Position numbers and translations under genes: made by a program. DNA of 52,069 nucleotides, from positions 1 to 52,069 of the IMG/VR virus record IMGVR_UViG_3300025446_000011. One strand, given 5' to 3'. The notes below the pieces were generated by a model. That model did no database searches, had not been told where the DNA came from, and saw only the letters and a list, made by a program, of their open reading frames with translations. Shown one piece after another: positions 1 to 52,069 of this stretch (position 1 is its first letter; each line of letters starts with the position of its first letter). This stretch comes from a virus.

Positions 1-2109
1 CCCCCGCAGCAGCAGCCCCAGGCCGAGCCTGGCCAGCCTGCCCAGCCGCCGCCCACCCCCCAGTCCCAGGTCAGGCAGGTGGTCAACGAGGTGGCCCAGG
101 ACAACCCCCAGGCGGACAGGAAGGCCCTGGAGCAGGTTGCGGAGGGCCTCCAGGAGAGGACTGGTGCCGTGCTCGTCCCCGACATCGACCCGCACGAGAC
201 CCCCGAGTTCCTCCCCCCCAAGCCCCGCAAGCACCTCGACGACTCCCTTATCGACGAGACCGGCAACCCCCCTATCCCCCTGCACAAGGGGGCAGGCACG
301 GCGGAGGACGAGCCGGACGAGGACGTGACCGACCTCGGGACCATATACGGGAGGCCGCTAAGAAGGAGCGCCCCCCCTCCCCAGGGGCCGGGCAGGACGT
401 TCATCAACCAGCCTGCCGCCCAGTACCCTACGGAGTACCCCGAGGGGTGGATGGAGGCCTGCTACGAGTGCGGGAGGTTCATCCCGGACCTAGACGGCGA
501 GAGCCAGTTCTTCGACTCGGCGGACTTCGCCCGCAGCGCCCTCATCGACCACTATGCCATAGACCACCCGGACCTGAGGCCCCCCAAGTACCTGGACGAG
601 ATTGACGAGCCTACAGGCGGATGGGAGTGGAGGATAACCTGCCCCGAATGCGGGGTCGCCCTCAAGAACTTCACGAAGGACGGCGTTGACAGCGTCTTCT
701 ACAAGCACTGGACCGCCAACCACTCGGGACGGCCAGCCCCGTCGAGGAACGACGTGGAGGCGGTCCCGTACAGGAAGGGCAGCGAACCTCCGAAACGGCC
801 CCAGAAGGGGGGAGAGCCGTCCCTCGACCTTACCGATAGGGACAAGCAGGAGCTTAGGGCCATGGGCATCCAGGCGAGGAGGAAGACAGCGGAGGACGCC
901 GCCTCATGGTGGGCCGGCACCCCTGCCGACACCAGGCGCAGCATGGCGGACAGGCTGGGGATAGACAAGTACTGGACCCACTTCAGGTGGACCTCCCTTC
1001 CCCCCGGCGTGCAGGACACGGTGAGGATACGCATCCAGGAGCCTACCCTGGAGCTTACGGAGGAGGACAGGAAGCACCTCAAGGAGATGGGGGTGCAGGC
1101 AGCCAGGGGCAGGGGGGACCCGCTGCTGGCCAAGAAGCTCTACGAGGAAGGCAAGGAGGCCTTCGAGCACGGCAAGCCGGACGAGGCAGCGGACCTCCTG
1201 AAGAAGTCCCTGGACAGCAACCCCTACAACGGCCCAGCACACTTCATGCTGGGCATCGCCCTGGCACAGGAGGGGGAGATAGGGGGGGCGATATACGAGC
1301 TGGAGAGGGCGCTGAGGATAAGGCCCCAGGACAGCTACGCCTACCACTCCCTTATCAAGGGCATGGAGAAGGGGGGGCTGCTGGACTCCCTCCCGAAGGA
1401 GGTCTCGGACCTCCTCCGTGACAAGATGGTGTCCAAGGAGGCGGCCGCCCAGGACGTGCTGTGGAGCAGCGAGAAGCTCCTGCCCCCTGAGATGGTCATG
1501 AAGTACCGGGGGTTCGAGAGCGCCTACTACACCAAGACCCCCGAGCAGATGAAGCTCGACCTCGGCCTTACCGACGCTGAGCTGGCGAGGTTCAACCAGC
1601 TCCACGACGAGATGGAGGAGAGGGTCCGCAAGTGGCAGGCAAGGCGTGACAGGCCCCTGTCGGACTTCAGCGGCAAGGACGACGGGGCCCCGGATGAGGC
1701 AATCGGCGAGATAGAGGACTACGAGCGAAGCTATGGCCCGCAGGCCAAGGCGATGCGTGACAGGGATATCATACGGACCCACAAGAAGCACCAAAAAAAG
1801 CGTGCCGACTGGCCGTACAGGCAGATGCCCCCTCCGGGAGAGATATCCCGCATGAAGACGGACACGGGGGTATGGAGGGGGGAGGACGGCCCGTTCGACA
1901 CCCCGGCCAGCACCTATGGCAAGGGCCCGAAGCCCCAGCCCATGCCGGACGAGTACCGCCTGCCCGACTTCCCGTCCGTGCAGCCCCACGGGGAGGCAAG
2001 GGCATGCCCCAACTGCAAGGCCACGGACGCCCGCCCTGTCGAGGACCCGGACAGCCCTGGCGAAAGCCTAATGGAATGTGGTAGTTGCGGGGCGTTCTTC
2101 TCCCTCTAG
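1..2109 (+). CDS. Large zinc-finger/TPR protein, 5' end outside the window
   Basis: The frame is open from base 1 through a Pro/Gln-rich stretch, so the true start is probably upstream; the first usable in-window start is the GTG at 79. Counting from 79 there are two C2H2-like fingers (CYECG...H...H near residues 120-155; CPECG...H...H near 185-215), a TPR-like helical pair near 350-420 (FEHGKPDEAADLLKKSLDSN) and a C-terminal zinc ribbon (CPNC...CGSC). Two copies of a short motif, LTxxDxxxLxxMGxQA, lie near residues 250 and 325. It stands directly upstream of the prohead protease, where portal or head genes usually lie, so it may be a portal C-terminal extension or another virion protein. I do not recognise the family. 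Confidence 0.75.
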   Translation, partial: PPQQQPQAEPGQPAQPPPTPQSQVRQVVNEVAQDNPQADRKALEQVAEGLQERTGAVLVPDIDPHETPEFLPPKPRKHLDDSLIDETGNPPIPLHKGAGTAEDEPDEDVTDLGTIYGRPLRRSAPPPQGPGRTFINQPAAQYPTEYPEGWMEACYECGRFIPDLDGESQFFDSADFARSALIDHYAIDHPDLRPPKYLDEIDEPTGGWEWRITCPECGVALKNFTKDGVDSVFYKHWTANHSGRPAPSRNDVEAVPYRKGSEPPKRPQKGGEPSLDLTDRDKQELRAMGIQARRKTAEDAASWWAGTPADTRRSMADRLGIDKYWTHFRWTSLPPGVQDTVRIRIQEPTLELTEEDRKHLKEMGVQAARGRGDPLLAKKLYEEGKEAFEHGKPDEAADLLKKSLDSNPYNGPAHFMLGIALAQEGEIGGAIYELERALRIRPQDSYAYHSLIKGMEKGGLLDSLPKEVSDLLRDKMVSKEAAAQDVLWSSEKLLPPEMVMKYRGFESAYYTKTPEQMKLDLGLTDAELARFNQLHDEMEERVRKWQARRDRPLSDFSGKDDGAPDEAIGEIEDYERSYGPQAKAMRDRDIIRTHKKHQKKRADWPYRQMPPPGEISRMKTDTGVWRGEDGPFDTPASTYGKGPKPQPMPDEYRLPDFPSVQPHGEARACPNCKATDARPVEDPDSPGESLMECGSCGAFFSL

Positions 2110-2150
2110 GGCAAATACATACTAGGGAACACCTTTAGTAGGCAGAGCAA

Positions 2151-3050
2151 ATGGCCTTTCCCAAGACGGCGAATGCGGTGGTCAGAGAGCCGGTGCTCTC
2201 CTCCCATGACTGGGAGAGGGCATGGGGGAGCCTTGCCTTCCATATCCCCCTGTCCCCGGAGGCCAGGGGGTTCTGGAAGACCGCCTCGTCCGCCCAGAGC
2301 AAGTACCTGCTGAGCCACTGCACCATCATGTCCTCCGTGGCCACGGAGGAGGAGCCTTACGACTACCTCATCCGCCCTGCCAGCGCCCACCTGGTGAACA
2401 ACAACGACGACGCCTGGTCCAACGAGGTCATGAAGATGTCCCACCGTACCTTCGTGGGGGCGTTCAACTTCGTGGAGCACTTCCAGAACTCGAAGTACGC
2501 CAAGGGGCACATCATCGACAGCATCCTGCGGAGGATACACCTCACCCAGGACCCCAGGGACAGCGTCTACTTCGTGGACATCCTGGTCGCCACGGACCTC
2601 TCCCACAGGAAGCTGGCGAACGACATACGGACCGGCAAGGTCAAGTACCTCAGCATGGGGTGCGTGACGGACCTCGTCATCTGCTCCTTCTGCGGCCAGA
2701 GGGTGGCCGACGCAGGCTCCTACTGCCACCACCTCCAGTTCAACAAGGGGGCCTTCCTGCCCGACGACGACGGCGTGCCGAGGCGGATAGCCGAGCTTTG
2801 CGGCCACAAGTCCCTGCCAGGAGGCGGGGTACGGTTCGTGGAGGCGTCCTGGGTACAGACCCCGGCGTTCCCAGGGGCGGTCAAAAGGTCCATAGTGGCG
2901 GAGGAGTGGCTCGGCCCTGCCACCCAGTACACCCGGCAGGTGGCCTCGGACGAGGAGTTCGCCAAGGCAGCCTCGGAGAACGACAACTACCAGGGCCTTA
3001 ATGTGGGAGAGTACCTCCTCTCCATGGACGACGGGAGGAACCTAAGATAA
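2151..3050 (+). CDS. Prohead (capsid maturation) protease
   Basis: A 299-residue protein that should cleave the scaffold and head precursor proteins during capsid maturation. An early histidine lies in HRTFVGAFNFVEHF (about residue 100). A serine lies in YLSMGCVTD, followed by a zinc-type cluster (CSFCG...CHHL), and then a FVEASWVQTPA segment. This H...SMGC...CSxCG...YCxHL...EVSxVxxPA layout is known from prohead proteases of large myophages (S78/U9-like superfamily). The protease, scaffold, capsid gene order supports the call. The stop and the next start overlap as TAATG. The serine and histidine assignments are inferred from motif recall. Confidence 0.75.
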   Translation: MAFPKTANAVVREPVLSSHDWERAWGSLAFHIPLSPEARGFWKTASSAQSKYLLSHCTIMSSVATEEEPYDYLIRPASAHLVNNNDDAWSNEVMKMSHRTFVGAFNFVEHFQNSKYAKGHIIDSILRRIHLTQDPRDSVYFVDILVATDLSHRKLANDIRTGKVKYLSMGCVTDLVICSFCGQRVADAGSYCHHLQFNKGAFLPDDDGVPRRIAELCGHKSLPGGGVRFVEASWVQTPAFPGAVKRSIVAEEWLGPATQYTRQVASDEEFAKAASENDNYQGLNVGEYLLSMDDGRNLR

Positions 3051-5242
3051 TGGCAGGACCCAACCCCCTAATCGCCGCCTACCAGCGCAAGCTGGCCGAG
3101 CTGGGCGAGCTTGACAGCGAGATAAACAGGCTGGACATGACCCTCCCCGAGGGCGAGGGGGGGAAGACCTTCGACTACCTTGCCCAGAAGCGCCAGGAGA
3201 TAGAGCGTGAGATACGGGGCATGAAGGAGAAGATTGACCTCCTGTCCGCCTGGCAGAGGCTCAAGGAGGGCATGCACTGGTCCGAGGGCCTCCGCTCCCA
3301 GCTAGACGGCCTGGACGAGAGCATAGGGGAGATAGCCACCAGCAGGTCCGCCGAGGGCGGGGCCGGGGAGGCCGGGGCACTACCCCCGGAGCAGCCCCCT
3401 GCCGAGGCCCCGGAGCAGCCTGCGCCTGCGCCAGAGGCACCCCCCGAGCCTTCCCCCACCGAGGAAACACCGCCTCCGCCACCCCCAGCGCCCGTCCAGG
3501 CGGCCAAGAAAGACAACTATCCGATTCCTGATAAGAAGGGCAGTAGTGGCCCTAACCCTGAGAGAGGAAAGACTATGGCAAACGATTCCAAGACCTCGCT
3601 GAAGACAGCGCTAGCCGACATGAAGGCCAGCAGGGAGGCGGTAACCAGGGAGGCCAAGACCCGTGTCGCAGCCGCCTGGACCATCGCCAAGACCATGCTG
3701 CCCACAGCGCCCCCGGAGGCGCAGAAGGCCTTTGCGCAAACGCTGCTGGCGAACGGCACCAAGGCGCTGATTGCGGCCCTGAAGCAGACCGCCGTCAATG
3801 CCCACTATACCAAGGTGGCCGAAGAGTTCAAGAAGGTCCACAAGGTCGAGCTGAACGACCTGCTTGAGGACCCCTCCGTCCTGACCAAGGAGAAGGGAGC
3901 TGTCAAGTCCGAGGTCAAGGGCGACCCGAAGAGCGCCACCGGGAAGCAGGCAGACGACCGTAAGGACTCCGGCCCCCAGCCCTCGACCTACAACGACGGC
4001 CGTGGCTGCGGCGGCGGCACCCACTCCGAGCCGAAGGAAGTCGATGCAGGCAAGGCTGCGGAGCGCCCAGGGGCAGGAGAGCGCCCCGGCGACACCGTGA
4101 ACCTGTCCGAGGGCAAGTCCGCTGGCAAGGAGAGCGACAAGGCGGACGAGAAGCTGGAGAAGGCCAAGGCGAAGCAGGAGGTCAAGGACGCCAAGAAGGA
4201 CGCCTCTGCCAAGACGGCCCAGCCCGTTCCTCCCCCGGCACCGCCCGCAGCACCGCTCGCACCGCCCGCCGAGGGCGGGGCAGCACCGCCAGCGGAGCCT
4301 CCTGTCGAGGAGACGCCCGCTGAGGAGCCTCCCGCCGACATCCCGCCCGTCGAGGGCGAGGGCGCACTCCCGCCCGCACCCCCTGCCGAGGGGGGGGCGG
4401 CCGAGATGGTGACCGAGGAGAAGATTAAGGACATCGTCGAGAAGGTCGAGGAGGTCGCCGAGGAGATTAAGGAGCTTGAGAAGGACATCTCTACGGAGAC
4501 CAGGGAGGGCGAGGAGGTCCCTGAGGGCGTCCTTGAGACCGAGGGCAAGGAGCTGGAGGAGACCGGAGAGCAGCTTGAGGGGGAGGGCGAGTCCCTGGAA
4601 GGAGAGGGGGAGGCGCTCAACCTCGACAGCATCTTCAACGAGGAGGCCATCGACGACAAGACCTCCGCACTCGCCAACGAGGGGGACAACTCCGGGGCAG
4701 AGTTCTTTGCACCCTCTGCCGCCGTGGAGCTGGAGGCCGCCATCGACGACAGCGGCATGGGCAGCATCCAGGACATGTTCTCCGTCGTAGGCTCCGACGC
4801 CGACCCGCTGGCAGCCCTGCTCGACGTCAAGACGGCTGCCCAGGTGGCAGGCATAGACGTGGTCCCCAGCTTCACCGGGGAGGCGGCCAAGAAGTTCCAG
4901 AGCGACACGGCCGGCAGTGACGGCAGGGACTTCGAGGACGACCACTCCGCCACCCTGTGGGCAGAGGTCATCAAGACCTCCGACCTGCCGGAGTTCAAGG
5001 ACTCTGGCCCTGGCAAGGGCCCCGTCCGGGTCCCGCAGGACTCCCAGCCCAAGCTGGAGTCCCCCAAGGACGGCGAGGCACCCTCTTCCCAGGGCAAGGC
5101 GGCCGCCAAGCCCGCTGACAAGAAGGCCCCGGCTACCCTGAGGAAGATAAAGCCGGTTATCGCCTCCGACAAGGACGCTGTCCGCAGCATCGACCTCGCC
5201 GACGCCCTGTTCGGGGACGGCGGTGCCGGAGAGGGCCGGTAG
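3050..5242 (+). CDS. Scaffold-like head protein with a nested in-frame start
   Basis: A 730-residue, highly charged protein between the protease and the capsid genes, the usual place for a scaffolding or internal core protein. It has an N-terminal coiled coil (residues about 10-75), Pro/Ala/Glu-rich linkers (about 105-150 and 390-450), an Ala/Lys helical segment (about 180-260) and a Glu-rich coiled coil (about 455-520). At 3575 an in-frame ATG follows AGAGGAAAG, and the 50 bases before it use AT-richer codons than their surroundings. This suggests a second start giving a 555-residue form. The coding frame is continuous. Scaffold function is inferred from position and composition only. Confidence 0.7.
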   Translation: MAGPNPLIAAYQRKLAELGELDSEINRLDMTLPEGEGGKTFDYLAQKRQEIEREIRGMKEKIDLLSAWQRLKEGMHWSEGLRSQLDGLDESIGEIATSRSAEGGAGEAGALPPEQPPAEAPEQPAPAPEAPPEPSPTEETPPPPPPAPVQAAKKDNYPIPDKKGSSGPNPERGKTMANDSKTSLKTALADMKASREAVTREAKTRVAAAWTIAKTMLPTAPPEAQKAFAQTLLANGTKALIAALKQTAVNAHYTKVAEEFKKVHKVELNDLLEDPSVLTKEKGAVKSEVKGDPKSATGKQADDRKDSGPQPSTYNDGRGCGGGTHSEPKEVDAGKAAERPGAGERPGDTVNLSEGKSAGKESDKADEKLEKAKAKQEVKDAKKDASAKTAQPVPPPAPPAAPLAPPAEGGAAPPAEPPVEETPAEEPPADIPPVEGEGALPPAPPAEGGAAEMVTEEKIKDIVEKVEEVAEEIKELEKDISTETREGEEVPEGVLETEGKELEETGEQLEGEGESLEGEGEALNLDSIFNEEAIDDKTSALANEGDNSGAEFFAPSAAVELEAAIDDSGMGSIQDMFSVVGSDADPLAALLDVKTAAQVAGIDVVPSFTGEAAKKFQSDTAGSDGRDFEDDHSATLWAEVIKTSDLPEFKDSGPGKGPVRVPQDSQPKLESPKDGEAPSSQGKAAAKPADKKAPATLRKIKPVIASDKDAVRSIDLADALFGDGGAGEGR
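3562..3577 (+). promoter_or_regulatory. Internal ribosome binding site and ATG inside the scaffold gene
   Basis: GAGAGGAAAG precedes an in-frame ATG at 3575 with normal spacing, within a local stretch of atypical codons (AGT AGT, CCT, AGA GGA, ACT). It would give a short form starting MANDSKTS. Phages commonly make scaffold from a start nested in a larger head gene. Confidence 0.5.
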
Positions 5243-5265
5243 CCAGGTAGGCATGCGCAGTCAAC

Positions 5266-5288
5266 GCCCCCCGGGCCAGCCGGGGGGC
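5266..5288 (+). terminator. Hairpin after the scaffold gene
   Basis: A perfect 9-bp stem (GCCCCCCGG / CCGGGGGGC) with a 5-base loop lies 23 bases after the scaffold stop. No U-tract follows, so termination efficiency is uncertain. Confidence 0.5.
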
Positions 5289-5459
5289 TATCCCCTTGCC
5301 CCTATGCAACCCAACCCATCCTACGGCCCCATCATGGGGGACCTTATAACATATACGGGGGAAGGCCTTCCCTCCCTCGTCCCTGTCCCCTCCGTCCTCC
5401 TTCCCGTACCCAAGATGCCAGCGAGTCGGGCTTACACGGCTGGAACCCCGCCAAACAAG

Positions 5460-5482
5460 CGCCCGGAGCCGACTTCCGGGCG
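5460..5482 (+). terminator. Second hairpin upstream of the capsid genes
   Basis: An 8-bp stem CGCCCGGA / TCCGGGCG with a 7-base loop is followed by TCCCTTCT, a weak pyrimidine tract. It could terminate transcription or act as a 5' processing structure. Confidence 0.4.
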
Positions 5483-5628
5483 TCCCTTCTAGCCGGAATT
5501 TCCCAAGTTCCACAACTACGGACCCCCTTATATGTAGGCGTGTGTGGCATGCTATAGCCCCGGATGTCCCTCCCTGGACGACGGGCTGGCTGGCCGCATA
5601 ATCCAACCGCCTACGATGGAGTAGTCAA

Positions 5629-6276
5629 ATGGGTCTAAAGCTCATCTACTACGGGCAGAACGACTCGGTGAACTGCACGCCCGACGTGCTCCTGACCGGC
5701 GACCCCGGCACCGACCAGCAAACGCTGATTAGCGCCGGATACCTGGGCGGGCGCATCATGGCGCTGGCAGGAGACCCCCAGAACGCAGTCGGGGTCAGCA
5801 CTGTCATCGTGCCCTGCGACGTGGACTCTACCCCCGGTGTCTCGGGGATGGAGACCGCCAAGGCAGGCATCGTCGGCCCTGGCCCGTACAACCCGAACGA
5901 CAATTACTACACCTCGACGGCGACCACCACCGTGGCGGCGGGCAACATCCCCTTCGGGACGCTGCTCAACGGCCCTGGCGAGTTCTCTGGCGCAGTCGGG
6001 CCTGCCGGTTCCAAGAAGGCCCCGATTGTCCGGGCGCTTTGGCAGGGGAACCTCAACCAGGAGTCGTACGACACGAACTCCTATGCCCTGGCGGCCTATG
6101 CAGTAGGACAGTACGTCTACGCCGGGGGCAGCACCAGCCCTCACGCCTCCAACGTGGGACTGTACACCTCGTCTGGAAACTACTCCCAGACGGCGGGCAA
6201 CCGCATCCCCGTGGGAATCTGCACTCACGTGCCGACCACCCAGGAGCCTTGGCTCGGCGTAGCCAGCCTGCTATAA
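5629..6276 (+). CDS. Candidate head decoration/stabilisation protein
   Basis: A 215-residue Gly/Ala/Thr/Tyr-rich protein without cysteine clusters or membrane segments, apparently all beta, immediately before the major capsid gene. Phage head decoration or stabilisation proteins often sit in this slot, between scaffold and major capsid. Codon use is slightly less GC-extreme than that of its neighbours, which suits high expression. I cannot match it to a named family; the role is inferred from position. Confidence 0.6.
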   Translation: MGLKLIYYGQNDSVNCTPDVLLTGDPGTDQQTLISAGYLGGRIMALAGDPQNAVGVSTVIVPCDVDSTPGVSGMETAKAGIVGPGPYNPNDNYYTSTATTTVAAGNIPFGTLLNGPGEFSGAVGPAGSKKAPIVRALWQGNLNQESYDTNSYALAAYAVGQYVYAGGSTSPHASNVGLYTSSGNYSQTAGNRIPVGICTHVPTTQEPWLGVASLL

Positions 6277-6298
6277 GGCAGCGAGAGGAGACAAACAG

Positions 6299-7300
6299 AT
6301 GGCAAACCTTTCCCGCACTCAACAGCAGACGGCAATGCTAGGCCAACTGCTGAAGACGGCCGGCGGCCGGCAGAAGCTAGCCGCTAGCCTCGGACCGTCC
6401 CTCCGCAGGCGTCGTGACTACATGAGCATCGCACGCAAGGCGCTCATGGTCGAGACCCTGCCGGACGGCGCTCTGCCCATCTACGACAAGGAGTTCGACA
6501 TTGCCGCCCAGACCGTTTCCGGTCCTGCGGGCGGGTCCTTTGTCGAGGCCTTCGTGGTGGGCGAGGAGGGCGGCGACATCGTTCGGGTCACCAAGCCGAA
6601 GCGTGTCACCGTTCCGACGTTTGAAATCGTGTCGAACCCGATGATTCCCATCACGCAGATTAAGGAGCGTCGGTTCGACCTGGTCGCCCGCTCCCTCAAC
6701 CTGGCGAAGGCCGAGGTTGGGGCAGCCGAGGACGGGTACGTCTTCGGGCTGTTCGACGCCGTGGCAGCCGCAGCCAACGCCCAGGTGGTGCTGGACAACG
6801 CAGCCAGGGCCGGCAGCGGCCTGTTCGACCCCGTCTACAACGGGGACATAGCCATCAGCCCGCCCATCGACCTCAACTCGATGGCTGACGGCTTCGGGCA
6901 GGTGCAGCGGCACGACCTGTCTGTGGCGTTCTGCTTCTTCAACCCGAGGGACTACACGGACCTCCTGAAGTGGACGCAGCAGAACATCGACCGTGAGACG
7001 CAGCGCAAGCTGCTCAAGACCGGCGTCATGGGATACCTGTGGGGAGCCACCCTCCTCCAGTCCCGTAAGGTCGGCTTCGGGTGCGTCTACATCCTGGCGG
7101 ACGCCGAGTTCCTGGGCGTCATCCCGGAGCGTATCCCGCTCACCGTCATGTCCGCCGACAGGCCGGACCTCAGGCAGATTGGGTTCAGCATCTTCGAGAA
7201 CCTGGGCTTCCTGGTGTTTAACCCCTCCGGCGTGCAGCGGCTCACCGTCACCGGGCGCTACAAGGCCTGGGACGGCTCGACCAACCAGGGCGAGAACTAA
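6299..7300 (+). CDS. Major capsid protein, HK97 fold
   Basis: A 333-residue protein with the layout of a large-myophage major capsid protein. It has a charged N-terminal helix (residues 1-45), an extended-loop region (LPDGALPIYDKE, about 58-70), an E-loop/spine segment rich in Val/Thr (about 85-120), and a conserved-looking axial domain ending FSIFENLGFLVFNPSGVQRL (about 295-315). The ribosome site is GAGAGGAG. The gene follows protease, scaffold and decoration and is followed by a strong hairpin. HK97-fold identity is inferred from gene order and overall pattern. Confidence 0.75.
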   Translation: MANLSRTQQQTAMLGQLLKTAGGRQKLAASLGPSLRRRRDYMSIARKALMVETLPDGALPIYDKEFDIAAQTVSGPAGGSFVEAFVVGEEGGDIVRVTKPKRVTVPTFEIVSNPMIPITQIKERRFDLVARSLNLAKAEVGAAEDGYVFGLFDAVAAAANAQVVLDNAARAGSGLFDPVYNGDIAISPPIDLNSMADGFGQVQRHDLSVAFCFFNPRDYTDLLKWTQQNIDRETQRKLLKTGVMGYLWGATLLQSRKVGFGCVYILADAEFLGVIPERIPLTVMSADRPDLRQIGFSIFENLGFLVFNPSGVQRLTVTGRYKAWDGSTNQGEN

Positions 7301-7322
7301 AGCCCTTCATCAACAGTCCTCC

Positions 7323-7352
7323 AAGGCGGGGGCCCAACAGGGCCCTCGCCTT
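7323..7352 (+). terminator. Terminator after the major capsid gene
   Basis: A near-perfect stem (AAGGCGGGGGCCC / GGGCCCTCGCCTT) with loop AACA, followed by CCTGTCTCT, begins 22 bases after the capsid stop. It should separate the abundant capsid transcript from the phosphatase gene, which has its own promoter. Confidence 0.7.
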
Positions 7353-7387
7353 CCTGTCTCTCCCCCCCCGACACACCGAAAACCTCA

Positions 7388-7399
7388 GTATTATGGGGC
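7388..7399 (+). promoter_or_regulatory. -10-like box for a leaderless gene (GTATTA-N6-ATG)
   Basis: GTATTA (7388-7393) is followed by exactly six bases and then the ATG of the phosphatase; no Shine-Dalgarno fits in between. The same box and spacing precede the starts at 39659 and 43036, so the transcript probably begins at the start codon. Confidence 0.55.
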
Positions 7400-7879
7400 A
7401 TGAGCCTGCCTATACGCTTCGAGAAGGTGGACTCCCGCTACTACCGCAGCGGACGCCCCGCCCTCAGGGACTACGAGGAGCTGGCCACCAAGGTCAGGTC
7501 CATCGTCAACCTGGAGGGGCATAGCCAGGCCTCCGCCGAGGTAGAGGCCTGCCTCCCCTACATCATCGAGCACCTCTGGTTCCCTATCAGCGTGGAGCAG
7601 ATATACATGGAGGGGGTGCCGCAGCCGCTCCTGGACTGGGCGCTGAACTCCATGGATAGCCTCCCGACCCCGGTGCTCATCCACTGCCAGCACGGGGAGG
7701 ACCGTACCGGGATGGTGGTGGCCATAATACGCATCCGCTCGGGATGGAGCTACGGGGATGCTATTAAGGAGGCTGTCTCCCACGGCTACCGCCAGCTACT
7801 CAACCGGGGGCTGGACGAGGTCCTGGAGAGGTATGCCGCTTGCCTTGGGGACAAGGCCAAGGACGGGGAGCAGGGATGA
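7400..7879 (+). CDS. Protein tyrosine/dual-specificity phosphatase
   Basis: A 159-residue protein with the Cys-x5-Arg phosphatase signature in VLIHCQHGEDRTGM (about residues 93-106). The cysteine is the expected nucleophile and the arginine binds phosphate. The N-terminal FEKVDSRYYRSGRP and VRSIVNLEG segments match small dual-specificity phosphatases of the Siw14/DSP-like type. It should hydrolyse phosphotyrosine or another phosphomonoester in the cytoplasm. It sits between the capsid gene and the tail genes, has a GTATTA box six bases before the ATG, and overlaps the next gene (ATGA). Its substrate is unknown. Confidence 0.8.
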   Translation: MSLPIRFEKVDSRYYRSGRPALRDYEELATKVRSIVNLEGHSQASAEVEACLPYIIEHLWFPISVEQIYMEGVPQPLLDWALNSMDSLPTPVLIHCQHGEDRTGMVVAIIRIRSGWSYGDAIKEAVSHGYRQLLNRGLDEVLERYAACLGDKAKDGEQG

Positions 7880-8511
7880 CGAACTATGTGGCCAGCACGA
7901 CCATAAACTTCGAGAAGTCAAGGTTCTACGTCCGCCCAGGGGACATGCTCTCCTACGACCCCCAGCACAGCGGCGGGTCGCTTGCCATATACCGGAACGG
8001 ACAGCTTGTCAAGGTCCTCAGGGTAGAGTCCCTGGCCATCGAGGCGTTCCTGAAGAGCAGGTTCATATCCGAGGTCAGGGTACCTGCCAAGCCCGGCCCC
8101 CCGGCGACCAAGGAGGCTCCTCCCAGGGAGAATGCCGGGACAATCACCATAGATACCCTCGCCAGCGGGTATGCCAGCCCGCTCAAGGCGGCCGAGCCTG
8201 CCCCCGACCCGCACGGCCTGCTTACCCCGCCAAGCGACCCCCCTCTTACCAGCCCGCACCTTACCGGCTTCAAGCGCCTGCTCCCTGACTACAATGCATT
8301 CCCCTCCGACCTGGGCGTGGCGCTCGTGGACGGCCAGGCAAGAGTCGGGCCTCCAGGGGAGACCCCCAAGAGGGAGAGGAAGAGGAAGAAGCCTGCCCCC
8401 GCAGGCGAGATTGACTTCGCCGTGCATCCTCCCGACCCTCCCCCGTCCCAGGTACAAGGCCCTAGTGACCCGCCAGAGCAACCCGAGCATAACCGAATAA
8501 GCGAACCATAG
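7876..8511 (+). CDS. Virion-type protein of unknown function
   Basis: A 211-residue protein whose start overlaps the phosphatase stop (ATGA). The first 75 residues form a compact beta-rich segment (INFEKSRFYVRPGDMLSY...). The rest is Pro/Lys-rich and probably disordered, with a basic patch KRERKRKK near residue 168. Translational coupling and strand place it in the late block. No family recognised. Confidence 0.65.
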   Translation: MTNYVASTTINFEKSRFYVRPGDMLSYDPQHSGGSLAIYRNGQLVKVLRVESLAIEAFLKSRFISEVRVPAKPGPPATKEAPPRENAGTITIDTLASGYASPLKAAEPAPDPHGLLTPPSDPPLTSPHLTGFKRLLPDYNAFPSDLGVALVDGQARVGPPGETPKRERKRKKPAPAGEIDFAVHPPDPPPSQVQGPSDPPEQPEHNRISEP

Positions 8512-8523
8512 ATTGAGGGGTCT

Positions 8524-9507
8524 ATGGCCTTTGCAAGCCTCCCATCCAGCCTGGACACTAGGCTCTGGGTACAGGTTCCCGTAATCGTCCTCCACCCTCC
8601 GTACACGAAGGTGGCGATAAGCCTCCCGGAGCTGGTGAGGCAGACGAACGCCTTCAGCGTGAAGCGGAGGGCAGGGTGCCAGCCTACCCTGAAGCGGAGC
8701 CGTCCCAAGGAGCTTTACCTGGAGTACAACGTGGTGTGCCACGAGAGCTACTCCGACCCCCGTGGCCATGACGTGCAGGTCCAGTTCGACCTCTCCCAGG
8801 TGGAGGAGACCCAGGACGCCAAGAGGCTGGACGTAAGGGTAAGCTGCTCCTGCCCGGCGTTCCTCTACTGGGGGGCGCAGTGGAACCTCCATCAGCGGGA
8901 CGGGCTGCACGGGCAGGCCCGCCCCCTCCTCCAGGCACCGACTCAGAGGCTCGACCTGCGGGGGAACTTCGTCATCTGCAAGCACGTCAAGGCCGTGTTC
9001 GAGCGCATACTGCCGGCCATCCAGCACAACATCACCAAGGTCGTGCGTGAGCGGGAGGTGAAGCGCACCAAGGAGCGCATGCTGAAGGAGGAGCGCCCGA
9101 CCGAGAAGGAGAAGCGCCTGCACCGGGAGCAGATGGAGATGAGGATGAAGAAGGACATCGACCGCATCCTCAGGACCAGGGACCCGGACGAGAGGGAGAG
9201 GCTGATAAAGGAGCTGGTGGAGAAGGAGAAGAAGCGCCTCTACAAGCAGGTGGAGACGGAGCGGGGGGAGAGGCCCAGGAGGAAGCCCCCTGCCGTGCCC
9301 CGGCCATCCCCCCCGGCGGCCCCAGGCCCTCCCCCCGAGGAGAAGAAGAAGGTCGTCAAGAGGGACGAGCCTGCCACTGCCCCCCCCAAGCCCCCCGTGC
9401 CTCCCAGGCCCCCCAGGGAGGAGCCTGGCCTGGAGGACCTGGTCAAGGAGGAGGAGAGGAAGCTGCGGGCCAGGAAGCCCCCCGAGAAGGGAGGGGTGCG
9501 CAAGTGA
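8524..9507 (+). CDS. SWIM-type zinc-finger protein with coiled coil
   Basis: A 327-residue protein. CSCPAF...ICKHV (about residues 107-160) matches the SWIM CxC...CxH zinc motif, here with a long insertion rich in Trp and Gln. Residues about 170-245 form a very charged coiled coil (KERMLKEERPTEKEKR), followed by Pro-rich and basic tails. SWIM-containing proteins occur in the late regions of several large phages, where a virion role is suspected. It overlaps the next gene by GTGA. Confidence 0.65.
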   Translation: MAFASLPSSLDTRLWVQVPVIVLHPPYTKVAISLPELVRQTNAFSVKRRAGCQPTLKRSRPKELYLEYNVVCHESYSDPRGHDVQVQFDLSQVEETQDAKRLDVRVSCSCPAFLYWGAQWNLHQRDGLHGQARPLLQAPTQRLDLRGNFVICKHVKAVFERILPAIQHNITKVVREREVKRTKERMLKEERPTEKEKRLHREQMEMRMKKDIDRILRTRDPDERERLIKELVEKEKKRLYKQVETERGERPRRKPPAVPRPSPPAAPGPPPEEKKKVVKRDEPATAPPKPPVPPRPPREEPGLEDLVKEEERKLRARKPPEKGGVRK

Positions 9508-11636
9508 TTACAGCGATAGTGAACGCCCCGTACTCCAACCGTATCCAGCTCGCCCTGGAGGGATGGGTAGGGCCCTTCGTGCGCCCGCTCAGCCCCCCTG
9601 TCCCCTTCGACCCCACGGACCCCAAGGTCCTGGAGGTGTACATAGACGGCAGGCCCGCCAGGGTCAGCACCTTCTCCTTCGACAGCATCAACAACCGCTA
9701 CCTGCTCTTCATGGAGGACGCCTTCGACCCCTCCACGGCGGTGGTCCAGACCATACACCACATGCCCAAGCCCCCGTACCAGTACGGGGTGCCCGTGCCG
9801 GCCAACCCCATCCCAGCCATCACCAGCCTCGACCCCCCGTCGGCCCCCTCCGGCCACAGCGCCCAAGTGCTGACCATAGACGGCGCAGACTTTATGCCTA
9901 CCTCCACTGCCACCTACAACGGCGTCCCCCACACCTTTACCTACGCCTCCGCTGGCCAGGGGGCCATACCCCTTACCTCGGGCGACCAGGCGGCGGCGGG
10001 CAGCTACCCCGTGGTGGTCACCAACCCCCCTCCCGGAGGGGGGGCGTCCAACGCCGTGGACTTCAGCGTCGTCTCGTCCCTGCTGCCCGCCCTCTACATA
10101 GGCGACGCCGACAACGGGGCAGTCCGCCTCGTTGACCAGGCCGGGGACATCCACACCCCCGTGTTCGCCAGCGCCGACCCGCTGCTCTCCTATACCCAGG
10201 GCATATGGGCACCGCTCAACTTCGCAGCCGGGGCAGGCGGAAGCCTCTATATCCTTGACGCCAACACAGTAGGCATATGGCAGGTAAGCACGTCCTATGT
10301 AATGACCAGGGTGGCCGGCACCGCTACCGGGACGACCGGCACCCCCATCCCCGGCCCTGCCACGAGCAGCCCGCTCCCCACCGAGCCTTGGCTGGCCGCC
10401 GACCCCTCGGGCAACCTGTTCGTCGGGGACTTCCAGCACCACAAGGTCTATGCCGTCAACATGCAGGCCTCCCCCCAGACCATCCTCGGGGTGAGCATCG
10501 CCGCAGGCGACATCGCCCTGGTGGCAGGCACGGGCACGGCAGGGTTCAGCGGCGACGGCGGGCCGGCGCTCAGCGCCACCTTCCGCTACCCGCAGGGCCT
10601 TGCCTGCGACTCCTCCGGCAGCCTGTACGTGTGCGACGAGCAGAACTACTGCGTGAGGAAGATTGACACCTCGGGCAACATCAGCACAGTGGCGGGGCAG
10701 GGGCATGTCTACGGGCAGGCAGGGGACGGCGGCCTGGCTACCCTGGCCACCATGACGGAGCTTTACGGCCTGGGGATAGACCCCAGCGGCAACCTCTACA
10801 TAGCGGACATGGACTCCCCCAAGATACGGGCCGTCAACATGACGGGCGGGCCTGCCGTCATCTGCGGCATAGCCATAGCGGCCGGGCACATCGACACCGT
10901 GGCAGGCACGGGGACGGCGGGGGATACCGGCGACGAGGGCCCCGCCATCTCGGCGGAGATAGGCGCAAACATACTACAGCTCTGCACCGACGCTTCCGGC
11001 AGCCTCTACCTCACGGACTTCTACAACAACCGTGCCAGGAGGGTGGACTCGGGCGGCACGATACATGCCTTCGCAGGCACGGGGACGGCGGGGTACAGCG
11101 GGGACGGGGGCGCAGCCACGGCCGCCGACCTGGGGGAGGCAGAGGGCATAATATACCTCCCTGCCCCCGTGCAGAGCACCCCGACCTTCACGGTCGGCCT
11201 GGTGCCCAGCACCCCCCTGCCCCACACCCTGTCCTATGCCACCGAGAACAGCCTGACGGCGTCCCTGGCGTCCCTGGGCGGGAACTCCGTGCCAGCCGCC
11301 AAGACCAACGTAGGCTACCTGGAGGTGGGCGGGGACGCCGACATCCTGAGCCTGGACATGGCCTCCTTCCCGCAGCTATTCTACCTGGACTGCCACGGGA
11401 ACTCGGGCATGGCGTCCCTCGCCCTGGCGGGAACCTACGTGACATACCTCAACGCCAACTCCTGTGCCCTAGGCCAGGCGTCCGTGGACGCCGTGCTGGT
11501 GGCCCTGGACGGGAACGGCCTGCTCAACGGGACCGTCAACCTCGGCGGGGCAGGGAACTCCGCCCCCTCCGCCACGGGGCTTGCCGCTGCCAGCAGCCTG
11601 CAAACCAGCAAGGGATGGAGCGTGACCCACAACTAG
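9504..11636 (+). CDS. NHL-propeller adhesin-like tail protein
   Basis: A 710-residue protein with a GTG start overlapping the upstream stop. An N-terminal domain (1-95) is followed by an IPT/TIG-like Ig fold (about 105-190, ITSLDPPSAPSG). NHL repeats come next (about 200-555), with repeated AGTGTAGxSGDGG and SGSLYVxDxxNxxVRxxD units forming a beta-propeller. A leucine-rich-repeat-like tail follows (about 590-700, LFYLDCHGNSGMASL...). Such repeat proteins are plausible tail fibre or receptor-binding components. A lipid or enzyme role is not indicated. Function inferred from domains and position. Confidence 0.75.
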   Translation: MITAIVNAPYSNRIQLALEGWVGPFVRPLSPPVPFDPTDPKVLEVYIDGRPARVSTFSFDSINNRYLLFMEDAFDPSTAVVQTIHHMPKPPYQYGVPVPANPIPAITSLDPPSAPSGHSAQVLTIDGADFMPTSTATYNGVPHTFTYASAGQGAIPLTSGDQAAAGSYPVVVTNPPPGGGASNAVDFSVVSSLLPALYIGDADNGAVRLVDQAGDIHTPVFASADPLLSYTQGIWAPLNFAAGAGGSLYILDANTVGIWQVSTSYVMTRVAGTATGTTGTPIPGPATSSPLPTEPWLAADPSGNLFVGDFQHHKVYAVNMQASPQTILGVSIAAGDIALVAGTGTAGFSGDGGPALSATFRYPQGLACDSSGSLYVCDEQNYCVRKIDTSGNISTVAGQGHVYGQAGDGGLATLATMTELYGLGIDPSGNLYIADMDSPKIRAVNMTGGPAVICGIAIAAGHIDTVAGTGTAGDTGDEGPAISAEIGANILQLCTDASGSLYLTDFYNNRARRVDSGGTIHAFAGTGTAGYSGDGGAATAADLGEAEGIIYLPAPVQSTPTFTVGLVPSTPLPHTLSYATENSLTASLASLGGNSVPAAKTNVGYLEVGGDADILSLDMASFPQLFYLDCHGNSGMASLALAGTYVTYLNANSCALGQASVDAVLVALDGNGLLNGTVNLGGAGNSAPSATGLAAASSLQTSKGWSVTHN

Positions 11637-11637
11637 C

Positions 11638-14460
11638 ATGAGCCTACTGCGCCCCAGCATCGTCTACCTGTCGAGCAGCGAGAACCCCTCCCTGACCGGC
11701 GACAACGTGACCTTCACGGCCGACGTGTACCCCAGCGTCACGGTGGTGCAGAGCACCAGCGGCACCAACGGGCTGTACTCCCCCTCCGTGACCCTCACCC
11801 TCGGGAGCTTCCCCACCCTGGGCAACACCCTCCTGGTGTTCGGCGGCATCCCCATCTCGGCGGCCGGCGCTGCCTCCGCCCTAGGGTTCACGGCGGCGAC
11901 GACGTACTACGGCTCCGGAGGCTCGTCCTTCGTCCTTACGAGGACCGTCCTGCCGGGGGACGGCAAGAGCTGGACGGTGTCCGGCCTCCCCTTCAACAAC
12001 GTGGCCAACCAGGGTAGGGTATTCCTGCTGGAGATACAGGGCACCCCCAGCATCCTCGCCGACGCAGGGGTGACGGCAGGCAGCCAGTACTACTACACCG
12101 CCCCGCTGTCCACCTCGGCCGTCTTCGGCGGGCCGGGGCTTGCCATAGCAGGGTTCTGGCACTACTTCCTCGGCAACGTGGAGAACATCCTCCCCACGGC
12201 CTACTCCTACCCCTCCTGGCTAGGGGGTACAGGGGCCGGGTATGATATCGTGGCCTGCAACGGGGACGTCCCCGCCAGCACCGCCGTGACGGCCACGCTC
12301 CTCTCCACGGTGGACAGCGGCATCATAGGGCAGGCGGTGTACGTGGACATCATGCTGCCCATCCCTACCGTCCCTACCGGGCACGTGGACTTCTACGACA
12401 GCTCCAGCCCCCCTGGGTACATGGGCACCGGCACGCTGTCCGGCAGGCAGACCTCCATATCCTCCTCCTCCCTGCCGGTAGGCAGCCAGACTATCACCGC
12501 TGCCTACAGCGGCGACTCCGGCTTCCTGCCCGGCAGCGGCAGCCTGGTGCAGACGGTCAGCTCCGGCACCTCCCCGACGACGACCTCCGTCGCCAGCAGC
12601 CAGGACCCCTCCGTGCAGGGGCAGGCGGTCAAGTTCACCGCCACGGTCTCCCTTGCGCCCGAGCTGGTCCAGTACAAGGGGGCATACTCCAGCCAGGCTG
12701 GGCGGTACGGCTTCCCCGTCTCCGTTACCCTCACCAGCAGCCCTACGGCCGGCAACACCCTCATAGCCCTGGCCAGCCTGTCGGAGCCGTACAGCGACTA
12801 CTACTTCGACCTCCCTGCGGGGTTTACCGAGCTAGCCTCCTATAGGCCGGGCGTCAACATACGCAACAGCGAGATAGTAGGCTACCGCATAGCCCAGGGC
12901 GGGGACCCGGCGACATGGAGCTTCCCCTGCAACACGGGGTCGGACGTGGCCCCGGGCCAGGTCTACATCTTCGAGTTCCTGGGGCAGCCCACGGTGCAGG
13001 CATCGTGCGGGGCGGCAGGCACCCAGGGCACATACCCCTGGTGGCAGACCCCTCCCCCCCTCCCGGTCACCACCGGCTCCATCGGCTCCAGCAGCCCCTT
13101 CATAGCCATCTGCCAGTTCATGATGTGGATGATGGCCGCCCCCTACGACTGGAACCCGGCCTTCTCGGAGATGGGGGGACCGTACGAGCCTTACACGGAC
13201 GCCCATCCCTGGGAGCTGGTGGGGGCGTCCCTTGCCAGCGGCCCTGTGACCGCCATGATGGGCGCAGGCTCGGCGGAGACGGTAGGGTACGCCCTCATCC
13301 TGCTCAACTACAGCAGCCAGGTCAGCGGCACGGTGAACTTCTTTGACAGCTCTAGCCCTCCCGGCTACCTGGGGAGCGCCGACGTCTTCAATAGCCAGGC
13401 ATCCGTCTCGACCTCCCTGCTCCCCGTGGGGCTTCAGACCATAACGGCGGACTACCTGGGCAACGCCGTCTTCCTGGCCAGCAGCGGGAGCACGCCGCAG
13501 ACCGTCACCGCCGCCCCGCTGGTAGCGGTGGACGGCACCCCCAACCCGAGCTACGTGGGCAGCCCCGTCACCATCGACGTGTCCGTCTCGGGCAGCAGCG
13601 GCACCCCCACCGGCACCGTGACCATCGCCGACGGCCTCGGCTCCCCTCCCTATGTCATAGGCACCATTACCCTGTCGGGGGGGAGCGGCTCCCTCGTCAC
13701 CTCCTCCCTGTCGGCCGGCAGCCACACCATCTGGGCGCTGTACAACGGGGACGTCAACTACCCCGCCGCCTCCAGCTACTACATCCAGGTGGTGGTGGAC
13801 AAGTACGCCCCCGTGGTGGGCATCGCCAGCGACCACAACCCCCAGTTCTTCGGGCAGGAGCTTACGCTGACCGCCACGGTATCCCCCCCCGCAGGGGTGC
13901 TTACCCTCCCTACCGGCACGGTCACCCTGACGGATTCCGTGACGGGCGGCATGGGCACCTATGCCCTCCCCCCCTCGGGCACCGTGCAGTGGACCATGGA
14001 CCCCTCCAGCCCGTGGGCCGTGGGGACGCACCTGGTGACGGCGTCCTACAGCGGGGACGCTCACTACTACCCCGGCACGGCCACCCTCTCCCAGCTCATA
14101 GTCGCAGAGGGGGGCATATACGCCGACCTGCCGGGGTTCGCCCTGGTGGCCTACTGCTCACCGGGGGGGGACGACAGCCTCCCCCCCTGGGCGTCCTTCG
14201 TCGCCGACCCCTCCACAGCAGCGGCGGGGCAGCCCGTCTACCTGCTGTGGACCGGCCTCAACATCGCCTCTGTCAGGATGTACGGCGACAACGGGGTGGG
14301 GGACTCCCTGGACACGGGGGTGCTCCAGACCAGCGGCTCCGGCATCTATACTGTTTCCAACGGCTTCCAGCATAGCATAACCCTTAGCTGCGTCGCCTAC
14401 GACTCCTCCGCCCCCCCGGACGTGGTGGCGTCCCAGGCCTTGGCCATCACCGTCACGTAG
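11638..14460 (+). CDS. Multi-domain Ig-like adhesin/tail fibre protein
   Basis: A 940-residue protein starting one base after the NHL gene. It contains at least four bacterial Ig-like (Big_3/5-type) units with the typical GTVxFxD...GxxxxxxxAxYxGD pattern, for example near residues 245-310, 560-625, 630-710 and 720-800. Two copies of a larger domain, each carrying SxPTxGNTLxxxA, are inserted in the N-terminal half (about 45-220 and 355-535). No signal peptide. It probably projects from the virion to bind the host surface; the duplicated inserts may be the specificity modules. Confidence 0.75.
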   Translation: MSLLRPSIVYLSSSENPSLTGDNVTFTADVYPSVTVVQSTSGTNGLYSPSVTLTLGSFPTLGNTLLVFGGIPISAAGAASALGFTAATTYYGSGGSSFVLTRTVLPGDGKSWTVSGLPFNNVANQGRVFLLEIQGTPSILADAGVTAGSQYYYTAPLSTSAVFGGPGLAIAGFWHYFLGNVENILPTAYSYPSWLGGTGAGYDIVACNGDVPASTAVTATLLSTVDSGIIGQAVYVDIMLPIPTVPTGHVDFYDSSSPPGYMGTGTLSGRQTSISSSSLPVGSQTITAAYSGDSGFLPGSGSLVQTVSSGTSPTTTSVASSQDPSVQGQAVKFTATVSLAPELVQYKGAYSSQAGRYGFPVSVTLTSSPTAGNTLIALASLSEPYSDYYFDLPAGFTELASYRPGVNIRNSEIVGYRIAQGGDPATWSFPCNTGSDVAPGQVYIFEFLGQPTVQASCGAAGTQGTYPWWQTPPPLPVTTGSIGSSSPFIAICQFMMWMMAAPYDWNPAFSEMGGPYEPYTDAHPWELVGASLASGPVTAMMGAGSAETVGYALILLNYSSQVSGTVNFFDSSSPPGYLGSADVFNSQASVSTSLLPVGLQTITADYLGNAVFLASSGSTPQTVTAAPLVAVDGTPNPSYVGSPVTIDVSVSGSSGTPTGTVTIADGLGSPPYVIGTITLSGGSGSLVTSSLSAGSHTIWALYNGDVNYPAASSYYIQVVVDKYAPVVGIASDHNPQFFGQELTLTATVSPPAGVLTLPTGTVTLTDSVTGGMGTYALPPSGTVQWTMDPSSPWAVGTHLVTASYSGDAHYYPGTATLSQLIVAEGGIYADLPGFALVAYCSPGGDDSLPPWASFVADPSTAAAGQPVYLLWTGLNIASVRMYGDNGVGDSLDTGVLQTSGSGIYTVSNGFQHSITLSCVAYDSSAPPDVVASQALAITVT

Positions 14461-14504
14461 GGGCCTGGAGGGGGCCTGAAAACGCACTATGGCATACCTT
14501 AGTA

Positions 14505-14518
14505 GGGCAACACTGCCC
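14505..14518 (+). promoter_or_regulatory. Leader hairpin just before the ribosome site
   Basis: GGGC-aacact-GCCC sits directly before AAGGAGAGG and the ATG at 14531. CATACC lies six bases upstream of the stem, which could place the mRNA 5' end at the hairpin. Similar hairpin-plus-SD arrangements occur at 30142 and 37335. Confidence 0.4.
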
Positions 14519-14530
14519 AAGGAGAGGAAA

Positions 14531-14758
14531 ATGGCCAAGAAGATAGCACGCATCGACGCAGAGAACATGAACTCCCTCTACGCCGCCGAGCTGGAGAAGC
14601 TGGGTGCCAAGGTCGCTGCCAAGGACGACACCGGGCAGCCCAAGGACATCCAGGCCTTCAAGGACCACGAGGAGTACCTCAGCACCCTGGAGGCCGCCTT
14701 CAAGGAGGACAAGAAGGCAGAAGGCTCCACCGACCCCAACGACGTGGTCCTCGACTAA
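14531..14758 (+). CDS. Small charged protein of unknown function
   Basis: A 75-residue Lys/Glu/Asp-rich, probably helical protein (MAKKIARIDAENM...). The ATG at 14531 is chosen because AAGGAGAGG lies just upstream; an in-frame ATG at 14489 lacks such a site. The leader hairpin and strong ribosome site suggest high expression. No family recognised. Confidence 0.7.
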   Translation: MAKKIARIDAENMNSLYAAELEKLGAKVAAKDDTGQPKDIQAFKDHEEYLSTLEAAFKEDKKAEGSTDPNDVVLD

Positions 14759-14771
14759 GGAGGGCAAGCCG

Positions 14772-16133
14772 ATGTTCACCTGCAAGGCGGCGGACGCCCG
14801 CCTGCTCGTCCCAGGCAGGCTTGTCGGCTCGACCGACGGCCAGCCGTGGGTAGTTGTCTCTGCCGTCAGGACCGAGGACGGCGTCCTCGTGAGCCTTGCC
14901 GACATCACGGGGGAGCCTGCCCCGCCCTGGACCCACTTCGACCCCGTCCCCCTGGGCATGTCCCGCTTCGCCGCCCTGCTGCGGCGGCTCGCCTACAACA
15001 AGGACTACGACCTCTATGTCAAGGGGGCCATCCGGGAGGCGGGCCTCCCGGTGGACCAGTCCATGGACTGGTCGAAGTACCTCTTCAACATCATGAGCAA
15101 GGGCCTGGGGCCCGCCGAGGACGAGGACATCGACGAGGTTACCCACTGGGCCATCACCAAGGAGCTGTACGAGCTTAAGAAGCTCAACCCCAACAACCCC
15201 TCCGGCTTCCAGCAGACCATAGACAGGTTCAAGTGGGGGCCGGGCCAGACGGAGGAGCTGCCGCTGGAGAAGCAGGTCACGGAGTTCCTGAAGAAGACCT
15301 TCCTGTACTCGGTGGACAAGGGCAAGAAGTACCTCAGGCGGATTATCAGGGGCCTGCCGAAGGGCTGGAAGCAGGAGGACGTGGTAAGCCTGGACCCGGT
15401 CGAGATAGGGGGGGAGGAGGCATATGGCCCGATAGACTACCTGGAGCATCCCGAGTCGGGCAAGGAGTTCCGTGAGGCCGAGGAGACCGCCGAGCTGGGC
15501 GACTACAGCCTCCGGCGCAAGAAGGTCATCAAGGGCAGGTTCACCGAGGGCCTGTACCACTGGCTCCTGGAGCAGAAGAAGCGGCCGGAGGGCAGGAAGA
15601 GGTACCCCTACTCCCCGAGCCAGTACGTGCGGCTGCTGCGCCTGATGCACGAGCATGCCCAGACCTACGGGGCCAAGCCCTCCCTCCCCGACATAGAGGG
15701 GCGCTGGAGGTCCCTCCAGCAGGAGGTGGGGAGCCACAAGCGCCTGGGGCACGACGACTTCGCCAAGCTCTTCGCCATGTTCCCCGAGACCATGGAGACA
15801 TACGTCAGGACCTTCCTGCGCCTCCCCCCCGAGGAGCACCACGTGCTGCCCAACATCGTCCGCCTCCTGGTGAGGGAGGGGGAGATGAGGCGTCAGAGGA
15901 GGCTGGAGGAGTCCGACAAGGACAGGGAGTCCCGCAGGACGGGGCCGGAGCCGGGCGGGCCGCAGGACGCCCCCGAGGCGGGCAAGACCTCCGCCAAGCA
16001 GGTAGAGGTGCCCCGCTGCGCAACCTGCAAGACGGCGAGGGAGGTCAGCAGGTGCCCAGGCTGCGAGCAGAGCTACTGCGCCCTGTGCGTGAGGGACCAC
16101 TTCGCCAACAACCCAGGGCACGACAGGACATAG
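14772..16133 (+). CDS. Large helical protein with a C-terminal B-box-like zinc finger
   Basis: A 453-residue protein starting at ATG 14772 after AAGGAGGG. The body (about 55-410) is helical and charged. Near the C-terminus a cross-brace-like cysteine/histidine cluster (CATC...CPGC...CALC...H...H, residues about 414-450) resembles B-box or HIT-type zinc fingers. An acidic/Pro-rich linker precedes it. It is two bases from the next gene. Function unknown; its position in the late block suggests a virion or assembly role. Confidence 0.7.
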   Translation: MFTCKAADARLLVPGRLVGSTDGQPWVVVSAVRTEDGVLVSLADITGEPAPPWTHFDPVPLGMSRFAALLRRLAYNKDYDLYVKGAIREAGLPVDQSMDWSKYLFNIMSKGLGPAEDEDIDEVTHWAITKELYELKKLNPNNPSGFQQTIDRFKWGPGQTEELPLEKQVTEFLKKTFLYSVDKGKKYLRRIIRGLPKGWKQEDVVSLDPVEIGGEEAYGPIDYLEHPESGKEFREAEETAELGDYSLRRKKVIKGRFTEGLYHWLLEQKKRPEGRKRYPYSPSQYVRLLRLMHEHAQTYGAKPSLPDIEGRWRSLQQEVGSHKRLGHDDFAKLFAMFPETMETYVRTFLRLPPEEHHVLPNIVRLLVREGEMRRQRRLEESDKDRESRRTGPEPGGPQDAPEAGKTSAKQVEVPRCATCKTAREVSRCPGCEQSYCALCVRDHFANNPGHDRT

Positions 16134-16134
16134 C

Positions 16135-16743
16135 ATGGCCGACGTAGAGGTGAAGAACGAGGGGTCAGTCGTCCTCCTCATCCCCATGAGCGACAGGGGG
16201 AAGGACTGGATTGACGAGAACCTCCAGCTTGAGAGCTGGCAGTGGTACGGCAACGCTGCGGCCGTCGAGGCACGCTATGCCGACCCTATCGTGGACGGCA
16301 TGATGGACGACGGCCTGGAGGTGAAGGGGACCACGAGGGTCATACCCGAGGAGTCCGACCTCACCCCCGAGCAGGAGGAGGACATGGTCAGGAGGGGCCA
16401 GCTCCCCCCCATGGAGATGCGCTCCTCCAGGACGGCCGCCCTCCCCGCCCAGCAGCGGCCCCCTGAGGGCACCCCCGCCGCAGACATGAGGGAGGACCCC
16501 TGGGCGGCCGCCTCCCAGGCCATATCCCAGCCGGACGACCAGGCCGCCCGCCGGAGGCTGAGGCACACCGTGGAGCCTGAGATACCCGGAGGCCCCTACC
16601 ACATGGTATCGTCCGGCAGGGGGTTCAGGTCAGCCTTCCTGCGCCAGCCGAGGAGGGATGGCTACTGCGACGCCTGCGACCGCCCCGAGGCGCAGTGCGT
16701 GTGCAGCCCCGAGGACTGCGACCTGACAAGGGAGAGGGCATAG
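16135..16743 (+). CDS. Virion-region protein with a C-terminal zinc motif
   Basis: A 202-residue protein starting one base after the upstream stop. An N-terminal folded segment (1-80, with ENLQLESWQWYGNAAAVE) is followed by a disordered Pro/Ala-rich middle and a short CDACDRPEAQCVC cluster at about 180-192, probably a zinc knuckle. No family recognised; it is co-transcribed with its neighbours. Confidence 0.65.
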   Translation: MADVEVKNEGSVVLLIPMSDRGKDWIDENLQLESWQWYGNAAAVEARYADPIVDGMMDDGLEVKGTTRVIPEESDLTPEQEEDMVRRGQLPPMEMRSSRTAALPAQQRPPEGTPAADMREDPWAAASQAISQPDDQAARRRLRHTVEPEIPGGPYHMVSSGRGFRSAFLRQPRRDGYCDACDRPEAQCVCSPEDCDLTRERA

Positions 16744-16793
16744 AGACTACAGGAACCATTTTAAGAGCCGCCAGGAAGGCGGCGGAGGAGAAC

Positions 16794-17498
16794 ATGGCAA
16801 AGACGTCGAGGGAAGCCCTAAGGGAGAAGATAGCGGCGATAGCCGAGGACAGGAAGGCCCAGGAGTACGGCCTGCTGAGGGAGGTGGCCGCCAGGGAGCC
16901 TGAGAAGGTCGGGGAGGCCCTCGGGGAGCTGGCGCACGCCGCCAGCGCATGGGGGGCGTCCGCCGCCGCCCTGCGTGAGAACCTGGACCTGGTGAGCGCC
17001 CCGCATGCGGCGTCCCTGAGGGCCAGGACAGCGGCCAGGAGGAAGTACGCCGCCGAGTTCCGGCGCATCGCCGAGGTGGCCCCGGAGCAGGTCGAGGACG
17101 CCGTGGTCGAGCTTTACCGCTCCATCGACGAGATTGCCGCAGGGCTGGAGAACCTGGCGTCCCACCTGGGGATAGACCTTGCGGAGGCCGGCGAGGAGGA
17201 GCTTCCCCCTGCGGAGGGCGCAGGGGACGGGGACGAGGGCCTGCACGGCGAGATGCCTGTCGGGGGGACCGAGCCTGCCGAGGAGGACGACCTTGCCAAG
17301 GAGGCCGGCGGCGAGGGGGCGTTCACGACCGACCGTGACGAGGAGGGCAAGCCCAAGCCCCCTTCCAGGATGGAGAACCGGACGGCCACCGGGAGCGGGG
17401 CCTTCGTCACCGACCGTGACCAGGGGGCAGAGCCTAAGCCCGTGGAGAAGGCCGAGATTCCCGTCTCCCAGGGCGAGGCCGCCATCAAGCAGAAGTAA
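16794..17498 (+). CDS. Charged helical protein with duplicated acidic tail units
   Basis: A 234-residue protein. The ATG at 16794 follows GGCGGAGGAG. Residues 1-135 are Ala/Arg/Glu-rich helices. The tail contains a repeated unit, GAFTTDRDEEGKPKP and GAFVTDRDQGAEPKP (about residues 178 and 206), linked by acidic sequence. It resembles head- or core-associated proteins in composition only. No family recognised. Confidence 0.65.
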   Translation: MAKTSREALREKIAAIAEDRKAQEYGLLREVAAREPEKVGEALGELAHAASAWGASAAALRENLDLVSAPHAASLRARTAARRKYAAEFRRIAEVAPEQVEDAVVELYRSIDEIAAGLENLASHLGIDLAEAGEEELPPAEGAGDGDEGLHGEMPVGGTEPAEEDDLAKEAGGEGAFTTDRDEEGKPKPPSRMENRTATGSGAFVTDRDQGAEPKPVEKAEIPVSQGEAAIKQK

Positions 17499-17554
17499 CC
17501 CTGCCGCCGCTGCCAGCATCTAAAAGCCAAGGTATTGTATAGGTGGAGGTGCGT

Positions 17555-18331
17555 ATGAGCAAGATACTGCTCTCTGCTCTCGTGTTCCTGCTTCTCTCCC
17601 TGCCTGCCCCTGCCCAGCGCCACGGCGGGCCGGCTGCGGGAGGAAGGTCCCCTTCCCCTGCTGCCGCCCCCAGGCCGGGCGGAGGGGGTACCCATGCCCA
17701 GGCACCTGCCAGGGCGGGAGGGCGCTCCTACGGGCGTCCTGGCGCTCCTGCGGGGCATCCTGGCGAGGCCCACGGCAGTATACGGGCACCCGGCCAGTCT
17801 TCCTACCATAGCCCCTACCATGCCTCTATCCCAGGGGGACGCTACAGCGCCTACTTCGGGAGGGGGCACCGGTTCGTCCCCTGGCACGGGTCCCCCTACT
17901 TCCATGGCGGACGGGGATGGCACGGGCACCGGGGGTTCCGGTACGGCGGGTTCTACTGGGGGTTCGACATCTGGCCCTACGGCGTAGGGCCCTGGTGGTG
18001 GGGCTACGACGACCCGGTATACATCATAATCGAGGGGGGCTGCTACTATGCCTACGACGACCTGCACCCTGGGCAGAGGGTAGAGGTGACCCCGCAGCCC
18101 GATAGGGAAGAGACAGGCACGGTGGTCATCAGGGGCGGGGCCAGGGGTGACCAGGTCCTCGTGGACAAGGCGCTTGCCGGGTATATAGGCGAGCTGGGTG
18201 CGTTCTCCCTCCCGGCAGGCCCCCATGCCCTTGAGGTCAAGGGCAGGGGGCCGTACTTCGGGGAGGACATAATGGTCCTTGCAGGGCACGAGCTTGACAT
18301 CGACGTGCCGGGCGCTCCGCCCTCCGACTAG
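17555..18331 (+). CDS. Secreted PEGA-domain protein
   Basis: A 258-residue protein with a clear Sec signal peptide (MSKILLSALVFLLLSLPAPA, cleavage near residues 20-22). A Gly/His/Tyr-rich low-complexity middle (about 25-155) is followed by a C-terminal PEGA-like beta domain (about 185-250: VLVDKALAGYIGELGAFSLPAGPHALEVKG, shown here in part). PEGA domains occur on bacterial cell-surface proteins. The start is chosen from GGTGGAGG before the ATG. It is probably exported by the infected or lysogenic host and acts at the envelope, which is unusual among virion genes. It ends tail-to-tail, four bases overlapping the minus-strand block. Confidence 0.7.
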   Translation: MSKILLSALVFLLLSLPAPAQRHGGPAAGGRSPSPAAAPRPGGGGTHAQAPARAGGRSYGRPGAPAGHPGEAHGSIRAPGQSSYHSPYHASIPGGRYSAYFGRGHRFVPWHGSPYFHGGRGWHGHRGFRYGGFYWGFDIWPYGVGPWWWGYDDPVYIIIEGGCYYAYDDLHPGQRVEVTPQPDREETGTVVIRGGARGDQVLVDKALAGYIGELGAFSLPAGPHALEVKGRGPYFGEDIMVLAGHELDIDVPGAPPSD

Positions 18332-18801
18332 CCGTTGATGGGCTGTAGCCCGTGCGGCCACTTCTCGACAGCGGGGGCATCGGGGGCCTTCTTGCGCCCC
18401 GGCTCCTGCTGCTCCAGGGCACGCCGCACGCCGTCCACGGGGAGGCAGAACACCTTGCCGTCCTTCGCACGCTTCGCCAGGATGGGGAAGCGTGTAGCCT
18501 TGGGGCGCATGCCTGTGATGGTGTACCTCTCGAAGCTGAAGGTGATGGTCTTGCCGAGGTCGTCCGCCTGGAGGTCGTAGAGGGTGGCGTAGCTCTTGAA
18601 GTCCTCCGCCTCCTTGCTGTTCACGGTCCCGTCCTGGGACACGGTGCTGCACTCGACCTTGAGGGTGAAGTGCCCGCCCGAGAACGTCCCCCTCCCCGGC
18701 CTGATTACGATTCCGTGCTTGGCCGCTATCGCCTGCAACGCCTCCTCGATGTCCCTGCTGAGGATACGGCACGACGTCCTGTCGAAGCCCGTGATAGCCA
18801 T
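18328..18801 (-). CDS. Conserved-type phage protein of unknown function
   Basis: A 157-residue protein of a pattern I have seen in many phage accessory regions: an N-terminal RxxCRxLxxDIExAL segment, a central beta region, DLQADDLGKTITF, then an ILAKRAKDGKVFCLPVDGVRRAL tail. No catalytic motif is evident. It is the last gene of the operon that starts at 18975. The ribosome site GGAGGAAGG lies inside the end of the upstream gene. Confidence 0.7.
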   Translation of the reverse strand: MAITGFDRTSCRILSRDIEEALQAIAAKHGIVIRPGRGTFSGGHFTLKVECSTVSQDGTVNSKEAEDFKSYATLYDLQADDLGKTITFSFERYTITGMRPKATRFPILAKRAKDGKVFCLPVDGVRRALEQQEPGRKKAPDAPAVEKWPHGLQPING

Positions 18802-18804
18802 AGG

Positions 18805-18975
18805 TTACCCTTCCTCCTGGTTTAGCATCCGCCTTACCGCCCGGTTCGCCGACACCCCTGCCTTGCCCTGCGGGTGCTCCTCCAGCGGCCTGCCGCAGAC
18901 GGCGCATCCGGGGCCCGTATAGGTGGGGTTCTCGGTATAGGGGTGGTTCTCCGGCTTGAAGAAGTCTCTGTCCAT
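18805..18975 (-). CDS. Small zinc-knuckle protein, leaderless start
   Basis: A 56-residue protein starting MDRDFFKPENHPY with a CxxC pair (GCAVCGRPLEEH) and a basic C-terminus. Its ATG lies seven bases after the -10-like TATACT of the 18983-19020 promoter, leaving no room for a Shine-Dalgarno, so translation is probably leaderless. Function unknown. Confidence 0.7.
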   Translation of the reverse strand: MDRDFFKPENHPYTENPTYTGPGCAVCGRPLEEHPQGKAGVSANRAVRRMLNQEEG

Positions 18976-18982
18976 CGGGTAT

Positions 18983-19020
18983 AGTATACACCGTCCTACA
19001 CGGAGCAGGCAGGGGATTCT
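18983..19020 (-). promoter_or_regulatory. Minus-strand bipartite promoter
   Basis: On the minus strand AGAATCCC is followed by 22 bases and TGTATACTATA. It is one of eight copies in the window, all upstream of minus-strand genes. With the TSS placed 6-7 bases after TATACT, AGAATCCC sits near -44 to -37. This copy drives the 18975 gene and overlaps the 3' end of the gene before it. Confidence 0.7.
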
Positions 19021-19169
19021 GCCCGGCTGTAGTAGTTCTTCACCAGGCTCCTCATCGTCTCGTCCACCGACATGTGCCAGGAGAGGTACCCGTCCTGCCC
19101 CTCCCGGAGCAGCGCCACGAGGCGCTCGGCGTCCCTCAGCATCTCCTCCCTGCGGGCCTTCTCTGCCAT
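18996..19169 (-). CDS. Small helical protein
   Basis: A 57-residue charged helical protein (MAEKARREEMLRDAER...). GGAGGAAG precedes the ATG. Its start overlaps the stop of the 29-residue membrane peptide (TGATG), and its 3' end runs through the downstream promoter. No family recognised. Confidence 0.65.
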   Translation of the reverse strand: MAEKARREEMLRDAERLVALLREGQDGYLSWHMSVDETMRSLVKNYYSRAESPACSV

Positions 19170-19258
19170 CACTTCCTCCTCCCTGCCCCCCATATCACCA
19201 GGGCATTGGGCACCAGCATGGCCAGGAACAGGCCTATGACCGCTAGCCCTGCGCTCAC
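19169..19258 (-). CDS. 29-residue single-pass membrane microprotein
   Basis: GTG start after GGAGGGGCAG; the GTG overlaps the upstream stop (GTGA) and the TGA overlaps the next ATG, so it is tightly coupled on both sides. The sequence is almost entirely one hydrophobic helix (AGLAVIGLFLAMLVPNALVI) ending GRRK, giving a membrane helix with a basic inside tail. Function unknown. Confidence 0.6.
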   Translation of the reverse strand: MSAGLAVIGLFLAMLVPNALVIWGAGRRK

Positions 19259-19464
19259 CTGCCCCTCCTCGGGAAGTCCGCCTCGAAGTCCCGGTCGTTG
19301 AGGTCATGGTAAAGCTCCCATACCCGGCAGCCTACCTCCTTCTCCCATCCCAGGGCCTCCCGGTCCGTCTCCAGCCTGGGCTTCTCCAGCAGCCCCAGCA
19401 GGGCCCTGGCGTGCCCGAGCATGGACTCCCTGCGGGTCCCTGGGTGCAGTATCCTCTCGTCCAT
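19255..19464 (-). CDS. Small acidic/basic helical protein
   Basis: A 69-residue protein starting MDERILHPGTRRES with an excellent AGGAGGAGGT ribosome site. Helical and charged, with no motif. It lies between the sugar transferase and the membrane microprotein and is coupled to the latter by GTGA. Confidence 0.65.
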   Translation of the reverse strand: MDERILHPGTRRESMLGHARALLGLLEKPRLETDREALGWEKEVGCRVWELYHDLNDRDFEADFPRRGR

Positions 19465-19484
19465 ACCTCCTCCTAACCGGCAGG

Positions 19485-20075
19485 CTATACCCCCCTGCCC
19501 CTGAGCACATGGGAGACGGTGACCGCCAGCAGCAGCAGGTCGTAGGCAAGCCCCCTGCGGCGGCGGTAGCAGCGGTGCAGGCGCACCTCGTACCCCCTCC
19601 CCAGCGAGTTGACCCTCTCCCGCCCCACGAGCTGGGACAGCCCTGTGATGCCGGGGGGCATGTCCAGGCAGTCGGAGTAGCCGGGCACCGTCCTGGACAG
19701 GTGCTCGGCTATGCCGTACTCGTCCGGCCGTGGGCCGACCATGCTCATGTCGCCCACGAGGACGTTCCAGAGCTGCGGCAGCTCGTCCAGGTGGGTGCGC
19801 CGCAGCAGCCACCCCAGCGGGGTCACCCTGGGGTCGCCCCTCTCCACCAGGTCCAGCCTGCGGGCCGAGCCGTTGCGCATGGTCCGCAGCTTGTACATGG
19901 TGAAGGGCCTGCCGTGCCTGCCCATCCGCTTCTGCCTGAACAGGGCGGGCCCGGGGGAGGTCAGGCGCACGGCGGCGGCCAGGGCGGCAAGGAGCGGGGA
20001 CACGGCCGCCAGCAGCAGCACGGCCAGGGCCACGTCGAGCGCCCGCTTGGCATGGTAGTACCTGGCGTCCGCCAC
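19485..20075 (-). CDS. Polyprenyl-phosphate hexose-1-phosphate transferase (monotopic, Bac_transf family)
   Basis: A 196-residue, complete initiating glycosyltransferase of surface polysaccharide synthesis. It should transfer a sugar-1-phosphate from a nucleotide sugar to undecaprenyl phosphate at the inner membrane face. Family hallmarks appear in order: KRALDVALAVLLL plus a re-entrant hydrophobic helix (about 10-38), SPGPALFRQKRMGRHGRPF and YKLRTM (about 42-69), GDPRVTPLGWLLRR, HLDELPQLWNVLVGDMS, MVGPRPDE (about 82-120), and PGITGLSQLVGR. The GTG at 20075 follows GGGGGAGGG and lies after the upstream stop. It is unusual in a phage small-gene block and complements the glycan operon at 31-37 kb. 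Sugar specificity cannot be read. Confidence 0.85.
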   Translation of the reverse strand: MADARYYHAKRALDVALAVLLLAAVSPLLAALAAAVRLTSPGPALFRQKRMGRHGRPFTMYKLRTMRNGSARRLDLVERGDPRVTPLGWLLRRTHLDELPQLWNVLVGDMSMVGPRPDEYGIAEHLSRTVPGYSDCLDMPPGITGLSQLVGRERVNSLGRGYEVRLHRCYRRRRGLAYDLLLLAVTVSHVLRGRGV

Positions 20076-20086
20076 TATCCCTCCCC

Positions 20087-20353
20087 CTAGCGTGGGTGCG
20101 GCCCCCCTGCGCAGTAGCATATGGCCCTGCCGCTCGCCCTCGCCTTCCTCAGGCGCTCCTCCCTGCGGGCCTCGGCCGCAATCTGGTTCGCCCGGTTCCA
20201 CATCTGCGCCCAGGATATGCTGACCTCGTGCCTGCACCCCTTGGGGCGCAGCCTCAGCCCCCATGCCTCCACGTGGGCCACCATCAGGCGCTTCCCCACG
20301 AGGAGCGGCGTCTCCAGGCACAGCTTGGTCTTGCGCCTCAGTATGCTGGTCAT
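20087..20353 (-). CDS. Basic small protein of unknown function
   Basis: An 88-residue basic protein (MTSILRRKTKLCLETPLL...) with a Trp-containing middle and a CYC near the C-terminus. The ATG overlaps the upstream TGA (ATGA). It precedes the sugar transferase by 11 bases. No family recognised. Confidence 0.6.
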   Translation of the reverse strand: MTSILRRKTKLCLETPLLVGKRLMVAHVEAWGLRLRPKGCRHEVSISWAQMWNRANQIAAEARREERLRKARASGRAICYCAGGPHPR

Positions 20354-20514
20354 CGGTACCTTCCCCTCCTTGGCCCCTGCCCTGCCACGTGCCCTGCGAT
20401 AGCGCCCATGTTCCCTGCGATGCCCAGGATGGCGGCCACCGCTACGAGGAGCACTGCCGCTACCGCCGACAGGAGCGCCACCTCCAGCCAGTCTACCGCA
20501 TACCAGTTCACCAT
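20350..20514 (-). CDS. Small single-pass membrane protein
   Basis: A 54-residue protein with one long hydrophobic helix (about residues 11-40, ALLSAVAAVLLVAVAAILGI) and a basic C-terminal tail GPRRGRYR. It overlaps the next gene by ATGA. A role in membrane anchoring or host takeover is possible but not shown. Confidence 0.6.
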   Translation of the reverse strand: MVNWYAVDWLEVALLSAVAAVLLVAVAAILGIAGNMGAIAGHVAGQGPRRGRYR

Positions 20515-20525
20515 GGCTGCCCTTC

Positions 20526-20825
20526 CTACTCTATGGTCATCACCACGAGGCCCCTGTCCTCCAGCGACACGGTGACCACCGTGCCGGGCGGGAGGGGGCC
20601 TGCGCAGTGCCATACCGACACGTGGTAGCGCCCCTTGGGGAACTCCATGTCCCTCGTCCATGCCGTCCCCCCGCCGTCCGTGAGGCATGCCACGGGGGCA
20701 CGGCTCCTGAGCACCAGGACGGTTGCGTCCTGCGGCCCCTGGTGCTTCCACCACTCGACCTTCACGCCCGCCCCGCTGTCCTCCATGTGCCCCCAGGACA
20801 CGAGGCGGTTGCCGTTGCTAGGCAT
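20526..20825 (-). CDS. Small beta-rich protein of unknown function
   Basis: A 99-residue protein starting MPSNGNRLVSWGH, with Trp-rich and beta-type sequence and no cysteine cluster. Its start overlaps the upstream stop by eight bases, a sign of coupling. No family recognised. Confidence 0.55.
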   Translation of the reverse strand: MPSNGNRLVSWGHMEDSGAGVKVEWWKHQGPQDATVLVLRSRAPVACLTDGGGTAWTRDMEFPKGRYHVSVWHCAGPLPPGTVVTVSLEDRGLVVMTIE

Positions 20826-21204
20826 CCTTGCGGTCCCCCGGTGCCTCCCCTGGGAAGTATACCCCCAGGTCCCTGACCATCTGCACGATTGCCTCGCACA
20901 TGTCGATGTCGAACCACCCCTCGTCCGGCACGGGCCTGACGGAGTAGCTGCGCAGCTTGCCGGACTCCTTGAGGCGCTGGAGGCCTGCCGTGAACTCCTG
21001 GTAGTCGTCGTAGCTGAGCATGGCCCTGAAGGCCCGCTCCTCGTCCGGCACGGCGACCTTCGCCCTGGAGCCGAGCAGCATCCTTACCTCGAAGAGGCAG
21101 GTGTTGTCGGTCACCCTTATGGCCTCCAGGATAAGCTCGTCCATCCCCTGCCTCCCCCCCGTGAAGGGGAAGCCTGCCTTGTCGTCCCGCTCCCTCTTGT
21201 GCAT
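20818..21204 (-). CDS. Small alpha/beta protein of unknown function
   Basis: A 128-residue protein starting MHKRERDDKAGFPF after a purine-rich GGGGGGCAGGG site. It has alternating helix and strand character, with DNTCLFEVRMLLGSRAKVAVPDEE in the middle (given in part) and an acidic C-terminus. No motif recognised. Confidence 0.6.
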   Translation of the reverse strand: MHKRERDDKAGFPFTGGRQGMDELILEAIRVTDNTCLFEVRMLLGSRAKVAVPDEERAFRAMLSYDDYQEFTAGLQRLKESGKLRSYSVRPVPDEGWFDIDMCEAIVQMVRDLGVYFPGEAPGDRKDA

Positions 21205-21215
21205 CCCTGCCCCCC

Positions 21216-21542
21216 TCAGTACCAGTGCTCCGTCAGCTCGCTGACCAGCTTCCTTATCTCCCCGCCGATGACGGAGGCGTATGCGGGGGAGATTACCTCC
21301 CCCTCGGGGTAGTCCTGCCCGTTCATCAGCCTGTAGAGCCGCTTGATGATGCGGATGGTCGTGGCATCGACGTGCTCCTCCCACTCCGGCTCGAAGCCGT
21401 CGCTGGGCCTGCGCACGTCTATCCATCCCATGCCGTCGCCGATGGTGCCGGTCAGCATGTCCGTCTTCCTGCCTTCCTCCCTGGGCACGCCGCACCTTAC
21501 CGTTCCGCATGGTACACAGTTGAACTCGCTATGGGTTTTCAC
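21216..21542 (-). CDS. Acidic helical protein of unknown function
   Basis: A 108-residue protein. The GTG start at 21542 follows AAGGAG and lies inside the end of the nucleotidyltransferase gene. The N-terminus has FNCVPCGTVRCG, which could bind metal. The C-terminal half is helical (ATTIRIIKRLYRLMNG). No family recognised. Confidence 0.6.
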   Translation of the reverse strand: MKTHSEFNCVPCGTVRCGVPREEGRKTDMLTGTIGDGMGWIDVRRPSDGFEPEWEEHVDATTIRIIKRLYRLMNGQDYPEGEVISPAYASVIGGEIRKLVSELTEHWY

Positions 21543-22086
21543 TGGTCTCCTTCTCCGCCAGCCGGTATGCCCCCAGGTACCTGTCCCTTACCGACGCATC
21601 GACTCCGTATCCCCTCGGCAGCCGGTTCAGCTTTATCAGCTCTACCACGTCCGCAAGGTCCTTCTGCCTTCCCGAGGACAGCTTGGTGGATACGAGGTCT
21701 TCGAGGGTGAGCAGCAGGGGCCTTCCCGATACCTTCGTGGGCATAGGCAGGGAGAACTTCCCCCCCTTGGACACCGTGCTCCCCCCTTGCAGGAGGTCTA
21801 CCGGCACCCTGGTCTCCCTGTCCGTCACGGTCATCCCCGACCCCTGGTTCTTCCTGAACAGCCCGCTCTGCTGGAGACGCCAGATTGCCTCCGCAGGGTC
21901 CGGCACGATGATGTCCACGTCGATGGTCATCCTGGGGTACCCGTGCTCCTGCACGGCGAACCCGCCACAGACGTAGTGCGGTATGCCCCACCCTGCCAGG
22001 ACGCCCACGGCCTTCCTCAGGGTCCTGGTCAGGGCGGTCGTGCCCGTCGCCCTCCTCAGGAACTCCGCCTTGAGGTTCATCGGCAT
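21529..22086 (-). CDS. AbiEii-like nucleotidyltransferase
   Basis: A 185-residue protein with a nucleotidyltransferase core: YVCGGFAVQEHGYPRMTIDVDIIV (about residues 38-61, given in part). GGxA and the DxD in TIDVDI match the metal-binding residues of the NTP_transf/AbiEii fold. KLSSGRQKDLADVVEL (about 140-155) matches the region after the core in such proteins. AbiEii proteins act as toxins or abortive-infection effectors; here it may be a phage-borne defence or RNA-modifying enzyme. No obvious AbiEi antitoxin adjoins it. The start is chosen after GGGAGATGAC. Confidence 0.65.
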   Translation of the reverse strand: MPMNLKAEFLRRATGTTALTRTLRKAVGVLAGWGIPHYVCGGFAVQEHGYPRMTIDVDIIVPDPAEAIWRLQQSGLFRKNQGSGMTVTDRETRVPVDLLQGGSTVSKGGKFSLPMPTKVSGRPLLLTLEDLVSTKLSSGRQKDLADVVELIKLNRLPRGYGVDASVRDRYLGAYRLAEKETSENP

Positions 22087-22175
22087 GTCATCTCCCACAG
22101 GCCCTTCGCCTGCACTGCCCTGATGGTGCGCCTGAGCGCCTCTGCCTCGCTGCGCCCCCTGCGCCGTACCAGCAC
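22077..22175 (-). CDS. Possible 32-residue basic peptide
   Basis: A GTG at 22175 opens a short frame rich in Arg (MLVRRRGRSEAEALRRTIRA...) that overlaps the nucleotidyltransferase start. The sequence before the GTG in the same frame also looks protein-like (CPKAPYHGV) but lacks a start, so it may be the remnant of a larger gene. Weak support. Confidence 0.3.
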   Translation of the reverse strand: MLVRRRGRSEAEALRRTIRAVQAKGLWEMTCR

Positions 22176-22206
22176 CCCGTGGTAGGGGGCCTTCGGGCAC
22201 GCTCCC

Positions 22207-22422
22207 TCATGTCTCCATCCTTAGCCGCTTCCTCTGGTACTTCCGGTAGCATCCAGGGCAGTCCTTCTCCGGCTCGAACCTGTCCCGCAGGTAGGGCATC
22301 CGCCCCGCTCCCTTGCCGCACAGGGTGGTGCTCTCCCCGAACGGCACCAGGTGCCCCCTTCTGCCGCCTGTGCTCACCACGGAGTAGCCTTGCAGGTCTA
22401 CCTCTTCTCCGGCTTCAGCCAT
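22207..22422 (-). CDS. Small zinc-binding protein
   Basis: A 71-residue protein starting MAEAGEEVDLQGYS. HLVPFG...TTLCG...CPGCYRKY gives an H/C...C...CxxC arrangement typical of small phage zinc-ribbon proteins that check HxxxG...LCG. It overlaps the upstream gene by 25 bases. Function unknown. Confidence 0.6.
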   Translation of the reverse strand: MAEAGEEVDLQGYSVVSTGGRRGHLVPFGESTTLCGKGAGRMPYLRDRFEPEKDCPGCYRKYQRKRLRMET

Positions 22423-22562
22423 TCCCTGTACTCCTGGTCGTACCTCTCGCAGGCCTTGCAGCAGTAGGGGCTTCCCCCCTTCGCTGTGTTTATGCCGCAG
22501 TAGAGGCATACCGGTATTTCCCTCTTCTTGCGCTTCTTCTCACGTGGGTCCCTGTCTCTCAT
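22398..22562 (-). CDS. 54-residue zinc-finger protein
   Basis: ATG at 22562 after AGGAGAG. The protein has a basic N-terminus (MRDRDPREKKRKKRE), then CLYCG...YCCKAC (about residues 19-37), a four-cysteine zinc finger, and a helical acidic/basic tail. It was found by reading the frame directly. Confidence 0.6.
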   Translation of the reverse strand: MRDRDPREKKRKKREIPVCLYCGINTAKGGSPYCCKACERYDQEYREWLKPEKR

Positions 22563-22580
22563 ACACTCTCCTGTCAGTGC

Positions 22581-22778
22581 TTAGCGGTCATACCTGAAGA
22601 CCAGCGGGACCTTTTCGTCCAGGTGGTACATGGGTCGGTCCAACTTCCTTACCCGGTCCTTTGCCCCGAGCGGGGGGCCGTCCCCCACAAAGTCCCTCGT
22701 GATGCAGTACCCTAGCTGTATCCCGGAGACGTAGGCATGTTGCAGGGCGTTCCTGAACTCTGTCTCGCTCAGCCTCAC
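22581..22778 (-). CDS. Small protein with an unclear N-terminus
   Basis: 65 residues from a GTG at 22778 (MRLSETEFRNALQHAY...). The same frame continues upstream to about 22838 with convincing protein sequence (IPSAFSDYYNSQEVDPHGG) but meets a stop before any ATG/GTG/TTG. The 19-residue frame at 22807-22866 ends inside this stretch and has the good ribosome site. A frameshift, a non-canonical start, or a sequencing indel may join the two. Confidence 0.5.
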   Translation of the reverse strand: MRLSETEFRNALQHAYVSGIQLGYCITRDFVGDGPPLGAKDRVRKLDRPMYHLDEKVPLVFRYDR

Positions 22779-22806
22779 CCCCCCGTGCGGGTCAACCTCC
22801 TGGCTG

Positions 22807-22866
22807 TTATAGTAGTCCGAGAAGGCGCTGGGTATGCTCCTTCAGCCCTTTCGCTAGCTTTTTCAT
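22807..22866 (-). CDS. 19-residue open frame, or the N-terminus of the next gene
   Basis: ATG at 22866 after GGGAGGAACA, reading MKKLAKGLKEHTQRLLGLL and then stop. The strong ribosome site argues for translation. A +1 shift near codon 10 would join it to IPSAFSDYYNSQ of the downstream frame, so this is either a microprotein or the true start of the 22581 gene. Confidence 0.4.
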   Translation of the reverse strand: MKKLAKGLKEHTQRLLGLL

Positions 22867-23222
22867 TGTTCCTCCCGGTAGATGTCGATGAAGGTGGGCT
22901 GCGAGGGGGCGTCGGTGCCGCCGCTCCAGCCCAGGGCGTTCGCCATGGCCACTATCCTGGGGAAGGATGCGGCATGCCGCCTGCCCCTGCCGTCTACCCT
23001 GTGCATCAGCGCCAGCGGCAGGGCACGGTGGTCCTTGAACACCATCCTGCCCGTCAGGGAGTTGTAGGCCACCCATCCTGGGAGCAGCCAGAAGCACTGG
23101 TGGGCGCAGACGCCGCTCCCGGGGACCATCTCACGGGCGCACCCGCACACGGCGCAGCAGGGGCGGCCTACGCCCCGCCGCCCGACCGCCCTTACCGTAT
23201 AGCGCTGCGACTGGCTCTTCAT
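22863..23222 (-). CDS. Cysteine-rich small protein of unknown function
   Basis: A 119-residue protein starting MKSQSQRYTVRAVG. An N-terminal cluster CCAVCGCAR...C...C (about 22-50) probably binds metal. The remainder is mixed alpha/beta with two Trp. It overlaps the upstream gene at ATGA-type spacing. No family recognised. Confidence 0.6.
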   Translation of the reverse strand: MKSQSQRYTVRAVGRRGVGRPCCAVCGCAREMVPGSGVCAHQCFWLLPGWVAYNSLTGRMVFKDHRALPLALMHRVDGRGRRHAASFPRIVAMANALGWSGGTDAPSQPTFIDIYREEQ

Positions 23223-23494
23223 CGGTCTCCCCTTGCCGTGCCCCTCTTCCTGCGGGGCCCCCTCTTCCTGTCCAGGCACTTGAGGAGGTCCTCCTCCTCC
23301 CATACCATGGACTCCTGGAAGCAGCCCAGGAACCTGACCTCGGCCCTCCCCTTGCCCTTGAAGGTGTCGCCAATGGCCCTCTGGATGTCGTCGAACTGCG
23401 GTATGCTTATCAGCCACTCCCCACGCACCCCGACCAGGAAGTCCTGGGATGCGTCCCCGTCCGTCAGCGTCACCTTGAATGCCCTTACTGCCAT
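23219..23494 (-). CDS. Small protein with a basic tail, promoter-proximal
   Basis: A 91-residue protein starting MAVRAFKVTLTDGDAS. It has a beta-rich N-terminal half and ends with a strongly basic RKRGPRRKRGTARGDR. The ribosome site GGGAGGGA lies six bases before the ATG, and the promoter at 23515-23552 is directly upstream. Possibly nucleic-acid binding; no family recognised. Confidence 0.65.
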   Translation of the reverse strand: MAVRAFKVTLTDGDASQDFLVGVRGEWLISIPQFDDIQRAIGDTFKGKGRAEVRFLGCFQESMVWEEEDLLKCLDRKRGPRRKRGTARGDR

Positions 23495-23514
23495 GGGTAA
23501 TCCCTCCCGCTACT

Positions 23515-23552
23515 ACTATACACCAGGATACACAGGGCGCTGGCGGGATTCT
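23515..23552 (-). promoter_or_regulatory. Minus-strand bipartite promoter
   Basis: AGAATCCC-N22-TGTATAGT on the minus strand. It drives the gene starting at 23494. Its -10-like box contains the TAG stop of the preceding gene. Confidence 0.7.
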
Positions 23553-23737
23553 CTCCGTAGCTGCCTCCGCAGGTTCCTCCTGGCGCTGGCCACGGCGTCC
23601 GCCTTGAAGGGACCTTCCCCCCTGGCGGTATGGTACATGCCGCTGCGGTCGGACCTGGAGGCATAGGCATGCCACCACCCGCCCGCAAAGTAGGTGAGGC
23701 GCACCCTGTAGGCGCTTATGGAGGTCCTCTCCCTCAT
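23516..23737 (-). CDS. Small basic protein of unknown function
   Basis: A 73-residue protein (MRERTSISAYRVRLTYFAGG...) with aromatic residues in the first half (WWHAYASRSDRSG) and an Arg-rich C-terminal helix (ARRNLRRQLRRESRQR). Start overlaps the upstream stop. Its own stop codon is part of the next promoter. Confidence 0.6.
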   Translation of the reverse strand: MRERTSISAYRVRLTYFAGGWWHAYASRSDRSGMYHTARGEGPFKADAVASARRNLRRQLRRESRQRPVYPGV

Positions 23738-24108
23738 GCCGCTGCCTGTGCCGCCCCCTCTTCCTTCTTCCCGCTCCAGAGCTTGCTCCACTCCCGCTGG
23801 CGCTGCACCTCCTGGCGCAGCCCCCTGGCGGAGAAGTGCTCGATGCCCCGGTACTGCCATGCGTCCCCCAGCGGGATGTGTATCAGGACTGCCGGGCTGA
23901 GGCTGTACACCATGTAGATGGCGTGCCCGTCCGCCACGGGGAAGGTGATTGTCTCCCCCTTGCAGTCGCCGCTGCCGTGCTCCGTGCAGTACTGCCGGAG
24001 CTTTCCTATGTACTCCGCCTCGGTCCTCTGCCATGCCTTCCAGTCGAAGTGCTCGAAGTCCATCTCCGGGACGGGCAGTTCCCTGGGCGGTCCGTAAACC
24101 TTGGCCAT
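23734..24108 (-). CDS. Small protein of unknown function
   Basis: A 124-residue protein starting MAKVYGPPRELPVP after GGAGGAGGGAAG. A helical acidic N-terminus is followed by a beta region (TITFPVADGHAIYMVYSLS) and a charged helical tail. The 24149-24185 promoter lies 40 bases upstream. No family recognised. Confidence 0.65.
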   Translation of the reverse strand: MAKVYGPPRELPVPEMDFEHFDWKAWQRTEAEYIGKLRQYCTEHGSGDCKGETITFPVADGHAIYMVYSLSPAVLIHIPLGDAWQYRGIEHFSARGLRQEVQRQREWSKLWSGKKEEGAAQAAA

Positions 24109-24148
24109 TCTGCTTCCCTCCTCCTGCCTGGTATTGTCTTCCAGGCAT

Positions 24149-24185
24149 AGTATACACCGTCCTACACGGGGCAGGCGGGGATTCT
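24149..24185 (-). promoter_or_regulatory. Minus-strand bipartite promoter
   Basis: AGAATCCC-N21-TGTATACTATG on the minus strand, nearly identical over 30 bases to the copy at 18983. The 40-base leader to the 24108 gene contains a full ribosome site. Confidence 0.7.
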
Positions 24186-24188
24186 ACG

Positions 24189-24332
24189 TCACATCCTGGG
24201 GCCCAGCATCTCTCCCAGCCTTTCCTTGTAGCGCTCGAAGCGGAAGGACTCCCTCGCCCACCGCCTTATCCAGGCAGGGGCCATCCTCCAGGCGGTCCGA
24301 GGGTTCCTTGGGAACAGCCTTCTCTTCCTCAT
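24189..24332 (-). CDS. 47-residue basic protein, leaderless start
   Basis: Starts MRKRRLFPRNPRTAWRM and is Arg/Trp-rich throughout, suggesting nucleic-acid binding. The ATG is six bases after TATAGT (24339-24344) with no ribosome site, so the mRNA is probably leaderless. It ends next to the 24149 promoter. Confidence 0.6.
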   Translation of the reverse strand: MRKRRLFPRNPRTAWRMAPAWIRRWARESFRFERYKERLGEMLGPRM

Positions 24333-24338
24333 GGCTCT

Positions 24339-24344
24339 ACTATA
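24339..24344 (-). promoter_or_regulatory. -10-like box for a leaderless gene
   Basis: TATAGT followed by AGAGCC and then ATG. The upstream half of the bipartite promoter is only weakly matched here. Confidence 0.45.
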
Positions 24345-24378
24345 CCTTGGTCTTCGGCGGGCGGGGGGTAATACCGGT

Positions 24379-25074
24379 CTAGTTCATGGTGTTCAGGAGT
24401 TCCAGGGCCTTCCTGCGCCTCTCGTCCCCGTGGGGGATGCGGGCCCTGGCCCCCCTTGGGGTACGGCATGGCAGGCCAGCAGCCTGCCCGCACTTGGGGC
24501 ATTCTGAGAAGCGGGTACTGTCCGTGAACAGCCAGCCCGAGAACAGGGCGGCCGTGACCGGCAGGTCCAGGCTGGTCGGGTCGGGGTCTAGCCCCCTCCA
24601 GTCGTCGTCAAGGGGCTGCGGAGTGCCGTCCAGGAGGAAAGCAGCAAGGGAGGACATACGCATCTTTGACGGCTTCGATACCTGCCAGTTGGGGGGCCTC
24701 GTCTCCGGGCTGCTGAGGTGGCCCCACCATACGGCAAGCTCCCTCCCAGCCCTCATGCGCCTCCCGATGATGGTCTTTACCCCGTCATGGATGCCAACAA
24801 GCTGCGCCCCGTCCCGGAGCCTCCAGCTCCACTCCTCGTGGGCCGGGGCCCAGACAGGGAACAGGTCAGGGATACTGAGCCAGAGCCGAACCTCTGCGAA
24901 GCCCTCCGTTGTCACCCTGACATGGGCGGGGTCTACGATGTTCAGCCCCTCATCCCTTCCTTCTCTGTAGGCATCCCACAGGTGGTCCATTCGCCATTCT
25001 TCTAGCTTCTTCTCTATGGGGACAATAAGGCCTTTCTGTCTTAGTGATTCGAGCTTGGCGGGAGAAAGCGGCAT
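24379..25074 (-). CDS. Protein with a C-terminal single zinc finger
   Basis: A 231-residue protein starting MPLSPAKLESLRQKG at 25074. The middle is beta-rich (VTTEGFAEVRLWLSIPDLFP). The C-terminus has CPKCGQAAGLPCRTPRGARA...H..ERR, the CPxCG..PGxxCxTxxG...H pattern of small zinc-binding tails common in phage proteins. Function unknown. Confidence 0.65.
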   Translation of the reverse strand: MPLSPAKLESLRQKGLIVPIEKKLEEWRMDHLWDAYREGRDEGLNIVDPAHVRVTTEGFAEVRLWLSIPDLFPVWAPAHEEWSWRLRDGAQLVGIHDGVKTIIGRRMRAGRELAVWWGHLSSPETRPPNWQVSKPSKMRMSSLAAFLLDGTPQPLDDDWRGLDPDPTSLDLPVTAALFSGWLFTDSTRFSECPKCGQAAGLPCRTPRGARARIPHGDERRRKALELLNTMN

Positions 25075-25079
25075 AGGGG

Positions 25080-25238
25080 CTACGCCTTGTTGCAGACGAC
25101 CGCCATGAACTTGCGCCAGTCCGCCAGGGTACGGGGGGACTTCCGGTAGACGTCCTCCGCTGCTGTGACCTTGCGGACGGCTTCCTTTTTGGCGGCGGCT
25201 AGCTTTGTGGCGGCTTCCTTTTTGGTCTGCTTTGCCAT
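25080..25238 (-). CDS. Small Lys/Ala-rich protein
   Basis: A 52-residue protein starting MAKQTKKEAATKLAAAKK, a histone-tail-like basic helix followed by ADWRKFMAVVCNKA. The promoter at 25261-25297 lies just upstream with GGTGGAGGG as ribosome site. Possibly DNA-binding by composition; no family. Confidence 0.6.
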   Translation of the reverse strand: MAKQTKKEAATKLAAAKKEAVRKVTAAEDVYRKSPRTLADWRKFMAVVCNKA

Positions 25239-25260
25239 GGGTGTTTTTCCCTCCACCTAT

Positions 25261-25297
25261 ATAATACACCGGAAAGCCTCTTTCCGGGAGGGATTCT
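25261..25297 (-). promoter_or_regulatory. Minus-strand bipartite promoter with inverted repeat
   Basis: AGAATCCC-N21-TGTATTATATA. The spacer here forms CCGGAAAG-AGG-CTTTCCGG, a perfect inverted repeat absent from most other copies. It could be an operator for a repressor. Confidence 0.65.
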
Positions 25298-25315
25298 ACA
25301 CGTAGATACATATTT

Positions 25316-25456
25316 CTACATGTTTTTCTTGGCAGGCTTATCCCGCTTCTTATCAGGCACTTCCGCTTCCGGCCGCCTGTAGCACTTCGGGCAGCGCTCC
25401 AGCTTTGCGATGCTGTTCCCGCACCCTGGGCAGACGCTCCCTATCGAGTATGCCAT
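25316..25456 (-). CDS. 46-residue zinc-ribbon protein
   Basis: Starts MAYSIGSVCPGCGNSIAKLE. CPGC...CPKC (residues 9-26) is a compact zinc ribbon; the tail is Lys-rich. AGGGAGGCAGTG precedes the ATG, whose bases overlap the upstream stop. Confidence 0.6.
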   Translation of the reverse strand: MAYSIGSVCPGCGNSIAKLERCPKCYRRPEAEVPDKKRDKPAKKNM

Positions 25457-25689
25457 CACTGCCTCCCTCTGCATGGGTCCCTCGGGGGCACCATGCCCCC
25501 CCTCTCGCATACGTCATGGAGGTACAGCACCCTGTGCCTGGCCCCCCGCCTGTCCACCAGGGTTATCCCCCGGCGTGGGACGCCGGCCCCGTAGAGCCTG
25601 TTGCAAGGGGGCCTTCCACGCAGCAGGTGGCCCACTACCACCTGCCTGCACCTGGTGCATAGCCCCAGGAAGTACGGTACCCTCTTCAT
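25456..25689 (-). CDS. Small basic protein of unknown function
   Basis: A 77-residue protein starting MKRVPYFLGLCTRCRQVV. CTRC and a later C pair could bind zinc; basic residues dominate. GGGAGC precedes the ATG. Overlaps the next gene by TGATG. Confidence 0.55.
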   Translation of the reverse strand: MKRVPYFLGLCTRCRQVVVGHLLRGRPPCNRLYGAGVPRRGITLVDRRGARHRVLYLHDVCERGGMVPPRDPCRGRQ

Positions 25690-25702
25690 GGCAGCGCTCC
25701 CT

Positions 25703-26629
25703 CTAGTCATACCAGCACCTTGCATAGCGCTTCCCTACCTCGAACTCGTCGGCCCTCCCGAAGGCCTCCCTGAACGCCTTCCCCTCCCTGGTGCCGACCC
25801 TCCCCTCCTTCTCCAGCCCCTCGATGGTAAGGCGGACGTCGCCCCTGTCGGGGGAGACAGCGTAGCCGTGCGCCGTCCAGGAGGGGTGCTTGCGCATGAA
25901 CCCCAGGAAGGCGGCGTTGCCGGGGCAGTTGTTCCAGGGTCCCTCTGAGGCGACCCCCAGGCGGGTCAGCCTCTCCAGCGCCCTCAGGCTCAGCCCCTTG
26001 AAGTTCCGGGTGCCGCCGCAGGGGAACCCGCTGGGGCTGGAGCCGAAGCGCTCCTTCCAGTAGGCGTCGGACTTGGCGAAGAAGGGGGCGAGTATCAGGT
26101 CCCTCTTGTCGTATACCCCGTTGCCCAGGGCCTTCCTCACCTGCCTGTCCAGGGCGATGTCCCAGAACGGCATCGCCCGGACCAGCCTCTCCGTCCTCGG
26201 GCTGTTGAACCGGTAGGTGTCCATGTCGGGCAGGGCCAGGGGGCCGTCGGAGTTGCCGGGGGTCGTCATCACGCAGCGCTCGCACTGGCGCACGCACCAC
26301 TTGTTCATCTTCTCCCCGGTCCTGGGCCTCCAGTCGGGCTTGCCGTGCCCCCCCTCGTAGGTGCCGAGGTCCGTAGGGGCCTTTCCCAGGAGGCGGTCCG
26401 GGATATAGGCGTGGTTGTCGGGGTCTACCTCCTCGTCCCTCTTGAGGAACGGGAGCGTCCCCTCCTCTATCTCCTGCATGTCGCTGGTACTGGTGCCGAT
26501 GCCCACCAGGCTCCCCCCTGCGTCGAAGTACACACGGGGGCGGCACTGGATGCCCCATGCCTTGCGGCAGTCGTTGTCGCACCCCACCCTTGCGCCCTGT
26601 GCGAAGTACACGATGCGCTTCTCAATCAT
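25703..26629 (-). CDS. Cysteine-motif protein of unknown function
   Basis: A 308-residue protein starting MIEKRIVYFAQGARVGCDND. The N-terminal part has paired cysteines in GCDNDCRKAWGIQCRPRV and, about 100 residues later, WCVRQCERCVM. The spacing suggests a structural zinc or Fe-S site. The C-terminal part is helical (LSLRALERLTRLGVASEGPW). No family I can name. It is the largest gene of the small-gene block besides the sugar transferase neighbourhood. Confidence 0.6.
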   Translation of the reverse strand: MIEKRIVYFAQGARVGCDNDCRKAWGIQCRPRVYFDAGGSLVGIGTSTSDMQEIEEGTLPFLKRDEEVDPDNHAYIPDRLLGKAPTDLGTYEGGHGKPDWRPRTGEKMNKWCVRQCERCVMTTPGNSDGPLALPDMDTYRFNSPRTERLVRAMPFWDIALDRQVRKALGNGVYDKRDLILAPFFAKSDAYWKERFGSSPSGFPCGGTRNFKGLSLRALERLTRLGVASEGPWNNCPGNAAFLGFMRKHPSWTAHGYAVSPDRGDVRLTIEGLEKEGRVGTREGKAFREAFGRADEFEVGKRYARCWYD

Positions 26630-26651
26630 GCCACGGCCTCCCATGCCAGCT

Positions 26652-26906
26652 TTAGCAGCGTGCGTTCCACCAGTCCCAGATGCCCTTGCCGTAGATGGCC
26701 TCCAGGACGGCCTCGAAGCACCAGTGTGCCTGGTCGTCGTCGTCCTTCCCCTCGGCATGCGCCTCGACTATCTCCTTCGCCAGGCGCACGACGCCGTCGA
26801 AGCTCGGGCTGGCAAGCGCCTCCGGGGGCGCACTGGCCTCCTTCTGCCGCCGCTCCAGCTCGGCCTTCAGCTCCTCGTCGCTTACCCCCCTCAGCCTGCT
26901 TGCCAT
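26652..26906 (-). CDS. Small helical acidic protein
   Basis: An 84-residue protein (MASRLRGVSDEELKAELERR...), an N-terminal coiled coil followed by a compact helical domain ending IWDWWNARC. No family recognised. Confidence 0.6.
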   Translation of the reverse strand: MASRLRGVSDEELKAELERRQKEASAPPEALASPSFDGVVRLAKEIVEAHAEGKDDDDQAHWCFEAVLEAIYGKGIWDWWNARC

Positions 26907-26945
26907 GCGTATCCCTCCGTTTCAGGGGAGGAGCAGGCCAGGCGC

Positions 26946-27134
26946 TTACAGCCCCGCCAGCCCCTCCCGGATTCTCAGCGCCAGAACGGCGCACTTGCCG
27001 GCCTCCTGCCTGTTGAACTCTACCTGGACGGTGCTCCACCCCCCTGCCTCTATCCGCCCGTTCCACTCCTCCAGGTCCAGCGAGAGCCTCTCCAGCTTCC
27101 CTGCCGTCTCCTCCATCAAGGCCTTCATGTTCAT
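26946..27134 (-). CDS. Small coiled-coil protein
   Basis: A 62-residue protein (MNMKALMEETAGKLERL...), predicted two helices; GGAGGATAC near the start supports initiation. No family recognised. Confidence 0.55.
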   Translation of the reverse strand: MNMKALMEETAGKLERLSLDLEEWNGRIEAGGWSTVQVEFNRQEAGKCAVLALRIREGLAGL

Positions 27135-27158
27135 GCTGTATCCTCCGTATGCCTCCGC

Positions 27159-27365
27159 TCAGCCTCCTGCTCGGCAAGCCGTGCCATCGCCCGTTGCTCG
27201 CCGCCGCAGGTCCAGCTCGTCCAGCAGGCCCGGCAGCTCGGGAGGAACACCTTCTCCATCGGTGCGCCTGGGGCCGCACTCGAAGCAGCAGTGGGCGCAC
27301 TGGTAGCAGCACCTTGTGGTCAGGCGGACCGTGATGACACGCCCCTCCGGGGTCTTCTTACCCAC
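27159..27365 (-). CDS. Cysteine-rich small protein
   Basis: A 68-residue protein with a GTG start overlapping the upstream stop. RCCYQCAHCCFECG (about residues 18-31) packs six cysteines and a histidine in 14 residues, which suggests a zinc or Fe-S site. The tail is Pro/Leu/Arg-rich. No family recognised. Confidence 0.5.
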   Translation of the reverse strand: MGKKTPEGRVITVRLTTRCCYQCAHCCFECGPRRTDGEGVPPELPGLLDELDLRRRATGDGTACRAGG

Positions 27366-27702
27366 TCTTGTCCCCCTGCCACATCTCCTCCGTGTGCCCG
27401 CACTCCCTGCACTGCCAGGAGTCGCCCATCACGTCGTGGACCTCCTCCATCCTCTTGCCGCACCCTGGACAGACGCCAAAGCGGGCGTCCGCCTCCTTGA
27501 GTAGCTGCCGCAGGGCCTTACTGACCCTGTATACCCTTTCCTCGGGCTTCTTCTTCCTCCTGGGGGCCTGGAGGCGGGCCACCACCTCGACATAGACGTC
27601 CCCGCTGTCAATGCCCAGAGCCTTTGCCACCCCCCCGCCTACCAGGAGGTCCAGCTTCCCCTGGCGCAGGGGGACATATCCCTTGTAGCTGAACCGCTTC
27701 AC
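27358..27702 (-). CDS. Small protein with a C-terminal zinc ribbon
   Basis: A 114-residue protein. GTG start at 27702, overlapping the upstream stop (GTGA), after TGGAGGGGCA. The N-terminal beta region (KRFSYKGYVPLRQGKLDLL) precedes a basic linker and a CPGC...CREC zinc ribbon (about 80-105). No family recognised. Confidence 0.6.
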   Translation of the reverse strand: MKRFSYKGYVPLRQGKLDLLVGGGVAKALGIDSGDVYVEVVARLQAPRRKKKPEERVYRVSKALRQLLKEADARFGVCPGCGKRMEEVHDVMGDSWQCRECGHTEEMWQGDKSG

Positions 27703-28004
27703 TGCCCCTCCAGTGCCTTGATTTTCTCGGGGTCCGCCGCCCTGGCTATGGCTATGAGGTCGGCCAGGTTGACGTTCAGCAGGCCGGAGGCCCCCTTCAC
27801 GATAGTCAGGAAGAGGTTGTATCCCCCTACCATGTTGGGGGTCATGCTGGCGTCGCTCAAGCGGAGGTGGGGCACGCAGCCGTTGTCCAGGCCGTGCCCG
27901 TGGACGCACCCGAACACCCCCTGCTTGTCCGGGGTGCGCATGTCGGGCCAGCAGTCCTTGGTTATCTCCACCAGGGCCTCGTGAAGGTCGGCGAGCCTGC
28001 TCAT
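27699..28004 (-). CDS. First gene of the right-hand minus operon, unknown
   Basis: A 101-residue protein starting MSRLADLHEALVEITKD with GGAGGG upstream and the 28027 promoter just before it. It has two Cys and several His in the middle (FGCVHGHGLDNGCVPHLR) and a helical C-terminus. Divergent from the terminase gene. Confidence 0.65.
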   Translation of the reverse strand: MSRLADLHEALVEITKDCWPDMRTPDKQGVFGCVHGHGLDNGCVPHLRLSDASMTPNMVGGYNLFLTIVKGASGLLNVNLADLIAIARAADPEKIKALEGQ

Positions 28005-28026
28005 CGGGGTTGGTCCCTCCGCTATA

Positions 28027-28064
28027 AGAATACACCGGGCGGGCCTGCCTTCCCCTGGGATTCC
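28027..28064 (-). promoter_or_regulatory. Minus-strand bipartite promoter, divergent from terminase
   Basis: GGAATCCC-N22-TGTATTCTTATA on the minus strand, a close match to the family consensus. It lies 23 bases from the 28004 start and 28 bases from the terminase start on the other strand. Confidence 0.65.
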
Positions 28065-28091
28065 TCTATTGCTCTCTCATATAGGAGGGGT

Positions 28092-30116
28092 ATGCCCAGC
28101 GCAGGCAGGTTCAGGAGGGGAGAGGGCTTCATCAGCAAGTCGGTGGAGGAGAGGGGGATATCCGTCCCCCACGAGACCCTCAACGCCGTGGACTTCATAG
28201 AGTCCCACCGTGGCCTGAGCGTCAGGCTCTTCCCCGTCCAGCGCCTCATCATAAAGTGCGTGTTCGGCGTCCCGATGGATTACAAGGAGAAGAAGGTCCC
28301 CCTCTACGACGTCTTCCGGGAGCGCCTGCTCACCACGGTCACGGAGTCCGAGGCCCTGCATATCTTCCACGAGGAGGGGCGCTGCAACATAGGGGACTGG
28401 CGGGACATCCCCGAGAGGGGGTACAACGAGGCCTGCATCATCGCTGGCCGCAGGGGGGGCAAGTCCCAGCTAGTCAGCGCCATGGCGGCATACAAGCTCT
28501 ACCTCCTCCTCAACTTCCGCAGCCCCCAGGAGTACTTCGACCTCGTCCCGAACTCCCACATAGACTTCACCTTCCTGGCCCAGGACGAGGAGGGGTCGGA
28601 CCGCCTCTACGACAAGCTGCGTGAGGACGTCAACCGGGCCCCCTTCTTCGCCCCCTTCTTCAAGGCAGGCACCGGCACCTGGATGGGGTTCATCACCGAG
28701 TCCGACCGTGGCAAGAGGGATGTCACCCCCACCGTCAACGTGGACTCCCACCCCTGCACCACCCGCTCCGTGCGCAGCCCCAGCAGCCTTATGCTGGCCC
28801 TGGACGAGTTCGCCCACTTCCGGTCGGAGAAGGGTTCCACCTCGGACGAGGTCTACCAGGCGGCCACGCCCAGCACCCTCAACTTCCACCATGCCGAGCT
28901 GCTGAACGGCTCCTGGATAAGCCAGGAGCAGATGAAGCACCTCGACCCCCCGCAGTACAGGGAGTTCCAGGACTCGCTCATCGTCAGCATCAGCTCCCCC
29001 TGGACCAAGGTCGGCAAGATGTACGACCTCCACAGGCTGGCCCTGGACAAGGGGAAGGACTCCAGCATCTTCACCCTGAGGGTATCGACGGCGGAGATGA
29101 ACCCCACCGTCCTCCCCAAGATACTCCACGAGGAGCACGAGAAGAGTCCGATGACGTTCAGGGCGGAGTACGGGGGGCAGTTCCTCGACTCCTCCGAGAC
29201 CTACGTCACCGAGGCCACTATCCGGGCATGCACGGACGTCAGGTACACCGAGGGGCCCGACCCCAAGCCCATCCCCGAGACCGCCCGCCTCAACCTGACG
29301 GTCTTCGCCCCCTCCTGCATCGGCCGGCAGTACTTCTGGGGCCTGGACCTGGGCATGATGAGGAACGCCACGGCGGTCGCCATCGGGCACCTGGAGCACG
29401 TCGGGGGCAAGAACCCCCTGATGCTGGTGTACGACTACATCGACCGCATGATGGTCGGGGAGAGGTTCGAGGGGCCCGGGGTGGAGGCGGTGCCCGGCGC
29501 TACCAAGTACGTCGGCTACCGGGCGCTGCCCCTGGAGGACATCGTCCTCTGGCTGCGGGCGCTCAACCGGGTCATGCCCTGCTTCCGTGGGGCCACCGAC
29601 CAGCACGGCGGGCAGCAGCTCGTCCAGCTATTGGAGATAAACGAGATATACAATATCGAGCTGCTCAACCTCACTACCATTATAAACTCCCAGATGGCCT
29701 TCGCCCTCAAGGGGTACATGGACAACACCAGGTGCAGGTTCCCCTACGTCCCCAGGTTCATGCACGAGCTGAGGACGGTGGAGGCGGAGTACGTCGGCAA
29801 GTACCAGATTAGGGTCCAGGCACCCCCGGAGAAGGGGGCCACGGACGACATGTGCGACGCCGCCGAGGAGGTCGCCTACGTCGCCCAGAAGTGGCTGATG
29901 GACGAGGGGGGCCTGCACGTGGACCCCTCCGGGGCCAGCCTCGCCATCCAGGAGCAGATGCAGAAGCCGCCCGCCCCCCTCATGTCCCTGGACGGGGTAA
30001 GCATGACGGACATCAAGGTCATAGAGCGGATGCGCAGGCTACAGAGGGGGCTGATGATGTCCCCCGGCACGGTGGTGGTGGCCAACCCCTTCCACCGGAG
30101 GACGAGGCTGAGGTAA
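28092..30116 (+). CDS. Terminase large subunit
   Basis: A 674-residue DNA-packaging motor. The ATPase has Walker A in IIAGRRGGKSQ (about residues 117-127) and Walker B with catalytic glutamate in LMLALDEFAHF (about 233-243). A following SIVSISSPW segment resembles motif C/coupling. The RNase H-like nuclease has acidic residues in WGLDLG (about 413-418), the Asp of GATDQHGG (about 495) and the Asp pair in KGATDDMCDAAE (about 580). Start chosen from GGAGGGG one base before the ATG. No small subunit is recognised beside it, and it is 20 kb from the capsid genes. Confidence 0.93.
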   Translation: MPSAGRFRRGEGFISKSVEERGISVPHETLNAVDFIESHRGLSVRLFPVQRLIIKCVFGVPMDYKEKKVPLYDVFRERLLTTVTESEALHIFHEEGRCNIGDWRDIPERGYNEACIIAGRRGGKSQLVSAMAAYKLYLLLNFRSPQEYFDLVPNSHIDFTFLAQDEEGSDRLYDKLREDVNRAPFFAPFFKAGTGTWMGFITESDRGKRDVTPTVNVDSHPCTTRSVRSPSSLMLALDEFAHFRSEKGSTSDEVYQAATPSTLNFHHAELLNGSWISQEQMKHLDPPQYREFQDSLIVSISSPWTKVGKMYDLHRLALDKGKDSSIFTLRVSTAEMNPTVLPKILHEEHEKSPMTFRAEYGGQFLDSSETYVTEATIRACTDVRYTEGPDPKPIPETARLNLTVFAPSCIGRQYFWGLDLGMMRNATAVAIGHLEHVGGKNPLMLVYDYIDRMMVGERFEGPGVEAVPGATKYVGYRALPLEDIVLWLRALNRVMPCFRGATDQHGGQQLVQLLEINEIYNIELLNLTTIINSQMAFALKGYMDNTRCRFPYVPRFMHELRTVEAEYVGKYQIRVQAPPEKGATDDMCDAAEEVAYVAQKWLMDEGGLHVDPSGASLAIQEQMQKPPAPLMSLDGVSMTDIKVIERMRRLQRGLMMSPGTVVVANPFHRRTRLR

Positions 30117-30141
30117 ACCCCTAGCTACACGGCCCATATAT

Positions 30142-30157
30142 GAGGGAACCTACCCTC
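30142..30157 (+). promoter_or_regulatory. Leader hairpin before the ribosome site
   Basis: GAGGG-aaccta-CCCTC lies just before TAGGAGAAG and the ATG at 30172. CATATA occurs seven bases upstream of the GGG. Resembles the structures at 14505, 37335 and 5359. Confidence 0.4.
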
Positions 30158-30171
30158 TAGGAGAAGACTGG

Positions 30172-30720
30172 ATGCTGTTCTTCCTGGACCCCAGCGCAGC
30201 GCAGCCCGGCCCGTGGACCTGGCTGATAAAGTACGCCCTCCCCGGCCTGGGATGGCCTACCCTTATCCTAATCGCCTGGAAGATAAGCAGATACCTTGCC
30301 AAGGCGGAGGACAAGGCCAAGGAGGTCCTCACCTCCGCCGTGAAGGACATCGAGGCCAACACCAAGACCATCAAGTCGGCCGACGAGAGCCTGTCCAGGC
30401 TTGCAGGCACCTTTGAGCAGCACACCAAGGACGACGACCGCAACTTCAAGGACATCTATGACACCCTGAAGGACCACCGGGAGCAGTCCAGGGCCATGCT
30501 GGAACTCCTGAACAGCCGTACGACGCTCTTCGGGGACGTCTCCAAGGCCATCCAGTCCCTTGCCGAGGCGATACACCACCAGTCGGACGTGCATGCCTCG
30601 CAGTTCGAGATTATCCGGGGGATAGCCGAGAGGCAGGCCACGCTTGCCGCCAACCAGGAGCATATCACGCAGGGCTTCCAGAGGGTGGTCGAGCAGCTCA
30701 TCTCCCTGATGAAGGAGTAG
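30172..30720 (+). CDS. Membrane-anchored coiled-coil protein
   Basis: A 182-residue protein with one N-terminal hydrophobic segment (about residues 17-42, WLIKYALPGLGWPTLILIAW) followed by a long coiled coil to the C-terminus (about 45-180). This topology fits an i-spanin-like or other envelope-spanning protein, or a virion protein. No endolysin or holin lies beside it, so lysis is only a possibility. Confidence 0.55.
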   Translation: MLFFLDPSAAQPGPWTWLIKYALPGLGWPTLILIAWKISRYLAKAEDKAKEVLTSAVKDIEANTKTIKSADESLSRLAGTFEQHTKDDDRNFKDIYDTLKDHREQSRAMLELLNSRTTLFGDVSKAIQSLAEAIHHQSDVHASQFEIIRGIAERQATLAANQEHITQGFQRVVEQLISLMKE

Positions 30721-30729
30721 CGGGACGGT

Positions 30730-30990
30730 ATGGGTACAGAGGACAAGGACGACAAGGGGAAGGGCAGCGGCCTCCCTATGGGGAAGCTTGAGGACGCCCT
30801 GGTCCGGTTCGAGAACACGGGCCTGGCGGGCCCCGTGCTTGCCTCCCCCATGGAGAAGCTGGAGGATACCCTGGTCCGGTTCGAGACCATGTGCCTGAAC
30901 GGGACAGGGCAGCATTTCAGGAACAGGCTGAAGGCAAGGGTGGGCACCAGGCTCCATACCATGCTGGCCCGGCTGGGAAGCCTGTCGTAG
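30730..30990 (+). CDS. Small protein with an internal duplication
   Basis: An 86-residue protein containing two copies of a unit, MGKLEDALVRFENTGLAGP and MEKLEDTLVRFETMCLNG, spaced 24 residues apart, then a basic tail. Likely helical repeats. No family recognised. Confidence 0.55.
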   Translation: MGTEDKDDKGKGSGLPMGKLEDALVRFENTGLAGPVLASPMEKLEDTLVRFETMCLNGTGQHFRNRLKARVGTRLHTMLARLGSLS

Positions 30991-31000
30991 GGGAGAGCAG

Positions 31001-31387
31001 ATGATTATAAAGCACTTGACAGCACTCGACACCAAGGCGGCCGCCGATGGCACCTGGACCTGGGTAGGCAACTGGTCGGCCATGTCCGTCCATATCGTAG
31101 GGCTGGAGGGGGACGTCTGGGTGGAGGTCTCGAACGACCCGGCCGCCGACCCGGCCCGCTATGCCAGCCCCCCCACCATACCGGAGGGGTGCGACATCAC
31201 CGGCAACCTCACCTCCGGCGGCTCCCCCCCGGCCATCGTCGAGGAGGTCAGCATCGCCTACAGCCGGGACGGCACGCAGGTCATGGTCAGCCCCTCTGCC
31301 CTGGTATGGAAGTGGCTCCGTGTGTGCAAGAGCGGGGGGGGCGCTACCGATACCGTCGCCTACCTGATGGGCCAGGTGGAGGCCTAG
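31001..31387 (+). CDS. Small beta-rich, virion-type protein
   Basis: A 128-residue protein (MIIKHLTALDTKAAADGTW...) with beta-sandwich-like composition and alternating hydrophobics (VHIVGLEGDVWVEVSNDP). Its pattern resembles small decoration or tail-associated phage proteins. Ends four bases inside the convergent pyruvyltransferase gene. Confidence 0.55.
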   Translation: MIIKHLTALDTKAAADGTWTWVGNWSAMSVHIVGLEGDVWVEVSNDPAADPARYASPPTIPEGCDITGNLTSGGSPPAIVEEVSIAYSRDGTQVMVSPSALVWKWLRVCKSGGGATDTVAYLMGQVEA

Positions 31388-32226
31388 CCCGTGAAGGGGT
31401 GCATGGCGCACTCCAGGAACCGCAGGTAGTCCTCCCGCAGCCTCGGGGCACCTACCGGCTCCGGCCTTCCCAGGGCGGCAGGCGGCAGGCCCCCTTCCCT
31501 CCCTACCACCTTGACTCCTACCTCGCCGAGGATGCTGGTACGGTCGTCGTCCGGGCCGACGTACACGACCGGCGTCCCGAACGCCACGCAGGGTAGGGCC
31601 GCATGCAGGCGGGACGTGAACACCAGCTCCGCCCTGCGGTACCGTGCGAGGAGGCCGTAGGCCTCCCTGTACTGCCCTGCCACCGTCTCCTCGCTGGCCT
31701 CCTCGTAGGAGAAGGGGGGGAGGGTATGGGACACGGCGACGGCGTCCCCGTAGGCCCCGGACACCGCCCTGTAGACCTCCTCCCCCGTGTCAACGCAGAA
31801 CACCCCCTCCCTCTTCCCCTGGTACGGCGGCAGGGTAAGGGTGGCGCACCCCACCAGGACGGAGGGGAGGCCGTGCCTGCGGAGGAACCCCTCCGTGGCC
31901 GGGTCCCTGCACCCGACTATGCCGCAGGGCCTTACCGCCTCGGCCGTCTCCGTGGTCCGGCAGAAGGGGGCTATATGGATGCCCACGTACCTGACGTCAC
32001 GGAACCAGTCCCTCCTGGGCATGCCGTAGAACGCCATCCACCCGTTCGCCAGCAGGACCAGGTCCCCCTGCTCCGTCAGGTGGTCCCGTGGCACGAGCCT
32101 CCGTGGGGCCACGTGCTGGAGCAGGGCAAGGGTCTGGATATGGTCCCCCAGGTTGTGGTTGAAGTACGAGAGCACGCAGAAGGGCGAGTCGTCGTCCAGG
32201 GCCATCAGTTCTTCGAGGCTTTTCAT
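31384..32226 (-). CDS. Polysaccharide pyruvyltransferase-family protein
   Basis: A 280-residue protein of the PS_pyruv_trans family, which adds pyruvyl ketals to surface polysaccharide sugars or acts as a related glycan transferase. Family features are NHNLGDHIQT near residue 23, VGCRDPAT (about 104), GCATLTL (about 125) and TSRLHAALPCVAFGTPVVYV (about 204-223), the last being the best-conserved part. It ends the glycan operon and follows a hairpin, so it may be transcribed less than upstream genes. Acceptor unknown. Confidence 0.75.
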   Translation of the reverse strand: MKSLEELMALDDDSPFCVLSYFNHNLGDHIQTLALLQHVAPRRLVPRDHLTEQGDLVLLANGWMAFYGMPRRDWFRDVRYVGIHIAPFCRTTETAEAVRPCGIVGCRDPATEGFLRRHGLPSVLVGCATLTLPPYQGKREGVFCVDTGEEVYRAVSGAYGDAVAVSHTLPPFSYEEASEETVAGQYREAYGLLARYRRAELVFTSRLHAALPCVAFGTPVVYVGPDDDRTSILGEVGVKVVGREGGLPPAALGRPEPVGAPRLREDYLRFLECAMHPFTG

Positions 32227-32267
32227 CTACCCGCCCCTTTCTTAGAGGTCCCCGGTGCCCATCCAAG

Positions 32268-32287
32268 AGGGGGGCTTTAGCTCCCCT
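32268..32287 (-). terminator. Hairpin between the fusion transferase and the pyruvyltransferase
   Basis: An 8-bp stem AGGGGAGC / GCCCCCCT (one G-U pair on the minus strand) with a 4-base loop, in a 157-base gap where I see no gene. It lacks a U-tract. It may attenuate read-through into the last operon gene. Confidence 0.4.
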
Positions 32288-32383
32288 GGGCCACGAGCCA
32301 TAGGGACTGCCACTGAACTGGCTCCCGCACCGTGGCAGGGGAGGAGGGGCCGGGACCGGGGAAAGTCGGTCCTCCTCCCCAAC

Positions 32384-34081
32384 TTACCTCACCAGGAACA
32401 GCACCTTCTTGCCCTGCGGCGTATCTACCACCTCCTCCAGGTGCTCCGGCATCGTCTTGCGTAGCTGCATATGGTAGGACGACCCCATAGGGCATACCGC
32501 TGCCACCCTGAACCCCCTGGATACCGCATGGTTGACCTTGTTCCCCAGTATGGTGCTCTGCCAGTCCGACCTCGGCGGGGGGGCAGGAGGGCGCTGCGGC
32601 ACGGGGCGCTGGGGGATAGTGGGGCGCTGGGCTGGCGGCCGCTGGACCTGCACGGGGCGCTGGGGCCCGGGGACGGGCATGATTATCGGGACTGGCCGGG
32701 GCGGCACGGCCGGGGGCCTGGGCGGGAAGGGCTTCCTCCCCGTCAGCATGTCGTGGCACTCCTCCATGTCCCCGGCGCTCGGGAGCTGTGTCACCACCAC
32801 CGTATCCTTGCTGATTATCTTCTGGAAGGGGACCTGGTTCCTGTGCGGGTCGAGGAACGGGGGGATAAGGTACCCAGGGAGGGGCTTCAGCCTTATGCCC
32901 GCCTTCCCTAGCACCTGCCCTACCCACCTGTCCTCCGCCCAGTCCCCGTAGAAGGGGGCGTCGGCCACCATCCCCATCGCCTTCCTGGAGAGCCAGTATG
33001 CCCCGCCGCTGGCGTAGTCGTACCTGATGGTCCCGTTGGGCAGCGGCGGGATTCCCATCGCCACGCTGCCGCAGTCGTTCCTGGGCAGGAACAGCCCGGC
33101 ATAGTCCTCCCTCGGCACCGCCAGGTTGGCGACGTTCACGTAGCAGTCGTCGTCCGTCTTCATCATGCTGTCGTAGCCCTTCCCCAGCGCCCACCCGCAC
33201 AGGGCCTTGGTCTTGAGCGGCAGGGACAGGTAGTCGTCCGGTACCCCCAGCTTCTCCCCGTCGAAGGCCACGACGTCGTAGCCCGCCGCCTCGGCGGCCG
33301 GCACCCACGTCTTCCTCTGTATGGCGAGCCTCTCCCTGTACCTCGGCTGGCCGCAGGTCACGATGGCTATGAGGGCGTTCTTGCGTGCCTTCCACCTTGC
33401 CTGGTCGGGCTTCTCCAGGTGCTTTATCTTCGGGGAGAAGGCGGCAGGGCTTACGGTCATCCAGCGCTCCGGGTGCCTTATGGCCCTGGGGTCCGGGTAG
33501 GCGTATGCGGGGGTCAGGGCCCTTGCCGGGGGATGGTCCAGGAGGTAGCGGTTGAGGTGCGACTCGTCGTGCCATACCGCCGTTATGCCCTTGGCCTTGT
33601 CGGCGTCTATGCTCGCCGCCAGCACCCTGCACATCTCCAGGAAGGGGTCTGTCCTCCCCCCTTGCAGGCACCCCTGGTAGTAGGCGGGGTCCCCCTCCAC
33701 ATAGGCCGTGGACTCCCTCCTCCTCTCGAAGGTCCCTGGGTACCCTGGGTGGATGACGGCCGTTATGCCGTCCGAGAAAAGCTCCTCCTCCGTCACCCTC
33801 TGGCATGCCAGCATGTCCACGTCCAGGTACAGGAGGTGCTCGTAGCCCCGCAGCGCCTCCTCCTGCGACAGGAAGGCATGGTAGCGCATCAGGGAGGCCC
33901 CCGGCCACCCCAGGTCCGCCCAGGGGGCCTTCGTGACGCCCCCGAACTCCTCCTCGCTGTCCGTGAACAGGATGACGTCGTGGGGGGGGAAGTTCTCCCT
34001 CAGGGAGGCCACGAGGGGGGCCACGAACTTGGTGTACCTCTCTCCCCCGGTCGCAATCAGCAGTATCGCCAGCTTATGCAT
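32384..34081 (-). CDS. GT6 - GT31 bifunctional glycosyltransferase fusion
   Basis: A 565-residue protein with two glycosyltransferase domains. Domain 1 (1-210) matches family 6 (ABO / alpha-1,3-Gal(NAc) transferases): LFTD at 38, YLDVDM with the DVD metal site at 87-89, HPGYPG at 111, STAY and YYQG, and AVWHDESHLNRYLL at 168-181. In that last motif the Glu (173) aligns with the catalytic Glu of ABO enzymes. Domain 2 (about 235-410) is GT31-like (beta-1,3-galactosyltransferase): QRKTWV, TDDDCYV (309-315), YDYASGGAYWLS, WAEDRWVG (381-388). A Pro-rich linker (about 450-520) and a short conserved-looking tail follow. It overlaps the upstream methyltransferase gene. The acceptor and donor sugars are inferred, not read. 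Confidence 0.8.
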   Translation of the reverse strand: MHKLAILLIATGGERYTKFVAPLVASLRENFPPHDVILFTDSEEEFGGVTKAPWADLGWPGASLMRYHAFLSQEEALRGYEHLLYLDVDMLACQRVTEEELFSDGITAVIHPGYPGTFERRRESTAYVEGDPAYYQGCLQGGRTDPFLEMCRVLAASIDADKAKGITAVWHDESHLNRYLLDHPPARALTPAYAYPDPRAIRHPERWMTVSPAAFSPKIKHLEKPDQARWKARKNALIAIVTCGQPRYRERLAIQRKTWVPAAEAAGYDVVAFDGEKLGVPDDYLSLPLKTKALCGWALGKGYDSMMKTDDDCYVNVANLAVPREDYAGLFLPRNDCGSVAMGIPPLPNGTIRYDYASGGAYWLSRKAMGMVADAPFYGDWAEDRWVGQVLGKAGIRLKPLPGYLIPPFLDPHRNQVPFQKIISKDTVVVTQLPSAGDMEECHDMLTGRKPFPPRPPAVPPRPVPIIMPVPGPQRPVQVQRPPAQRPTIPQRPVPQRPPAPPPRSDWQSTILGNKVNHAVSRGFRVAAVCPMGSSYHMQLRKTMPEHLEEVVDTPQGKKVLFLVR

Positions 34082-34637
34082 TTCTCTTCTCTTGGAACGG
34101 GCGGTGCGCCCTTGCTATGTCGTCCTGCACGTAGAAGGACCAGTCCGGATGGGCGTCCAGCAGCCTCCTCCTTATGTCCTCCACGGGGGGATAGTCCTTC
34201 GCCGTGCCGAAGGCCCGCATGTCGTCTATGACGACCACGATGTCGTCCCTCCCCCACCCCAGGATGGCGTCCAGCTCCCCCTGGATGGCGCTGTCCTGCG
34301 GGCCACGTGCCGTCCTCCCCTCCGACCAGTGGGCGTCCAGCCAGAACACCGCTGGCCTTCCTATGCCGTGCAGGATGCAGGGCAGGACCACGGCGCTGTC
34401 CCCGTGGAAGAGGTGGACGTTGGGGCACCCTGCGAACCTTTGCAGGCAGAGGCCGTAGAAGAAGTCGGACAGCTCTATGGAGTAGACGTCCCTGAAGAAC
34501 CACCTGGTGTACTCTATCGTGTCCCCGTCGCAGGAGCCTGTCTCCACCAGGGTGTCTATGCCCGCCCTGAGGGCGTACTCCACGAGGGTCCACCGCTTGT
34601 ACTCGCCTGGGGGCGAGGGGTTATGCCATGCTCCCAT
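34074..34637 (-). CDS. SAM-dependent methyltransferase-like protein of the glycan operon
   Basis: A 187-residue class I methyltransferase-like protein. Motif I is LVETGSCDGDTIEY (about residues 30-43), followed by YSIELSD (about 52), a GDS segment, AVFWLDAHWSEG (about 95-106) and DIVVVIDDMRAFG (about 130-142). The FWLDAHxxxG and IDDxRxF pattern occurs in methyltransferase-like proteins of polysaccharide clusters. Starts inside the end of the GT31 gene and ends inside the start of the fusion gene, so it is translationally coupled. Confidence 0.65.
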   Translation of the reverse strand: MGAWHNPSPPGEYKRWTLVEYALRAGIDTLVETGSCDGDTIEYTRWFFRDVYSIELSDFFYGLCLQRFAGCPNVHLFHGDSAVVLPCILHGIGRPAVFWLDAHWSEGRTARGPQDSAIQGELDAILGWGRDDIVVVIDDMRAFGTAKDYPPVEDIRRRLLDAHPDWSFYVQDDIARAHRPFQEKRNA

Positions 34638-35328
34638 CTTTCCCCCTCCTGAAGCCCAGCACCCTCTCGGGGTCCAGGCCCTTGCCGTGCCCGAGGTGGG
34701 ACAGCTCTGCCACCCATGCCCCCATCCCCGTTATGCGGTGGTAGTTTATGCCGTTCCTCCGCATGATGTCCCCCACCCACCAGTCCTCTGCCCACAGGTC
34801 CATGGGGGCGTCCAGCAGCAGCCCTGCGGCGGCGGCGGTCAGCCAGTAGCCGTGCGCCCCCCAGATGGCCTCGTCGCCTGGGTTGCACGTCCCGGCGTAC
34901 TGGTGCCCCTCAAAGCCGCTGCCCCTTATGCCCTCCCAGTCCAGCACGTAGCTGTCGGCCACGAACTGGAGGCAGTGGGTGTACCCCCGCTCTAGCTGGA
35001 ACCTGGTAATCTCCTTCTTCTTCCACGGGAGGGCGATATAGGCGTCGCAGCAGCCCACCTCCACCTCGTCGGGCAGGAGGGGCCTCCCCATCTCCTCCCT
35101 GGAGAAGAACCCGTGGAACCTCCTCCCCCTCTCGTCTATGAACCCGTGCTTCTTGCAGTCGTCCAGGAAGCGGTCGGTGAGAGGCTCCAGCGGCACCTCC
35201 CCCGGCCTGCCCACGAAGAGGAACAGCGGCCAGGGGCACCCCCTCCCCCATGTGTCCCTTATCGCCTGGTGTACCCCGGTCATGGCGAACTTCACGCAGG
35301 AATGCACTGCTACGAACGGTCTCAGCAC
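34621..35328 (-). CDS. GT31-like glycosyltransferase
   Basis: A 235-residue protein resembling the GT31-like half of the fusion gene: HQAIRDTWG (about 20-28), LFLFVG, DAYIALPWKKKEI (about 95-107), YTHCLQFVADSYVL, WGAHGYWLTAAAAGLLLDAP, WAEDWWVGDIM (about 180-190). The metal-site triplet reads ADS rather than DDD, so donor binding or activity may differ. The GTG start at 35328 overlaps the fucosyltransferase end; GGAGAGGTGG lies upstream. Confidence 0.65.
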   Translation of the reverse strand: MLRPFVAVHSCVKFAMTGVHQAIRDTWGRGCPWPLFLFVGRPGEVPLEPLTDRFLDDCKKHGFIDERGRRFHGFFSREEMGRPLLPDEVEVGCCDAYIALPWKKKEITRFQLERGYTHCLQFVADSYVLDWEGIRGSGFEGHQYAGTCNPGDEAIWGAHGYWLTAAAAGLLLDAPMDLWAEDWWVGDIMRRNGINYHRITGMGAWVAELSHLGHGKGLDPERVLGFRRGKDGSMA

Positions 35329-36155
35329 TTTAGCCACCTCTCCGGCACGATGTCCCCGGTGTCGAGCCTGGCCATCGGCCCCATCCATACGGCGGGGGCC
35401 ACTACGGTCCTCCCCGCCGCCCAGTCCCCCAGCCATGCGCCCCACCACGAGAAGGAGCTGTTGGCGACGACGGCGTGCCTGCACAGGGACATCAGCCACA
35501 GGTCCTCGTTCTCCCTGCCCGGCATGCCGGAGCCGAACAGCCTCCCTCCCGGCCTGTTGTGCCCGACCACCCTGAGGCCCGGGAACGCCTCCCTGCACCA
35601 CTCCGGCTCGTCCGAGAAGACGAAGAAGCGGGCGTCCTCCACCCTCTCCCTCACCAGGGCCATGGCGGGGGGGTAGTACCCGGTGTCCCAGAGGTTGCGG
35701 TGGTACTCCGCCTGCTTCAGGTAGTCCGTCCTGCGCACGTGCAGGAAGGCGCTCCTCCTCCCGGCCGCTGCAATCTCGTCCGCCGCCCTCCTGGAGGCCT
35801 CGCTCGGGCTGCGGCACGTGGAGAACCAGGACCTTACCAGCGGGGGGTCGTCGTAGTACCTCTCCGTCTGCCAGTAGCCGTCGAACAGCACCCCGTCCGG
35901 CACCGTGTAGACCTGGGGGTTGAAGGAGAAGGGGTCCTCGTGGTAGACGCCCGTGCCCGCCCTCCCGCCCGCCCCGAACACCGCCGTGAACTCCACGGGG
36001 ATGTCGAACACCCCCAGCATGTAGCAGCGCTTGTGGTCCGAGTCCGCCCCGTCCCTGGCGAAGCACAGCCTCTCCCCCCTCCTCGCCGCCACGGAGCGCC
36101 CGAAGGCGTACTGGAACATCTGGTTCCCCAGCCCCCCCACCAGCCTTACTATCAC
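35322..36155 (-). CDS. GT11 alpha-1,2-fucosyltransferase
   Basis: A 277-residue enzyme of family 11, which transfers fucose from GDP-fucose alpha-1,2 to a galactose acceptor. Hallmarks are GGLGNQMFQYAFGRSVA at residues 6-22, LFDGYWQTERYY (about 105), the donor-binding HVRRTDYL (about 145), FVFSDEPEWC (about 190) and NSSFSWWGAWL (about 235-245). GTG start overlapping the GT2 stop (GTGA). No GDP-fucose synthesis genes are seen, so the donor must come from the host. Confidence 0.88.
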   Translation of the reverse strand: MIVRLVGGLGNQMFQYAFGRSVAARRGERLCFARDGADSDHKRCYMLGVFDIPVEFTAVFGAGGRAGTGVYHEDPFSFNPQVYTVPDGVLFDGYWQTERYYDDPPLVRSWFSTCRSPSEASRRAADEIAAAGRRSAFLHVRRTDYLKQAEYHRNLWDTGYYPPAMALVRERVEDARFFVFSDEPEWCREAFPGLRVVGHNRPGGRLFGSGMPGRENEDLWLMSLCRHAVVANSSFSWWGAWLGDWAAGRTVVAPAVWMGPMARLDTGDIVPERWLKC

Positions 36156-36805
36156 AGCAGCGTCCCCCCCGTGGCCCCCTCTACCTCCTCCCACGGCACC
36201 TCCACGAAGGAGGGCGAGGGCACCCGCTTGGGGGCGGCGTTCCTGGGGTGTATGGTGGACACCAGCAGCCCCAGGTCGTTCAGGTCCCTGTGCCTCTCGG
36301 GGGGAATCCTGCGCTGGAAGCTGGTGTCCGCCCCCTGCGGCAGGTCGTCGAACCTGCCGGCCTCCCATACGGAGCGCCTGAAGGCCGGGGCGGCCAGCCA
36401 CCACCCCTTGGTCATGTTCCTGTACACGAACGCCCGCCGCTGCCCGTGGAGGTAGTAGTACAGCCTCCCCGTGCCGCAGATGTCTACCCCCGCCTCGTTC
36501 AGGGGCGCTGCCTGCCTCGACACCCTGTCCGGGGCGTACCAGTCGTCGTCGTCCCATACTATGGCCGCCAGGCCCGTGGAGGACTCCATGGCACGGTTCA
36601 TCAGCGCCCCGTGCCTGAGCCTGGGCCCGGGCAGCCTTATGTACCTTATGCGGGGGTCCTGCGGCAGGAGGTCCTGGATAGGGTCCGAGCCGTTGTCCAC
36701 TATCACCCACTCCAGGCTGGGATAGTCCTGCGAGAGGAAGCACCTCAGGCACCGGGGCCAGAACTCCCTGCGGTCCGCCGTTGGGGTGATGCAGGATACG
36801 AGCAT
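36152..36805 (-). CDS. GT2 family glycosyltransferase
   Basis: A 217-residue GT-A enzyme. CITPTADRREFWPRCLRCFL (1-25), WVIVDNGSDP (about 33-42), RLRHGALMNRAMESS (about 62-76) and IVWDDDDWYAPDR (about 82-94) are the nucleotide-sugar and DxD elements of family 2. The C-terminus is short compared with many GT2s but the catalytic core is present. Three bases after the HNH gene, it heads the glycosyltransferase run. Confidence 0.8.
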   Translation of the reverse strand: MLVSCITPTADRREFWPRCLRCFLSQDYPSLEWVIVDNGSDPIQDLLPQDPRIRYIRLPGPRLRHGALMNRAMESSTGLAAIVWDDDDWYAPDRVSRQAAPLNEAGVDICGTGRLYYYLHGQRRAFVYRNMTKGWWLAAPAFRRSVWEAGRFDDLPQGADTSFQRRIPPERHRDLNDLGLLVSTIHPRNAAPKRVPSPSFVEVPWEEVEGATGGTLL

Positions 36806-36807
36806 CG

Positions 36808-37233
36808 CTACCCCCCTGCCCCCCTTCTCCTCCGCTCGAACGCTTGCAGGTACCCAAGCAGCTCCCTTATGACTATCTGGTTCCCCTGGAAGCACCCGAC
36901 TCCTGCCTTGCACCTGGAGCACAGCAGGCCCCTTACCTCCCGAGTAGCGGGGTCGTGGTCCACGTGCGACGCCCTGCGGTCTCCGTGGGGGATAGGCTCG
37001 TGGCATACGGCGCACCTCCTCCTCTGCGCCTCCCAGAGGGCCAGCAGCTCGCTGTCGGCCATGCCCTGGCGGTACTTCCGGGTATAGGCGGTGCCCTGCT
37101 TCCTGGAGCATTCCCGGCAGCGGCTCCTCCTGCCGCTCGGGTGGTAGGAGGACCCTCCGAACCTGCCCAGGTCCAGCCACGCCCGGCATCCGGGGCACCA
37201 CTTCTCCCTGTCCGTATAGAGGCGCTTCCTCAT
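36808..37233 (-). CDS. HNH / endonuclease VII-like protein
   Basis: A 141-residue protein with two zinc-type pairs (CPGC...CREC, about residues 11-35) and an HNH-like nuclease core CAVC...HVDHDPATREVRGLLCSRC (about 80-115), resembling the recombination endonuclease VII family. HVDHD and the second cysteine pair are the expected metal and zinc sites. It may be a homing or junction-resolving nuclease. It is the first gene of the glycan operon; the start at 37233 lacks a strong ribosome site. Confidence 0.75.
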   Translation of the reverse strand: MRKRLYTDREKWCPGCRAWLDLGRFGGSSYHPSGRRSRCRECSRKQGTAYTRKYRQGMADSELLALWEAQRRRCAVCHEPIPHGDRRASHVDHDPATREVRGLLCSRCKAGVGCFQGNQIVIRELLGYLQAFERRRRGAGG

Positions 37234-37334
37234 GCTAATGCATCCGGAAGTCAGTTTGCCTTGCGGGGGCACCGGGCAGCTAATCTGGCAGGGGGGGCTG
37301 AATGTTCAGTCTACCGGCCCCCTATTTAGAGGCA

Positions 37335-37349
37335 TGCCCCGCTAGGGCA
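37335..37349 (+). promoter_or_regulatory. Leader hairpin before the ribosome site
   Basis: TGCCC-CGCTA-GGGCA directly before CAGGAGAGG and the ATG at 37365. TATTTA (37323-37328) lies six bases upstream of the stem, which would put the mRNA start at the hairpin. Confidence 0.45.
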
Positions 37350-37364
37350 CAGGAGAGGATTGAC

Positions 37365-38138
37365 ATGGCACTAAGCATCTTGCAGTTTGCACGCAACTAC
37401 ACCGTATACCCCGAGGTCCCGCTCCAGGTATCCCTTCCCAGTCCCACGACTGCCAAGAGCCTCCTGGCGCTGCTGGTCTTCGGACACCGCACCAACTATG
37501 GCTTCAACATCGGAAGGGAGAGCGCAGAGACAGTGGCCCCCGTCATCACCGACGACAAGGCCAACACCTGGACCCTCCTTGAGTACATCCTCAACATCGC
37601 ACAGGACTACGGAACCAGCCCGCCTGTCATCTCTCCTGACGCCTCTGGGAACTTCCCGAGCGTCTACCTGTACGTGGCCCCGTCCAGCGGCAGCCTCAAG
37701 AGTGGCGGCGTCACTGCCTGGGTCACCGACGCCGGGCTGAGCAACGCCAGCGTCTCCCCGCCCATAGAGTACGGGAGGCCCGTCTTTGACAGCGGCATCA
37801 GGGCGGTCCTTCTGGAGTGCGCAGGCACCACGGGGGCACCGGGCACGCAGACGGCGGTGGACGTCCACGGCAACACCATCACCGCCAATGCCAAGCTGGG
37901 CTACCAGCTCATCAACCCCAGCAACAACAACGAGCTTATCATCGAGGCGGGGGCGCTCATCGACAGCTCCGCCCTGGGCCTGGGCACGGGGGCCAGCTAC
38001 GTCACCTCCGCCTCCTACCCGGCAGGAAGCTCCTACTGGCTCGTCCAGCAGACCCTACAGGGGACCAAGGCCAAGAGCGCCGGGTTCTCCAACCCCATAG
38101 GGTACATGGGCGCAGCAGCCGCCGTGGCGCTGAGCTAG
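37365..38138 (+). CDS. Structural-type protein of unknown function
   Basis: A 257-residue beta-rich Ser/Thr/Ala/Gly protein without cysteine clusters or catalytic motifs (MALSILQFARNYTVYPEV...). Composition, the hairpin leader, strong AGGAGAGG site and a following terminator suggest a highly expressed virion protein, perhaps tail or decoration. It forms a transcription unit of its own. No family recognised. Confidence 0.6.
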   Translation: MALSILQFARNYTVYPEVPLQVSLPSPTTAKSLLALLVFGHRTNYGFNIGRESAETVAPVITDDKANTWTLLEYILNIAQDYGTSPPVISPDASGNFPSVYLYVAPSSGSLKSGGVTAWVTDAGLSNASVSPPIEYGRPVFDSGIRAVLLECAGTTGAPGTQTAVDVHGNTITANAKLGYQLINPSNNNELIIEAGALIDSSALGLGTGASYVTSASYPAGSSYWLVQQTLQGTKAKSAGFSNPIGYMGAAAAVALS

Positions 38139-38158
38139 GGCCCGGCAAGCATACACGG

Positions 38159-38188
38159 GGAGGGCACGGCCGCAGGACCGTGCCCTCC
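38159..38188 (+). terminator. Terminator after the 37.4 kb structural gene
   Basis: A perfect 11-bp stem GGAGGGCACGG / CCGTGCCCTCC with an 8-base loop begins 21 bases after the stop. Followed by TGCTATATCCG, with little U-tract, but a very stable structure. Confidence 0.65.
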
Positions 38189-38391
38189 TGCTATATCCGT
38201 ATGTCCCCCCGTGTTTTCTGGTATTTATCCGTATGAGGCTTGTAGAACGTCTTCCGGATACACTCCCCCTTAATACTAAACATACACCAAAATTACCAAC
38301 AGGACTGCTAAAATCCTCCTGCATAGGGCATGGCCCCGGTGCGGCAGCCGGGCATAGGCCAGCATAATATAGGCTTGGCCAGGGAGCTAGG
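38189..38391. other. AT-rich non-coding region
   Basis: Bases 38205-38300 are strikingly AT-rich for this genome and hold no convincing gene. On the minus strand AGGATTTT-N23-TGTATG resembles the bipartite promoter. On the plus strand GCATAATATAGG (about 38363) lies 24 bases before the sigma-like gene. Candidate promoter or regulatory region. Confidence 0.45.
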
Positions 38392-39123
38392 ATGGAGTCA
38401 ACACCCTACATGAACTCGGTGACCTCTGCCCGTGCCCTCCTCCTGGGGGAGGAAGAGGCGCTGGTAGGTGCCACCACCATAAGCCTGGAGACCCAGCAGG
38501 ACCTCCAGGAGGACGACGTCTTCACCTACATCCAGGAGAACTTCGTGTCCTTCATAAGGATGCTGAGGTACCTGTCCCCCGAGGACCAGGACATGCTCCT
38601 GTCCTACTACCTCCTGGGGAAGACCCAGACCACGCTCGCCTCCATATTCAGGAGCACCCAGACGGTCTGCTCCTTCCGCATCAGGATGGCGGTGCGGGTC
38701 ATCGGGGCCTTCCTGCTCTTCGGCGAGCCTACCGTGGAGGTGCTGGCCAGGGTGCTGGGCAGGGCCGGGCTGGAGGAATCGCTCAAGGGGGGCCTGTCCA
38801 GGGCGGTAATAGAGTATGCGAGGTGCCGCTCCTTCCAGGAGGTGGCCGACGTCCTGGGGCTGCACCGGCCGGACGTGCGCCGGGCGATGAGCCGGGCGGC
38901 ACGGGCGCTCATGGGTTCCAAGGACAGCCGGGAGGCCGCCCTGGCGGCATGGATACACTCCCTGGTGGACAAGTCCAACCCCGTGGGCCCCGGCTACAGC
39001 AAGCGGAAGATGCAGAAGGAGGGGCATATCTACCGCAAGGACCCCGACATCCTGGGGGAGTTCTCCGCCAGGATAGAGGACCCCGCCTTCGACTCCCTGT
39101 TCGTTTCGAGGGCAAACAGGTAA
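38392..39123 (+). CDS. Sigma-like / HTH transcription factor candidate
   Basis: A 243-residue protein. Residues about 62-105 (YLSPEDQDMLLSYYLLGKTQ, TTLASIFRSTQTVCSFRIRM) match the shape of sigma-70 region 4, with a helix-turn-helix. A second HTH-like segment lies near 140-165 (RSFQEVADVLGLHRPDVRRA). The N-terminal 60 residues are acidic. It could be a phage sigma factor recognising the promoters in this window, but no region 2 is evident. It starts after the AT-rich region. Confidence 0.55.
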   Translation: MESTPYMNSVTSARALLLGEEEALVGATTISLETQQDLQEDDVFTYIQENFVSFIRMLRYLSPEDQDMLLSYYLLGKTQTTLASIFRSTQTVCSFRIRMAVRVIGAFLLFGEPTVEVLARVLGRAGLEESLKGGLSRAVIEYARCRSFQEVADVLGLHRPDVRRAMSRAARALMGSKDSREAALAAWIHSLVDKSNPVGPGYSKRKMQKEGHIYRKDPDILGEFSARIEDPAFDSLFVSRANR

Positions 39124-39133
39124 AGGAGGGGCA

Positions 39134-39643
39134 ATGGCCGCCGTGTGGAAGAGGTCGAGGTCGTCGGGCGGGGCAGATTACTGGGCGTCCAGCTTCTCCC
39201 TCAAGCCCGGCCTCAGGGAGAGGATAAGGGGTACCGTGGAGGGGCCGCTCAAGGCGGTGTGGATAGCCTCCCTGGCCCTCCTCATCGCCGACTCCCTGGA
39301 CGTGCTGTCCTCCTGGCTCGCCGACAGGTACGTCCCTATCTGGCAGGAGGGCAACTTCATCGCCCGCATCCCCCTGGTCCACAGGCTCATACCTGGGGCG
39401 CTGCTCGCCGCCAAGGGGGAGGAGTACGTCCTCCTGGCCTGCTTCCTGCTCCTCCTCTACAGGGCGCTGCGCACCCGCCTGGACGCCGGTGCCTCCGCCC
39501 TCCTGGCGTCCCTGCCCATATGGCTGTCGGCGTGGATGTCGGCCTATGCTGCCTACGGCAACATATGCTTCACCGTCTCCTGGTTCGGGTGGATGCGGCA
39601 CTACGAGGTCCTGTACCTGCTAGAGTCGCTCGTCCGGCGCTAG
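39134..39643 (+). CDS. Polytopic membrane protein
   Basis: A 169-residue protein with about four hydrophobic segments (about residues 40-60, 85-95, 97-112 and 120-150), GGAGGGGC as ribosome site, and a charged N-terminus. It ends 15 bases before the first methyltransferase gene. No family recognised; possible envelope or superinfection role. Confidence 0.6.
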   Translation: MAAVWKRSRSSGGADYWASSFSLKPGLRERIRGTVEGPLKAVWIASLALLIADSLDVLSSWLADRYVPIWQEGNFIARIPLVHRLIPGALLAAKGEEYVLLACFLLLLYRALRTRLDAGASALLASLPIWLSAWMSAYAAYGNICFTVSWFGWMRHYEVLYLLESLVRR

Positions 39644-39646
39644 CCA

Positions 39647-39658
39647 GTATTACCCCCT
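39647..39658 (+). promoter_or_regulatory. -10-like box for a leaderless gene (GTATTA-N6-ATG)
   Basis: CAGTATTA followed by six bases and the ATG of methyltransferase 1, with the first eight bases identical to the phosphatase box at 7386-7393. No ribosome site. Confidence 0.55.
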
Positions 39659-40495
39659 ATGGGCCTCAGGCACGGCAGCCTCTTCAGCGGCATCGGGATG
39701 ATTGACTACGGCCTGGAGCTTGCGGGCTTCAGGACCGCATGGCAGGTAGAGATAGACCCCTACTGCCAGGCGGTGCTGCGCAAGCACTGGCCGGGGGTCC
39801 CTCTCTACGGGGACGTGAAGGAGTGCGGGAGTGGGAGAGAGCACGAGCTTGAGCGGGTTGACCTCGTCAGCGGGGGGTTCCCCTGCACAGACATCAGTAT
39901 CGCCGGTCACGGGCCGGGAATCGGCACCCCCGACAACCCGACGAAGAGAAGTGGCCTCTGGTACGAGTTCCACCGAATCGTGCGGGAGATGCGCCCTAGG
40001 TGGGCAGTCATTGAAAACGTGGCTAGACTCCTGCATACGGACGATGGTGCCGGGGTCATCTTTGACATGGAGAAGGAGGGATATGCGTGCTGGCCCTTCC
40101 TACTGGGAAGCCATGTCATCGGAGCGCCCCACGAGAGGCGGAGGGCTTGGATTGTCTGCCGTGACAACCACTCCCACGGCGACTGCGATACTGGTGCAGG
40201 AGTGGGACAGGGGCAGCTTCCCGATAACCTCCGGCGGGCGTTTGAGGAAGCGGTCGAAAAGGAACATCACTGGAAGTGCGAACTGGCCGCAGGAGATGAT
40301 GGCACGCATGGTCCTCCAGAGGAACCCGAGCCTGCTGCCTACAGCCGAGGCGTGCGAAGAGTTCATGATGATTCCCACTGGGTGGACCGACTTAGGTGCT
40401 GCGGGAACAGTGTCATATGGTTCTTCCCCGCAGTCATCGGAGCCTACATCGCCCAGGCCGGGGAAGGAGGGGAAGATGGAGACAGAGGAGACTAG
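39659..40495 (+). CDS. DNA cytosine-C5 methyltransferase 1
   Basis: A 278-residue C5 methyltransferase. Motif I is SLFSGIGMIDYGLELAGF (residues 6-23), motif IV GGFPCTDIS (about 70-78, catalytic Cys), motif VI WAVIENVARLL (about 117-127), motif VIII HERRRAWIV (about 155-163), and motif X WVDRLRCCGNSVIWFFPAV (about 241-259). The target-recognition segment between VIII and X is only about 75 residues. Codons become AT-richer from about 39840, where a second open frame begins. Likely leaderless. Recognition sequence unknown. Confidence 0.85.
   Translation: MGLRHGSLFSGIGMIDYGLELAGFRTAWQVEIDPYCQAVLRKHWPGVPLYGDVKECGSGREHELERVDLVSGGFPCTDISIAGHGPGIGTPDNPTKRSGLWYEFHRIVREMRPRWAVIENVARLLHTDDGAGVIFDMEKEGYACWPFLLGSHVIGAPHERRRAWIVCRDNHSHGDCDTGAGVGQGQLPDNLRRAFEEAVEKEHHWKCELAAGDDGTHGPPEEPEPAAYSRGVRRVHDDSHWVDRLRCCGNSVIWFFPAVIGAYIAQAGEGGEDGDRGD
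39831..40475 (+). other. Open +1 frame overlapping methyltransferase 1
   Basis: Open from an ATG at 39831 and continuous, without a stop, into the 40476 gene. The translation holds TPTATAI, SGGRLRK and MMIPTGWTDL, which resemble the LNPxxVEWLMGFPxGWTDL pattern I recall from proteins annotated next to phage C5 methyltransferases. Equally long +1 frames overlap the other two methyltransferases. It may be a dual-coded gene or a conserved shadow frame. Confidence 0.35.
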
Positions 40496-40814
40496 GACGG
40501 GGGCAGAGGCAGGGGGGCAGGCAGCGCCGCCTGCGCCGGCCGGGCAGGCCCAGGCAGTGCCCAGGGCCAGGAGGCCGAGGGCCAAGGGGGAGTGGGCCTT
40601 CATCTCCAAGCGGGTCCTTGCCCGCCTCGACAGGCAGCCCAGCAACCTCCAGTCGTTGGAGAAACGGCTGGTGGAGGTAAAGCATATAGTCAAGGAGGGG
40701 CTGACCGAGCAGGCGGAGCTGGAGGAGGCTATCGCAGCCTTCAAGGGCGTGCGTGCCAAGGGCGGCCCCCAGCCACCTGAGAGGCGGCCGGCAAAGGCCA
40801 AGACCCTGTCCTAG
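40476..40814 (+). CDS. Small basic helical protein between methyltransferases
   Basis: A 112-residue protein starting at ATG 40476 after AAGGAGGGGAAG. A disordered Ala/Pro/Gly N-terminus is followed by a charged coiled coil (about 50-95, VLARLDRQPSNLQSLEKRL). It overlaps the methyltransferase 1 end by 20 bases in the same frame as the overlapping open frame. Unknown function; possibly a partner subunit. Confidence 0.6.
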   Translation: METEETRTGAEAGGQAAPPAPAGQAQAVPRARRPRAKGEWAFISKRVLARLDRQPSNLQSLEKRLVEVKHIVKEGLTEQAELEEAIAAFKGVRAKGGPQPPERRPAKAKTLS

Positions 40815-40821
40815 GGGCATA

Positions 40822-41703
40822 GTGAGAGTCTACTACAACGACAACGACAAGTTCTGCTGCGGGTGGGTGGAAAAGCTCATCGAGGCAGGGCTTGTCCCCC
40901 CTGGGGACATCGACGACAGGAGCATATGCGATATAGGGCCCGAAGAGGTCAGGAGGTACGACCAGTGCCACTTCTTCAACGGGATTGGGGGATGGCCCCT
41001 GGCCCTCCTCCAGGCAGGGTGGGGGGACAGGCCCGTATGGACAGGCTCGTGCCCGTGCCAGCCGTTCAGCTCGGCAGGGAGGAAGGAGGGGGTCAAGGAT
41101 GAAAGGCACCTCTGGCCAGCCTTCTTCGGCCTCATCCAGGAGTGCCGCCCTCCAGTCGTGCTTGGAGAGCAGGTTGCGACAGCGGTTGGAAGGGGCTGGC
41201 TCGACATTGTACTCGGAGACCTGGAGGCGGAAGGCTACGCCTGCGGGGCGACTGTACTTGGCGCACACAGCGTCGGCGGCCCCCACATCAGGCAGCGGAT
41301 ATACTGGTGGGGCGACAGGGATTTCAGGGTACCCTACCCCGCAGGCACGGGACTACAAGGGTCCGCAGGGGAGGGCCTACGAGACCAAGCGTGCGACCTG
41401 CTCGACGACGAGCAGGGTGGTCGGGAAGAAGAAGCAGCAGGCGCTCGACCTCCCGGCAGTGGCGCTGATGGTGGAGGGAGTGGGGCAGCGCTTCCCGGAG
41501 GCAAGGGTTTCTGGAAGGGCTGGGAATGGCTTCTGTTCCGTGACGGCACGAGGCGTCCAGTTGAACCCGGCGCTTTCCCGCTGGCTCATGGGGTTCCCCA
41601 GGGAGTGGGACGACTGCGTGGCTACGGTAACGCTCTCTGCGTCCCGACCGCCAAGGCGTTCATAGGGTCCTACATGGAGGCCGTCAGCCCAGCAGTTCCC
41701 TGA
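40822..41703 (+). CDS. DNA cytosine-C5 methyltransferase 2
   Basis: A 293-residue enzyme with a GTG start seven bases after the upstream stop. N-terminal YYNDNDKFCCGWVEKLIEAG (given in part) and FFNGIGGWPLALLQAGW (motif I, about 52-68) mark the phage/actinobacterial Dcm type. Motif IV is GSCPCQPFSSAGR (about 76-88), motif VI reads LGEQVAT, motif VIII GGPHIRQRIYWWGD (about 153-166), and motif X GRLRGYGNALCVP (about 269-281). EPGAFPLAHGVPQGVGRLR precedes motif X as in relatives. The middle target domain is low-complexity. Confidence 0.85.
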   Translation: MRVYYNDNDKFCCGWVEKLIEAGLVPPGDIDDRSICDIGPEEVRRYDQCHFFNGIGGWPLALLQAGWGDRPVWTGSCPCQPFSSAGRKEGVKDERHLWPAFFGLIQECRPPVVLGEQVATAVGRGWLDIVLGDLEAEGYACGATVLGAHSVGGPHIRQRIYWWGDRDFRVPYPAGTGLQGSAGEGLRDQACDLLDDEQGGREEEAAGARPPGSGADGGGSGAALPGGKGFWKGWEWLLFRDGTRRPVEPGAFPLAHGVPQGVGRLRGYGNALCVPTAKAFIGSYMEAVSPAVP

Positions 41704-42538
41704 ACTTGTCGGGCAGCCTGCCCGCCAGGCCCTCGTCGAAGTCCTGTAGGTACTCGGGGGGCACCCTGCCCCTTATCCGCCCCACGTCCTGCGGCTGGTC
41801 CCAGTAGCGGAACCCTGCGTCCATGAGCTGGTAGAACAGGTCCTTGCGGTGGCCCTTCATGCGGATTACGTCGGTGTCGTCCTGCCCGTAGTTCGGCCCG
41901 AACTCCTCCATCCCCAGGGCGACGAGGAGGCCCGGCATGTCCACCCCTGCCTCTGGGCATACCTTGATGTTCACCTCGTAGGAACCCCAGCTCTCCTCCG
42001 ACTTCCTGCTTATCACCCCGTCCCCCTTGGCCTGGGGTTCTTCCATGAAGCCCTCGTAGGTCTGTGGCATCTTGTAGTCCTGCGCTGTCTCTATCTCGGC
42101 CCTGGTCTTTTCCCAGTCCTTGGGGGTCTCCCAGACCCGCAGGTACAGGACCCCGTCCCTTGCCATCCAGCCGTACAGCCAGTCCAGCATGCCGGGCTTG
42201 AAGGCGACCTGGTTGTACGTCCTGCCGCCCAGGTACAGGGAGTACCGTGTCCGCTCTTTCTTGGGCCTGGGGTTCCTGTGCTCGGCGGCTCTCTCGGCGG
42301 CCCTCTCGGCCGCTTCCCTCCTGGCCTCGGCCTCCTCGGCTTCCTTCTCGGCCTTCTCGGCCGCTGCCTTCCTGGCCTCGGCCCAGTGCTCCGGGCTGAC
42401 GTAGGGTAGGCCCGATGCCTCTAGCTCCGCCCATGCCCTGCGCCGTGCCTCACGCTCGGCCCTCCTGGTCTCGAAGCCCTTCCAGAACTCCTCGCTCCGG
42501 GCTATAAGCTCGGAGAGTTCCGTGCCGCAGTTTTCCAT
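41684..42538 (-). CDS. Coiled-coil protein of unknown function
   Basis: A 284-residue protein starting MENCGTELSELIARSEEF after GGAGGGAGC. Residues 20-100 form an Ala/Glu/Arg coiled coil (EAEEAEARREAAERAAERAA); the C-terminal 170 residues are globular with RTYNQVAFKPGMLDWLYGWM. It ends 20 bases inside methyltransferase 2 on the opposite strand. No family recognised. Confidence 0.65.
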   Translation of the reverse strand: MENCGTELSELIARSEEFWKGFETRRAEREARRRAWAELEASGLPYVSPEHWAEARKAAAEKAEKEAEEAEARREAAERAAERAAEHRNPRPKKERTRYSLYLGGRTYNQVAFKPGMLDWLYGWMARDGVLYLRVWETPKDWEKTRAEIETAQDYKMPQTYEGFMEEPQAKGDGVISRKSEESWGSYEVNIKVCPEAGVDMPGLLVALGMEEFGPNYGQDDTDVIRMKGHRKDLFYQLMDAGFRYWDQPQDVGRIRGRVPPEYLQDFDEGLAGRLPDKFRELLG

Positions 42539-42555
42539 GCTCCCTCCATGCCTAT

Positions 42556-42593
42556 AGTATACACCGAGAAACACCAGGATACAGGGGGAAGTT
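42556..42593 (-). promoter_or_regulatory. Minus-strand bipartite promoter
   Basis: AACTTCCC-N22-TGTATACTATA, with the spacing conserved and the upstream half diverged. Drives the 42538 gene. Confidence 0.6.
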
Positions 42594-42604
42594 GGGGCGT
42601 TCCC

Positions 42605-42951
42605 CTAGTAGTTCTTCCAGAGGCACTCCACCTCGTCGGTATTGCTGAGCTTGTTCCGCTTCGGCACCCTGAGGAACGGCTCCCCGAGCGCCTCCAGGTA
42701 GGTCCTGTGCCCGTACTCGCTCAGCAGCCAGCGGAACCTGGCGCTCTTGAGCATGCCAAGAGCGGGGCGGTGGCTATGTCGTTGACATGATACTCCTCGA
42801 ACTTCCACGGGGCGAGGGTACCCACGGCCCACAGGACGTTCCCCCGCCCTGCGAACGGCTCCGTGTAGGTCCTGGCACAGGGCATCTGGTCCACCAGCAC
42901 CCTGGCCATGCCCGTCTTGCTCCCCGCATAGGGGAGGTTCGGCAACCGCAT
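42605..42951 (-). pseudogene. Decayed Dam-type adenine methyltransferase
   Basis: The 5' part (42721-42951, 76 codons) carries the Dam-like N-terminus: LPYAGSKTGMARVLVDQMP and EPFAGRGNVLWAV (motif I), then HVNDIATAP. The frame then stops, but the -1 frame continues to 42605 with RFRWLLSEYGHRTYLEALGE and VECLWKNY, which resemble the C-terminal part of phage adenine methylases. The catalytic DPPY region is missing entirely. So an internal deletion plus a frame change has removed activity. Alternatively the pieces are two small genes. The promoter at 42971 is intact. Confidence 0.6.
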
Positions 42952-42970
42952 TGTGTTTCCCCCCGCTTGC

Positions 42971-43008
42971 ATAATACATCGAGGTACATGCTCCGGCCAG
43001 GGTATCGT
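42971..43008 (-). promoter_or_regulatory. Minus-strand promoter, weaker match
   Basis: TGTATTATGC with the 22-base spacing to ACGATACC, which only partly matches AGAATCCC. Upstream of the decayed adenine methyltransferase. Confidence 0.45.
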
Positions 43009-43023
43009 CCCCAAGCCTGGATG

Positions 43024-43035
43024 GTATTAGCCAGC
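43024..43035 (+). promoter_or_regulatory. -10-like box for a leaderless gene (GTATTA-N6-ATG)
   Basis: GTATTA followed by GCCAGC and ATG: the third copy of this arrangement. Divergent from the minus-strand promoter at 42971. Confidence 0.55.
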
Positions 43036-44244
43036 ATGGGACTCGTCTACGGAAGTGTTTGCAGTGGTATAGAGGCAACCACGGTGGCATGGGAGAGTCT
43101 CGGGTGGAGGCCTGCCTGGTTCTCGGAAATAGACGAGTTCTGCTGCGAGGTCCTCAGGCAGAGGTACCGGGACAAGTACCCCGAGGCTGACAACCTCGGG
43201 GACATGGTAGGGATAACCGGGCACCCGAAGTTCCAGTCCACCCACGTGGACCTAATCGTCGCTGGTACGCCGTGCCCGGCGTTCTCCACAGGTGGCCTGC
43301 GGGGGGGATTCAAGGACGACAGGGGGAAACTTACACTTGAGTATGTCAAAATCCTTGGGGCAAAGAAGCCAGAGTGGTTCGTCTGGGAGAACGTCGATGG
43401 GGTCATCTCCATGCCCAACGTCCAAGAGGACGGTAGTGTGCCTGATGACAAAAGGTGGCTATTTGGCACCATCCTCGGGGAGATGGTTGAATGCGGGTAC
43501 GGGGTCGCCTACAGGGTTCTGGACCCACAGCATCTCGGCCTCCCCCAAAGCCGTCCCCGAGTCTTCGTGGTCGGCCATCTTGGCGACTGGGCCGGTCCCG
43601 AAAGAGTACTATTTAACGGATACCCATCTGATAACTACACTCCGGGAGGCGGCGATAAAGCGAGGCGCATACCTGCTCTTACTACCCAGACTGCGGGAAA
43701 TGCGAACGCAAGAGGCGTCGTCGTGGTTGAATGCACTGGCGAAGTGGACTGGGCAGACCCACCGTGCGGAGAAGACCGAAAGTGGGCGGTTCGTGCCCTC
43801 ACCCCGATGGAGGAAGAGAAAAGGCAGGGATTCCCCGGCGACTATACCGCCATTGACTGGCACGGAGGCCCAGCCCCCGACGCCCTGAGGTACAGAGCGA
43901 TAGGCAACTCCATGGCCATACCCGTCATGCGGTGGCTGGGGGAGCGCATACAGGAAGTAAACGACCAAATCAAGGGAGGCACGTTCATGGACCAGCATAA
44001 GGCAGACACGATAGACGGGGTACCGGTAGCGCCGCCGCAGCCCGAGTTCCAGCCCGAGATAGAGGCCAAGCCCAGGAAGCAGCATAGGACGCAGCAACGG
44101 GCATCCTTCCTGCCGCCTGTCCTCTCTCAAATGCTTGGCAGGATTCCCGCAAACGTCCAGATGGCCGAGAAACTACTCAGGGAGCTGGAGGAGCAGGCGG
44201 AACAGGTACGTTCCTTCATAGCAGCATTGAAGGCCCAGTCCTAG
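43036..44244 (+). CDS. DNA cytosine-C5 methyltransferase 3 with C-terminal tail
   Basis: A 402-residue protein. Motif I is GSVCSGIEATTVAWESLGW (residues 6-24), motif IV IVAGTPCPAFSTGG (about 74-87), motif VI WFVWENVDGVIS (about 113-124), motif VIII HLGLPQSRPRVFVVGHL (about 170-186), a target region, QGFPGDYTAID, and motif X YRAIGNSMAIPVMRWLGERI (about 284-303). From codon 318 a separate coiled-coil tail begins with its own SD (GGGAGG) and ATG at 43987, so it may also be made alone. GC3 drops between about 43290 and 43890, matching an overlapping open +1 frame. Confidence 0.87.
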   Translation: MGLVYGSVCSGIEATTVAWESLGWRPAWFSEIDEFCCEVLRQRYRDKYPEADNLGDMVGITGHPKFQSTHVDLIVAGTPCPAFSTGGLRGGFKDDRGKLTLEYVKILGAKKPEWFVWENVDGVISMPNVQEDGSVPDDKRWLFGTILGEMVECGYGVAYRVLDPQHLGLPQSRPRVFVVGHLGDWAGPERVLFNGYPSDNYTPGGGDKARRIPALTTQTAGNANARGVVVVECTGEVDWADPPCGEDRKWAVRALTPMEEEKRQGFPGDYTAIDWHGGPAPDALRYRAIGNSMAIPVMRWLGERIQEVNDQIKGGTFMDQHKADTIDGVPVAPPQPEFQPEIEAKPRKQHRTQQRASFLPPVLSQMLGRIPANVQMAEKLLRELEEQAEQVRSFIAALKAQS

Positions 44245-44272
44245 AATTTATCCCATCCTCTCCTGCTTGAGT

Positions 44273-44294
44273 ACCCTTCGGGTCGTTTTTTTTT
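44273..44294 (+). terminator. Intrinsic terminator after methyltransferase 3
   Basis: A short stem ACCC / GGGT around TTC, followed by CG and nine T residues. The longest U-tract in the window. Confidence 0.7.
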
Positions 44295-44369
44295 GTGGGA
44301 CACATCAGAATGGCGTATTGTAGTGGTGGCAGCCCTTGTACTGGCTGTACTATATTGATTGGAGGAACT

Positions 44370-45341
44370 GTGACAACCCCACCTAAAAGCAAGGAGACCA
44401 TGGACAGGTTCTACCACCACTTCCAGCCGGAGTGCGTGAGGCTCATCCAGCAGATGTCTGACGAGGAGATAGTCTCAGTAAAGCTGTCTGAGATAACGGA
44501 AGGGGAGGGGATGGACGTCAAGCGGAACCCCTTCTCTCCCGAGTCCGATGATTATTTCCGCTCTATCATTGAGAGTGGCAAGGAGAAGGACCTTCCGCCC
44601 GTCTTCCTGGAGCTTAGCGACGGCACCAAGAGGGACTTTGAGGGGAACCTCATCTTGGCGGGGTACACTATTGTGGACGGGCGTCATCGGGTGAGGGCAA
44701 AGCGCCTCCTTGACCCCGAAGGCTGCATCCGGGCCGTAATCTTCTACCCCCTGGCCCCCGTTGAGAGAATCATCCTCGGGGTATGGCCGAACTGGGGTGG
44801 ACCTCAGAAGATGACCGACGAAGACATTGAGATGAACGTCGTGGCCATGATGAAGCGCAAGTACGATGGCGGCCTTGCCTTGACGGCTGCCGAGGTTCGC
44901 AAGGCGTTCCCCTTTATCCCCTCTATCACCCTGAACAAAATCATACACACCGTAGACGACAGGGTGAGCGTCAAGGGCGTAATTGACGCCCGGCGTGCGA
45001 TACTCAAGGAGGAGATGAGGCGGGACCTGGCCATCAAGCACTTCGGGCTGTCCCCCGCTGACATTAAGGCCCTGGACGACCAGGACTTCCAGAAGACAAG
45101 GAACGCCAAGCGTGACAAGGACCGCATGGGACGCCTGGACGGACAGTTCAAGAGCATCAACACGACCCTGACCAACGCCGTGGAGGCCATGATTGAGGAC
45201 GTGCAGAACCACCGTCTGAGCGTGGCTTCCGCCTGCAAGCGTCTGGACAAGCTGGCTGTGAAGGCGGCTTCCCTGGCCAAGAGGTTTGAATCGTCAAAGG
45301 CCAAAATCAAGCGGGCCGAGAGCCTCTCCTTGGCTGTCTAG
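44370..45341 (+). CDS. ParB/Srx-like DNA-binding or nuclease protein
   Basis: A 323-residue protein from the GTG at 44370 (GGAGG four bases before); ATG 44400 with AAGGAGA is the alternative. Residues about 30-135 form a ParB/sulfiredoxin-like domain: ISVKLSEI-type strand, FEGNLILAGYTIVDGRHRVRAKRLLD (given in part), with the G-x-x-x-x-DGxHR core and VIFYPL strand. The C-terminal half is helical and HTH-like (LTAAEVRKAFPFIPSITLNK). ParB-like proteins often neighbour phage methyltransferases. Codon use is AT-richer than surroundings, suggesting separate ancestry. Could be a nuclease, partition factor or regulator. Confidence 0.7.
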   Translation: MTTPPKSKETMDRFYHHFQPECVRLIQQMSDEEIVSVKLSEITEGEGMDVKRNPFSPESDDYFRSIIESGKEKDLPPVFLELSDGTKRDFEGNLILAGYTIVDGRHRVRAKRLLDPEGCIRAVIFYPLAPVERIILGVWPNWGGPQKMTDEDIEMNVVAMMKRKYDGGLALTAAEVRKAFPFIPSITLNKIIHTVDDRVSVKGVIDARRAILKEEMRRDLAIKHFGLSPADIKALDDQDFQKTRNAKRDKDRMGRLDGQFKSINTTLTNAVEAMIEDVQNHRLSVASACKRLDKLAVKAASLAKRFESSKAKIKRAESLSLAV

Positions 45342-45660
45342 GCAGGTCATGCTCCCACAAAACGAACACCCTCCACCCCTGTCGGGTGTAATCGGCAAGG
45401 GTGGAGGAGTCCCTCTCCCTGTTGCGGGCAATCTTGGCCAGCCAGAACTTGGTGTTGGTCTTGGGGACGGTGAAATGTAAGGGGCAGCCGTGCCAAAAGC
45501 ATCCGTGGACGAACACGGCTACCCTCTTCGACTTGTTGAGCCAGTCAGGCCCTCTCCCCCTACTATGCCTCAGGCGGCAGCCTGCGGCGGCCTCCACAGC
45601 CTTTCGGGCAGAGACCTCCAGCTTGGAGACGGACCTGAACTGCCTCATGTCCAGGCTCAC
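45307..45660 (-). CDS. Vsr-like very-short-patch repair endonuclease
   Basis: A 117-residue protein matching Vsr, which nicks 5' of the T in T:G mismatches formed by deamination of 5-methylcytosine. Features are GRGPDWL (Asp like the catalytic Asp51), VAVFVHGCFWHGC (about 50-62, containing the active-site His and zinc-binding residues), TKFWLAKIARNRERD (about 72-86) and WRVFVLWEHDL (about 96-106). GTG start overlapping the upstream stop (GTGA). It overlaps the end of the ParB-like gene by 35 bases. Its presence fits three C5 methyltransferases nearby. Confidence 0.85.
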   Translation of the reverse strand: MSLDMRQFRSVSKLEVSARKAVEAAAGCRLRHSRGRGPDWLNKSKRVAVFVHGCFWHGCPLHFTVPKTNTKFWLAKIARNRERDSSTLADYTRQGWRVFVLWEHDLPRQPRRGSRPA

Positions 45661-46181
45661 GCCGGTACCTCGTCCTCCCCCGTAACCTTTGGCAGGGCGG
45701 CCATCACCCGCAGCCGCATGTAGCCTACGAAGTGCTCCTCGGCGTTCTCGTGCGGGGAGGGGGGGTCTACGGCGGCGTACATGCCCACGCTGTCCTCCGG
45801 CCCGTCCTCCACAGGCTCCCGGAGCAGCCCTATTACCCTCCTGGTGAGCAGGCGGACATCGTCTTCCGTCAGCCTGTACCCCAGGCGGGGGGCCTCGCTC
45901 CTCACGGCGGCGGATACGCCCATCGGGTAGCGGGCCAGGTACTCCCGCATGCTGCGGGGGGGCACGTAGGGGGCTGTCCTTCCCGTAGCGGGGCTGGTGT
46001 CCCTGGACCATCCCTGGATGTGCATCCCCCCCAGGAGGGCGAGGTCCTTCTCGGTCAGGGGTATGTCTGGGGGGCTGGGCGGGTCACGAAAGTAGGGGTC
46101 CGGGAGGTCGGGGCAGGGGGCTATCCCCATGCCCCTCAGGAACTCCGTGTCGGTCCTCTCCGACGGCCACTTCCATCCCAT
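45657..46181 (-). CDS. Unknown protein upstream of Vsr, leaderless start
   Basis: A 174-residue protein starting MGWKWPSERTDTEFLRG. Six bases separate TATAGT of the promoter from the ATG, so the mRNA is probably leaderless. Pro-rich N-terminus, then a helical region (MREYLARYPMGVSAAVRSEA). Coupled to vsr by GTGA. No family recognised. Confidence 0.65.
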   Translation of the reverse strand: MGWKWPSERTDTEFLRGMGIAPCPDLPDPYFRDPPSPPDIPLTEKDLALLGGMHIQGWSRDTSPATGRTAPYVPPRSMREYLARYPMGVSAAVRSEAPRLGYRLTEDDVRLLTRRVIGLLREPVEDGPEDSVGMYAAVDPPSPHENAEEHFVGYMRLRVMAALPKVTGEDEVPA

Positions 46182-46187
46182 GCCTTG

Positions 46188-46225
46188 ACTATACATCGAG
46201 AGACCAGGGAATCCCTGGGGATTTT
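46188..46225 (-). promoter_or_regulatory. Minus-strand bipartite promoter for the vsr operon
   Basis: AAAATCCC-N22-TGTATAGT with the exact 22-base spacing. The spacer includes GGGATTCCC, an inverted repeat. Divergent from the 46257 gene. Confidence 0.65.
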
Positions 46226-46256
46226 CTGCTTTTCGGCGTATCCTATAGAGAGCGCT

Positions 46257-46613
46257 ATGCCTGTACAGAAGCGTACCTGCGCCAAGTGCGAGAGCGAGTT
46301 CGTCCTGCTCCCCGGCAAGCCGGGGCTGGCGATACACTGCCCCGCCTGCTCGGTGGAGACCACGCCCAAGGTCATGGGCAAGGTGTCGTGGGACGGCAAG
46401 CACTTGCAGCTATTGGAGATTACCTCCGACAGGAGGGCCGCCATGGCCTTCAACAGGGCACAGCAGCACAGCGGGGGGCTTACAGGCCCCCTGTCCGTGT
46501 TCAGCGTGGGCAGGGACCTAGCGGACGGGGAGGCGTCTAAGGTAGGCTCGGGGGCCGAGGGCGGTGCGGTTTACCGCTCCCGCCTGGGGGAGAAGCGTAC
46601 CGTCAAGAGGTAG
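46257..46613 (+). CDS. Small zinc-finger protein
   Basis: A 118-residue protein starting MPVQKRTCAKCESEFVLL with CAKC...CPAC (residues 8-32), a zinc ribbon, followed by a mixed region. TATAGA lies eight bases before the ATG without a clear SD. Its last 96 bases overlap the opposite-strand gene at 46518. Confidence 0.55.
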   Translation: MPVQKRTCAKCESEFVLLPGKPGLAIHCPACSVETTPKVMGKVSWDGKHLQLLEITSDRRAAMAFNRAQQHSGGLTGPLSVFSVGRDLADGEASKVGSGAEGGAVYRSRLGEKRTVKR

Positions 46614-46853
46614 GTCCTCCGGCTCGTCCGGGTGAAGCTCCAGCCACTCCTCCAGCTCCGGCCATGCCTCGTCCCCGTCCTCCAGCACCCCGAACGACTG
46701 CGTCTCCGGCAGGGGCACGTCGTCCATTGTCCCAAACGAGCCAAACCTGACCTCGTCCCAGGGGAGGCAGTCCTCCACCGGCAGGCCCGCCCGCTTGAGG
46801 ACGGGGCGCACCGAGAGGGCTATCCCCACTGCCCTGGGGAAGGTGCTACTCAC
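46518..46853 (-). CDS. Acidic small protein of unknown function
   Basis: A 111-residue acidic protein. GTG start overlapping the stop of the large upstream gene. It is rich in Glu/Pro/Leu (DGDEAWPELEEWLELHPDEP). It lies 3'-to-3' antisense to the zinc-finger gene for 96 bases; both frames look protein-like. Confidence 0.5.
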   Translation of the reverse strand: MSSTFPRAVGIALSVRPVLKRAGLPVEDCLPWDEVRFGSFGTMDDVPLPETQSFGVLEDGDEAWPELEEWLELHPDEPEDLPLDGTLLPQAGAVNRTALGPRAYLRRLPVR

Positions 46854-49104
46854 GTGTGCCGGTGACGAACTTGTACTTCAGGATGAGGGTATCGCTGTCC
46901 AGCGTCTCCGCCCGTGCGAAAGCCTCGTAAACGAAGCCCCCGTCCGGCGTGCTGCACCAGACCGCTGCCTGCGCCCAGGCATCGTTGATGCACTCCTGTA
47001 TCTCCGAGTCCGTCAGCCTCTCTACCAGCCTCTTCACTCGGCTGCCCGTGATGCTGAGGGACAGCCCCCCGCCGAGTCCCTGGATGACCTGCTGCTCCAT
47101 CTGGTCTAGCTGGACCTCCCCCGTGCCCGGTATATGGTCGAGGGGCGGCCGGCTGGTCAGCCTGTAGGCGGAGATGAAGGTGGCGGCTATCTCCGCCATC
47201 ACCCTCTTCAGGAAGCGGCCTAGCTGTGCCTTGTAGTCCCCCGTGGCGGCCGCCGTCTTGGGCCTGTCCTGCTCCGAGGCTAGCTGGGAGAGGGCGTCCC
47301 CGCCCGGCTGCCCGTCGTAGTGCTGGTAGAACTCCTCCTCGAACAGCCCGCCCCTGTCCTGGTCCTCCTTGCGGAACGCCCCGCCTGGGGGTGCGTCCTG
47401 GCGGTAGCGGTAGAAGCTGCCAGGCTCCGCCCAGTTCCTTATCTCCCCCTCCTCATGCAGGGGCGTCCCCTCCACGACCATGGGCTTGCCGCTGTTGCCC
47501 AGCGCCCCGCCGGCCGGCGAGGTGCTGGTGTTCGGCCCGGCGTCCACGTAGCTGAGCTTGGTCAGGGTGTCGAAGGTCCTGTCCAGGGCAGCGGTCAGGC
47601 GGTTCTCCTCGTCCTCGTTTCCCGTGAGCAGGGGGCCGTTGAGCGAGTTGCCGCTGACCTCCGAGGTCATGGGGGCGTTGGTGGCGTTGGGGTAGTCCAC
47701 AATCTCGTGCTGTATCTCCGGGTAGAACTCCCGGAGCGCCTGGCCCGGGAAGAAGAAGTTGAACCCGGCCCTCCTGCTGCCCAGCTCCCTGGGCGGCATC
47801 TCGGGGTTCAGGTGGTCGTCCCCGGCATGCTTCGAGAACACGGCCAGGTCGCTGGTGCCGAACCTGCACAGCGGGCAGTGGAACGGCCCGGCATGCCTGC
47901 CTGCCGCCCCTGCCTTGACCTGCTCCGGCCTGGGCCCCGGCCCTGCCTGGCTGATGCCCGAGGTCACAGGCTCGGGGCTGTAGTCCTTCTTCCTGAAGTA
48001 CCTCATCCAGGAAGGCTCCTCCCTGGGCTTCTCCACGGGGGCCTGCTTGGGCATGCTGGCGGACAGTATCTCCTCTGCCGTGCCCTCCTCGCCCCCCGGC
48101 ACCACCAGCTCCACCCCCCCGCCGTGGAAGTGCAGCCTTGCCATGATGCCGTGGCCCCTCAGGACCTCCACGGCGCTGGAGGCCTTCTCGTACTCCCCTG
48201 CATCCCAGTCCCTTACCGCCCCCCCGCTCTTGCCTATGGGGGTGGCCAGGGAGAACTCCCGTCCCCACTTGCCGGTAGCGGCCTCTACGAACCTGCCGAC
48301 GTTCTCCGGCGAGGAGAAGGACGATACCTTTGCCTTTCCCTTGATGGTGTAGCCTACCGTGTTGCTGCCTACCATGCTTGCCTCCTTGGAGCCTAGCACC
48401 CTCATGTCCATGCCGGCCGTCTGCCTCCACCTCTCGATGCACTGCCCGCACAGCCTCGTTTTCATGCCGAAGGCCCTGACATAGCTCTGCGGCGGGCGGG
48501 GGCACCTGCCTGCCCTGTGGTCCCCTGCCTCCTCGCAGAACAGGCTCTCGCAGTCGCACTGCCCTTCCAGCGCTGCCTCTATGCCCATGGCCCTCAGCCC
48601 TTCCTTCATGTCCTCGGGAAGCTCGACGTCCTCCCCAGGCCTCTGCCTCATCCTTGCCGCCGCCTCTGCCGACCTCCTCTGGGTCTTCTCCTCCTCTACT
48701 TCCCACTCGGCCATCTCCAGCCAGTTCGGCTCCTGCCACTCCGGCAGCGGCCCGCTCCCCATGTCCGACCGGATGAGGTCCATGGCCTGGTTCAGTATGT
48801 CCCCGGCCTCGCCGTACTCGCTCGGAGGAGGGGCCTTGCCCTCTATCTGCCGTGCCTCGAACTCCCCCCGCTCGGCTATCGTGTCCTGGAGGCCCTCGTC
48901 GAACTCCGCCTTCGCCATGTCACGGATACGGCGGAAGTGCTTGGCGAACATCCTGGCAACCGTCCCGTACACCTGCTCGTCGGGCCTGCCCGACTTCAGG
49001 GCCTCCCGGACAATCAGGTGCATCAGGTCGTTAGGCCTGCGCTCGTTACCTATCATGACGTGGACGTACCACGTCTGCCAGTCTGTCCAGCCCTCGTAGC
49101 TCAA
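46846..49104 (-). CDS. Large zinc-motif protein of unknown function
   Basis: A 752-residue protein with a TTG start overlapping the upstream stop (TTGA). The N-terminus (GWTDWQTWYVHVMIGNERR) resembles a small phage domain of unknown function. A cysteine-rich block lies near 180-225 (CDCESLFCEEAGDHR...C...CGQC). A C2H2-like finger HCPLCRFGTSDLAVFSKHAGDDH lies near 405-428 (given in part). LPEDMKEGLRAMGIEAA matches the motif in the gene at the left edge. The C-terminal 200 residues are helical. Probably virion or assembly related; no family recognised. Confidence 0.65.
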   Translation of the reverse strand: MSYEGWTDWQTWYVHVMIGNERRPNDLMHLIVREALKSGRPDEQVYGTVARMFAKHFRRIRDMAKAEFDEGLQDTIAERGEFEARQIEGKAPPPSEYGEAGDILNQAMDLIRSDMGSGPLPEWQEPNWLEMAEWEVEEEKTQRRSAEAAARMRQRPGEDVELPEDMKEGLRAMGIEAALEGQCDCESLFCEEAGDHRAGRCPRPPQSYVRAFGMKTRLCGQCIERWRQTAGMDMRVLGSKEASMVGSNTVGYTIKGKAKVSSFSSPENVGRFVEAATGKWGREFSLATPIGKSGGAVRDWDAGEYEKASSAVEVLRGHGIMARLHFHGGGVELVVPGGEEGTAEEILSASMPKQAPVEKPREEPSWMRYFRKKDYSPEPVTSGISQAGPGPRPEQVKAGAAGRHAGPFHCPLCRFGTSDLAVFSKHAGDDHLNPEMPPRELGSRRAGFNFFFPGQALREFYPEIQHEIVDYPNATNAPMTSEVSGNSLNGPLLTGNEDEENRLTAALDRTFDTLTKLSYVDAGPNTSTSPAGGALGNSGKPMVVEGTPLHEEGEIRNWAEPGSFYRYRQDAPPGGAFRKEDQDRGGLFEEEFYQHYDGQPGGDALSQLASEQDRPKTAAATGDYKAQLGRFLKRVMAEIAATFISAYRLTSRPPLDHIPGTGEVQLDQMEQQVIQGLGGGLSLSITGSRVKRLVERLTDSEIQECINDAWAQAAVWCSTPDGGFVYEAFARAETLDSDTLILKYKFVTGTRE

Positions 49105-52043
49105 CGCCTGTCCCCCCCTGGGTCCAGCCCTAGCAGGCCCTCAGCGGCGTCCCCGGCTGCCCTAATAAGGGAGGCAGCCTTCTTCTCCTTCGGCTCGCTG
49201 TTGAGGCCGCCCTCCCCTACCTGCGGCGTCTCCTTCTCGCCCCATGCCACGGGAGGGAGGTTGGCACCCAGGTCCGCCAGGTCGCCCAGCCCTATCTCCA
49301 TGTCCACGGCCTCGTCCAGGTCGTCCCCCACCGGGGCGCATGCCTGCTTCCCGAGGTCCAGCGGGTCGGTCGTCTGGGTGGCCTCGGGGGTGCCTGCCAG
49401 CTCTGCCTTGGACTTGCCCTCTACCCCCCTCCTGGCCTCCTCCACGTCCGGTGCCACCGACTGGTCGCCCTTCTTGGTGACCAGGAAGTTCTTGCCGCAG
49501 GAGCCGCAGCAGAACTGGTTCCTCCTGCTGCCTTTCCCGGCCACCAGGAGCTTGCCCCCGCACTTCGGGCACTTGCGGTCTATGGGGTTGGTAATAACCG
49601 CCTGCTTCGCCAGCTCGATGGGGTCCTTGGTCTGGACAGACTCGGGGCTGTTGGAGAGGCACTCCTTGGCACCGTGCTCCAGCTTCTCCCTTGCGCCGGA
49701 GAGGTCCTTCTGGATGCCCTCCGCCTTCTTCGGGGCAGGCTGGGCGGCCCGTACCTTCTCGCAGTTGCACGGCCCTGCCTCGTGCCTGTAGCCCGTGCAG
49801 GCGGGGTGGGCGGTCTTGCAGAGGGAGCAGCCGCACCCTATCCTGCGGTCGTCTGCCTTCTTATCCTTCTTCTCCTTCTTGTCGTCCTTCTTCTCCTTCG
49901 GCCCGTCGCCGAGCGGGAGCTTGGACTTCACCTTGGAGGTGCCGCCGTCCAGGGAGATGGAGATGTTGATGTCCCCGTGCTCCGTGGCCAGCCTGGGCAC
50001 CCCGCCTGCGTCCTCGCCCCCCTTCTGGTCCGCCAAGGCGCAGGGGTCGGTGGTCTCCGGCACCTTGGCCGGGGGTGCCTCCGACTCCGCCTTTGCCTGG
50101 GCCACCTCGGGCTGCACCGGGGCCGCTGTCCTGAAGCGTGCCATCGCCTCGGCGAAGATGTCGCCGAACTCCCGCACGCTGGACTGGCGGTTCCTGCGCA
50201 GCCATGCCTCCTTCCTCCTGGCCGCCTCCCTGCTCCTCTCGGAGGCCGCCACGCCCATGCTGCCTGCCGGTGGGGCGGCTATCTCCTCCGCCACCTCCTC
50301 CTGGGGCAGGCTCCCGTGCCCGCCCGTCTCGACGAAGGTCTCAAGCTCAAGCTGCACCCTGTCCACGGCGTCTGCGGCCTCGGAGAAGTCGTCCATGTTG
50401 TAGGCACGCTCCAGGTCGGTCCTTATGTCCTCAAGCGCCGGGCTTTCGCTCCCCTCCAGGGCGTCGAAGGCATGCTTGATGTCGTCCTTCGGGTCCGTCT
50501 CGGAGTAGCCGCTGAAGAACCCCTCCAGCGCCTTCAGGGCGTCCTCGGCCTTCGTGACGTCGTGGTAGCCCGCCACCTTAGCGCTGGCCTGCTTCGATGC
50601 AAAGGATAGCGACAACACTTCTGACCTGGAGGGAACTTCCCTCTTCTCTAGCTTCCTGCTCTCTTCTGTGGACATGGACCTCCAGCCGCACGGGCAGGCG
50701 AACTGCTCATCCTCCGGGCGGGACTTATGGGCGGTGCCCCCGCACTGGGGGCAGCGCATCATACAGTCGGAGGTCTTCCTGAGCGCTACCCTCCTGCCTA
50801 GCCCGAGCCATTCGCCCACCACCTCACGCACGTCGGGGGCATAGAACTCCCTGTGTGACAGGCCAGCGGTCTTGGGCTTCTCGGCGTCGGTCTTGGGGTG
50901 TATGGTGCCCTCCCCGCCCTCCTCGCTTGCCGGGTTGTCCGCCGTGTCGGCCCGCTTCGCCGCAGCCTCCTTCTTCTCCTCCTTCTTCTCGTCCTTGGCG
51001 ATGTCCCCCTTGTGCTCGCACCACCCGCAGGTGCAGTCCGCAGGGTGGACCCCGTAGCCCTTCTTCAGGGCAGCGGTCACGAACTGCCGGTTGTACGCCT
51101 GGCAGCGGGGGCAGCCGTCGATGTGCTGGTTGTAGACGGAGGCCATGCTGAGCCTCCTGGCCCCTGGACACTCCGGGTCGATGACCATCCATGCCCCTGC
51201 GACCTTGTACGCCGCCCGCCTCGGGGCCTCTCCCATCTCGTCTATGCTGTACTGCTCCGAGGAGTTCTCGAAGTAGTAGTTTACCAGCCCCTCCCAGTCC
51301 TCGTCGGCGGCGAGGGCCCTGGCCTGCTCGTCCTCCTCCCAGTCGATGTCCCCCGCCATCTTGTCCTTGACGTAGCCGAGGACGAACTGGAATGCCTCCT
51401 CGTAGGTGGGGAACTCCTGCACGATGGCACCTCTGTTGCTCCAGGAGTACCTGGTCTCGTTAATCCAGGCCACCCAGGACCCCTGCTTCCTCGACGAGCC
51501 GGAGTGGGCGTGCATGTCCTGGAGGTGCTTCTTGGCCGCCCCCTCGGACGTGTGGCTGGACAGAATCTTGCCCGTCCTGTGCGACTTGACGCACCACTCC
51601 GCCAGCTCCCCCTTGGAGTTCCTGTGCCCCTTGCAGTGGGCGACGTACGCCACCTTGGACAGCGAGGCGTTCTTGTCCGGGGCCAGCTCCGGCTCCTTGC
51701 CCCTGGTGTTCTTCTTCTCCTGGTCGGTCTTGGGGTCCATCGCCCCCTCCCCGCCCTTCTCGTTGGCAGGGTTGTCGGCGGTGTCCGCTGTCTTGGGGTA
51801 CTCGGCCTCCACCCGCTTCTTCTCGCTGCTGCCGCACTCGGGACACTTCACCGGGCTGCCGTGCTCCTTCAGGCAGTTCAGGCACTTGTACTTGGCCGCA
51901 GCGCTGGCCTGCTTCCCGGCAGGCTCTACCTCCCATCCCCCACGGCTGAGGCCTATGCCCTCGCCCTGCTTATCCATGATGTGGCCCAGGCACTCCTCCA
52001 TGGTGCAGGGGCCGTGGACTATCTGGTTGTCCTGCTTGACCAC
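49101..52043 (-). CDS. Very large zinc-ribbon protein with repeated linkers, possibly partial
   Basis: 980 residues from a GTG at 52043 (AAGGAGGAG eight bases before); the same frame stays open to the window edge, so the true start may be outside. Zinc clusters are C..C...C..C near 55-72, WCVKSH...H..M..H near 150-185, CPRC...CTCGWCEH near 310-345, CPQCGG...CPCG near 425-445, a C/H cluster near 725-760, and CPKCGG...CGSCG near 815-840. Two linkers of about 25 residues share ADTADNPA and GGEG...PKTD (near 85 and 365). A Lys/Asp coiled stretch lies near 700. No family recognised. Confidence 0.65.
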   Translation of the reverse strand: MVKQDNQIVHGPCTMEECLGHIMDKQGEGIGLSRGGWEVEPAGKQASAAAKYKCLNCLKEHGSPVKCPECGSSEKKRVEAEYPKTADTADNPANEKGGEGAMDPKTDQEKKNTRGKEPELAPDKNASLSKVAYVAHCKGHRNSKGELAEWCVKSHRTGKILSSHTSEGAAKKHLQDMHAHSGSSRKQGSWVAWINETRYSWSNRGAIVQEFPTYEEAFQFVLGYVKDKMAGDIDWEEDEQARALAADEDWEGLVNYYFENSSEQYSIDEMGEAPRRAAYKVAGAWMVIDPECPGARRLSMASVYNQHIDGCPRCQAYNRQFVTAALKKGYGVHPADCTCGWCEHKGDIAKDEKKEEKKEAAAKRADTADNPASEEGGEGTIHPKTDAEKPKTAGLSHREFYAPDVREVVGEWLGLGRRVALRKTSDCMMRCPQCGGTAHKSRPEDEQFACPCGWRSMSTEESRKLEKREVPSRSEVLSLSFASKQASAKVAGYHDVTKAEDALKALEGFFSGYSETDPKDDIKHAFDALEGSESPALEDIRTDLERAYNMDDFSEAADAVDRVQLELETFVETGGHGSLPQEEVAEEIAAPPAGSMGVAASERSREAARRKEAWLRRNRQSSVREFGDIFAEAMARFRTAAPVQPEVAQAKAESEAPPAKVPETTDPCALADQKGGEDAGGVPRLATEHGDINISISLDGGTSKVKSKLPLGDGPKEKKDDKKEKKDKKADDRRIGCGCSLCKTAHPACTGYRHEAGPCNCEKVRAAQPAPKKAEGIQKDLSGAREKLEHGAKECLSNSPESVQTKDPIELAKQAVITNPIDRKCPKCGGKLLVAGKGSRRNQFCCGSCGKNFLVTKKGDQSVAPDVEEARRGVEGKSKAELAGTPEATQTTDPLDLGKQACAPVGDDLDEAVDMEIGLGDLADLGANLPPVAWGEKETPQVGEGGLNSEPKEKKAASLIRAAGDAAEGLLGLDPGGDRR

Positions 52044-52069
52044 GTAGGACTCCTCCTTCGGGCCTTGCA

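Follow-up and report, generated by a model that had tools for sequence, protein, structure and literature searches.

The window analysed here, a stretch of 52,069 nucleotides of viral DNA, contains eight copies of a bipartite element composed of an upstream box, AGAATCCC in its consensus form, and a downstream half that includes TGTAT (Table 1). All eight copies reported in a first-pass annotation are present at the coordinates given there, and all of them are intergenic, on the minus strand and immediately 5' of the start of a minus-strand gene. The upstream box is exact in four copies only; it has one mismatch in two others (28027 and 46188) and is poor, with three mismatches, in the last two (42556 and 42971). 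The separation of 21 or 22 bases between the halves holds throughout, the box starting 29 or 30 bases 5' of TGTAT in 8/8 copies. The downstream half had been given as TGTATA, which is correct for five copies, the other three having TGTATT (25261, 28027 and 42971). The -10-like box had been placed after TGTATA; instead, it overlaps that hexamer (TG-TATACT), and TATWNT lies inside TGTATACT. The invariant part of the element is TGTAT plus a T three bases after it, i.e. TATWNT directly preceded by RTG.

Table 1. Positions of the bipartite elements and of the sigma-like protein gene in the window
Feature	Coordinates	Strand	Upstream box	Downstream half	Gene or remark
Site 1	18983..19020	-	AGAATCCC, 19020-19013	TGTATACT, 18990-18983	
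Site 2	23515..23552	-	AGAATCCC, 23552-23545	TGTATAGT, 23522-23515; inner GTGTATCC	gene 23219-23494
Site 3	24149..24185	-	AGAATCCC, 24185-24178	TGTATACT, 24156-24149	gene 23734-24108
Site 4	25261..25297	-	AGAATCCC, 25297-25290	TGTATTAT, 25268-25261	gene 25080-25238
Site 5	28027..28064	-	GGAATCCC, 28064-28057	TGTATTCT, 28034-28027	gene 27699-28004
Site 6	42556..42593	-	AACTTCCC (weak), 42593-42586	TGTATACT, 42563-42556	gene 41684-42538
Site 7	42971..43007	-	CGATACCC (weak), 43007-43000	TGTATTAT, 42978-42971	ATG at 42951 downstream
Site 8	46188..46225	-	AAAATCCC, 46225-46218	TGTATAGT, 46195-46188	gene 45657-46181, predicted leaderless
'Sigma-like' 38392 protein	38410..39123	+			region-4-like helix-turn-helix protein (Pfam)

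The gene served by site 5 is divergent from the terminase gene, and its homologue in the related contig G030 retains the motif. The ATG downstream of site 7 starts a 245-aa methylase-like gene in G001, a longer contig of the same virus described below; relative to that gene (G001 126167-126904), the window version (42605-42951) is internally deleted by about 390 bases. Genes for C5 cytosine methylases and a Vsr-type mismatch endonuclease are clustered in this part of the window (39659-40495, 43084-44244 and 45307-45660). The spacers of two sites contain perfect palindromes, CCGGAAAG-AGG-CTTTCCGG at site 4 (25269-25289) and CCAGGGATTCCCTGG at site 8 (46203-46217), which are possibly operators.

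The pair of boxes is not accounted for by base composition. With at most one mismatch, the box followed by TGTATWNT occurs six times in the window and not once in any of 60 dinucleotide shuffles, and the eight occurrences of TGTAT[AT]NT found by scanning both strands are precisely the eight sites. AGAATCCC alone, with up to one mismatch, is not enriched in the window (32 seen versus 40.7 expected); thus, the signal is the pair of boxes at a fixed spacing.

We then considered the position of the element relative to the genes. If TATWNT occupies positions -12 to -7, the box lies at about -44 to -37, with its centre near -40.5, and 23-24 bp separate its end from TATWNT. No canonical -35 sequence is found at the normal distance (16-19 bp) at the motif sites. 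A good -10 sequence, the lack of a -35 at 16-19 bp and an additional upstream box are together what is expected of an activator-dependent promoter of the sigma-70 type. The consensus AGAATCCC contains no inverted repeat, i.e. it has no dyad symmetry. A Shine-Dalgarno sequence usually starts about 6 nt after the last invariant T, and in the window and in related contigs the start codon is mostly 24-31 nt from the TG. Transcription starting 6-7 nt after the -10 would just include the Shine-Dalgarno sequence. We rejected an archaeal TATA-box reading because the Shine-Dalgarno sequence would precede the start of an archaeal transcript. At four sites, 18983 and 46188 in the window and two in the related contig G004, the ATG is only 14-15 bases from the TG and leaderless messages are predicted; at 18983, the predicted +1 is at or adjoins the ATG of a 56-aa gene ending at 18975.

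Three further contigs encode a terminase with 100% protein identity to that of the window, the longest being G001 (127,426 bp), which aligns with window positions 2001-42759 at 99.6-99.9%, a small gap excepted. It contains the six window sites of the matching region and, in addition, five full sites of its own on the plus strand (54117, 62071, 69601, 72212 and 81574). Thus, no plus-strand copy occurs within the window, as first noted, but the strand specificity proposed from it is not a general property: orientation tracks gene direction, and the bias in the window reflects the local gene order. At the corresponding sites G001 54117, G004 5970 and G006 71021, the promoter is followed by 70-87 bases without a Shine-Dalgarno sequence near the predicted start; these copies could give rise to a small RNA or to an extended leader.

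A search with the major head protein identified at least 152 related stretches, the most strongly related being metagenome contigs of up to 463 kb. The complete motif, box and -10, is also present in the related peat contigs G004, G005, G006, G010 and G027-G031 (the last five found by a pattern scan of viral sequences), whose G+C content is 0.52-0.65. When offsets of 26-35 were allowed, 40 of the 45 sites with at most one mismatch had an offset of 29 or 30. Unbiased counts of paired 4-mers ranked GAAT-24-TGTA and AATC-24-GTAT near the top for three groups of contigs (G001 with G004, G010, and G030 with G031). A motif search by expectation maximisation ended in A/G-rich leaders, and we did not use it. 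The motif is kept before homologous genes in otherwise diverged contigs (G001 81605 and G010 31323; G001 111261 and G030 46294). Our literature search for AGAATCCC yielded no relevant paper.

To determine which genes carry the motif, we examined 462 leaders in eight contigs, using our own gene calls based on codon usage; 40 of them have it. Structural genes, defined as homologues of the structural proteins in the deposited annotation of Tunturiibacter phage Tunturi_5, account for 0/40 motif leaders versus 71/422 others (Fisher p 0.002). Fixed spacing, location before gene starts, a Shine-Dalgarno sequence directly 3', the recurrence of the motif in relatives and its confinement to non-structural genes together support a promoter class whose use does not depend on a standard -35. 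The sites very likely form such a class, which very probably serves non-structural genes in a lineage related to Tunturi_5. The structural leaders, at 2110-2150, 14461-14530 and 30117-30171 in the window and in relatives, are devoid of the AGAATCCC box; many have a TTATTAGG- or TAGTAGG-like sequence directly 5' of the Shine-Dalgarno sequence and are possibly a separate late promoter class.

The closest isolate that we found is Tunturi_5 itself (PP885688), which has a related major head protein (68.6%) and a 38392-like protein (54%). It also has a bipartite promoter, in which ATAATC and GGTATTAG are a fixed distance apart; in 29 of 40 leaders, ATAATC lies 26 bases 5' of GGTATTA. In contrast with the window virus, it lacks AGAATCCC...TGTATACT and has a second bipartite class, CATCTTT-N16-GTAGGTTG, of which about 25 copies precede small genes. 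Its gp211 is an ECF-like sigma with no homologue found in the other contigs compared. The host of Tunturi_5 is an acidobacterium (PMC11924767); by analogy, an acidobacterial host for the window virus is only a lead. Other relatives without AGAATCCC likewise have a different fixed box 5' of a TAT-type -10, in which TATACT or TATTAG is kept. The box of G007 is an A-rich, AATCC-like stretch followed by CGTGGTATACTG, that of G016 is TGGACAAA-17-TATACT and that of G019 is TGTTCAAA. The G016 and G019 boxes lie at an ordinary -35 distance, whereas those of the window clade, G007 and Tunturi_5 are farther upstream.

The organization resembles two known phage systems. In the middle promoters of T4, the MotA box has its centre at -30 and lies 12 +/- 1 bp from the -10; as here, the -35 gives way to an asymmetric phage box, the -10 is stringent and often preceded by TG, and the promoters serve a class of phage genes (PMC2988021). 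Here, however, the box is near -40.5 and 23-24 bp from the -10, its sequence is unrelated and the MotA spacing is not found. The Pm promoter of Mu also has a -10 hexamer without a -35 and an upstream element at a similar position, the Mor element centred near -43 (-43.5), but the target of Mor is a 16-bp dyad containing 5-bp inverted repeats (PMC4390567), whereas AGAATCCC is not a dyad, and many promoters are involved here as opposed to one in Mu. The class thus works like the MotA and Mor systems and is a member of neither, since their defining features are absent. Giant phages of the AR9 type, which have their own RNA polymerase, are similar in being jumbo phages with their own promoter grammar (PMC5312081, PMC9209446). 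They differ in that 13 contigs of the window phage family gave no match to an RNA polymerase beta subunit, all control genomes being positive.

The first-pass annotation had suggested an activator or an alternative sigma factor instead of a standard -35, and the protein encoded near 38392 as the candidate. A promoter class without a standard -35 is well supported, with an activator and a sigma as candidate readers. The candidate itself fared poorly. Only Sigma70 region 4 was identified by Pfam in the 38392 protein (2e-6), and region 2 was detected neither in it nor in the window contig, nor in the motif carriers. It belongs to the core gene set of these phages, with 58-81% identity in most long relatives, and is not confined to motif carriers. 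G016, Tunturi_5 and others without the AGAATCCC box have both of its helix-turn-helix motifs in nearly the same form, and we rejected the protein as the specific box reader because these motifs barely vary across box types. In G030, the corresponding gene (about 27654-29420, minus strand) has an in-frame intein-like insert of about 1 kb between GK and TQTT, which ends with HN before Thr and whose first residue is not Cys. A second, divergent sigma-like family is typified by gp3 of Tunturi_5, annotated as an RNA polymerase sigma factor. It is present in the motif carriers G010 and G030, and also in G007, Tunturi_5 and G016. For the window virus, which is known from incomplete contigs, a search for a gp3-like gene returned only the G010 copy; a copy of its own, if there is one, would be in the unsequenced parts. 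Models of the gp3-like and 38392 proteins made with AlphaFold had mean pLDDT values of 41 and 45, respectively, and were unusable.

The spacing is best explained by an activator bound near -40 and acting together with a sigma-70-type -10; a phage sigma comes next and a host factor fits less well. We would give an about even chance to host RNA polymerase working with a phage-encoded factor at this box. The host polymerase with a primary-type sigma would read the -10, and a putative phage-encoded DNA-binding activator would occupy AGAATCCC, stand in for the missing -35 contact and recruit the polymerase, in the manner of MotA in T4 and of Mor in Mu. Between phage clades, the box and its reader would have changed together, the -10 staying similar. 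Against this model, many activators bind DNA as dimers but this box is asymmetric, and a phylogenetic profile of genes found only in AATC-box phages, based on incomplete contigs, yielded structural and glycosyltransferase genes instead of a DNA-binding candidate. As the contigs are fragments, the gene for a sigma or an activator may be missing from them, and the gp3-like protein of G010 and G030 could be the reader.

The latter would be so if a phage-encoded sigma, gp3-like or split between the gp3-like and 38392-like proteins, read both boxes. We regard this as possible, if somewhat doubtful: gp3 homologues occur in five of the phages compared, the G010 copy has a weak PHROG sigma match (phrog_1740, 5.5e-4) and the 38392 family is a core gene, but 23-24 bp between box and TATWNT is too far for the usual geometry of regions 2 and 4 (16-19 bp), both proteins are present in G016, a relative without the AGAATCCC box, phages with different box types have much the same helix-turn-helix motifs in their 38392-like proteins, and Pfam detected no sigma domain in the gp3 family. 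That the phage mimics sites of a host alternative sigma or regulator appears improbable. The -10 is of the ordinary primary-sigma type, and host RNA polymerase is needed if no phage polymerase exists, but the boxes differ among closely related phages, and the consensus occurs only twice, without enrichment and in unrelated species, among 84,980 bacterial and archaeal species (one genome each), in a scan for the exact consensus at N20 spacing that covers the longer-spaced half of the sites. The spacer palindromes at 25261 and 46188 might hint at chance or at DNA-level repeats such as replication or packaging signals; given the empty shuffles, the strict orientation to genes, the placement of Shine-Dalgarno sequences and the conservation 5' of two homologous genes in divergent contigs, we consider it extremely unlikely that the sites are not promoters.

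A broader and rather unlikely scenario is that the upstream box was replaced several times in this jumbo phage family (AGAATCCC, AATCC-type, ATAATC, TGGACAAA and TGTTCAAA) with the -10 much unchanged. Behind these changes would be a phage-encoded reader from a protein family not yet described, perhaps a sigma split into gp3-like and 38392-like parts that would tolerate 23-24 bp spacing.

The promoter class provides a regulon map, which separates co-regulated from other genes in widespread and almost uncharacterised very large phages of peatlands. The different boxes with a similar -10 among relatives form a natural series for finding the box-reading protein, and the cultured relative Tunturi_5 offers a system in which such a reader is testable.

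Follow-up and report, generated by a model that had tools for sequence, protein, structure and literature searches.

A recurrent phage cassette of GT6, GT11 and GT31-type glycosyltransferases and its predicted H/A/B-type product

The window analyzed here, a 52,069-nucleotide stretch of viral DNA (IMG/VR record IMGVR_UViG_3300025446_000011), carries a minus-strand operon at positions 31384-37233 that combines glycosyltransferases of families GT6 and GT11 with GT31-type domains. We read this operon, with a probability of roughly 0.55, as a cytoplasmic assembly line of soluble enzymes that builds a branched, fucosylated glycan of the H/A/B type. The co-occurrence of GT6 and GT11 in phages is already on record. 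What is new is the GT31-containing cassette and the recurrence of the trio, of which no description in phages was found among open-licence papers. Phage glycan genes are commonly taken as an undifferentiated pile of glycosyltransferases; here, a specific trio recurs, is fused in places and shows a dependency like that of a pathway, and so points to a concrete product that could be made in vitro. The window itself is a fragment, as an identical sequence lies inside a 127-kb contig and relatives are present in contigs of 237-317 kb.

Genes and domains of the operon

The run of genes comprises the following features, listed from the first gene to the last:
36808..37233, minus strand: endonuclease VII-like gene, first of the run (PF02945 52.4 bits, PHROG 2633)
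36152..36805, minus strand: GT2 glycosyltransferase (PF00535 71.1 bits)
35322..36155, minus strand: GT11 gene of the alpha-1,2-fucosyltransferase type, GTG start, with HVRRTDY and SSFSWWGAW (PF01531, PHROG 2644)
34621..35328, minus strand: orf4, a divergent GT31-fold protein with a degenerate DxD (ADS) and a retained AEDWWVG (HMM and fold)
34074..34637, minus strand: possible class I SAM methyltransferase (methyltransferase-like motifs; profile weakly matching SAM enzymes)
33406..34081, minus strand: GT6 domain of the fusion gene, with DVD and WHDE, including the catalytic Glu (PF03414, PDB 4ayj)
32729..33405, minus strand: GT31-type domain of the fusion gene (beta-1,3-galactosyltransferase fold), with DDD and EDxxVG (PF01762)
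32387..32569, minus strand: C-terminal 61-residue appendage after a Pro-rich linker (conserved in the related records L005, L006 and L167)
31384..32226, minus strand: polysaccharide pyruvyltransferase-family gene (PF04230 48.6 bits)

An earlier, sequence-only reading described this locus as seven coupled minus-strand genes. The first six do abut or overlap, with a gap of 2 nt followed by overlaps of about 4, 7, 17 and 8 nt, whereas the seventh (PS_pyruv_trans) lies 157 nt downstream of them, and the first is a nuclease gene, not one for glycan synthesis. This endonuclease VII-like gene, which occupies the equivalent place in L005, L009 and L167, is the border of a variable glycan locus. The Pfam matches listed above uphold the GT2 and pyruvyltransferase-family assignments of that reading. 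The methyltransferase is a weaker case: its motifs are methyltransferase-like, but searches of Pfam and PHROGs returned zero matches, and its family profile matched SAM enzymes in the PDB at E values of 0.016 or worse.

The GT11 gene scores 66.0 bits against PF01531 (cut-off 23.9) and 156 bits against PHROG 2644, and its HxRRxDY and SSFSWWGAW motifs fall in columns that are mostly invariant in an alignment of 15 phage GT11s. Searches of the PDB gave little, with no useful match for the single sequence and weak matches limited to alpha-1,6-fucosyltransferases for the family profile, so that the assignment draws on Pfam, PHROGs and the motifs. The enzyme is a putative alpha-1,2-fucosyltransferase using GDP-Fuc.

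The GT6 domain opens a fusion gene (34081-32384, minus strand), in which the GT31-type domain and then the appendage follow. It scores 80.0 bits against PF03414 (cut-off 25) and 130 bits against PHROG 3317. Its best match in the PDB is BoGT6a (4ayj, 3.5e-29), the ABO transferases of humans match at about 1e-18 to 1e-19, and its DVD and WHDE line up with the human DVD and WHDE. Profile searches and aligned catalytic motifs, together with PDB matches in the case of GT6, confirm the GT11 and the ABO-type GT6 proposed earlier. The DxD motif is kept in 75 of 77 viral GT6s, whereas 52 of 80 bacterial GT6s have NxN. The residues that determine the donor (ABO 266-268) are QGC in the window, in contrast to LGG in human transferase A and MGA in human transferase B, and also to BoGT6a. 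Because this triplet resembles neither the A nor the B type, the donor site lends no support to an H, A or B identity of the product. Transfer of Gal or GalNAc in alpha-1,3 linkage is putative, as sugar identities are not readable from sequence.

The GT31-type domain of the fusion scores 28 bits against the Galactosyl_T profile PF01762 (cut-off 23) and retains its DxD. Its family profile matches the human enzymes B3GALT5 (4.3e-12), B3GNT2 (3.5e-10) and C1GALT1 (4.2e-10) in the PDB, and the solved folds that rank highest for its model (pLDDT 89.8) are those of B3GNT2, B3GalT5, B3GalT6, fringe and C1GalT1. Galactose is not assured as its donor, because GT31 includes GlcNAc- and other transferases. 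The earlier claim of GT31-like domains holds in full for the fusion domain and in part for orf4. The latter matches a GT31-type HMM at 4e-22 (the input list of this HMM did not contain orf4), and its AlphaFold model (pLDDT 84) matches the B3GalT5 fold at 1.1e-8. However, orf4 has no match in Pfam, PF01762 included, and carries ADS in place of DDD, for which reasons it is labelled GT31-like and not a GT31 member. Its degenerate DxD may indicate an inactive or altered enzyme. The appendage of the fusion is 66-67% identical among records and occurs as a single copy in each, C-terminal to GT31 every time; a search of six records found it at no other place.

Recurrence of the three families

All three families occur together in 20 distinct viral (phage) groups, always on one strand and in several gene orders, and span at most 3.4 kb in 19 of the 20. 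The window operon, with the three in one cluster, has the family make-up of an ABH-type biosynthetic cluster. Protein fusions are found in both domain orders, as GT6-GT31 in the window and GT31-GT6 in L008-L010, and more elaborate forms are GT11-GT31-GT31 in L167 and GT31-GT32-like-GT6-GT2 in L031. In L016 the trio is simpler and consists of three separate genes. Since the families recur side by side, and at times within one protein, a ready-made production line for a branched sugar seems to be common property among these phages.

The locus counts are asymmetric: GT11 is present in 69 of 79 GT6-seeded viral loci, and GT6 in 15 of 80 GT11-seeded loci. Such a one-way dependence of GT6 on GT11 would follow if the product of GT11 were the substrate of GT6. 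The query of the GT6-seeded scan was the fused protein, which favors loci with both domains; scans seeded with GT11 and GT31 were run to offset this bias, and in the GT31-seeded scans every GT6-bearing locus (15/15) also had GT11. The GT31-family alignment A2 proved too diverse to scan the collection with, and two narrower alignments took its place.

Some of the phages also encode a fucose supply. GDP-mannose dehydratase (GMD) lies above the equivalog cut-off in L010, L011, L012, L014 and L016, and a GDP-fucose-synthase-like gene is found in L010, L011 and L014, so that three phages have both. GMD and epimerase genes are absent from the window and the 127-kb contig, where GDP-fucose would therefore come from the host or from unseen sequence. 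The trio in 20 groups, its fusions, the dependence of GT6 on GT11 and the GDP-fucose genes of three phages all speak for the earlier proposal that the three families form one pathway.

Alternatively, these loci may be generic, fast-shuffling glycan islands in which each enzyme makes a separate linkage and no common H/A/B-type branch arises. The differing order of the transferases in the window, L005, L009 and L167 would fit this explanation, as would the breadth of the GT families and the many phages with GT11 and without GT6. Shuffling is nevertheless rather unlikely given the confinement of the trio mostly to 2-3.4 kb across its 20 groups, the recurrence of fusions in both orders and the one-way dependence described above.

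An assembly line of this kind has partial counterparts elsewhere. In the E. coli O86-type O-antigen cluster (WbnI, a GT6, with a GT11) and in Bacteroides ovatus (BoGT6a), GT6 enzymes act on fucosylated galactose to give H/A/B-like glycans (PMC4202792; PMC3961637), a pairing of GT6 with an alpha-1,2-fucosyltransferase like that of the phages. GT11 is often found alongside GT6 in bacterial loci. In contrast to the phage cassettes, none of 80 bacterial GT6 loci has a GT31 partner, a PF01762 search of 50 of the genomes concerned gave no match, and the bacterial beta-1,3-galactosyltransferases listed in PMC4202792 belong to GT2, not GT31. Cyanophage clusters also contain GT11 and GT6 together, annotated so in P-SSM2 and adjacent in Bellamy, whereas the GT31 domains of the window and L016 have no match among 50,697 phage records.

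Proposed pathway and its target

The vertebrate ABO(H) pathway uses, in sequence, GT31 (B3GALT5/C1GALT1), GT11 (FUT1/FUT2) and GT6 (ABO) enzymes. The phage trio has these three CAZy families in common with it and keeps DxD and WHDE in GT6, HxRRxDY in GT11, and DDD and EDxxVG in GT31. Unlike the vertebrate enzymes, those of the phage are short, soluble and partly fused, the GT6 donor site is QGC, and the sugars transferred are putative. We infer the following order of steps, sugars and product. The GT31-type enzyme would extend a growing chain by one sugar in beta-1,3 linkage, probably Gal; GT11 would attach alpha-1,2 fucose to that residue; and GT6 would cap the same residue with an alpha-1,3 Gal- or GalNAc-like sugar. 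The GT2, methyltransferase-like and pyruvyltransferase-like proteins would make or trim the remaining glycan. Fused proteins and gene overlaps suggest a single complex of enzymes. If this is true, phages possess a branched sugar of defined structure, worn as a coat or placed as a tag on the host surface. The cassettes would then offer glycan synthesis a source of GT6 and GT31 enzymes that are small, soluble and of the DxD type, as well as material on the origin of DxD-bearing ABO-type GT6 enzymes.

As to the target, we lean slightly, at just under even odds, toward the phage's own virion proteins. The cassette enzymes are all soluble, and the loci and flanks examined contain no multi-pass membrane protein that resembles a flippase, polymerase or ligase. 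These features, with a chlorovirus precedent, favor virion glycosylation, and the missing membrane proteins make it at least as likely as remodeling of the host surface. The precedent is A111/114R of PBCV-1, a multi-domain synthase of capsid glycans with three transferases, including galactosyl- and fucosyltransferase parts, that works independently of host organelles (PMC7826918). Both viruses encode multi-domain transferases and enzymes of the galactosyl- and fucosyltransferase type, but PBCV-1 infects algae, the two systems need not be homologous, and virion glycosylation by the phage is putative. A broader proposal, in which large phages of a widespread set possess a self-contained H/A/B-type pathway with an animal-type GT31 step and use its fused transferases to cover their own particles with blood-group-like glycans, is improbable; if true, viruses would join vertebrates and bacteria as a third source of ABH-type sugars.

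Remodeling of the host surface is a serious possibility, although at less than even odds. Here, a lipid- or LPS-linked host glycan (O-antigen or capsule) would be changed, blocking superinfection or the adsorption of progeny to debris. This is the published interpretation of cyanophage and jumbo-phage glycan clusters with such transferases (PMC7824862), and a pyruvyltransferase-family gene would suit an exopolysaccharide. In phage lineages other than that of the window, the cassette sits among replication genes and nucleotide-sugar genes, and the latter (GMD, RmlC-like, PseB-like and aminotransferase) are typical of O-antigen synthesis; the setting suits a surface polysaccharide no less than virion glycans. 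However, the lack of flippase, polymerase and ligase in the loci argues against this interpretation, as does the position of the window-lineage locus between virion genes and packaging genes.

A very improbable alternative is that the transferases glycosylate hypermodified phage DNA bases. To our knowledge, no member of GT6, GT11 or GT31 acts on DNA. Base hydroxymethylases derive from the thymidylate-synthase family PF00303. A search for this family drew a blank in 15 of 16 related records, among them the window, the 127-kb contig and the 237-317 kb contigs, which makes DNA hypermodification unlikely. On the other side, DNA methyltransferase genes lie close by in the window, and phage glycosyltransferases can hypermodify DNA, according to Pyle et al. 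2024 as cited in PMC12619734.

The capsid protein of the window phage is 69% identical to that of Tunturi 5, an acidobacterial jumbo phage from tundra soil, and the window probably derives from a large soil phage with a host among the Acidobacteriota. Given this kinship, vertebrate mimicry is unsupported. Tunturi 5 gave no match to GT6, and two of its 'galactosyl transferases', gp300 and gp301, were considered as cassette members and rejected, as one belongs to the pyruvyltransferase family and the other is GT2/GT7-like.

Gene content of the operon

Six genes of the glycan operon overlap or abut on the minus strand, and no membrane segment is predicted in any of its enzymes. The sequence-only reading had named GT11 and GT6 enzymes, both borne out by Pfam and PHROGs, together with a GT2 and a pyruvyltransferase-family protein, which Pfam alone recovers.

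Genes of the operon, with supporting evidence
37233-36808, minus: endonuclease VII (Pfam, PHROGs)
36805-36152, minus: GT2 (Pfam alone)
36155-35322, minus: GT11, GTG start (Pfam, PHROGs)
35328-34621, minus: orf4, putative divergent GT31-like protein (HMM, fold; without Pfam match)
34637-34074, minus: methyltransferase-like gene
34081-32384, minus: 565-residue fusion of GT6 (Pfam, PHROGs) and a GT31-type (Galactosyl_T) domain (Pfam alone)
32226-31384, minus: pyruvyltransferase-family gene (PS_pyruv_trans), 157 nt after the fusion gene (Pfam alone)

The proposed GT31-like domains fare differently. Because the Pfam Galactosyl_T score of the fusion's second domain is just over the cut-off, this domain was given further tests, and the assignment stands. 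A PDB search with its 18-sequence family profile retrieved human B3GALT5 (4.3e-12), B3GNT2 and C1GALT1; its AlphaFold model (pLDDT 89.8) matches the folds of B3GNT2, B3GalT5, B3GalT6, fringe and C1GalT1; and DDD and EDxxVG are retained in the alignment. For orf4, kinship extends to an HMM match (4e-22) and a modeled fold resembling B3GalT5; a Pfam search gave no match, and the metal-binding motif position reads ADS. Sequence and model thus point to a second, divergent GT31-like protein, which may be inactive or work as a partner.

Recurrence of the cassette and its fusions

Loci from separate scans were searched with HMMs built from phage domains. Because the scans comprise the best 80 matches each and overlap mutually, and because the first of them had the fused protein as query, their counts describe these samples, not population frequencies: GT11 flanks GT6 in 69 of 79 GT6-seeded viral loci (60 within 1.5 kb), GT6 occurs in only 15 of 80 GT11-seeded loci, and GT6 and GT11 are both present in 15 of the 35 loci from GT31-seeded scans, none of which has GT6 without GT11. 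In these samples GT6 depends on GT11 one-way, as the H-to-A/B order predicts; GT31, then GT11, then GT6 would act on one branch. Among the matches listed, with scans combined, all three families occur in 20 phage groups (no two of which share more than 95% identity in GT6), on one strand in 20/20 and within 3.4 kb in 19/20. Some groups carry a tight tandem, as in phage locus L016 (GT31 9962-10693, GT6 10690-11385, GT11 11382-12095). Fusions, in turn, point to joint action of the enzymes.

Fusions in the window and other phage loci
Window: GT6-GT31
L008-L010: GT31-GT6
L167: GT11-orf4-GT31
L031:9956-12955: GT31-GT32-like-GT6-GT2, four transferases in a single 1000-residue ORF
L005:8492-10960 and L006: GT32-like, methyltransferase-like, GT31 and C-terminal appendage, 822-residue ORF

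In the window lineage, GT31 with a 61-residue C-terminal appendage is the constant unit, to which varying enzymes are joined.

The co-occurrence of GT6 and GT11 in phages is already known. Like the window cassette, the cyanophages P-SSM2 and Bellamy pair the two: the P-SSM2 record annotates both (including the label 'glycosyltransferase family 11'), and in Bellamy they are adjacent. Such genes have been treated as auxiliary (PMC12016548). The new part is the recurrent cassette with GT31 and its fusions. The cassette's GT31 domain was not found in the annotated phage collection, and the literature found describes neither the recurrent GT31-containing cassette, nor its fusions, nor the absence of this domain from that collection.

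Bacterial counterparts and GT6 motifs

A GT6 scan of genome contigs gave 80 bacterial loci (best 80), of which 49 contain GT11 (38 within 1.5 kb) and none a GT31-type partner. PF01762 was matched in 16/17 phage records but in 0/50 of those bacterial genomes, although an entirely empty search by this tool is no proof that the family is missing. In bacteria, the beta-1,3-galactosyltransferases that are listed as making such glycans belong to GT2 (PMC4202792). The pairing of GT6 with GT11 is therefore common to phages and bacteria, whereas the animal-type GT31 partner is, within this sample, a phage feature.

DxD is retained in 75 of 77 aligned viral GT6s; the 80 bacterial GT6s have NxN in 52 cases and DxD in 26. 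Since NxN enzymes are metal-independent and the one DxD enzyme tested is metal-dependent (PMC3961637), the window GT6 should, by analogy, require metal. Its residues aligned to ABO 266-268 are QGC; viral groups vary (AGG, QGC, CGG, AAA), human A has LGG and BoGT6a, from Bacteroides ovatus, AGG, and these positions therefore do not fix its donor sugar.

In a quick midpoint-rooted tree, the 26 DxD enzymes among the 80 bacterial GT6s (the 80 being loci L084-L163), which include Dependentiae and Chlamydiae, group with phage GT6s, and human ABO falls on the same side (support about 0.9); exchange between phages and such bacteria is possible. Second GT6 copies with DxC for DxD lie beside an intact GT6 in L009 (9941-10699) and L010 (9974-10705), and are possibly inactive or altered paralogues.

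Phage lineage, glycan target and donor supply

The 52,069-base IMG/VR record derives from a tailed phage: it codes for a terminase as well as a major head protein (PHROG 2522). Its capsid protein (6299-7300), terminase (28119-30116) and a further protein (38392-39123) share 68.6%, 45.6% and 54% identity with Tunturiibacter phage Tunturi 5 (compared records include L083 and L283), a jumbo phage of 309 kb whose host is an acidobacterium from tundra (PMC11924767). A 127-kb contig contains sequence identical to the window, and close relatives lie in 237- and 317-kb contigs. The window is accordingly only part of the genome of a large phage, which probably belongs to an acidobacterial jumbo-phage lineage; relatedness, the sole guide to the host, makes Acidobacteriota probable. 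Several DNA cytosine methyltransferase-like genes cluster at 39659-44244, the first confirmed by PHROGs. Tunturi 5 gp300 and gp301 (L284:21959-23697) are both annotated 'galactosyl transferase'; Pfam instead gives a pyruvyltransferase-family and a GT2/GT7-like protein, respectively.

Virion glycosylation is the reading to which we lean slightly, at a probability of roughly 0.45: the enzymes are all soluble, no flippase or polymerase was found in the loci, the window lineage carries the locus between its packaging and its virion genes, and chlorovirus and mycobacteriophage offer precedents. The host surface is a target rated only slightly lower: jumbo-phage glycan clusters have been read that way in print (PMC7824862), and related loci contain nucleotide-sugar genes of O-antigen type. 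DNA modification is unlikely. Two large proteins encoded at 9504-14460, downstream of the capsid gene, have repeat-like segments and are possible virion surface proteins and, for virion glycosylation, candidate glycan carriers.

GDP-mannose dehydratase exceeds its equivalog cut-off in phage loci L010, L011, L012, L014 and L016. It is adjoined in L010 and L014, and accompanied within its locus in L011, by a protein resembling GDP-fucose synthase, which is that protein's best-scoring family at 279-298 bits, under the strict cut-off of 500; these three phages could convert GDP-mannose to GDP-fucose. Neither gene was found in the window or its 127-kb relative. Within its glycan island, L016 also carries a dehydrogenase E1-type (TPP) domain gene (12891-13520), which perhaps serves an unusual branched sugar.

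Follow-up and report, generated by a model that had tools for sequence, protein, structure and literature searches.

Three methyltransferase genes and their open +1 frames

The window, i.e. the whole stretch of 52,069 nucleotides that was analysed, carries three C5-cytosine methyltransferase (C5-MTase) genes, each overlapped by a long ORF in the +1 frame (Table 1); the main-frame (frame 0) product is called here alpha and the putative product of the +1 frame beta. All three alpha chains match PF00145 above its cut-off and qualify as C5-MTases. The catalytic PC motif and the GNA/GNS of motif X are visible in the homologue alignments and in gene 1, where motifs I-VIII and X can be recognised by eye and no motif IX segment is matched. 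The PF00145 match covers only profile positions 3-166 in gene 1 and 66-161 in gene 2, ending by position 166 in both; motif X was judged by eye. The C-terminal part of the profile, taken as the mark of motif IX, is found only in frame 0 of gene 3, which has two PF00145 stretches, one of them at profile positions 272-323, and a canonical motif IX, RALTPMEEEKRQGFP. The large chains of genes 1 and 2 hence lack motif IX, whereas that of gene 3 retains it. The likely start of gene 2 is GTG 40822, in an ORF open from 40753. The small ORF downstream of gene 1 had no match in a Pfam search.

Table 1. Features of the three methyltransferase loci (positions in the window)
Feature	Position	Strand	Basis or remark
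Gene 1, C5-MTase main frame (alpha)	39659..40495	+	PF00145 2.5e-34; PHROG 363 6e-57
Shine-Dalgarno AAGGAG	39818..39823	+	7 nt before GTG 39831 (gene 1 +1)
Gene 1 nested +1 ORF (beta candidate), GTG start	39831..40475	+	Openness, profile score, alignment with relatives
Small downstream ORF, 112 aa	40476..40814	+	Sequence; shares frame with gene 1 +1
Gene 2, C5-MTase main frame (alpha)	40822..41703	+	PHROG 363 2e-64; PF00145
Shine-Dalgarno AAGGAGG	41083..41089	+	9 nt before ATG 41099 (gene 2 +1)
Gene 2 nested +1 gene (putative beta), ATG start, 188 aa	41099..41665	+	PHROG 1008, profile of relatives
Gene 3, C5-MTase main frame (alpha)	43042..44244	+	PF00145 8.8e-43; ORF start upstream of 43042
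Gene 3 nested +1 ORF (beta candidate)	43292..43888	+	Profile score, openness; frame open from 43256

The three +1 ORFs reported in a preliminary description of this DNA, at 39831-40814 (through the end of gene 1 into the gene at 40476), 40985-41665 and 43292-43888, are all present. As for their starts, the GTG of gene 1 stands, with its Shine-Dalgarno sequence; in gene 2, where the frame is open from 40985, ATG 41099 is the likely start instead, and in gene 3 GTG 43292 may have to give way to ATG 43343 or ATG 43397 (GGAG at 7 nt). The same description held these frames to be longer than the other same-strand +1 shadow frames it noted (up to about 136 codons). They are unusually long against synonymous-codon shuffles of the genes themselves, but +1 openings in other ORFs of the window reach 247 codons; ORF length alone is weak evidence for +1 genes. 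The longest +1 opening spans 224 codons in gene 1 (101 expected) and 210 in gene 3 (82 expected), lengths that none of 200 shuffles reached in either case, and 242 codons in gene 2 (127 expected; p=0.01, and 0/300 shuffles in a second run). Among 40 long window ORFs only genes 2 and 3 gave p<0.005 for the +1 opening, gene 1 being displaced in this comparison by its own longer +1 ORF. Some of the window ORFs with long +1 openings are possibly not genes.

A drop of GC3 within the overlap, previously noticed for genes 1 and 3, is found there (0.67 vs 0.84 outside, and 0.64 vs 0.75) and in gene 2 as well (0.64 vs 0.83). The +1 translation of gene 2 scores 175 bits against the profile of its relatives (null 56±13) and that of gene 3 scores 106.6 bits against its family profile (null 51.7±9.7), values not attained in 1000 shuffles of either; gene 1 scores 58 bits against a profile of 64 +1 sequences (null 35±8), and 5/1000 shuffles are as high. 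As regards the copies in the window itself, genes 2 and 3 are very strongly supported and gene 1 modestly; the latter is a weak copy, whose +1 reading meets no stop before it enters the next gene and continues to 40814.

Constraint on both frames in homologous loci

About 325 homologues, with GC contents of 39-70% and from many phyla, were gathered almost entirely by main-frame queries, and the +1 frame is open in them: in 170/170 gene-2-type homologues, about 66 gene-1-type loci and 88 gene-3-type loci. Per gene-2 homologue the +1 frame contains 1.24 stops, for the most part its own terminator, where 3.6 would be expected, while in the +2 frame, used as a control, 9.9 are observed vs 9.1 expected. 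In the host C5-MTase dcm of E. coli, taken as a negative control, the +1 frame is riddled with stops.

Conservation of the +1 proteins is far above that of synonymous-codon shuffles within the limits of the ORF, and only slightly above it outside. In some alignment columns the +1 residue (W, P or L) is nearly invariant and the MTase residue is variable, with an entropy of about 1.6 bits at position 1 of the MTase codon and about 0.06 at position 3. Residues 199-218 of the gene-3-type family have 1.67 bits in +1, against 2.65 in frame 0 and a null of 2.99. The third codon position accounts for 0.65-0.73 of all changes outside the overlap vs 0.37-0.44 inside it (chi-square p 3e-15 to 9e-85). Since the shuffle z-scores ignore the tree, they are not probabilities, and the pairwise test was hence made on disjoint pairs.

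By tblastn the +1 protein of gene 2 was found in 147 phage records and that of the window's gene 1 had no match in phages. A single-sequence scan with gene 3 gave nothing, and an alignment used as query then gave 80 loci. The 159 loci retrieved with a +1 query all overlap an MTase frame, and no standalone +1 protein occurs among them. These comparisons show that the +1 frames inside the three C5-MTase genes are more than shadows cast by conservation of the main frame, and that purifying selection acts at the protein level on both frames. Normal synonymous variation together with +1 stops in close homologues would have refuted the overlapping genes proposed at the outset; instead, synonymous variation is strongly suppressed within the overlap and normal outside, and the proposal is upheld, for the window copy of gene 1 only modestly.

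The +1 protein families and their known relatives

By profile alignment the +1 family of gene 1 is related to that of gene 2 (hhalign prob 99.4) and to that of gene 3 (prob 94.6). The motifs GWTDL, LNPALSRWLMGFP and YYLTxxxLxxxLREAAxKRG, singled out earlier, all belong to the conserved +1 families, and the tie suggested there to proteins annotated beside phage methyltransferases is borne out by PHROG 1008, matched by the gene 2 +1 protein at E=2e-21, and by nested +1 genes already annotated in several phages. The +1 proteins of genes 1 and 3 in the window are below the reach of this profile; 11/12 sequences of the gene-1-type +1 alignment do reach it. The profiles of PHROG 1008, 31772 and 16143, all called 'DNA methyltransferase', match +1 proteins; the name suggests a methyltransferase, whereas Pfam shows no MTase catalytic domain in the +1 proteins. 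They have no significant match in Pfam, NCBIfam or PDB. Confidence in their AlphaFold models is no more than partial (mean pLDDT 69 and 63), with the exception of a C-terminal helical hairpin in the gene-3 type (pLDDT 92-98), and Foldseek returned no match to these folds at E<=0.001. In the gene 3 +1 protein there is a variant motif, YYLTDTHLITTLREAAIKRGA, common to one homologue (L260).

The gene 1/2-type +1 proteins bear at the C-terminus a motif-IX-like segment, LNPxxxEWLMGFPxGW, which is absent from the main frame. The +1 segment LNPxxxRWLMGFPxEW aligns with canonical motif IX at hhalign E=0.13, which is not significant alone; it is the single alignment found, and it falls on motif IX. In Gordonia phage SchottB QLSPVFVEWMMGLPRGW is in frame 0, where it is similar to the gene 2 +1 protein (BLAST 4e-5), and the +1 ORF stops before it.

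EcoHK31I is part of a restriction-modification system, and the small ORF of its methyltransferase also lies inside the large one, in another frame. In M.EcoHK31I, a two-polypeptide C5-MTase (YGGCCR), motif IX is on the small polypeptide, and in the two-subunit C5-MTase M.AquI the small subunit bears part of the TRD and motifs IX and X (PMC3404938). Genes 1 and 2 resemble M.EcoHK31I in that no motif IX is matched in alpha; their putative beta has the motif-IX-like segment, whose likeness to motif IX is not significant by itself. Differently from M.EcoHK31I, beta here also takes in the sequence from motif IV up to the TRD, gene 3 alpha keeps motif IX, and the genes are phage genes. The likeness to M.AquI would be in a small subunit carrying part of the TRD and motif IX; however, in the phage loci motif X stays in alpha.

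In Streptococcus phage MM1 1998 (DQ113772) orf13 and orf14 are annotated as C5 methyltransferase alpha and beta subunit. The +1 frame of orf13 encloses orf14, which has an ATG preceded by a Shine-Dalgarno sequence, and its C-terminal YFLSAEMVQRLL segment resembles the gene-3-type family, although the host is Gram-positive, the GC content is 41% and identity is 34% over the shared part. To our knowledge, no experiment stands behind this annotation. A member of the gene-3-type family (L300) matches the MM1 beta at E=6e-4, and gene 3 shares with MM1 both a second protein nested in +1 and, via the family profile of this member, the sequence similarity of that protein. Paenibacillus phage Diva (DIVA_50, 'g49 internal gene'), E. 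coli phage fTaEco03 (TE3_033, 'Mte8-like') and Xanthomonas PhiXhv-28 also have an annotated +1 gene of the same protein family in a C5-MTase gene, each annotated singly with no mention of selection or function; in FoX4 and Cr-LKS3 only the +1 gene is annotated at the corresponding place. No paper describing the +1 family was found in the literature on overlapping genes in phage MTases. Nested +1 genes in C5-MTases thus have scattered precedents, and their kind is known but little recognised; the surprise is their breadth.

A putative second subunit of phage C5-MTases

The best explanation, which we consider probable, is that of nested alpha/beta C5-MTase genes; translation, binding and activity are inferred, with no evidence from expression, interaction or activity. 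Every MTase locus would consist of two nested genes on the same strand, alpha for the catalytic chain and beta in the +1 frame. The latter would begin close to where catalytic motif IV is encoded, at an internal Shine-Dalgarno sequence and start codon, and end near the end of alpha in genes 1 and 2 and well before it in gene 3; it may be translated from the same mRNA by internal initiation, its product binding alpha. In the gene 1/2 type, where alpha has no motif IX between VIII and X, beta would for this reason supply in trans that portion of the small DNA-recognition domain which holds motif IX, a hairpin LTWKxxxTPxGR and variable WPTPxARD repeats preceding the C-terminal motif-IX-like segment, and the active enzyme would be alpha plus beta, as in M.EcoHK31I. 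In gene 3 motif IX remains in frame 0, so that its beta presumably works differently and motif-IX complementation cannot be its role: with a complete alpha, beta, in which the N-terminal half is shared and the C-terminal hairpin has the pattern RYFLSxKACxGILRRAEKRG, may more likely be an accessory or specificity subunit.

It is unlikely, though it remains conceivable, that the nested genes are real and encode an independent overprinted phage protein, e.g. a regulator or a counter-defence factor. The gene-3 type lends itself to this idea, as its +1 protein has no motif IX, its alpha is complete and its confidently modelled hairpin has no known counterpart; yet the +1 protein is never apart from the MTase in the 159 loci selected by +1 similarity, the motif-IX-like segment of the gene 1/2 type sits in frame 0 of an actinophage MTase, and one record names the nested gene a beta subunit.

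Programmed frameshifting into +1, giving the MTase N-terminus an alternative TRD and C-terminus and no separate protein, is very improbable. It would agree with one locus (L244), where a single frame leads from motif I through a (CA)n repeat to the +1 protein, and with the LSPxFVEWMMGLP segment in the MTase frame of SchottB. However, Shine-Dalgarno sequences of at least 4 nt precede 47-57% of internal +1 ATGs vs 13-27% of +2 ATGs, an enrichment that makes separate initiation likelier than a frameshift fusion; the annotated nested genes start at such internal sites, and strong +1 constraint begins downstream of them, although slippery sites were not searched systematically.

Even less credit can be given to shadow ORFs, open and similar in +1 only through the conserved MTase frame and GC-rich codon usage. 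Long shadows are common at high GC, many high-GC gene-3 homologues are not unusual one by one, and S, R, T and P abound in the +1 sequences; but the shuffles, which preserve both MTase protein and codon usage, are strongly beaten, and the normal +2 control, the openings persisting at 39-49% GC and the shift of changes among codon positions complete the case by which such an artefact is ruled out. Least plausible of all is a constraint on the nucleic acid, as RNA structure or as DNA repeat units such as WPTP/MADA: the TRD regions do consist of repeated units readable in both frames, but the constraint has +1 codon periodicity, +1 residues are conserved in the repeat-free N- and C-terminal parts, and an Rfam search of the window stretch returned no family, so that an RNA element was rejected.

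Comparison with hundreds of relatives, then, shows the hidden +1 genes to be real, and old and widespread as well; their products are most likely, by inference, subunits that partner the MTases. With somewhat less assurance than the nested alpha/beta arrangement itself, though still on balance, several phage C5-MTase subfamilies may share one ancient, obligately nested out-of-frame family acting as a small-domain subunit in trans or as a specificity subunit, in cyanophages, Bacteroides phages and phages of Proteobacteria, Actinobacteria and Firmicutes, including dmt of phage P1, where the +1 ORF lies at 66710-67201 of NC_005856. Long same-strand overlaps, in bacteria as in phages, are often contested because evidence is lacking; in the present case nature supplies hundreds of replicates, and the +1 signature is confined to defined limits, with internal controls. 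The labelling of PHROG 1008 and related families as DNA methyltransferase is a systematic annotation problem. The nested alpha/beta model is directly testable in laboratory phages (P1 dmt and the BASEL phages Bas70-76, whose loci are of the gene-2 type), and it could account for phage C5-MTases that seem inactive when the main frame alone is cloned. If true, the family has gone unnoticed because gene callers drop one frame or label it methyltransferase, and few other families of long genes overlapping on the same strand, in bacteria or their phages, would be as widespread.

Open +1 frames in the three methyltransferase genes

Each of the three C5-methyltransferase (MTase) genes of this virus record contains a same-strand +1 ORF, as claimed in the preliminary description; all three openings are present where it had placed them, and they exceed the length expected from synonymous-codon shuffles of the same genes, in which MTase protein and codon composition are unchanged. 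GC3 does fall within the overlap in genes 1 and 3, as had been reported, but the drop is not limited to these two, being found in all three. In gene 1 the +1 frame meets no stop before entering a small ORF (40476-40814). By eye, this ORF resembles the C-terminal tail of gene 3 (44041-44244), both presenting a basic stretch and then a coiled-coil-like end (ELEEAIAAFKG / LRELEEQAEQVRSFIAALKAQ).

Main frames and proposed +1 starts of the three MTase loci
Feature	Position	Remark
Gene 1, C5-MTase main frame	39659-40495	
Gene 2, C5-MTase main frame	40822-41703	open from 40753
Gene 3, C5-MTase main frame	~43042-44244	
Gene 1, +1 start	GTG 39831	AAGGAG at 7 nt
Gene 2, +1 start	ATG 41099	AAGGAGG at 9 nt
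Gene 3, +1 candidate starts	ATG 43343, ATG 43397 (GGAG)	

Homologues were gathered almost entirely by main-frame queries, so the +1 frame was not selected for: about 66 of gene-1 type, 88 of gene-3 type, including a few phage records, and 170 of gene-2 type, whose sources were viral contigs and bacterial genomes plus six annotated phages that a +1 search had supplied. Among the gene-2-type homologues none has a +1 opening shorter than 179 codons. Frequent +1 stops, which would have counted against overlapping genes, are not seen in this type, where stops are rarer than expected: 1.24 per gene are observed versus 3.6 expected, mostly the +1 terminator itself (median 26 nt upstream of the MTase stop), while the +2 control frame has 9.9 versus 9.1 expected. 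Long openings persist at low GC, in gene-3-type locus L285 (0.39), in loci L012 (0.42) and L116 (0.45), and in Streptococcus phage MM1 1998 (0.41), Lc-Nu (0.49) and Bacteroides BX788P2 (0.47).

The window's own +1 translations were scored against profiles of the other +1 proteins, with 1000 synonymous shuffles as null. Genes 2 and 3 reach 175 and 107 bits, above all shuffles; gene 1 reaches 58 bits, a score equalled or exceeded by 5 of the 1000, and is therefore the least certain copy.

Variation within the overlap and proposed starts of the +1 frame

The pattern of variation is the strongest evidence that the +1 ORFs are genes. In the gene-2 type, columns exist, such as that of MTase residue 131 of the window's gene 2, at which the MTase residue varies (L/M/V; first position 1.66 bits) and the third position is invariant (0.06 bits), because nearly every +1 frame has W there; at residues 246 and 252 of gene-2 type, the +1 residues are P and L, each in 100% of sequences. 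In gene-3-type residues 199-218 the MTase is variable (2.65 bits) and the +1 protein conserved (1.67 bits, against 2.99 expected from shuffles). The strong excess of conservation begins and ends with the +1 ORF. In disjoint pairs of related sequences, third positions account for 0.65-0.73 of differences outside the overlap versus 0.37-0.44 inside, where the first-position share rises to 0.35-0.37. Main-frame synonymous variation, which if normal would have spoken against two genes, is not normal in the overlap; two constrained frames give such a pattern, and a shadow ORF, the other reading initially proposed, cannot yield it.

Shine-Dalgarno matches of at least 4 nt precede 47-57% of +1-frame ATGs versus 13-27% of +2 ATGs; thus, as far as sequence can indicate, internal initiation appears likelier than frameshifting. 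Three gene-1-type MTases (L206, L213, L244) have a (CA)n microsatellite (THTHTH) where the +1 ORF begins; in L244 its register joins motif I to the +1 protein, the remaining MTase lying in another frame, as expected of a phase-variable switch.

Families of the +1 proteins

The gene 1 +1 family is related to those of gene 2 (hhalign 99.4%) and gene 3 (94.6%); the nested gene thus probably predates the divergence of these MTases, although shared main-frame ancestry could produce some of the similarity. The gene-2-type +1 product (beta) is predicted to comprise a helix, an LTWKxxxTPxGR hairpin (pLDDT up to 93), WPTPxARD repeats (low confidence) and a C-terminal LNPxHSRWLMGYPxEW helix. Gene-3-type beta shares the N-terminal half and ends in a helical hairpin, RYFLSxKACxGILRRAEKRGKxLPxxL (pLDDT 92-98), of which window gene 3 has the variant YYLTDTHLITTLREAAIKRGA, as in locus L260. 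No significant match to the +1 proteins was found in Pfam, PDB sequences or a fold search.

All 159 loci retrieved by +1 queries overlap an MTase frame; in two, L423 and L424, this frame has a single in-frame stop and the +1 protein is intact, reflecting either sequencing error or a decayed MTase with beta kept. The nested feature is absent from the host enzyme examined, E. coli Dcm. PHROG 1008, 31772 and 16143, labelled DNA methyltransferase, match nested +1 proteins, the label being probably inherited from the overlapping gene. Within one bacterial class, 10 genomes out of 274, the seed among them, contain PHROG 1008, a scattered distribution as expected of prophage genes.

In phage P1 record OP279344 (L257), the catalytic PC motif of Dmt is the site of a LAGLIDADG/Hint intein whose end reads VVHN-C; NC_005856 and P7 lack this intein. 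The MTase genes of L018 and L019 contain sequences that by eye resemble homing endonucleases (HNH-like and LAGLIDADG-like); these lie in the +1 frame, in register with the +1 ORF, and frame 0 stays open (only that of L018 was scanned).

A putative subunit of the methyltransferase

The motif IX-X part of PF00145 is matched in frame 0 of gene 3 only; in genes 1 and 2 motif X (GNA/GNS) is retained, but a different sequence stands at the expected place of motif IX, where their +1 protein has LNPxxxEWLMGFPxGW. In Gordonia phage SchottB the MTase frame itself contains the segment QLSPVFVEWMMGLPRGW (BLAST 4e-5 to the gene 2 +1 protein), and the +1 ORF ends before it, as though one piece could be supplied either in cis or in trans. 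Motif IX of M.EcoHK31I, a biochemically known C5-MTase, is carried by a second polypeptide (PMC3404938), and the nested +1 ORF of MM1 1998 was named "C5 methyltransferase beta subunit" by its depositors. From these observations it is inferred, with somewhat better than even confidence, that beta of genes 1 and 2 would be a subunit completing the small domain of the main-frame product; for gene 3, an accessory or specificity subunit is suggested only tentatively. Translation, binding and activity are inferred in both cases.

Piecemeal annotations of nested genes of this family are already known, as is a two-polypeptide C5-MTase, and the PHROG clusters carry a misleading name. In the set of papers searched, none deals with the nested +1 family as a conserved overlapping gene; what is new is how widespread the family is and how strongly the evidence speaks for dual coding.
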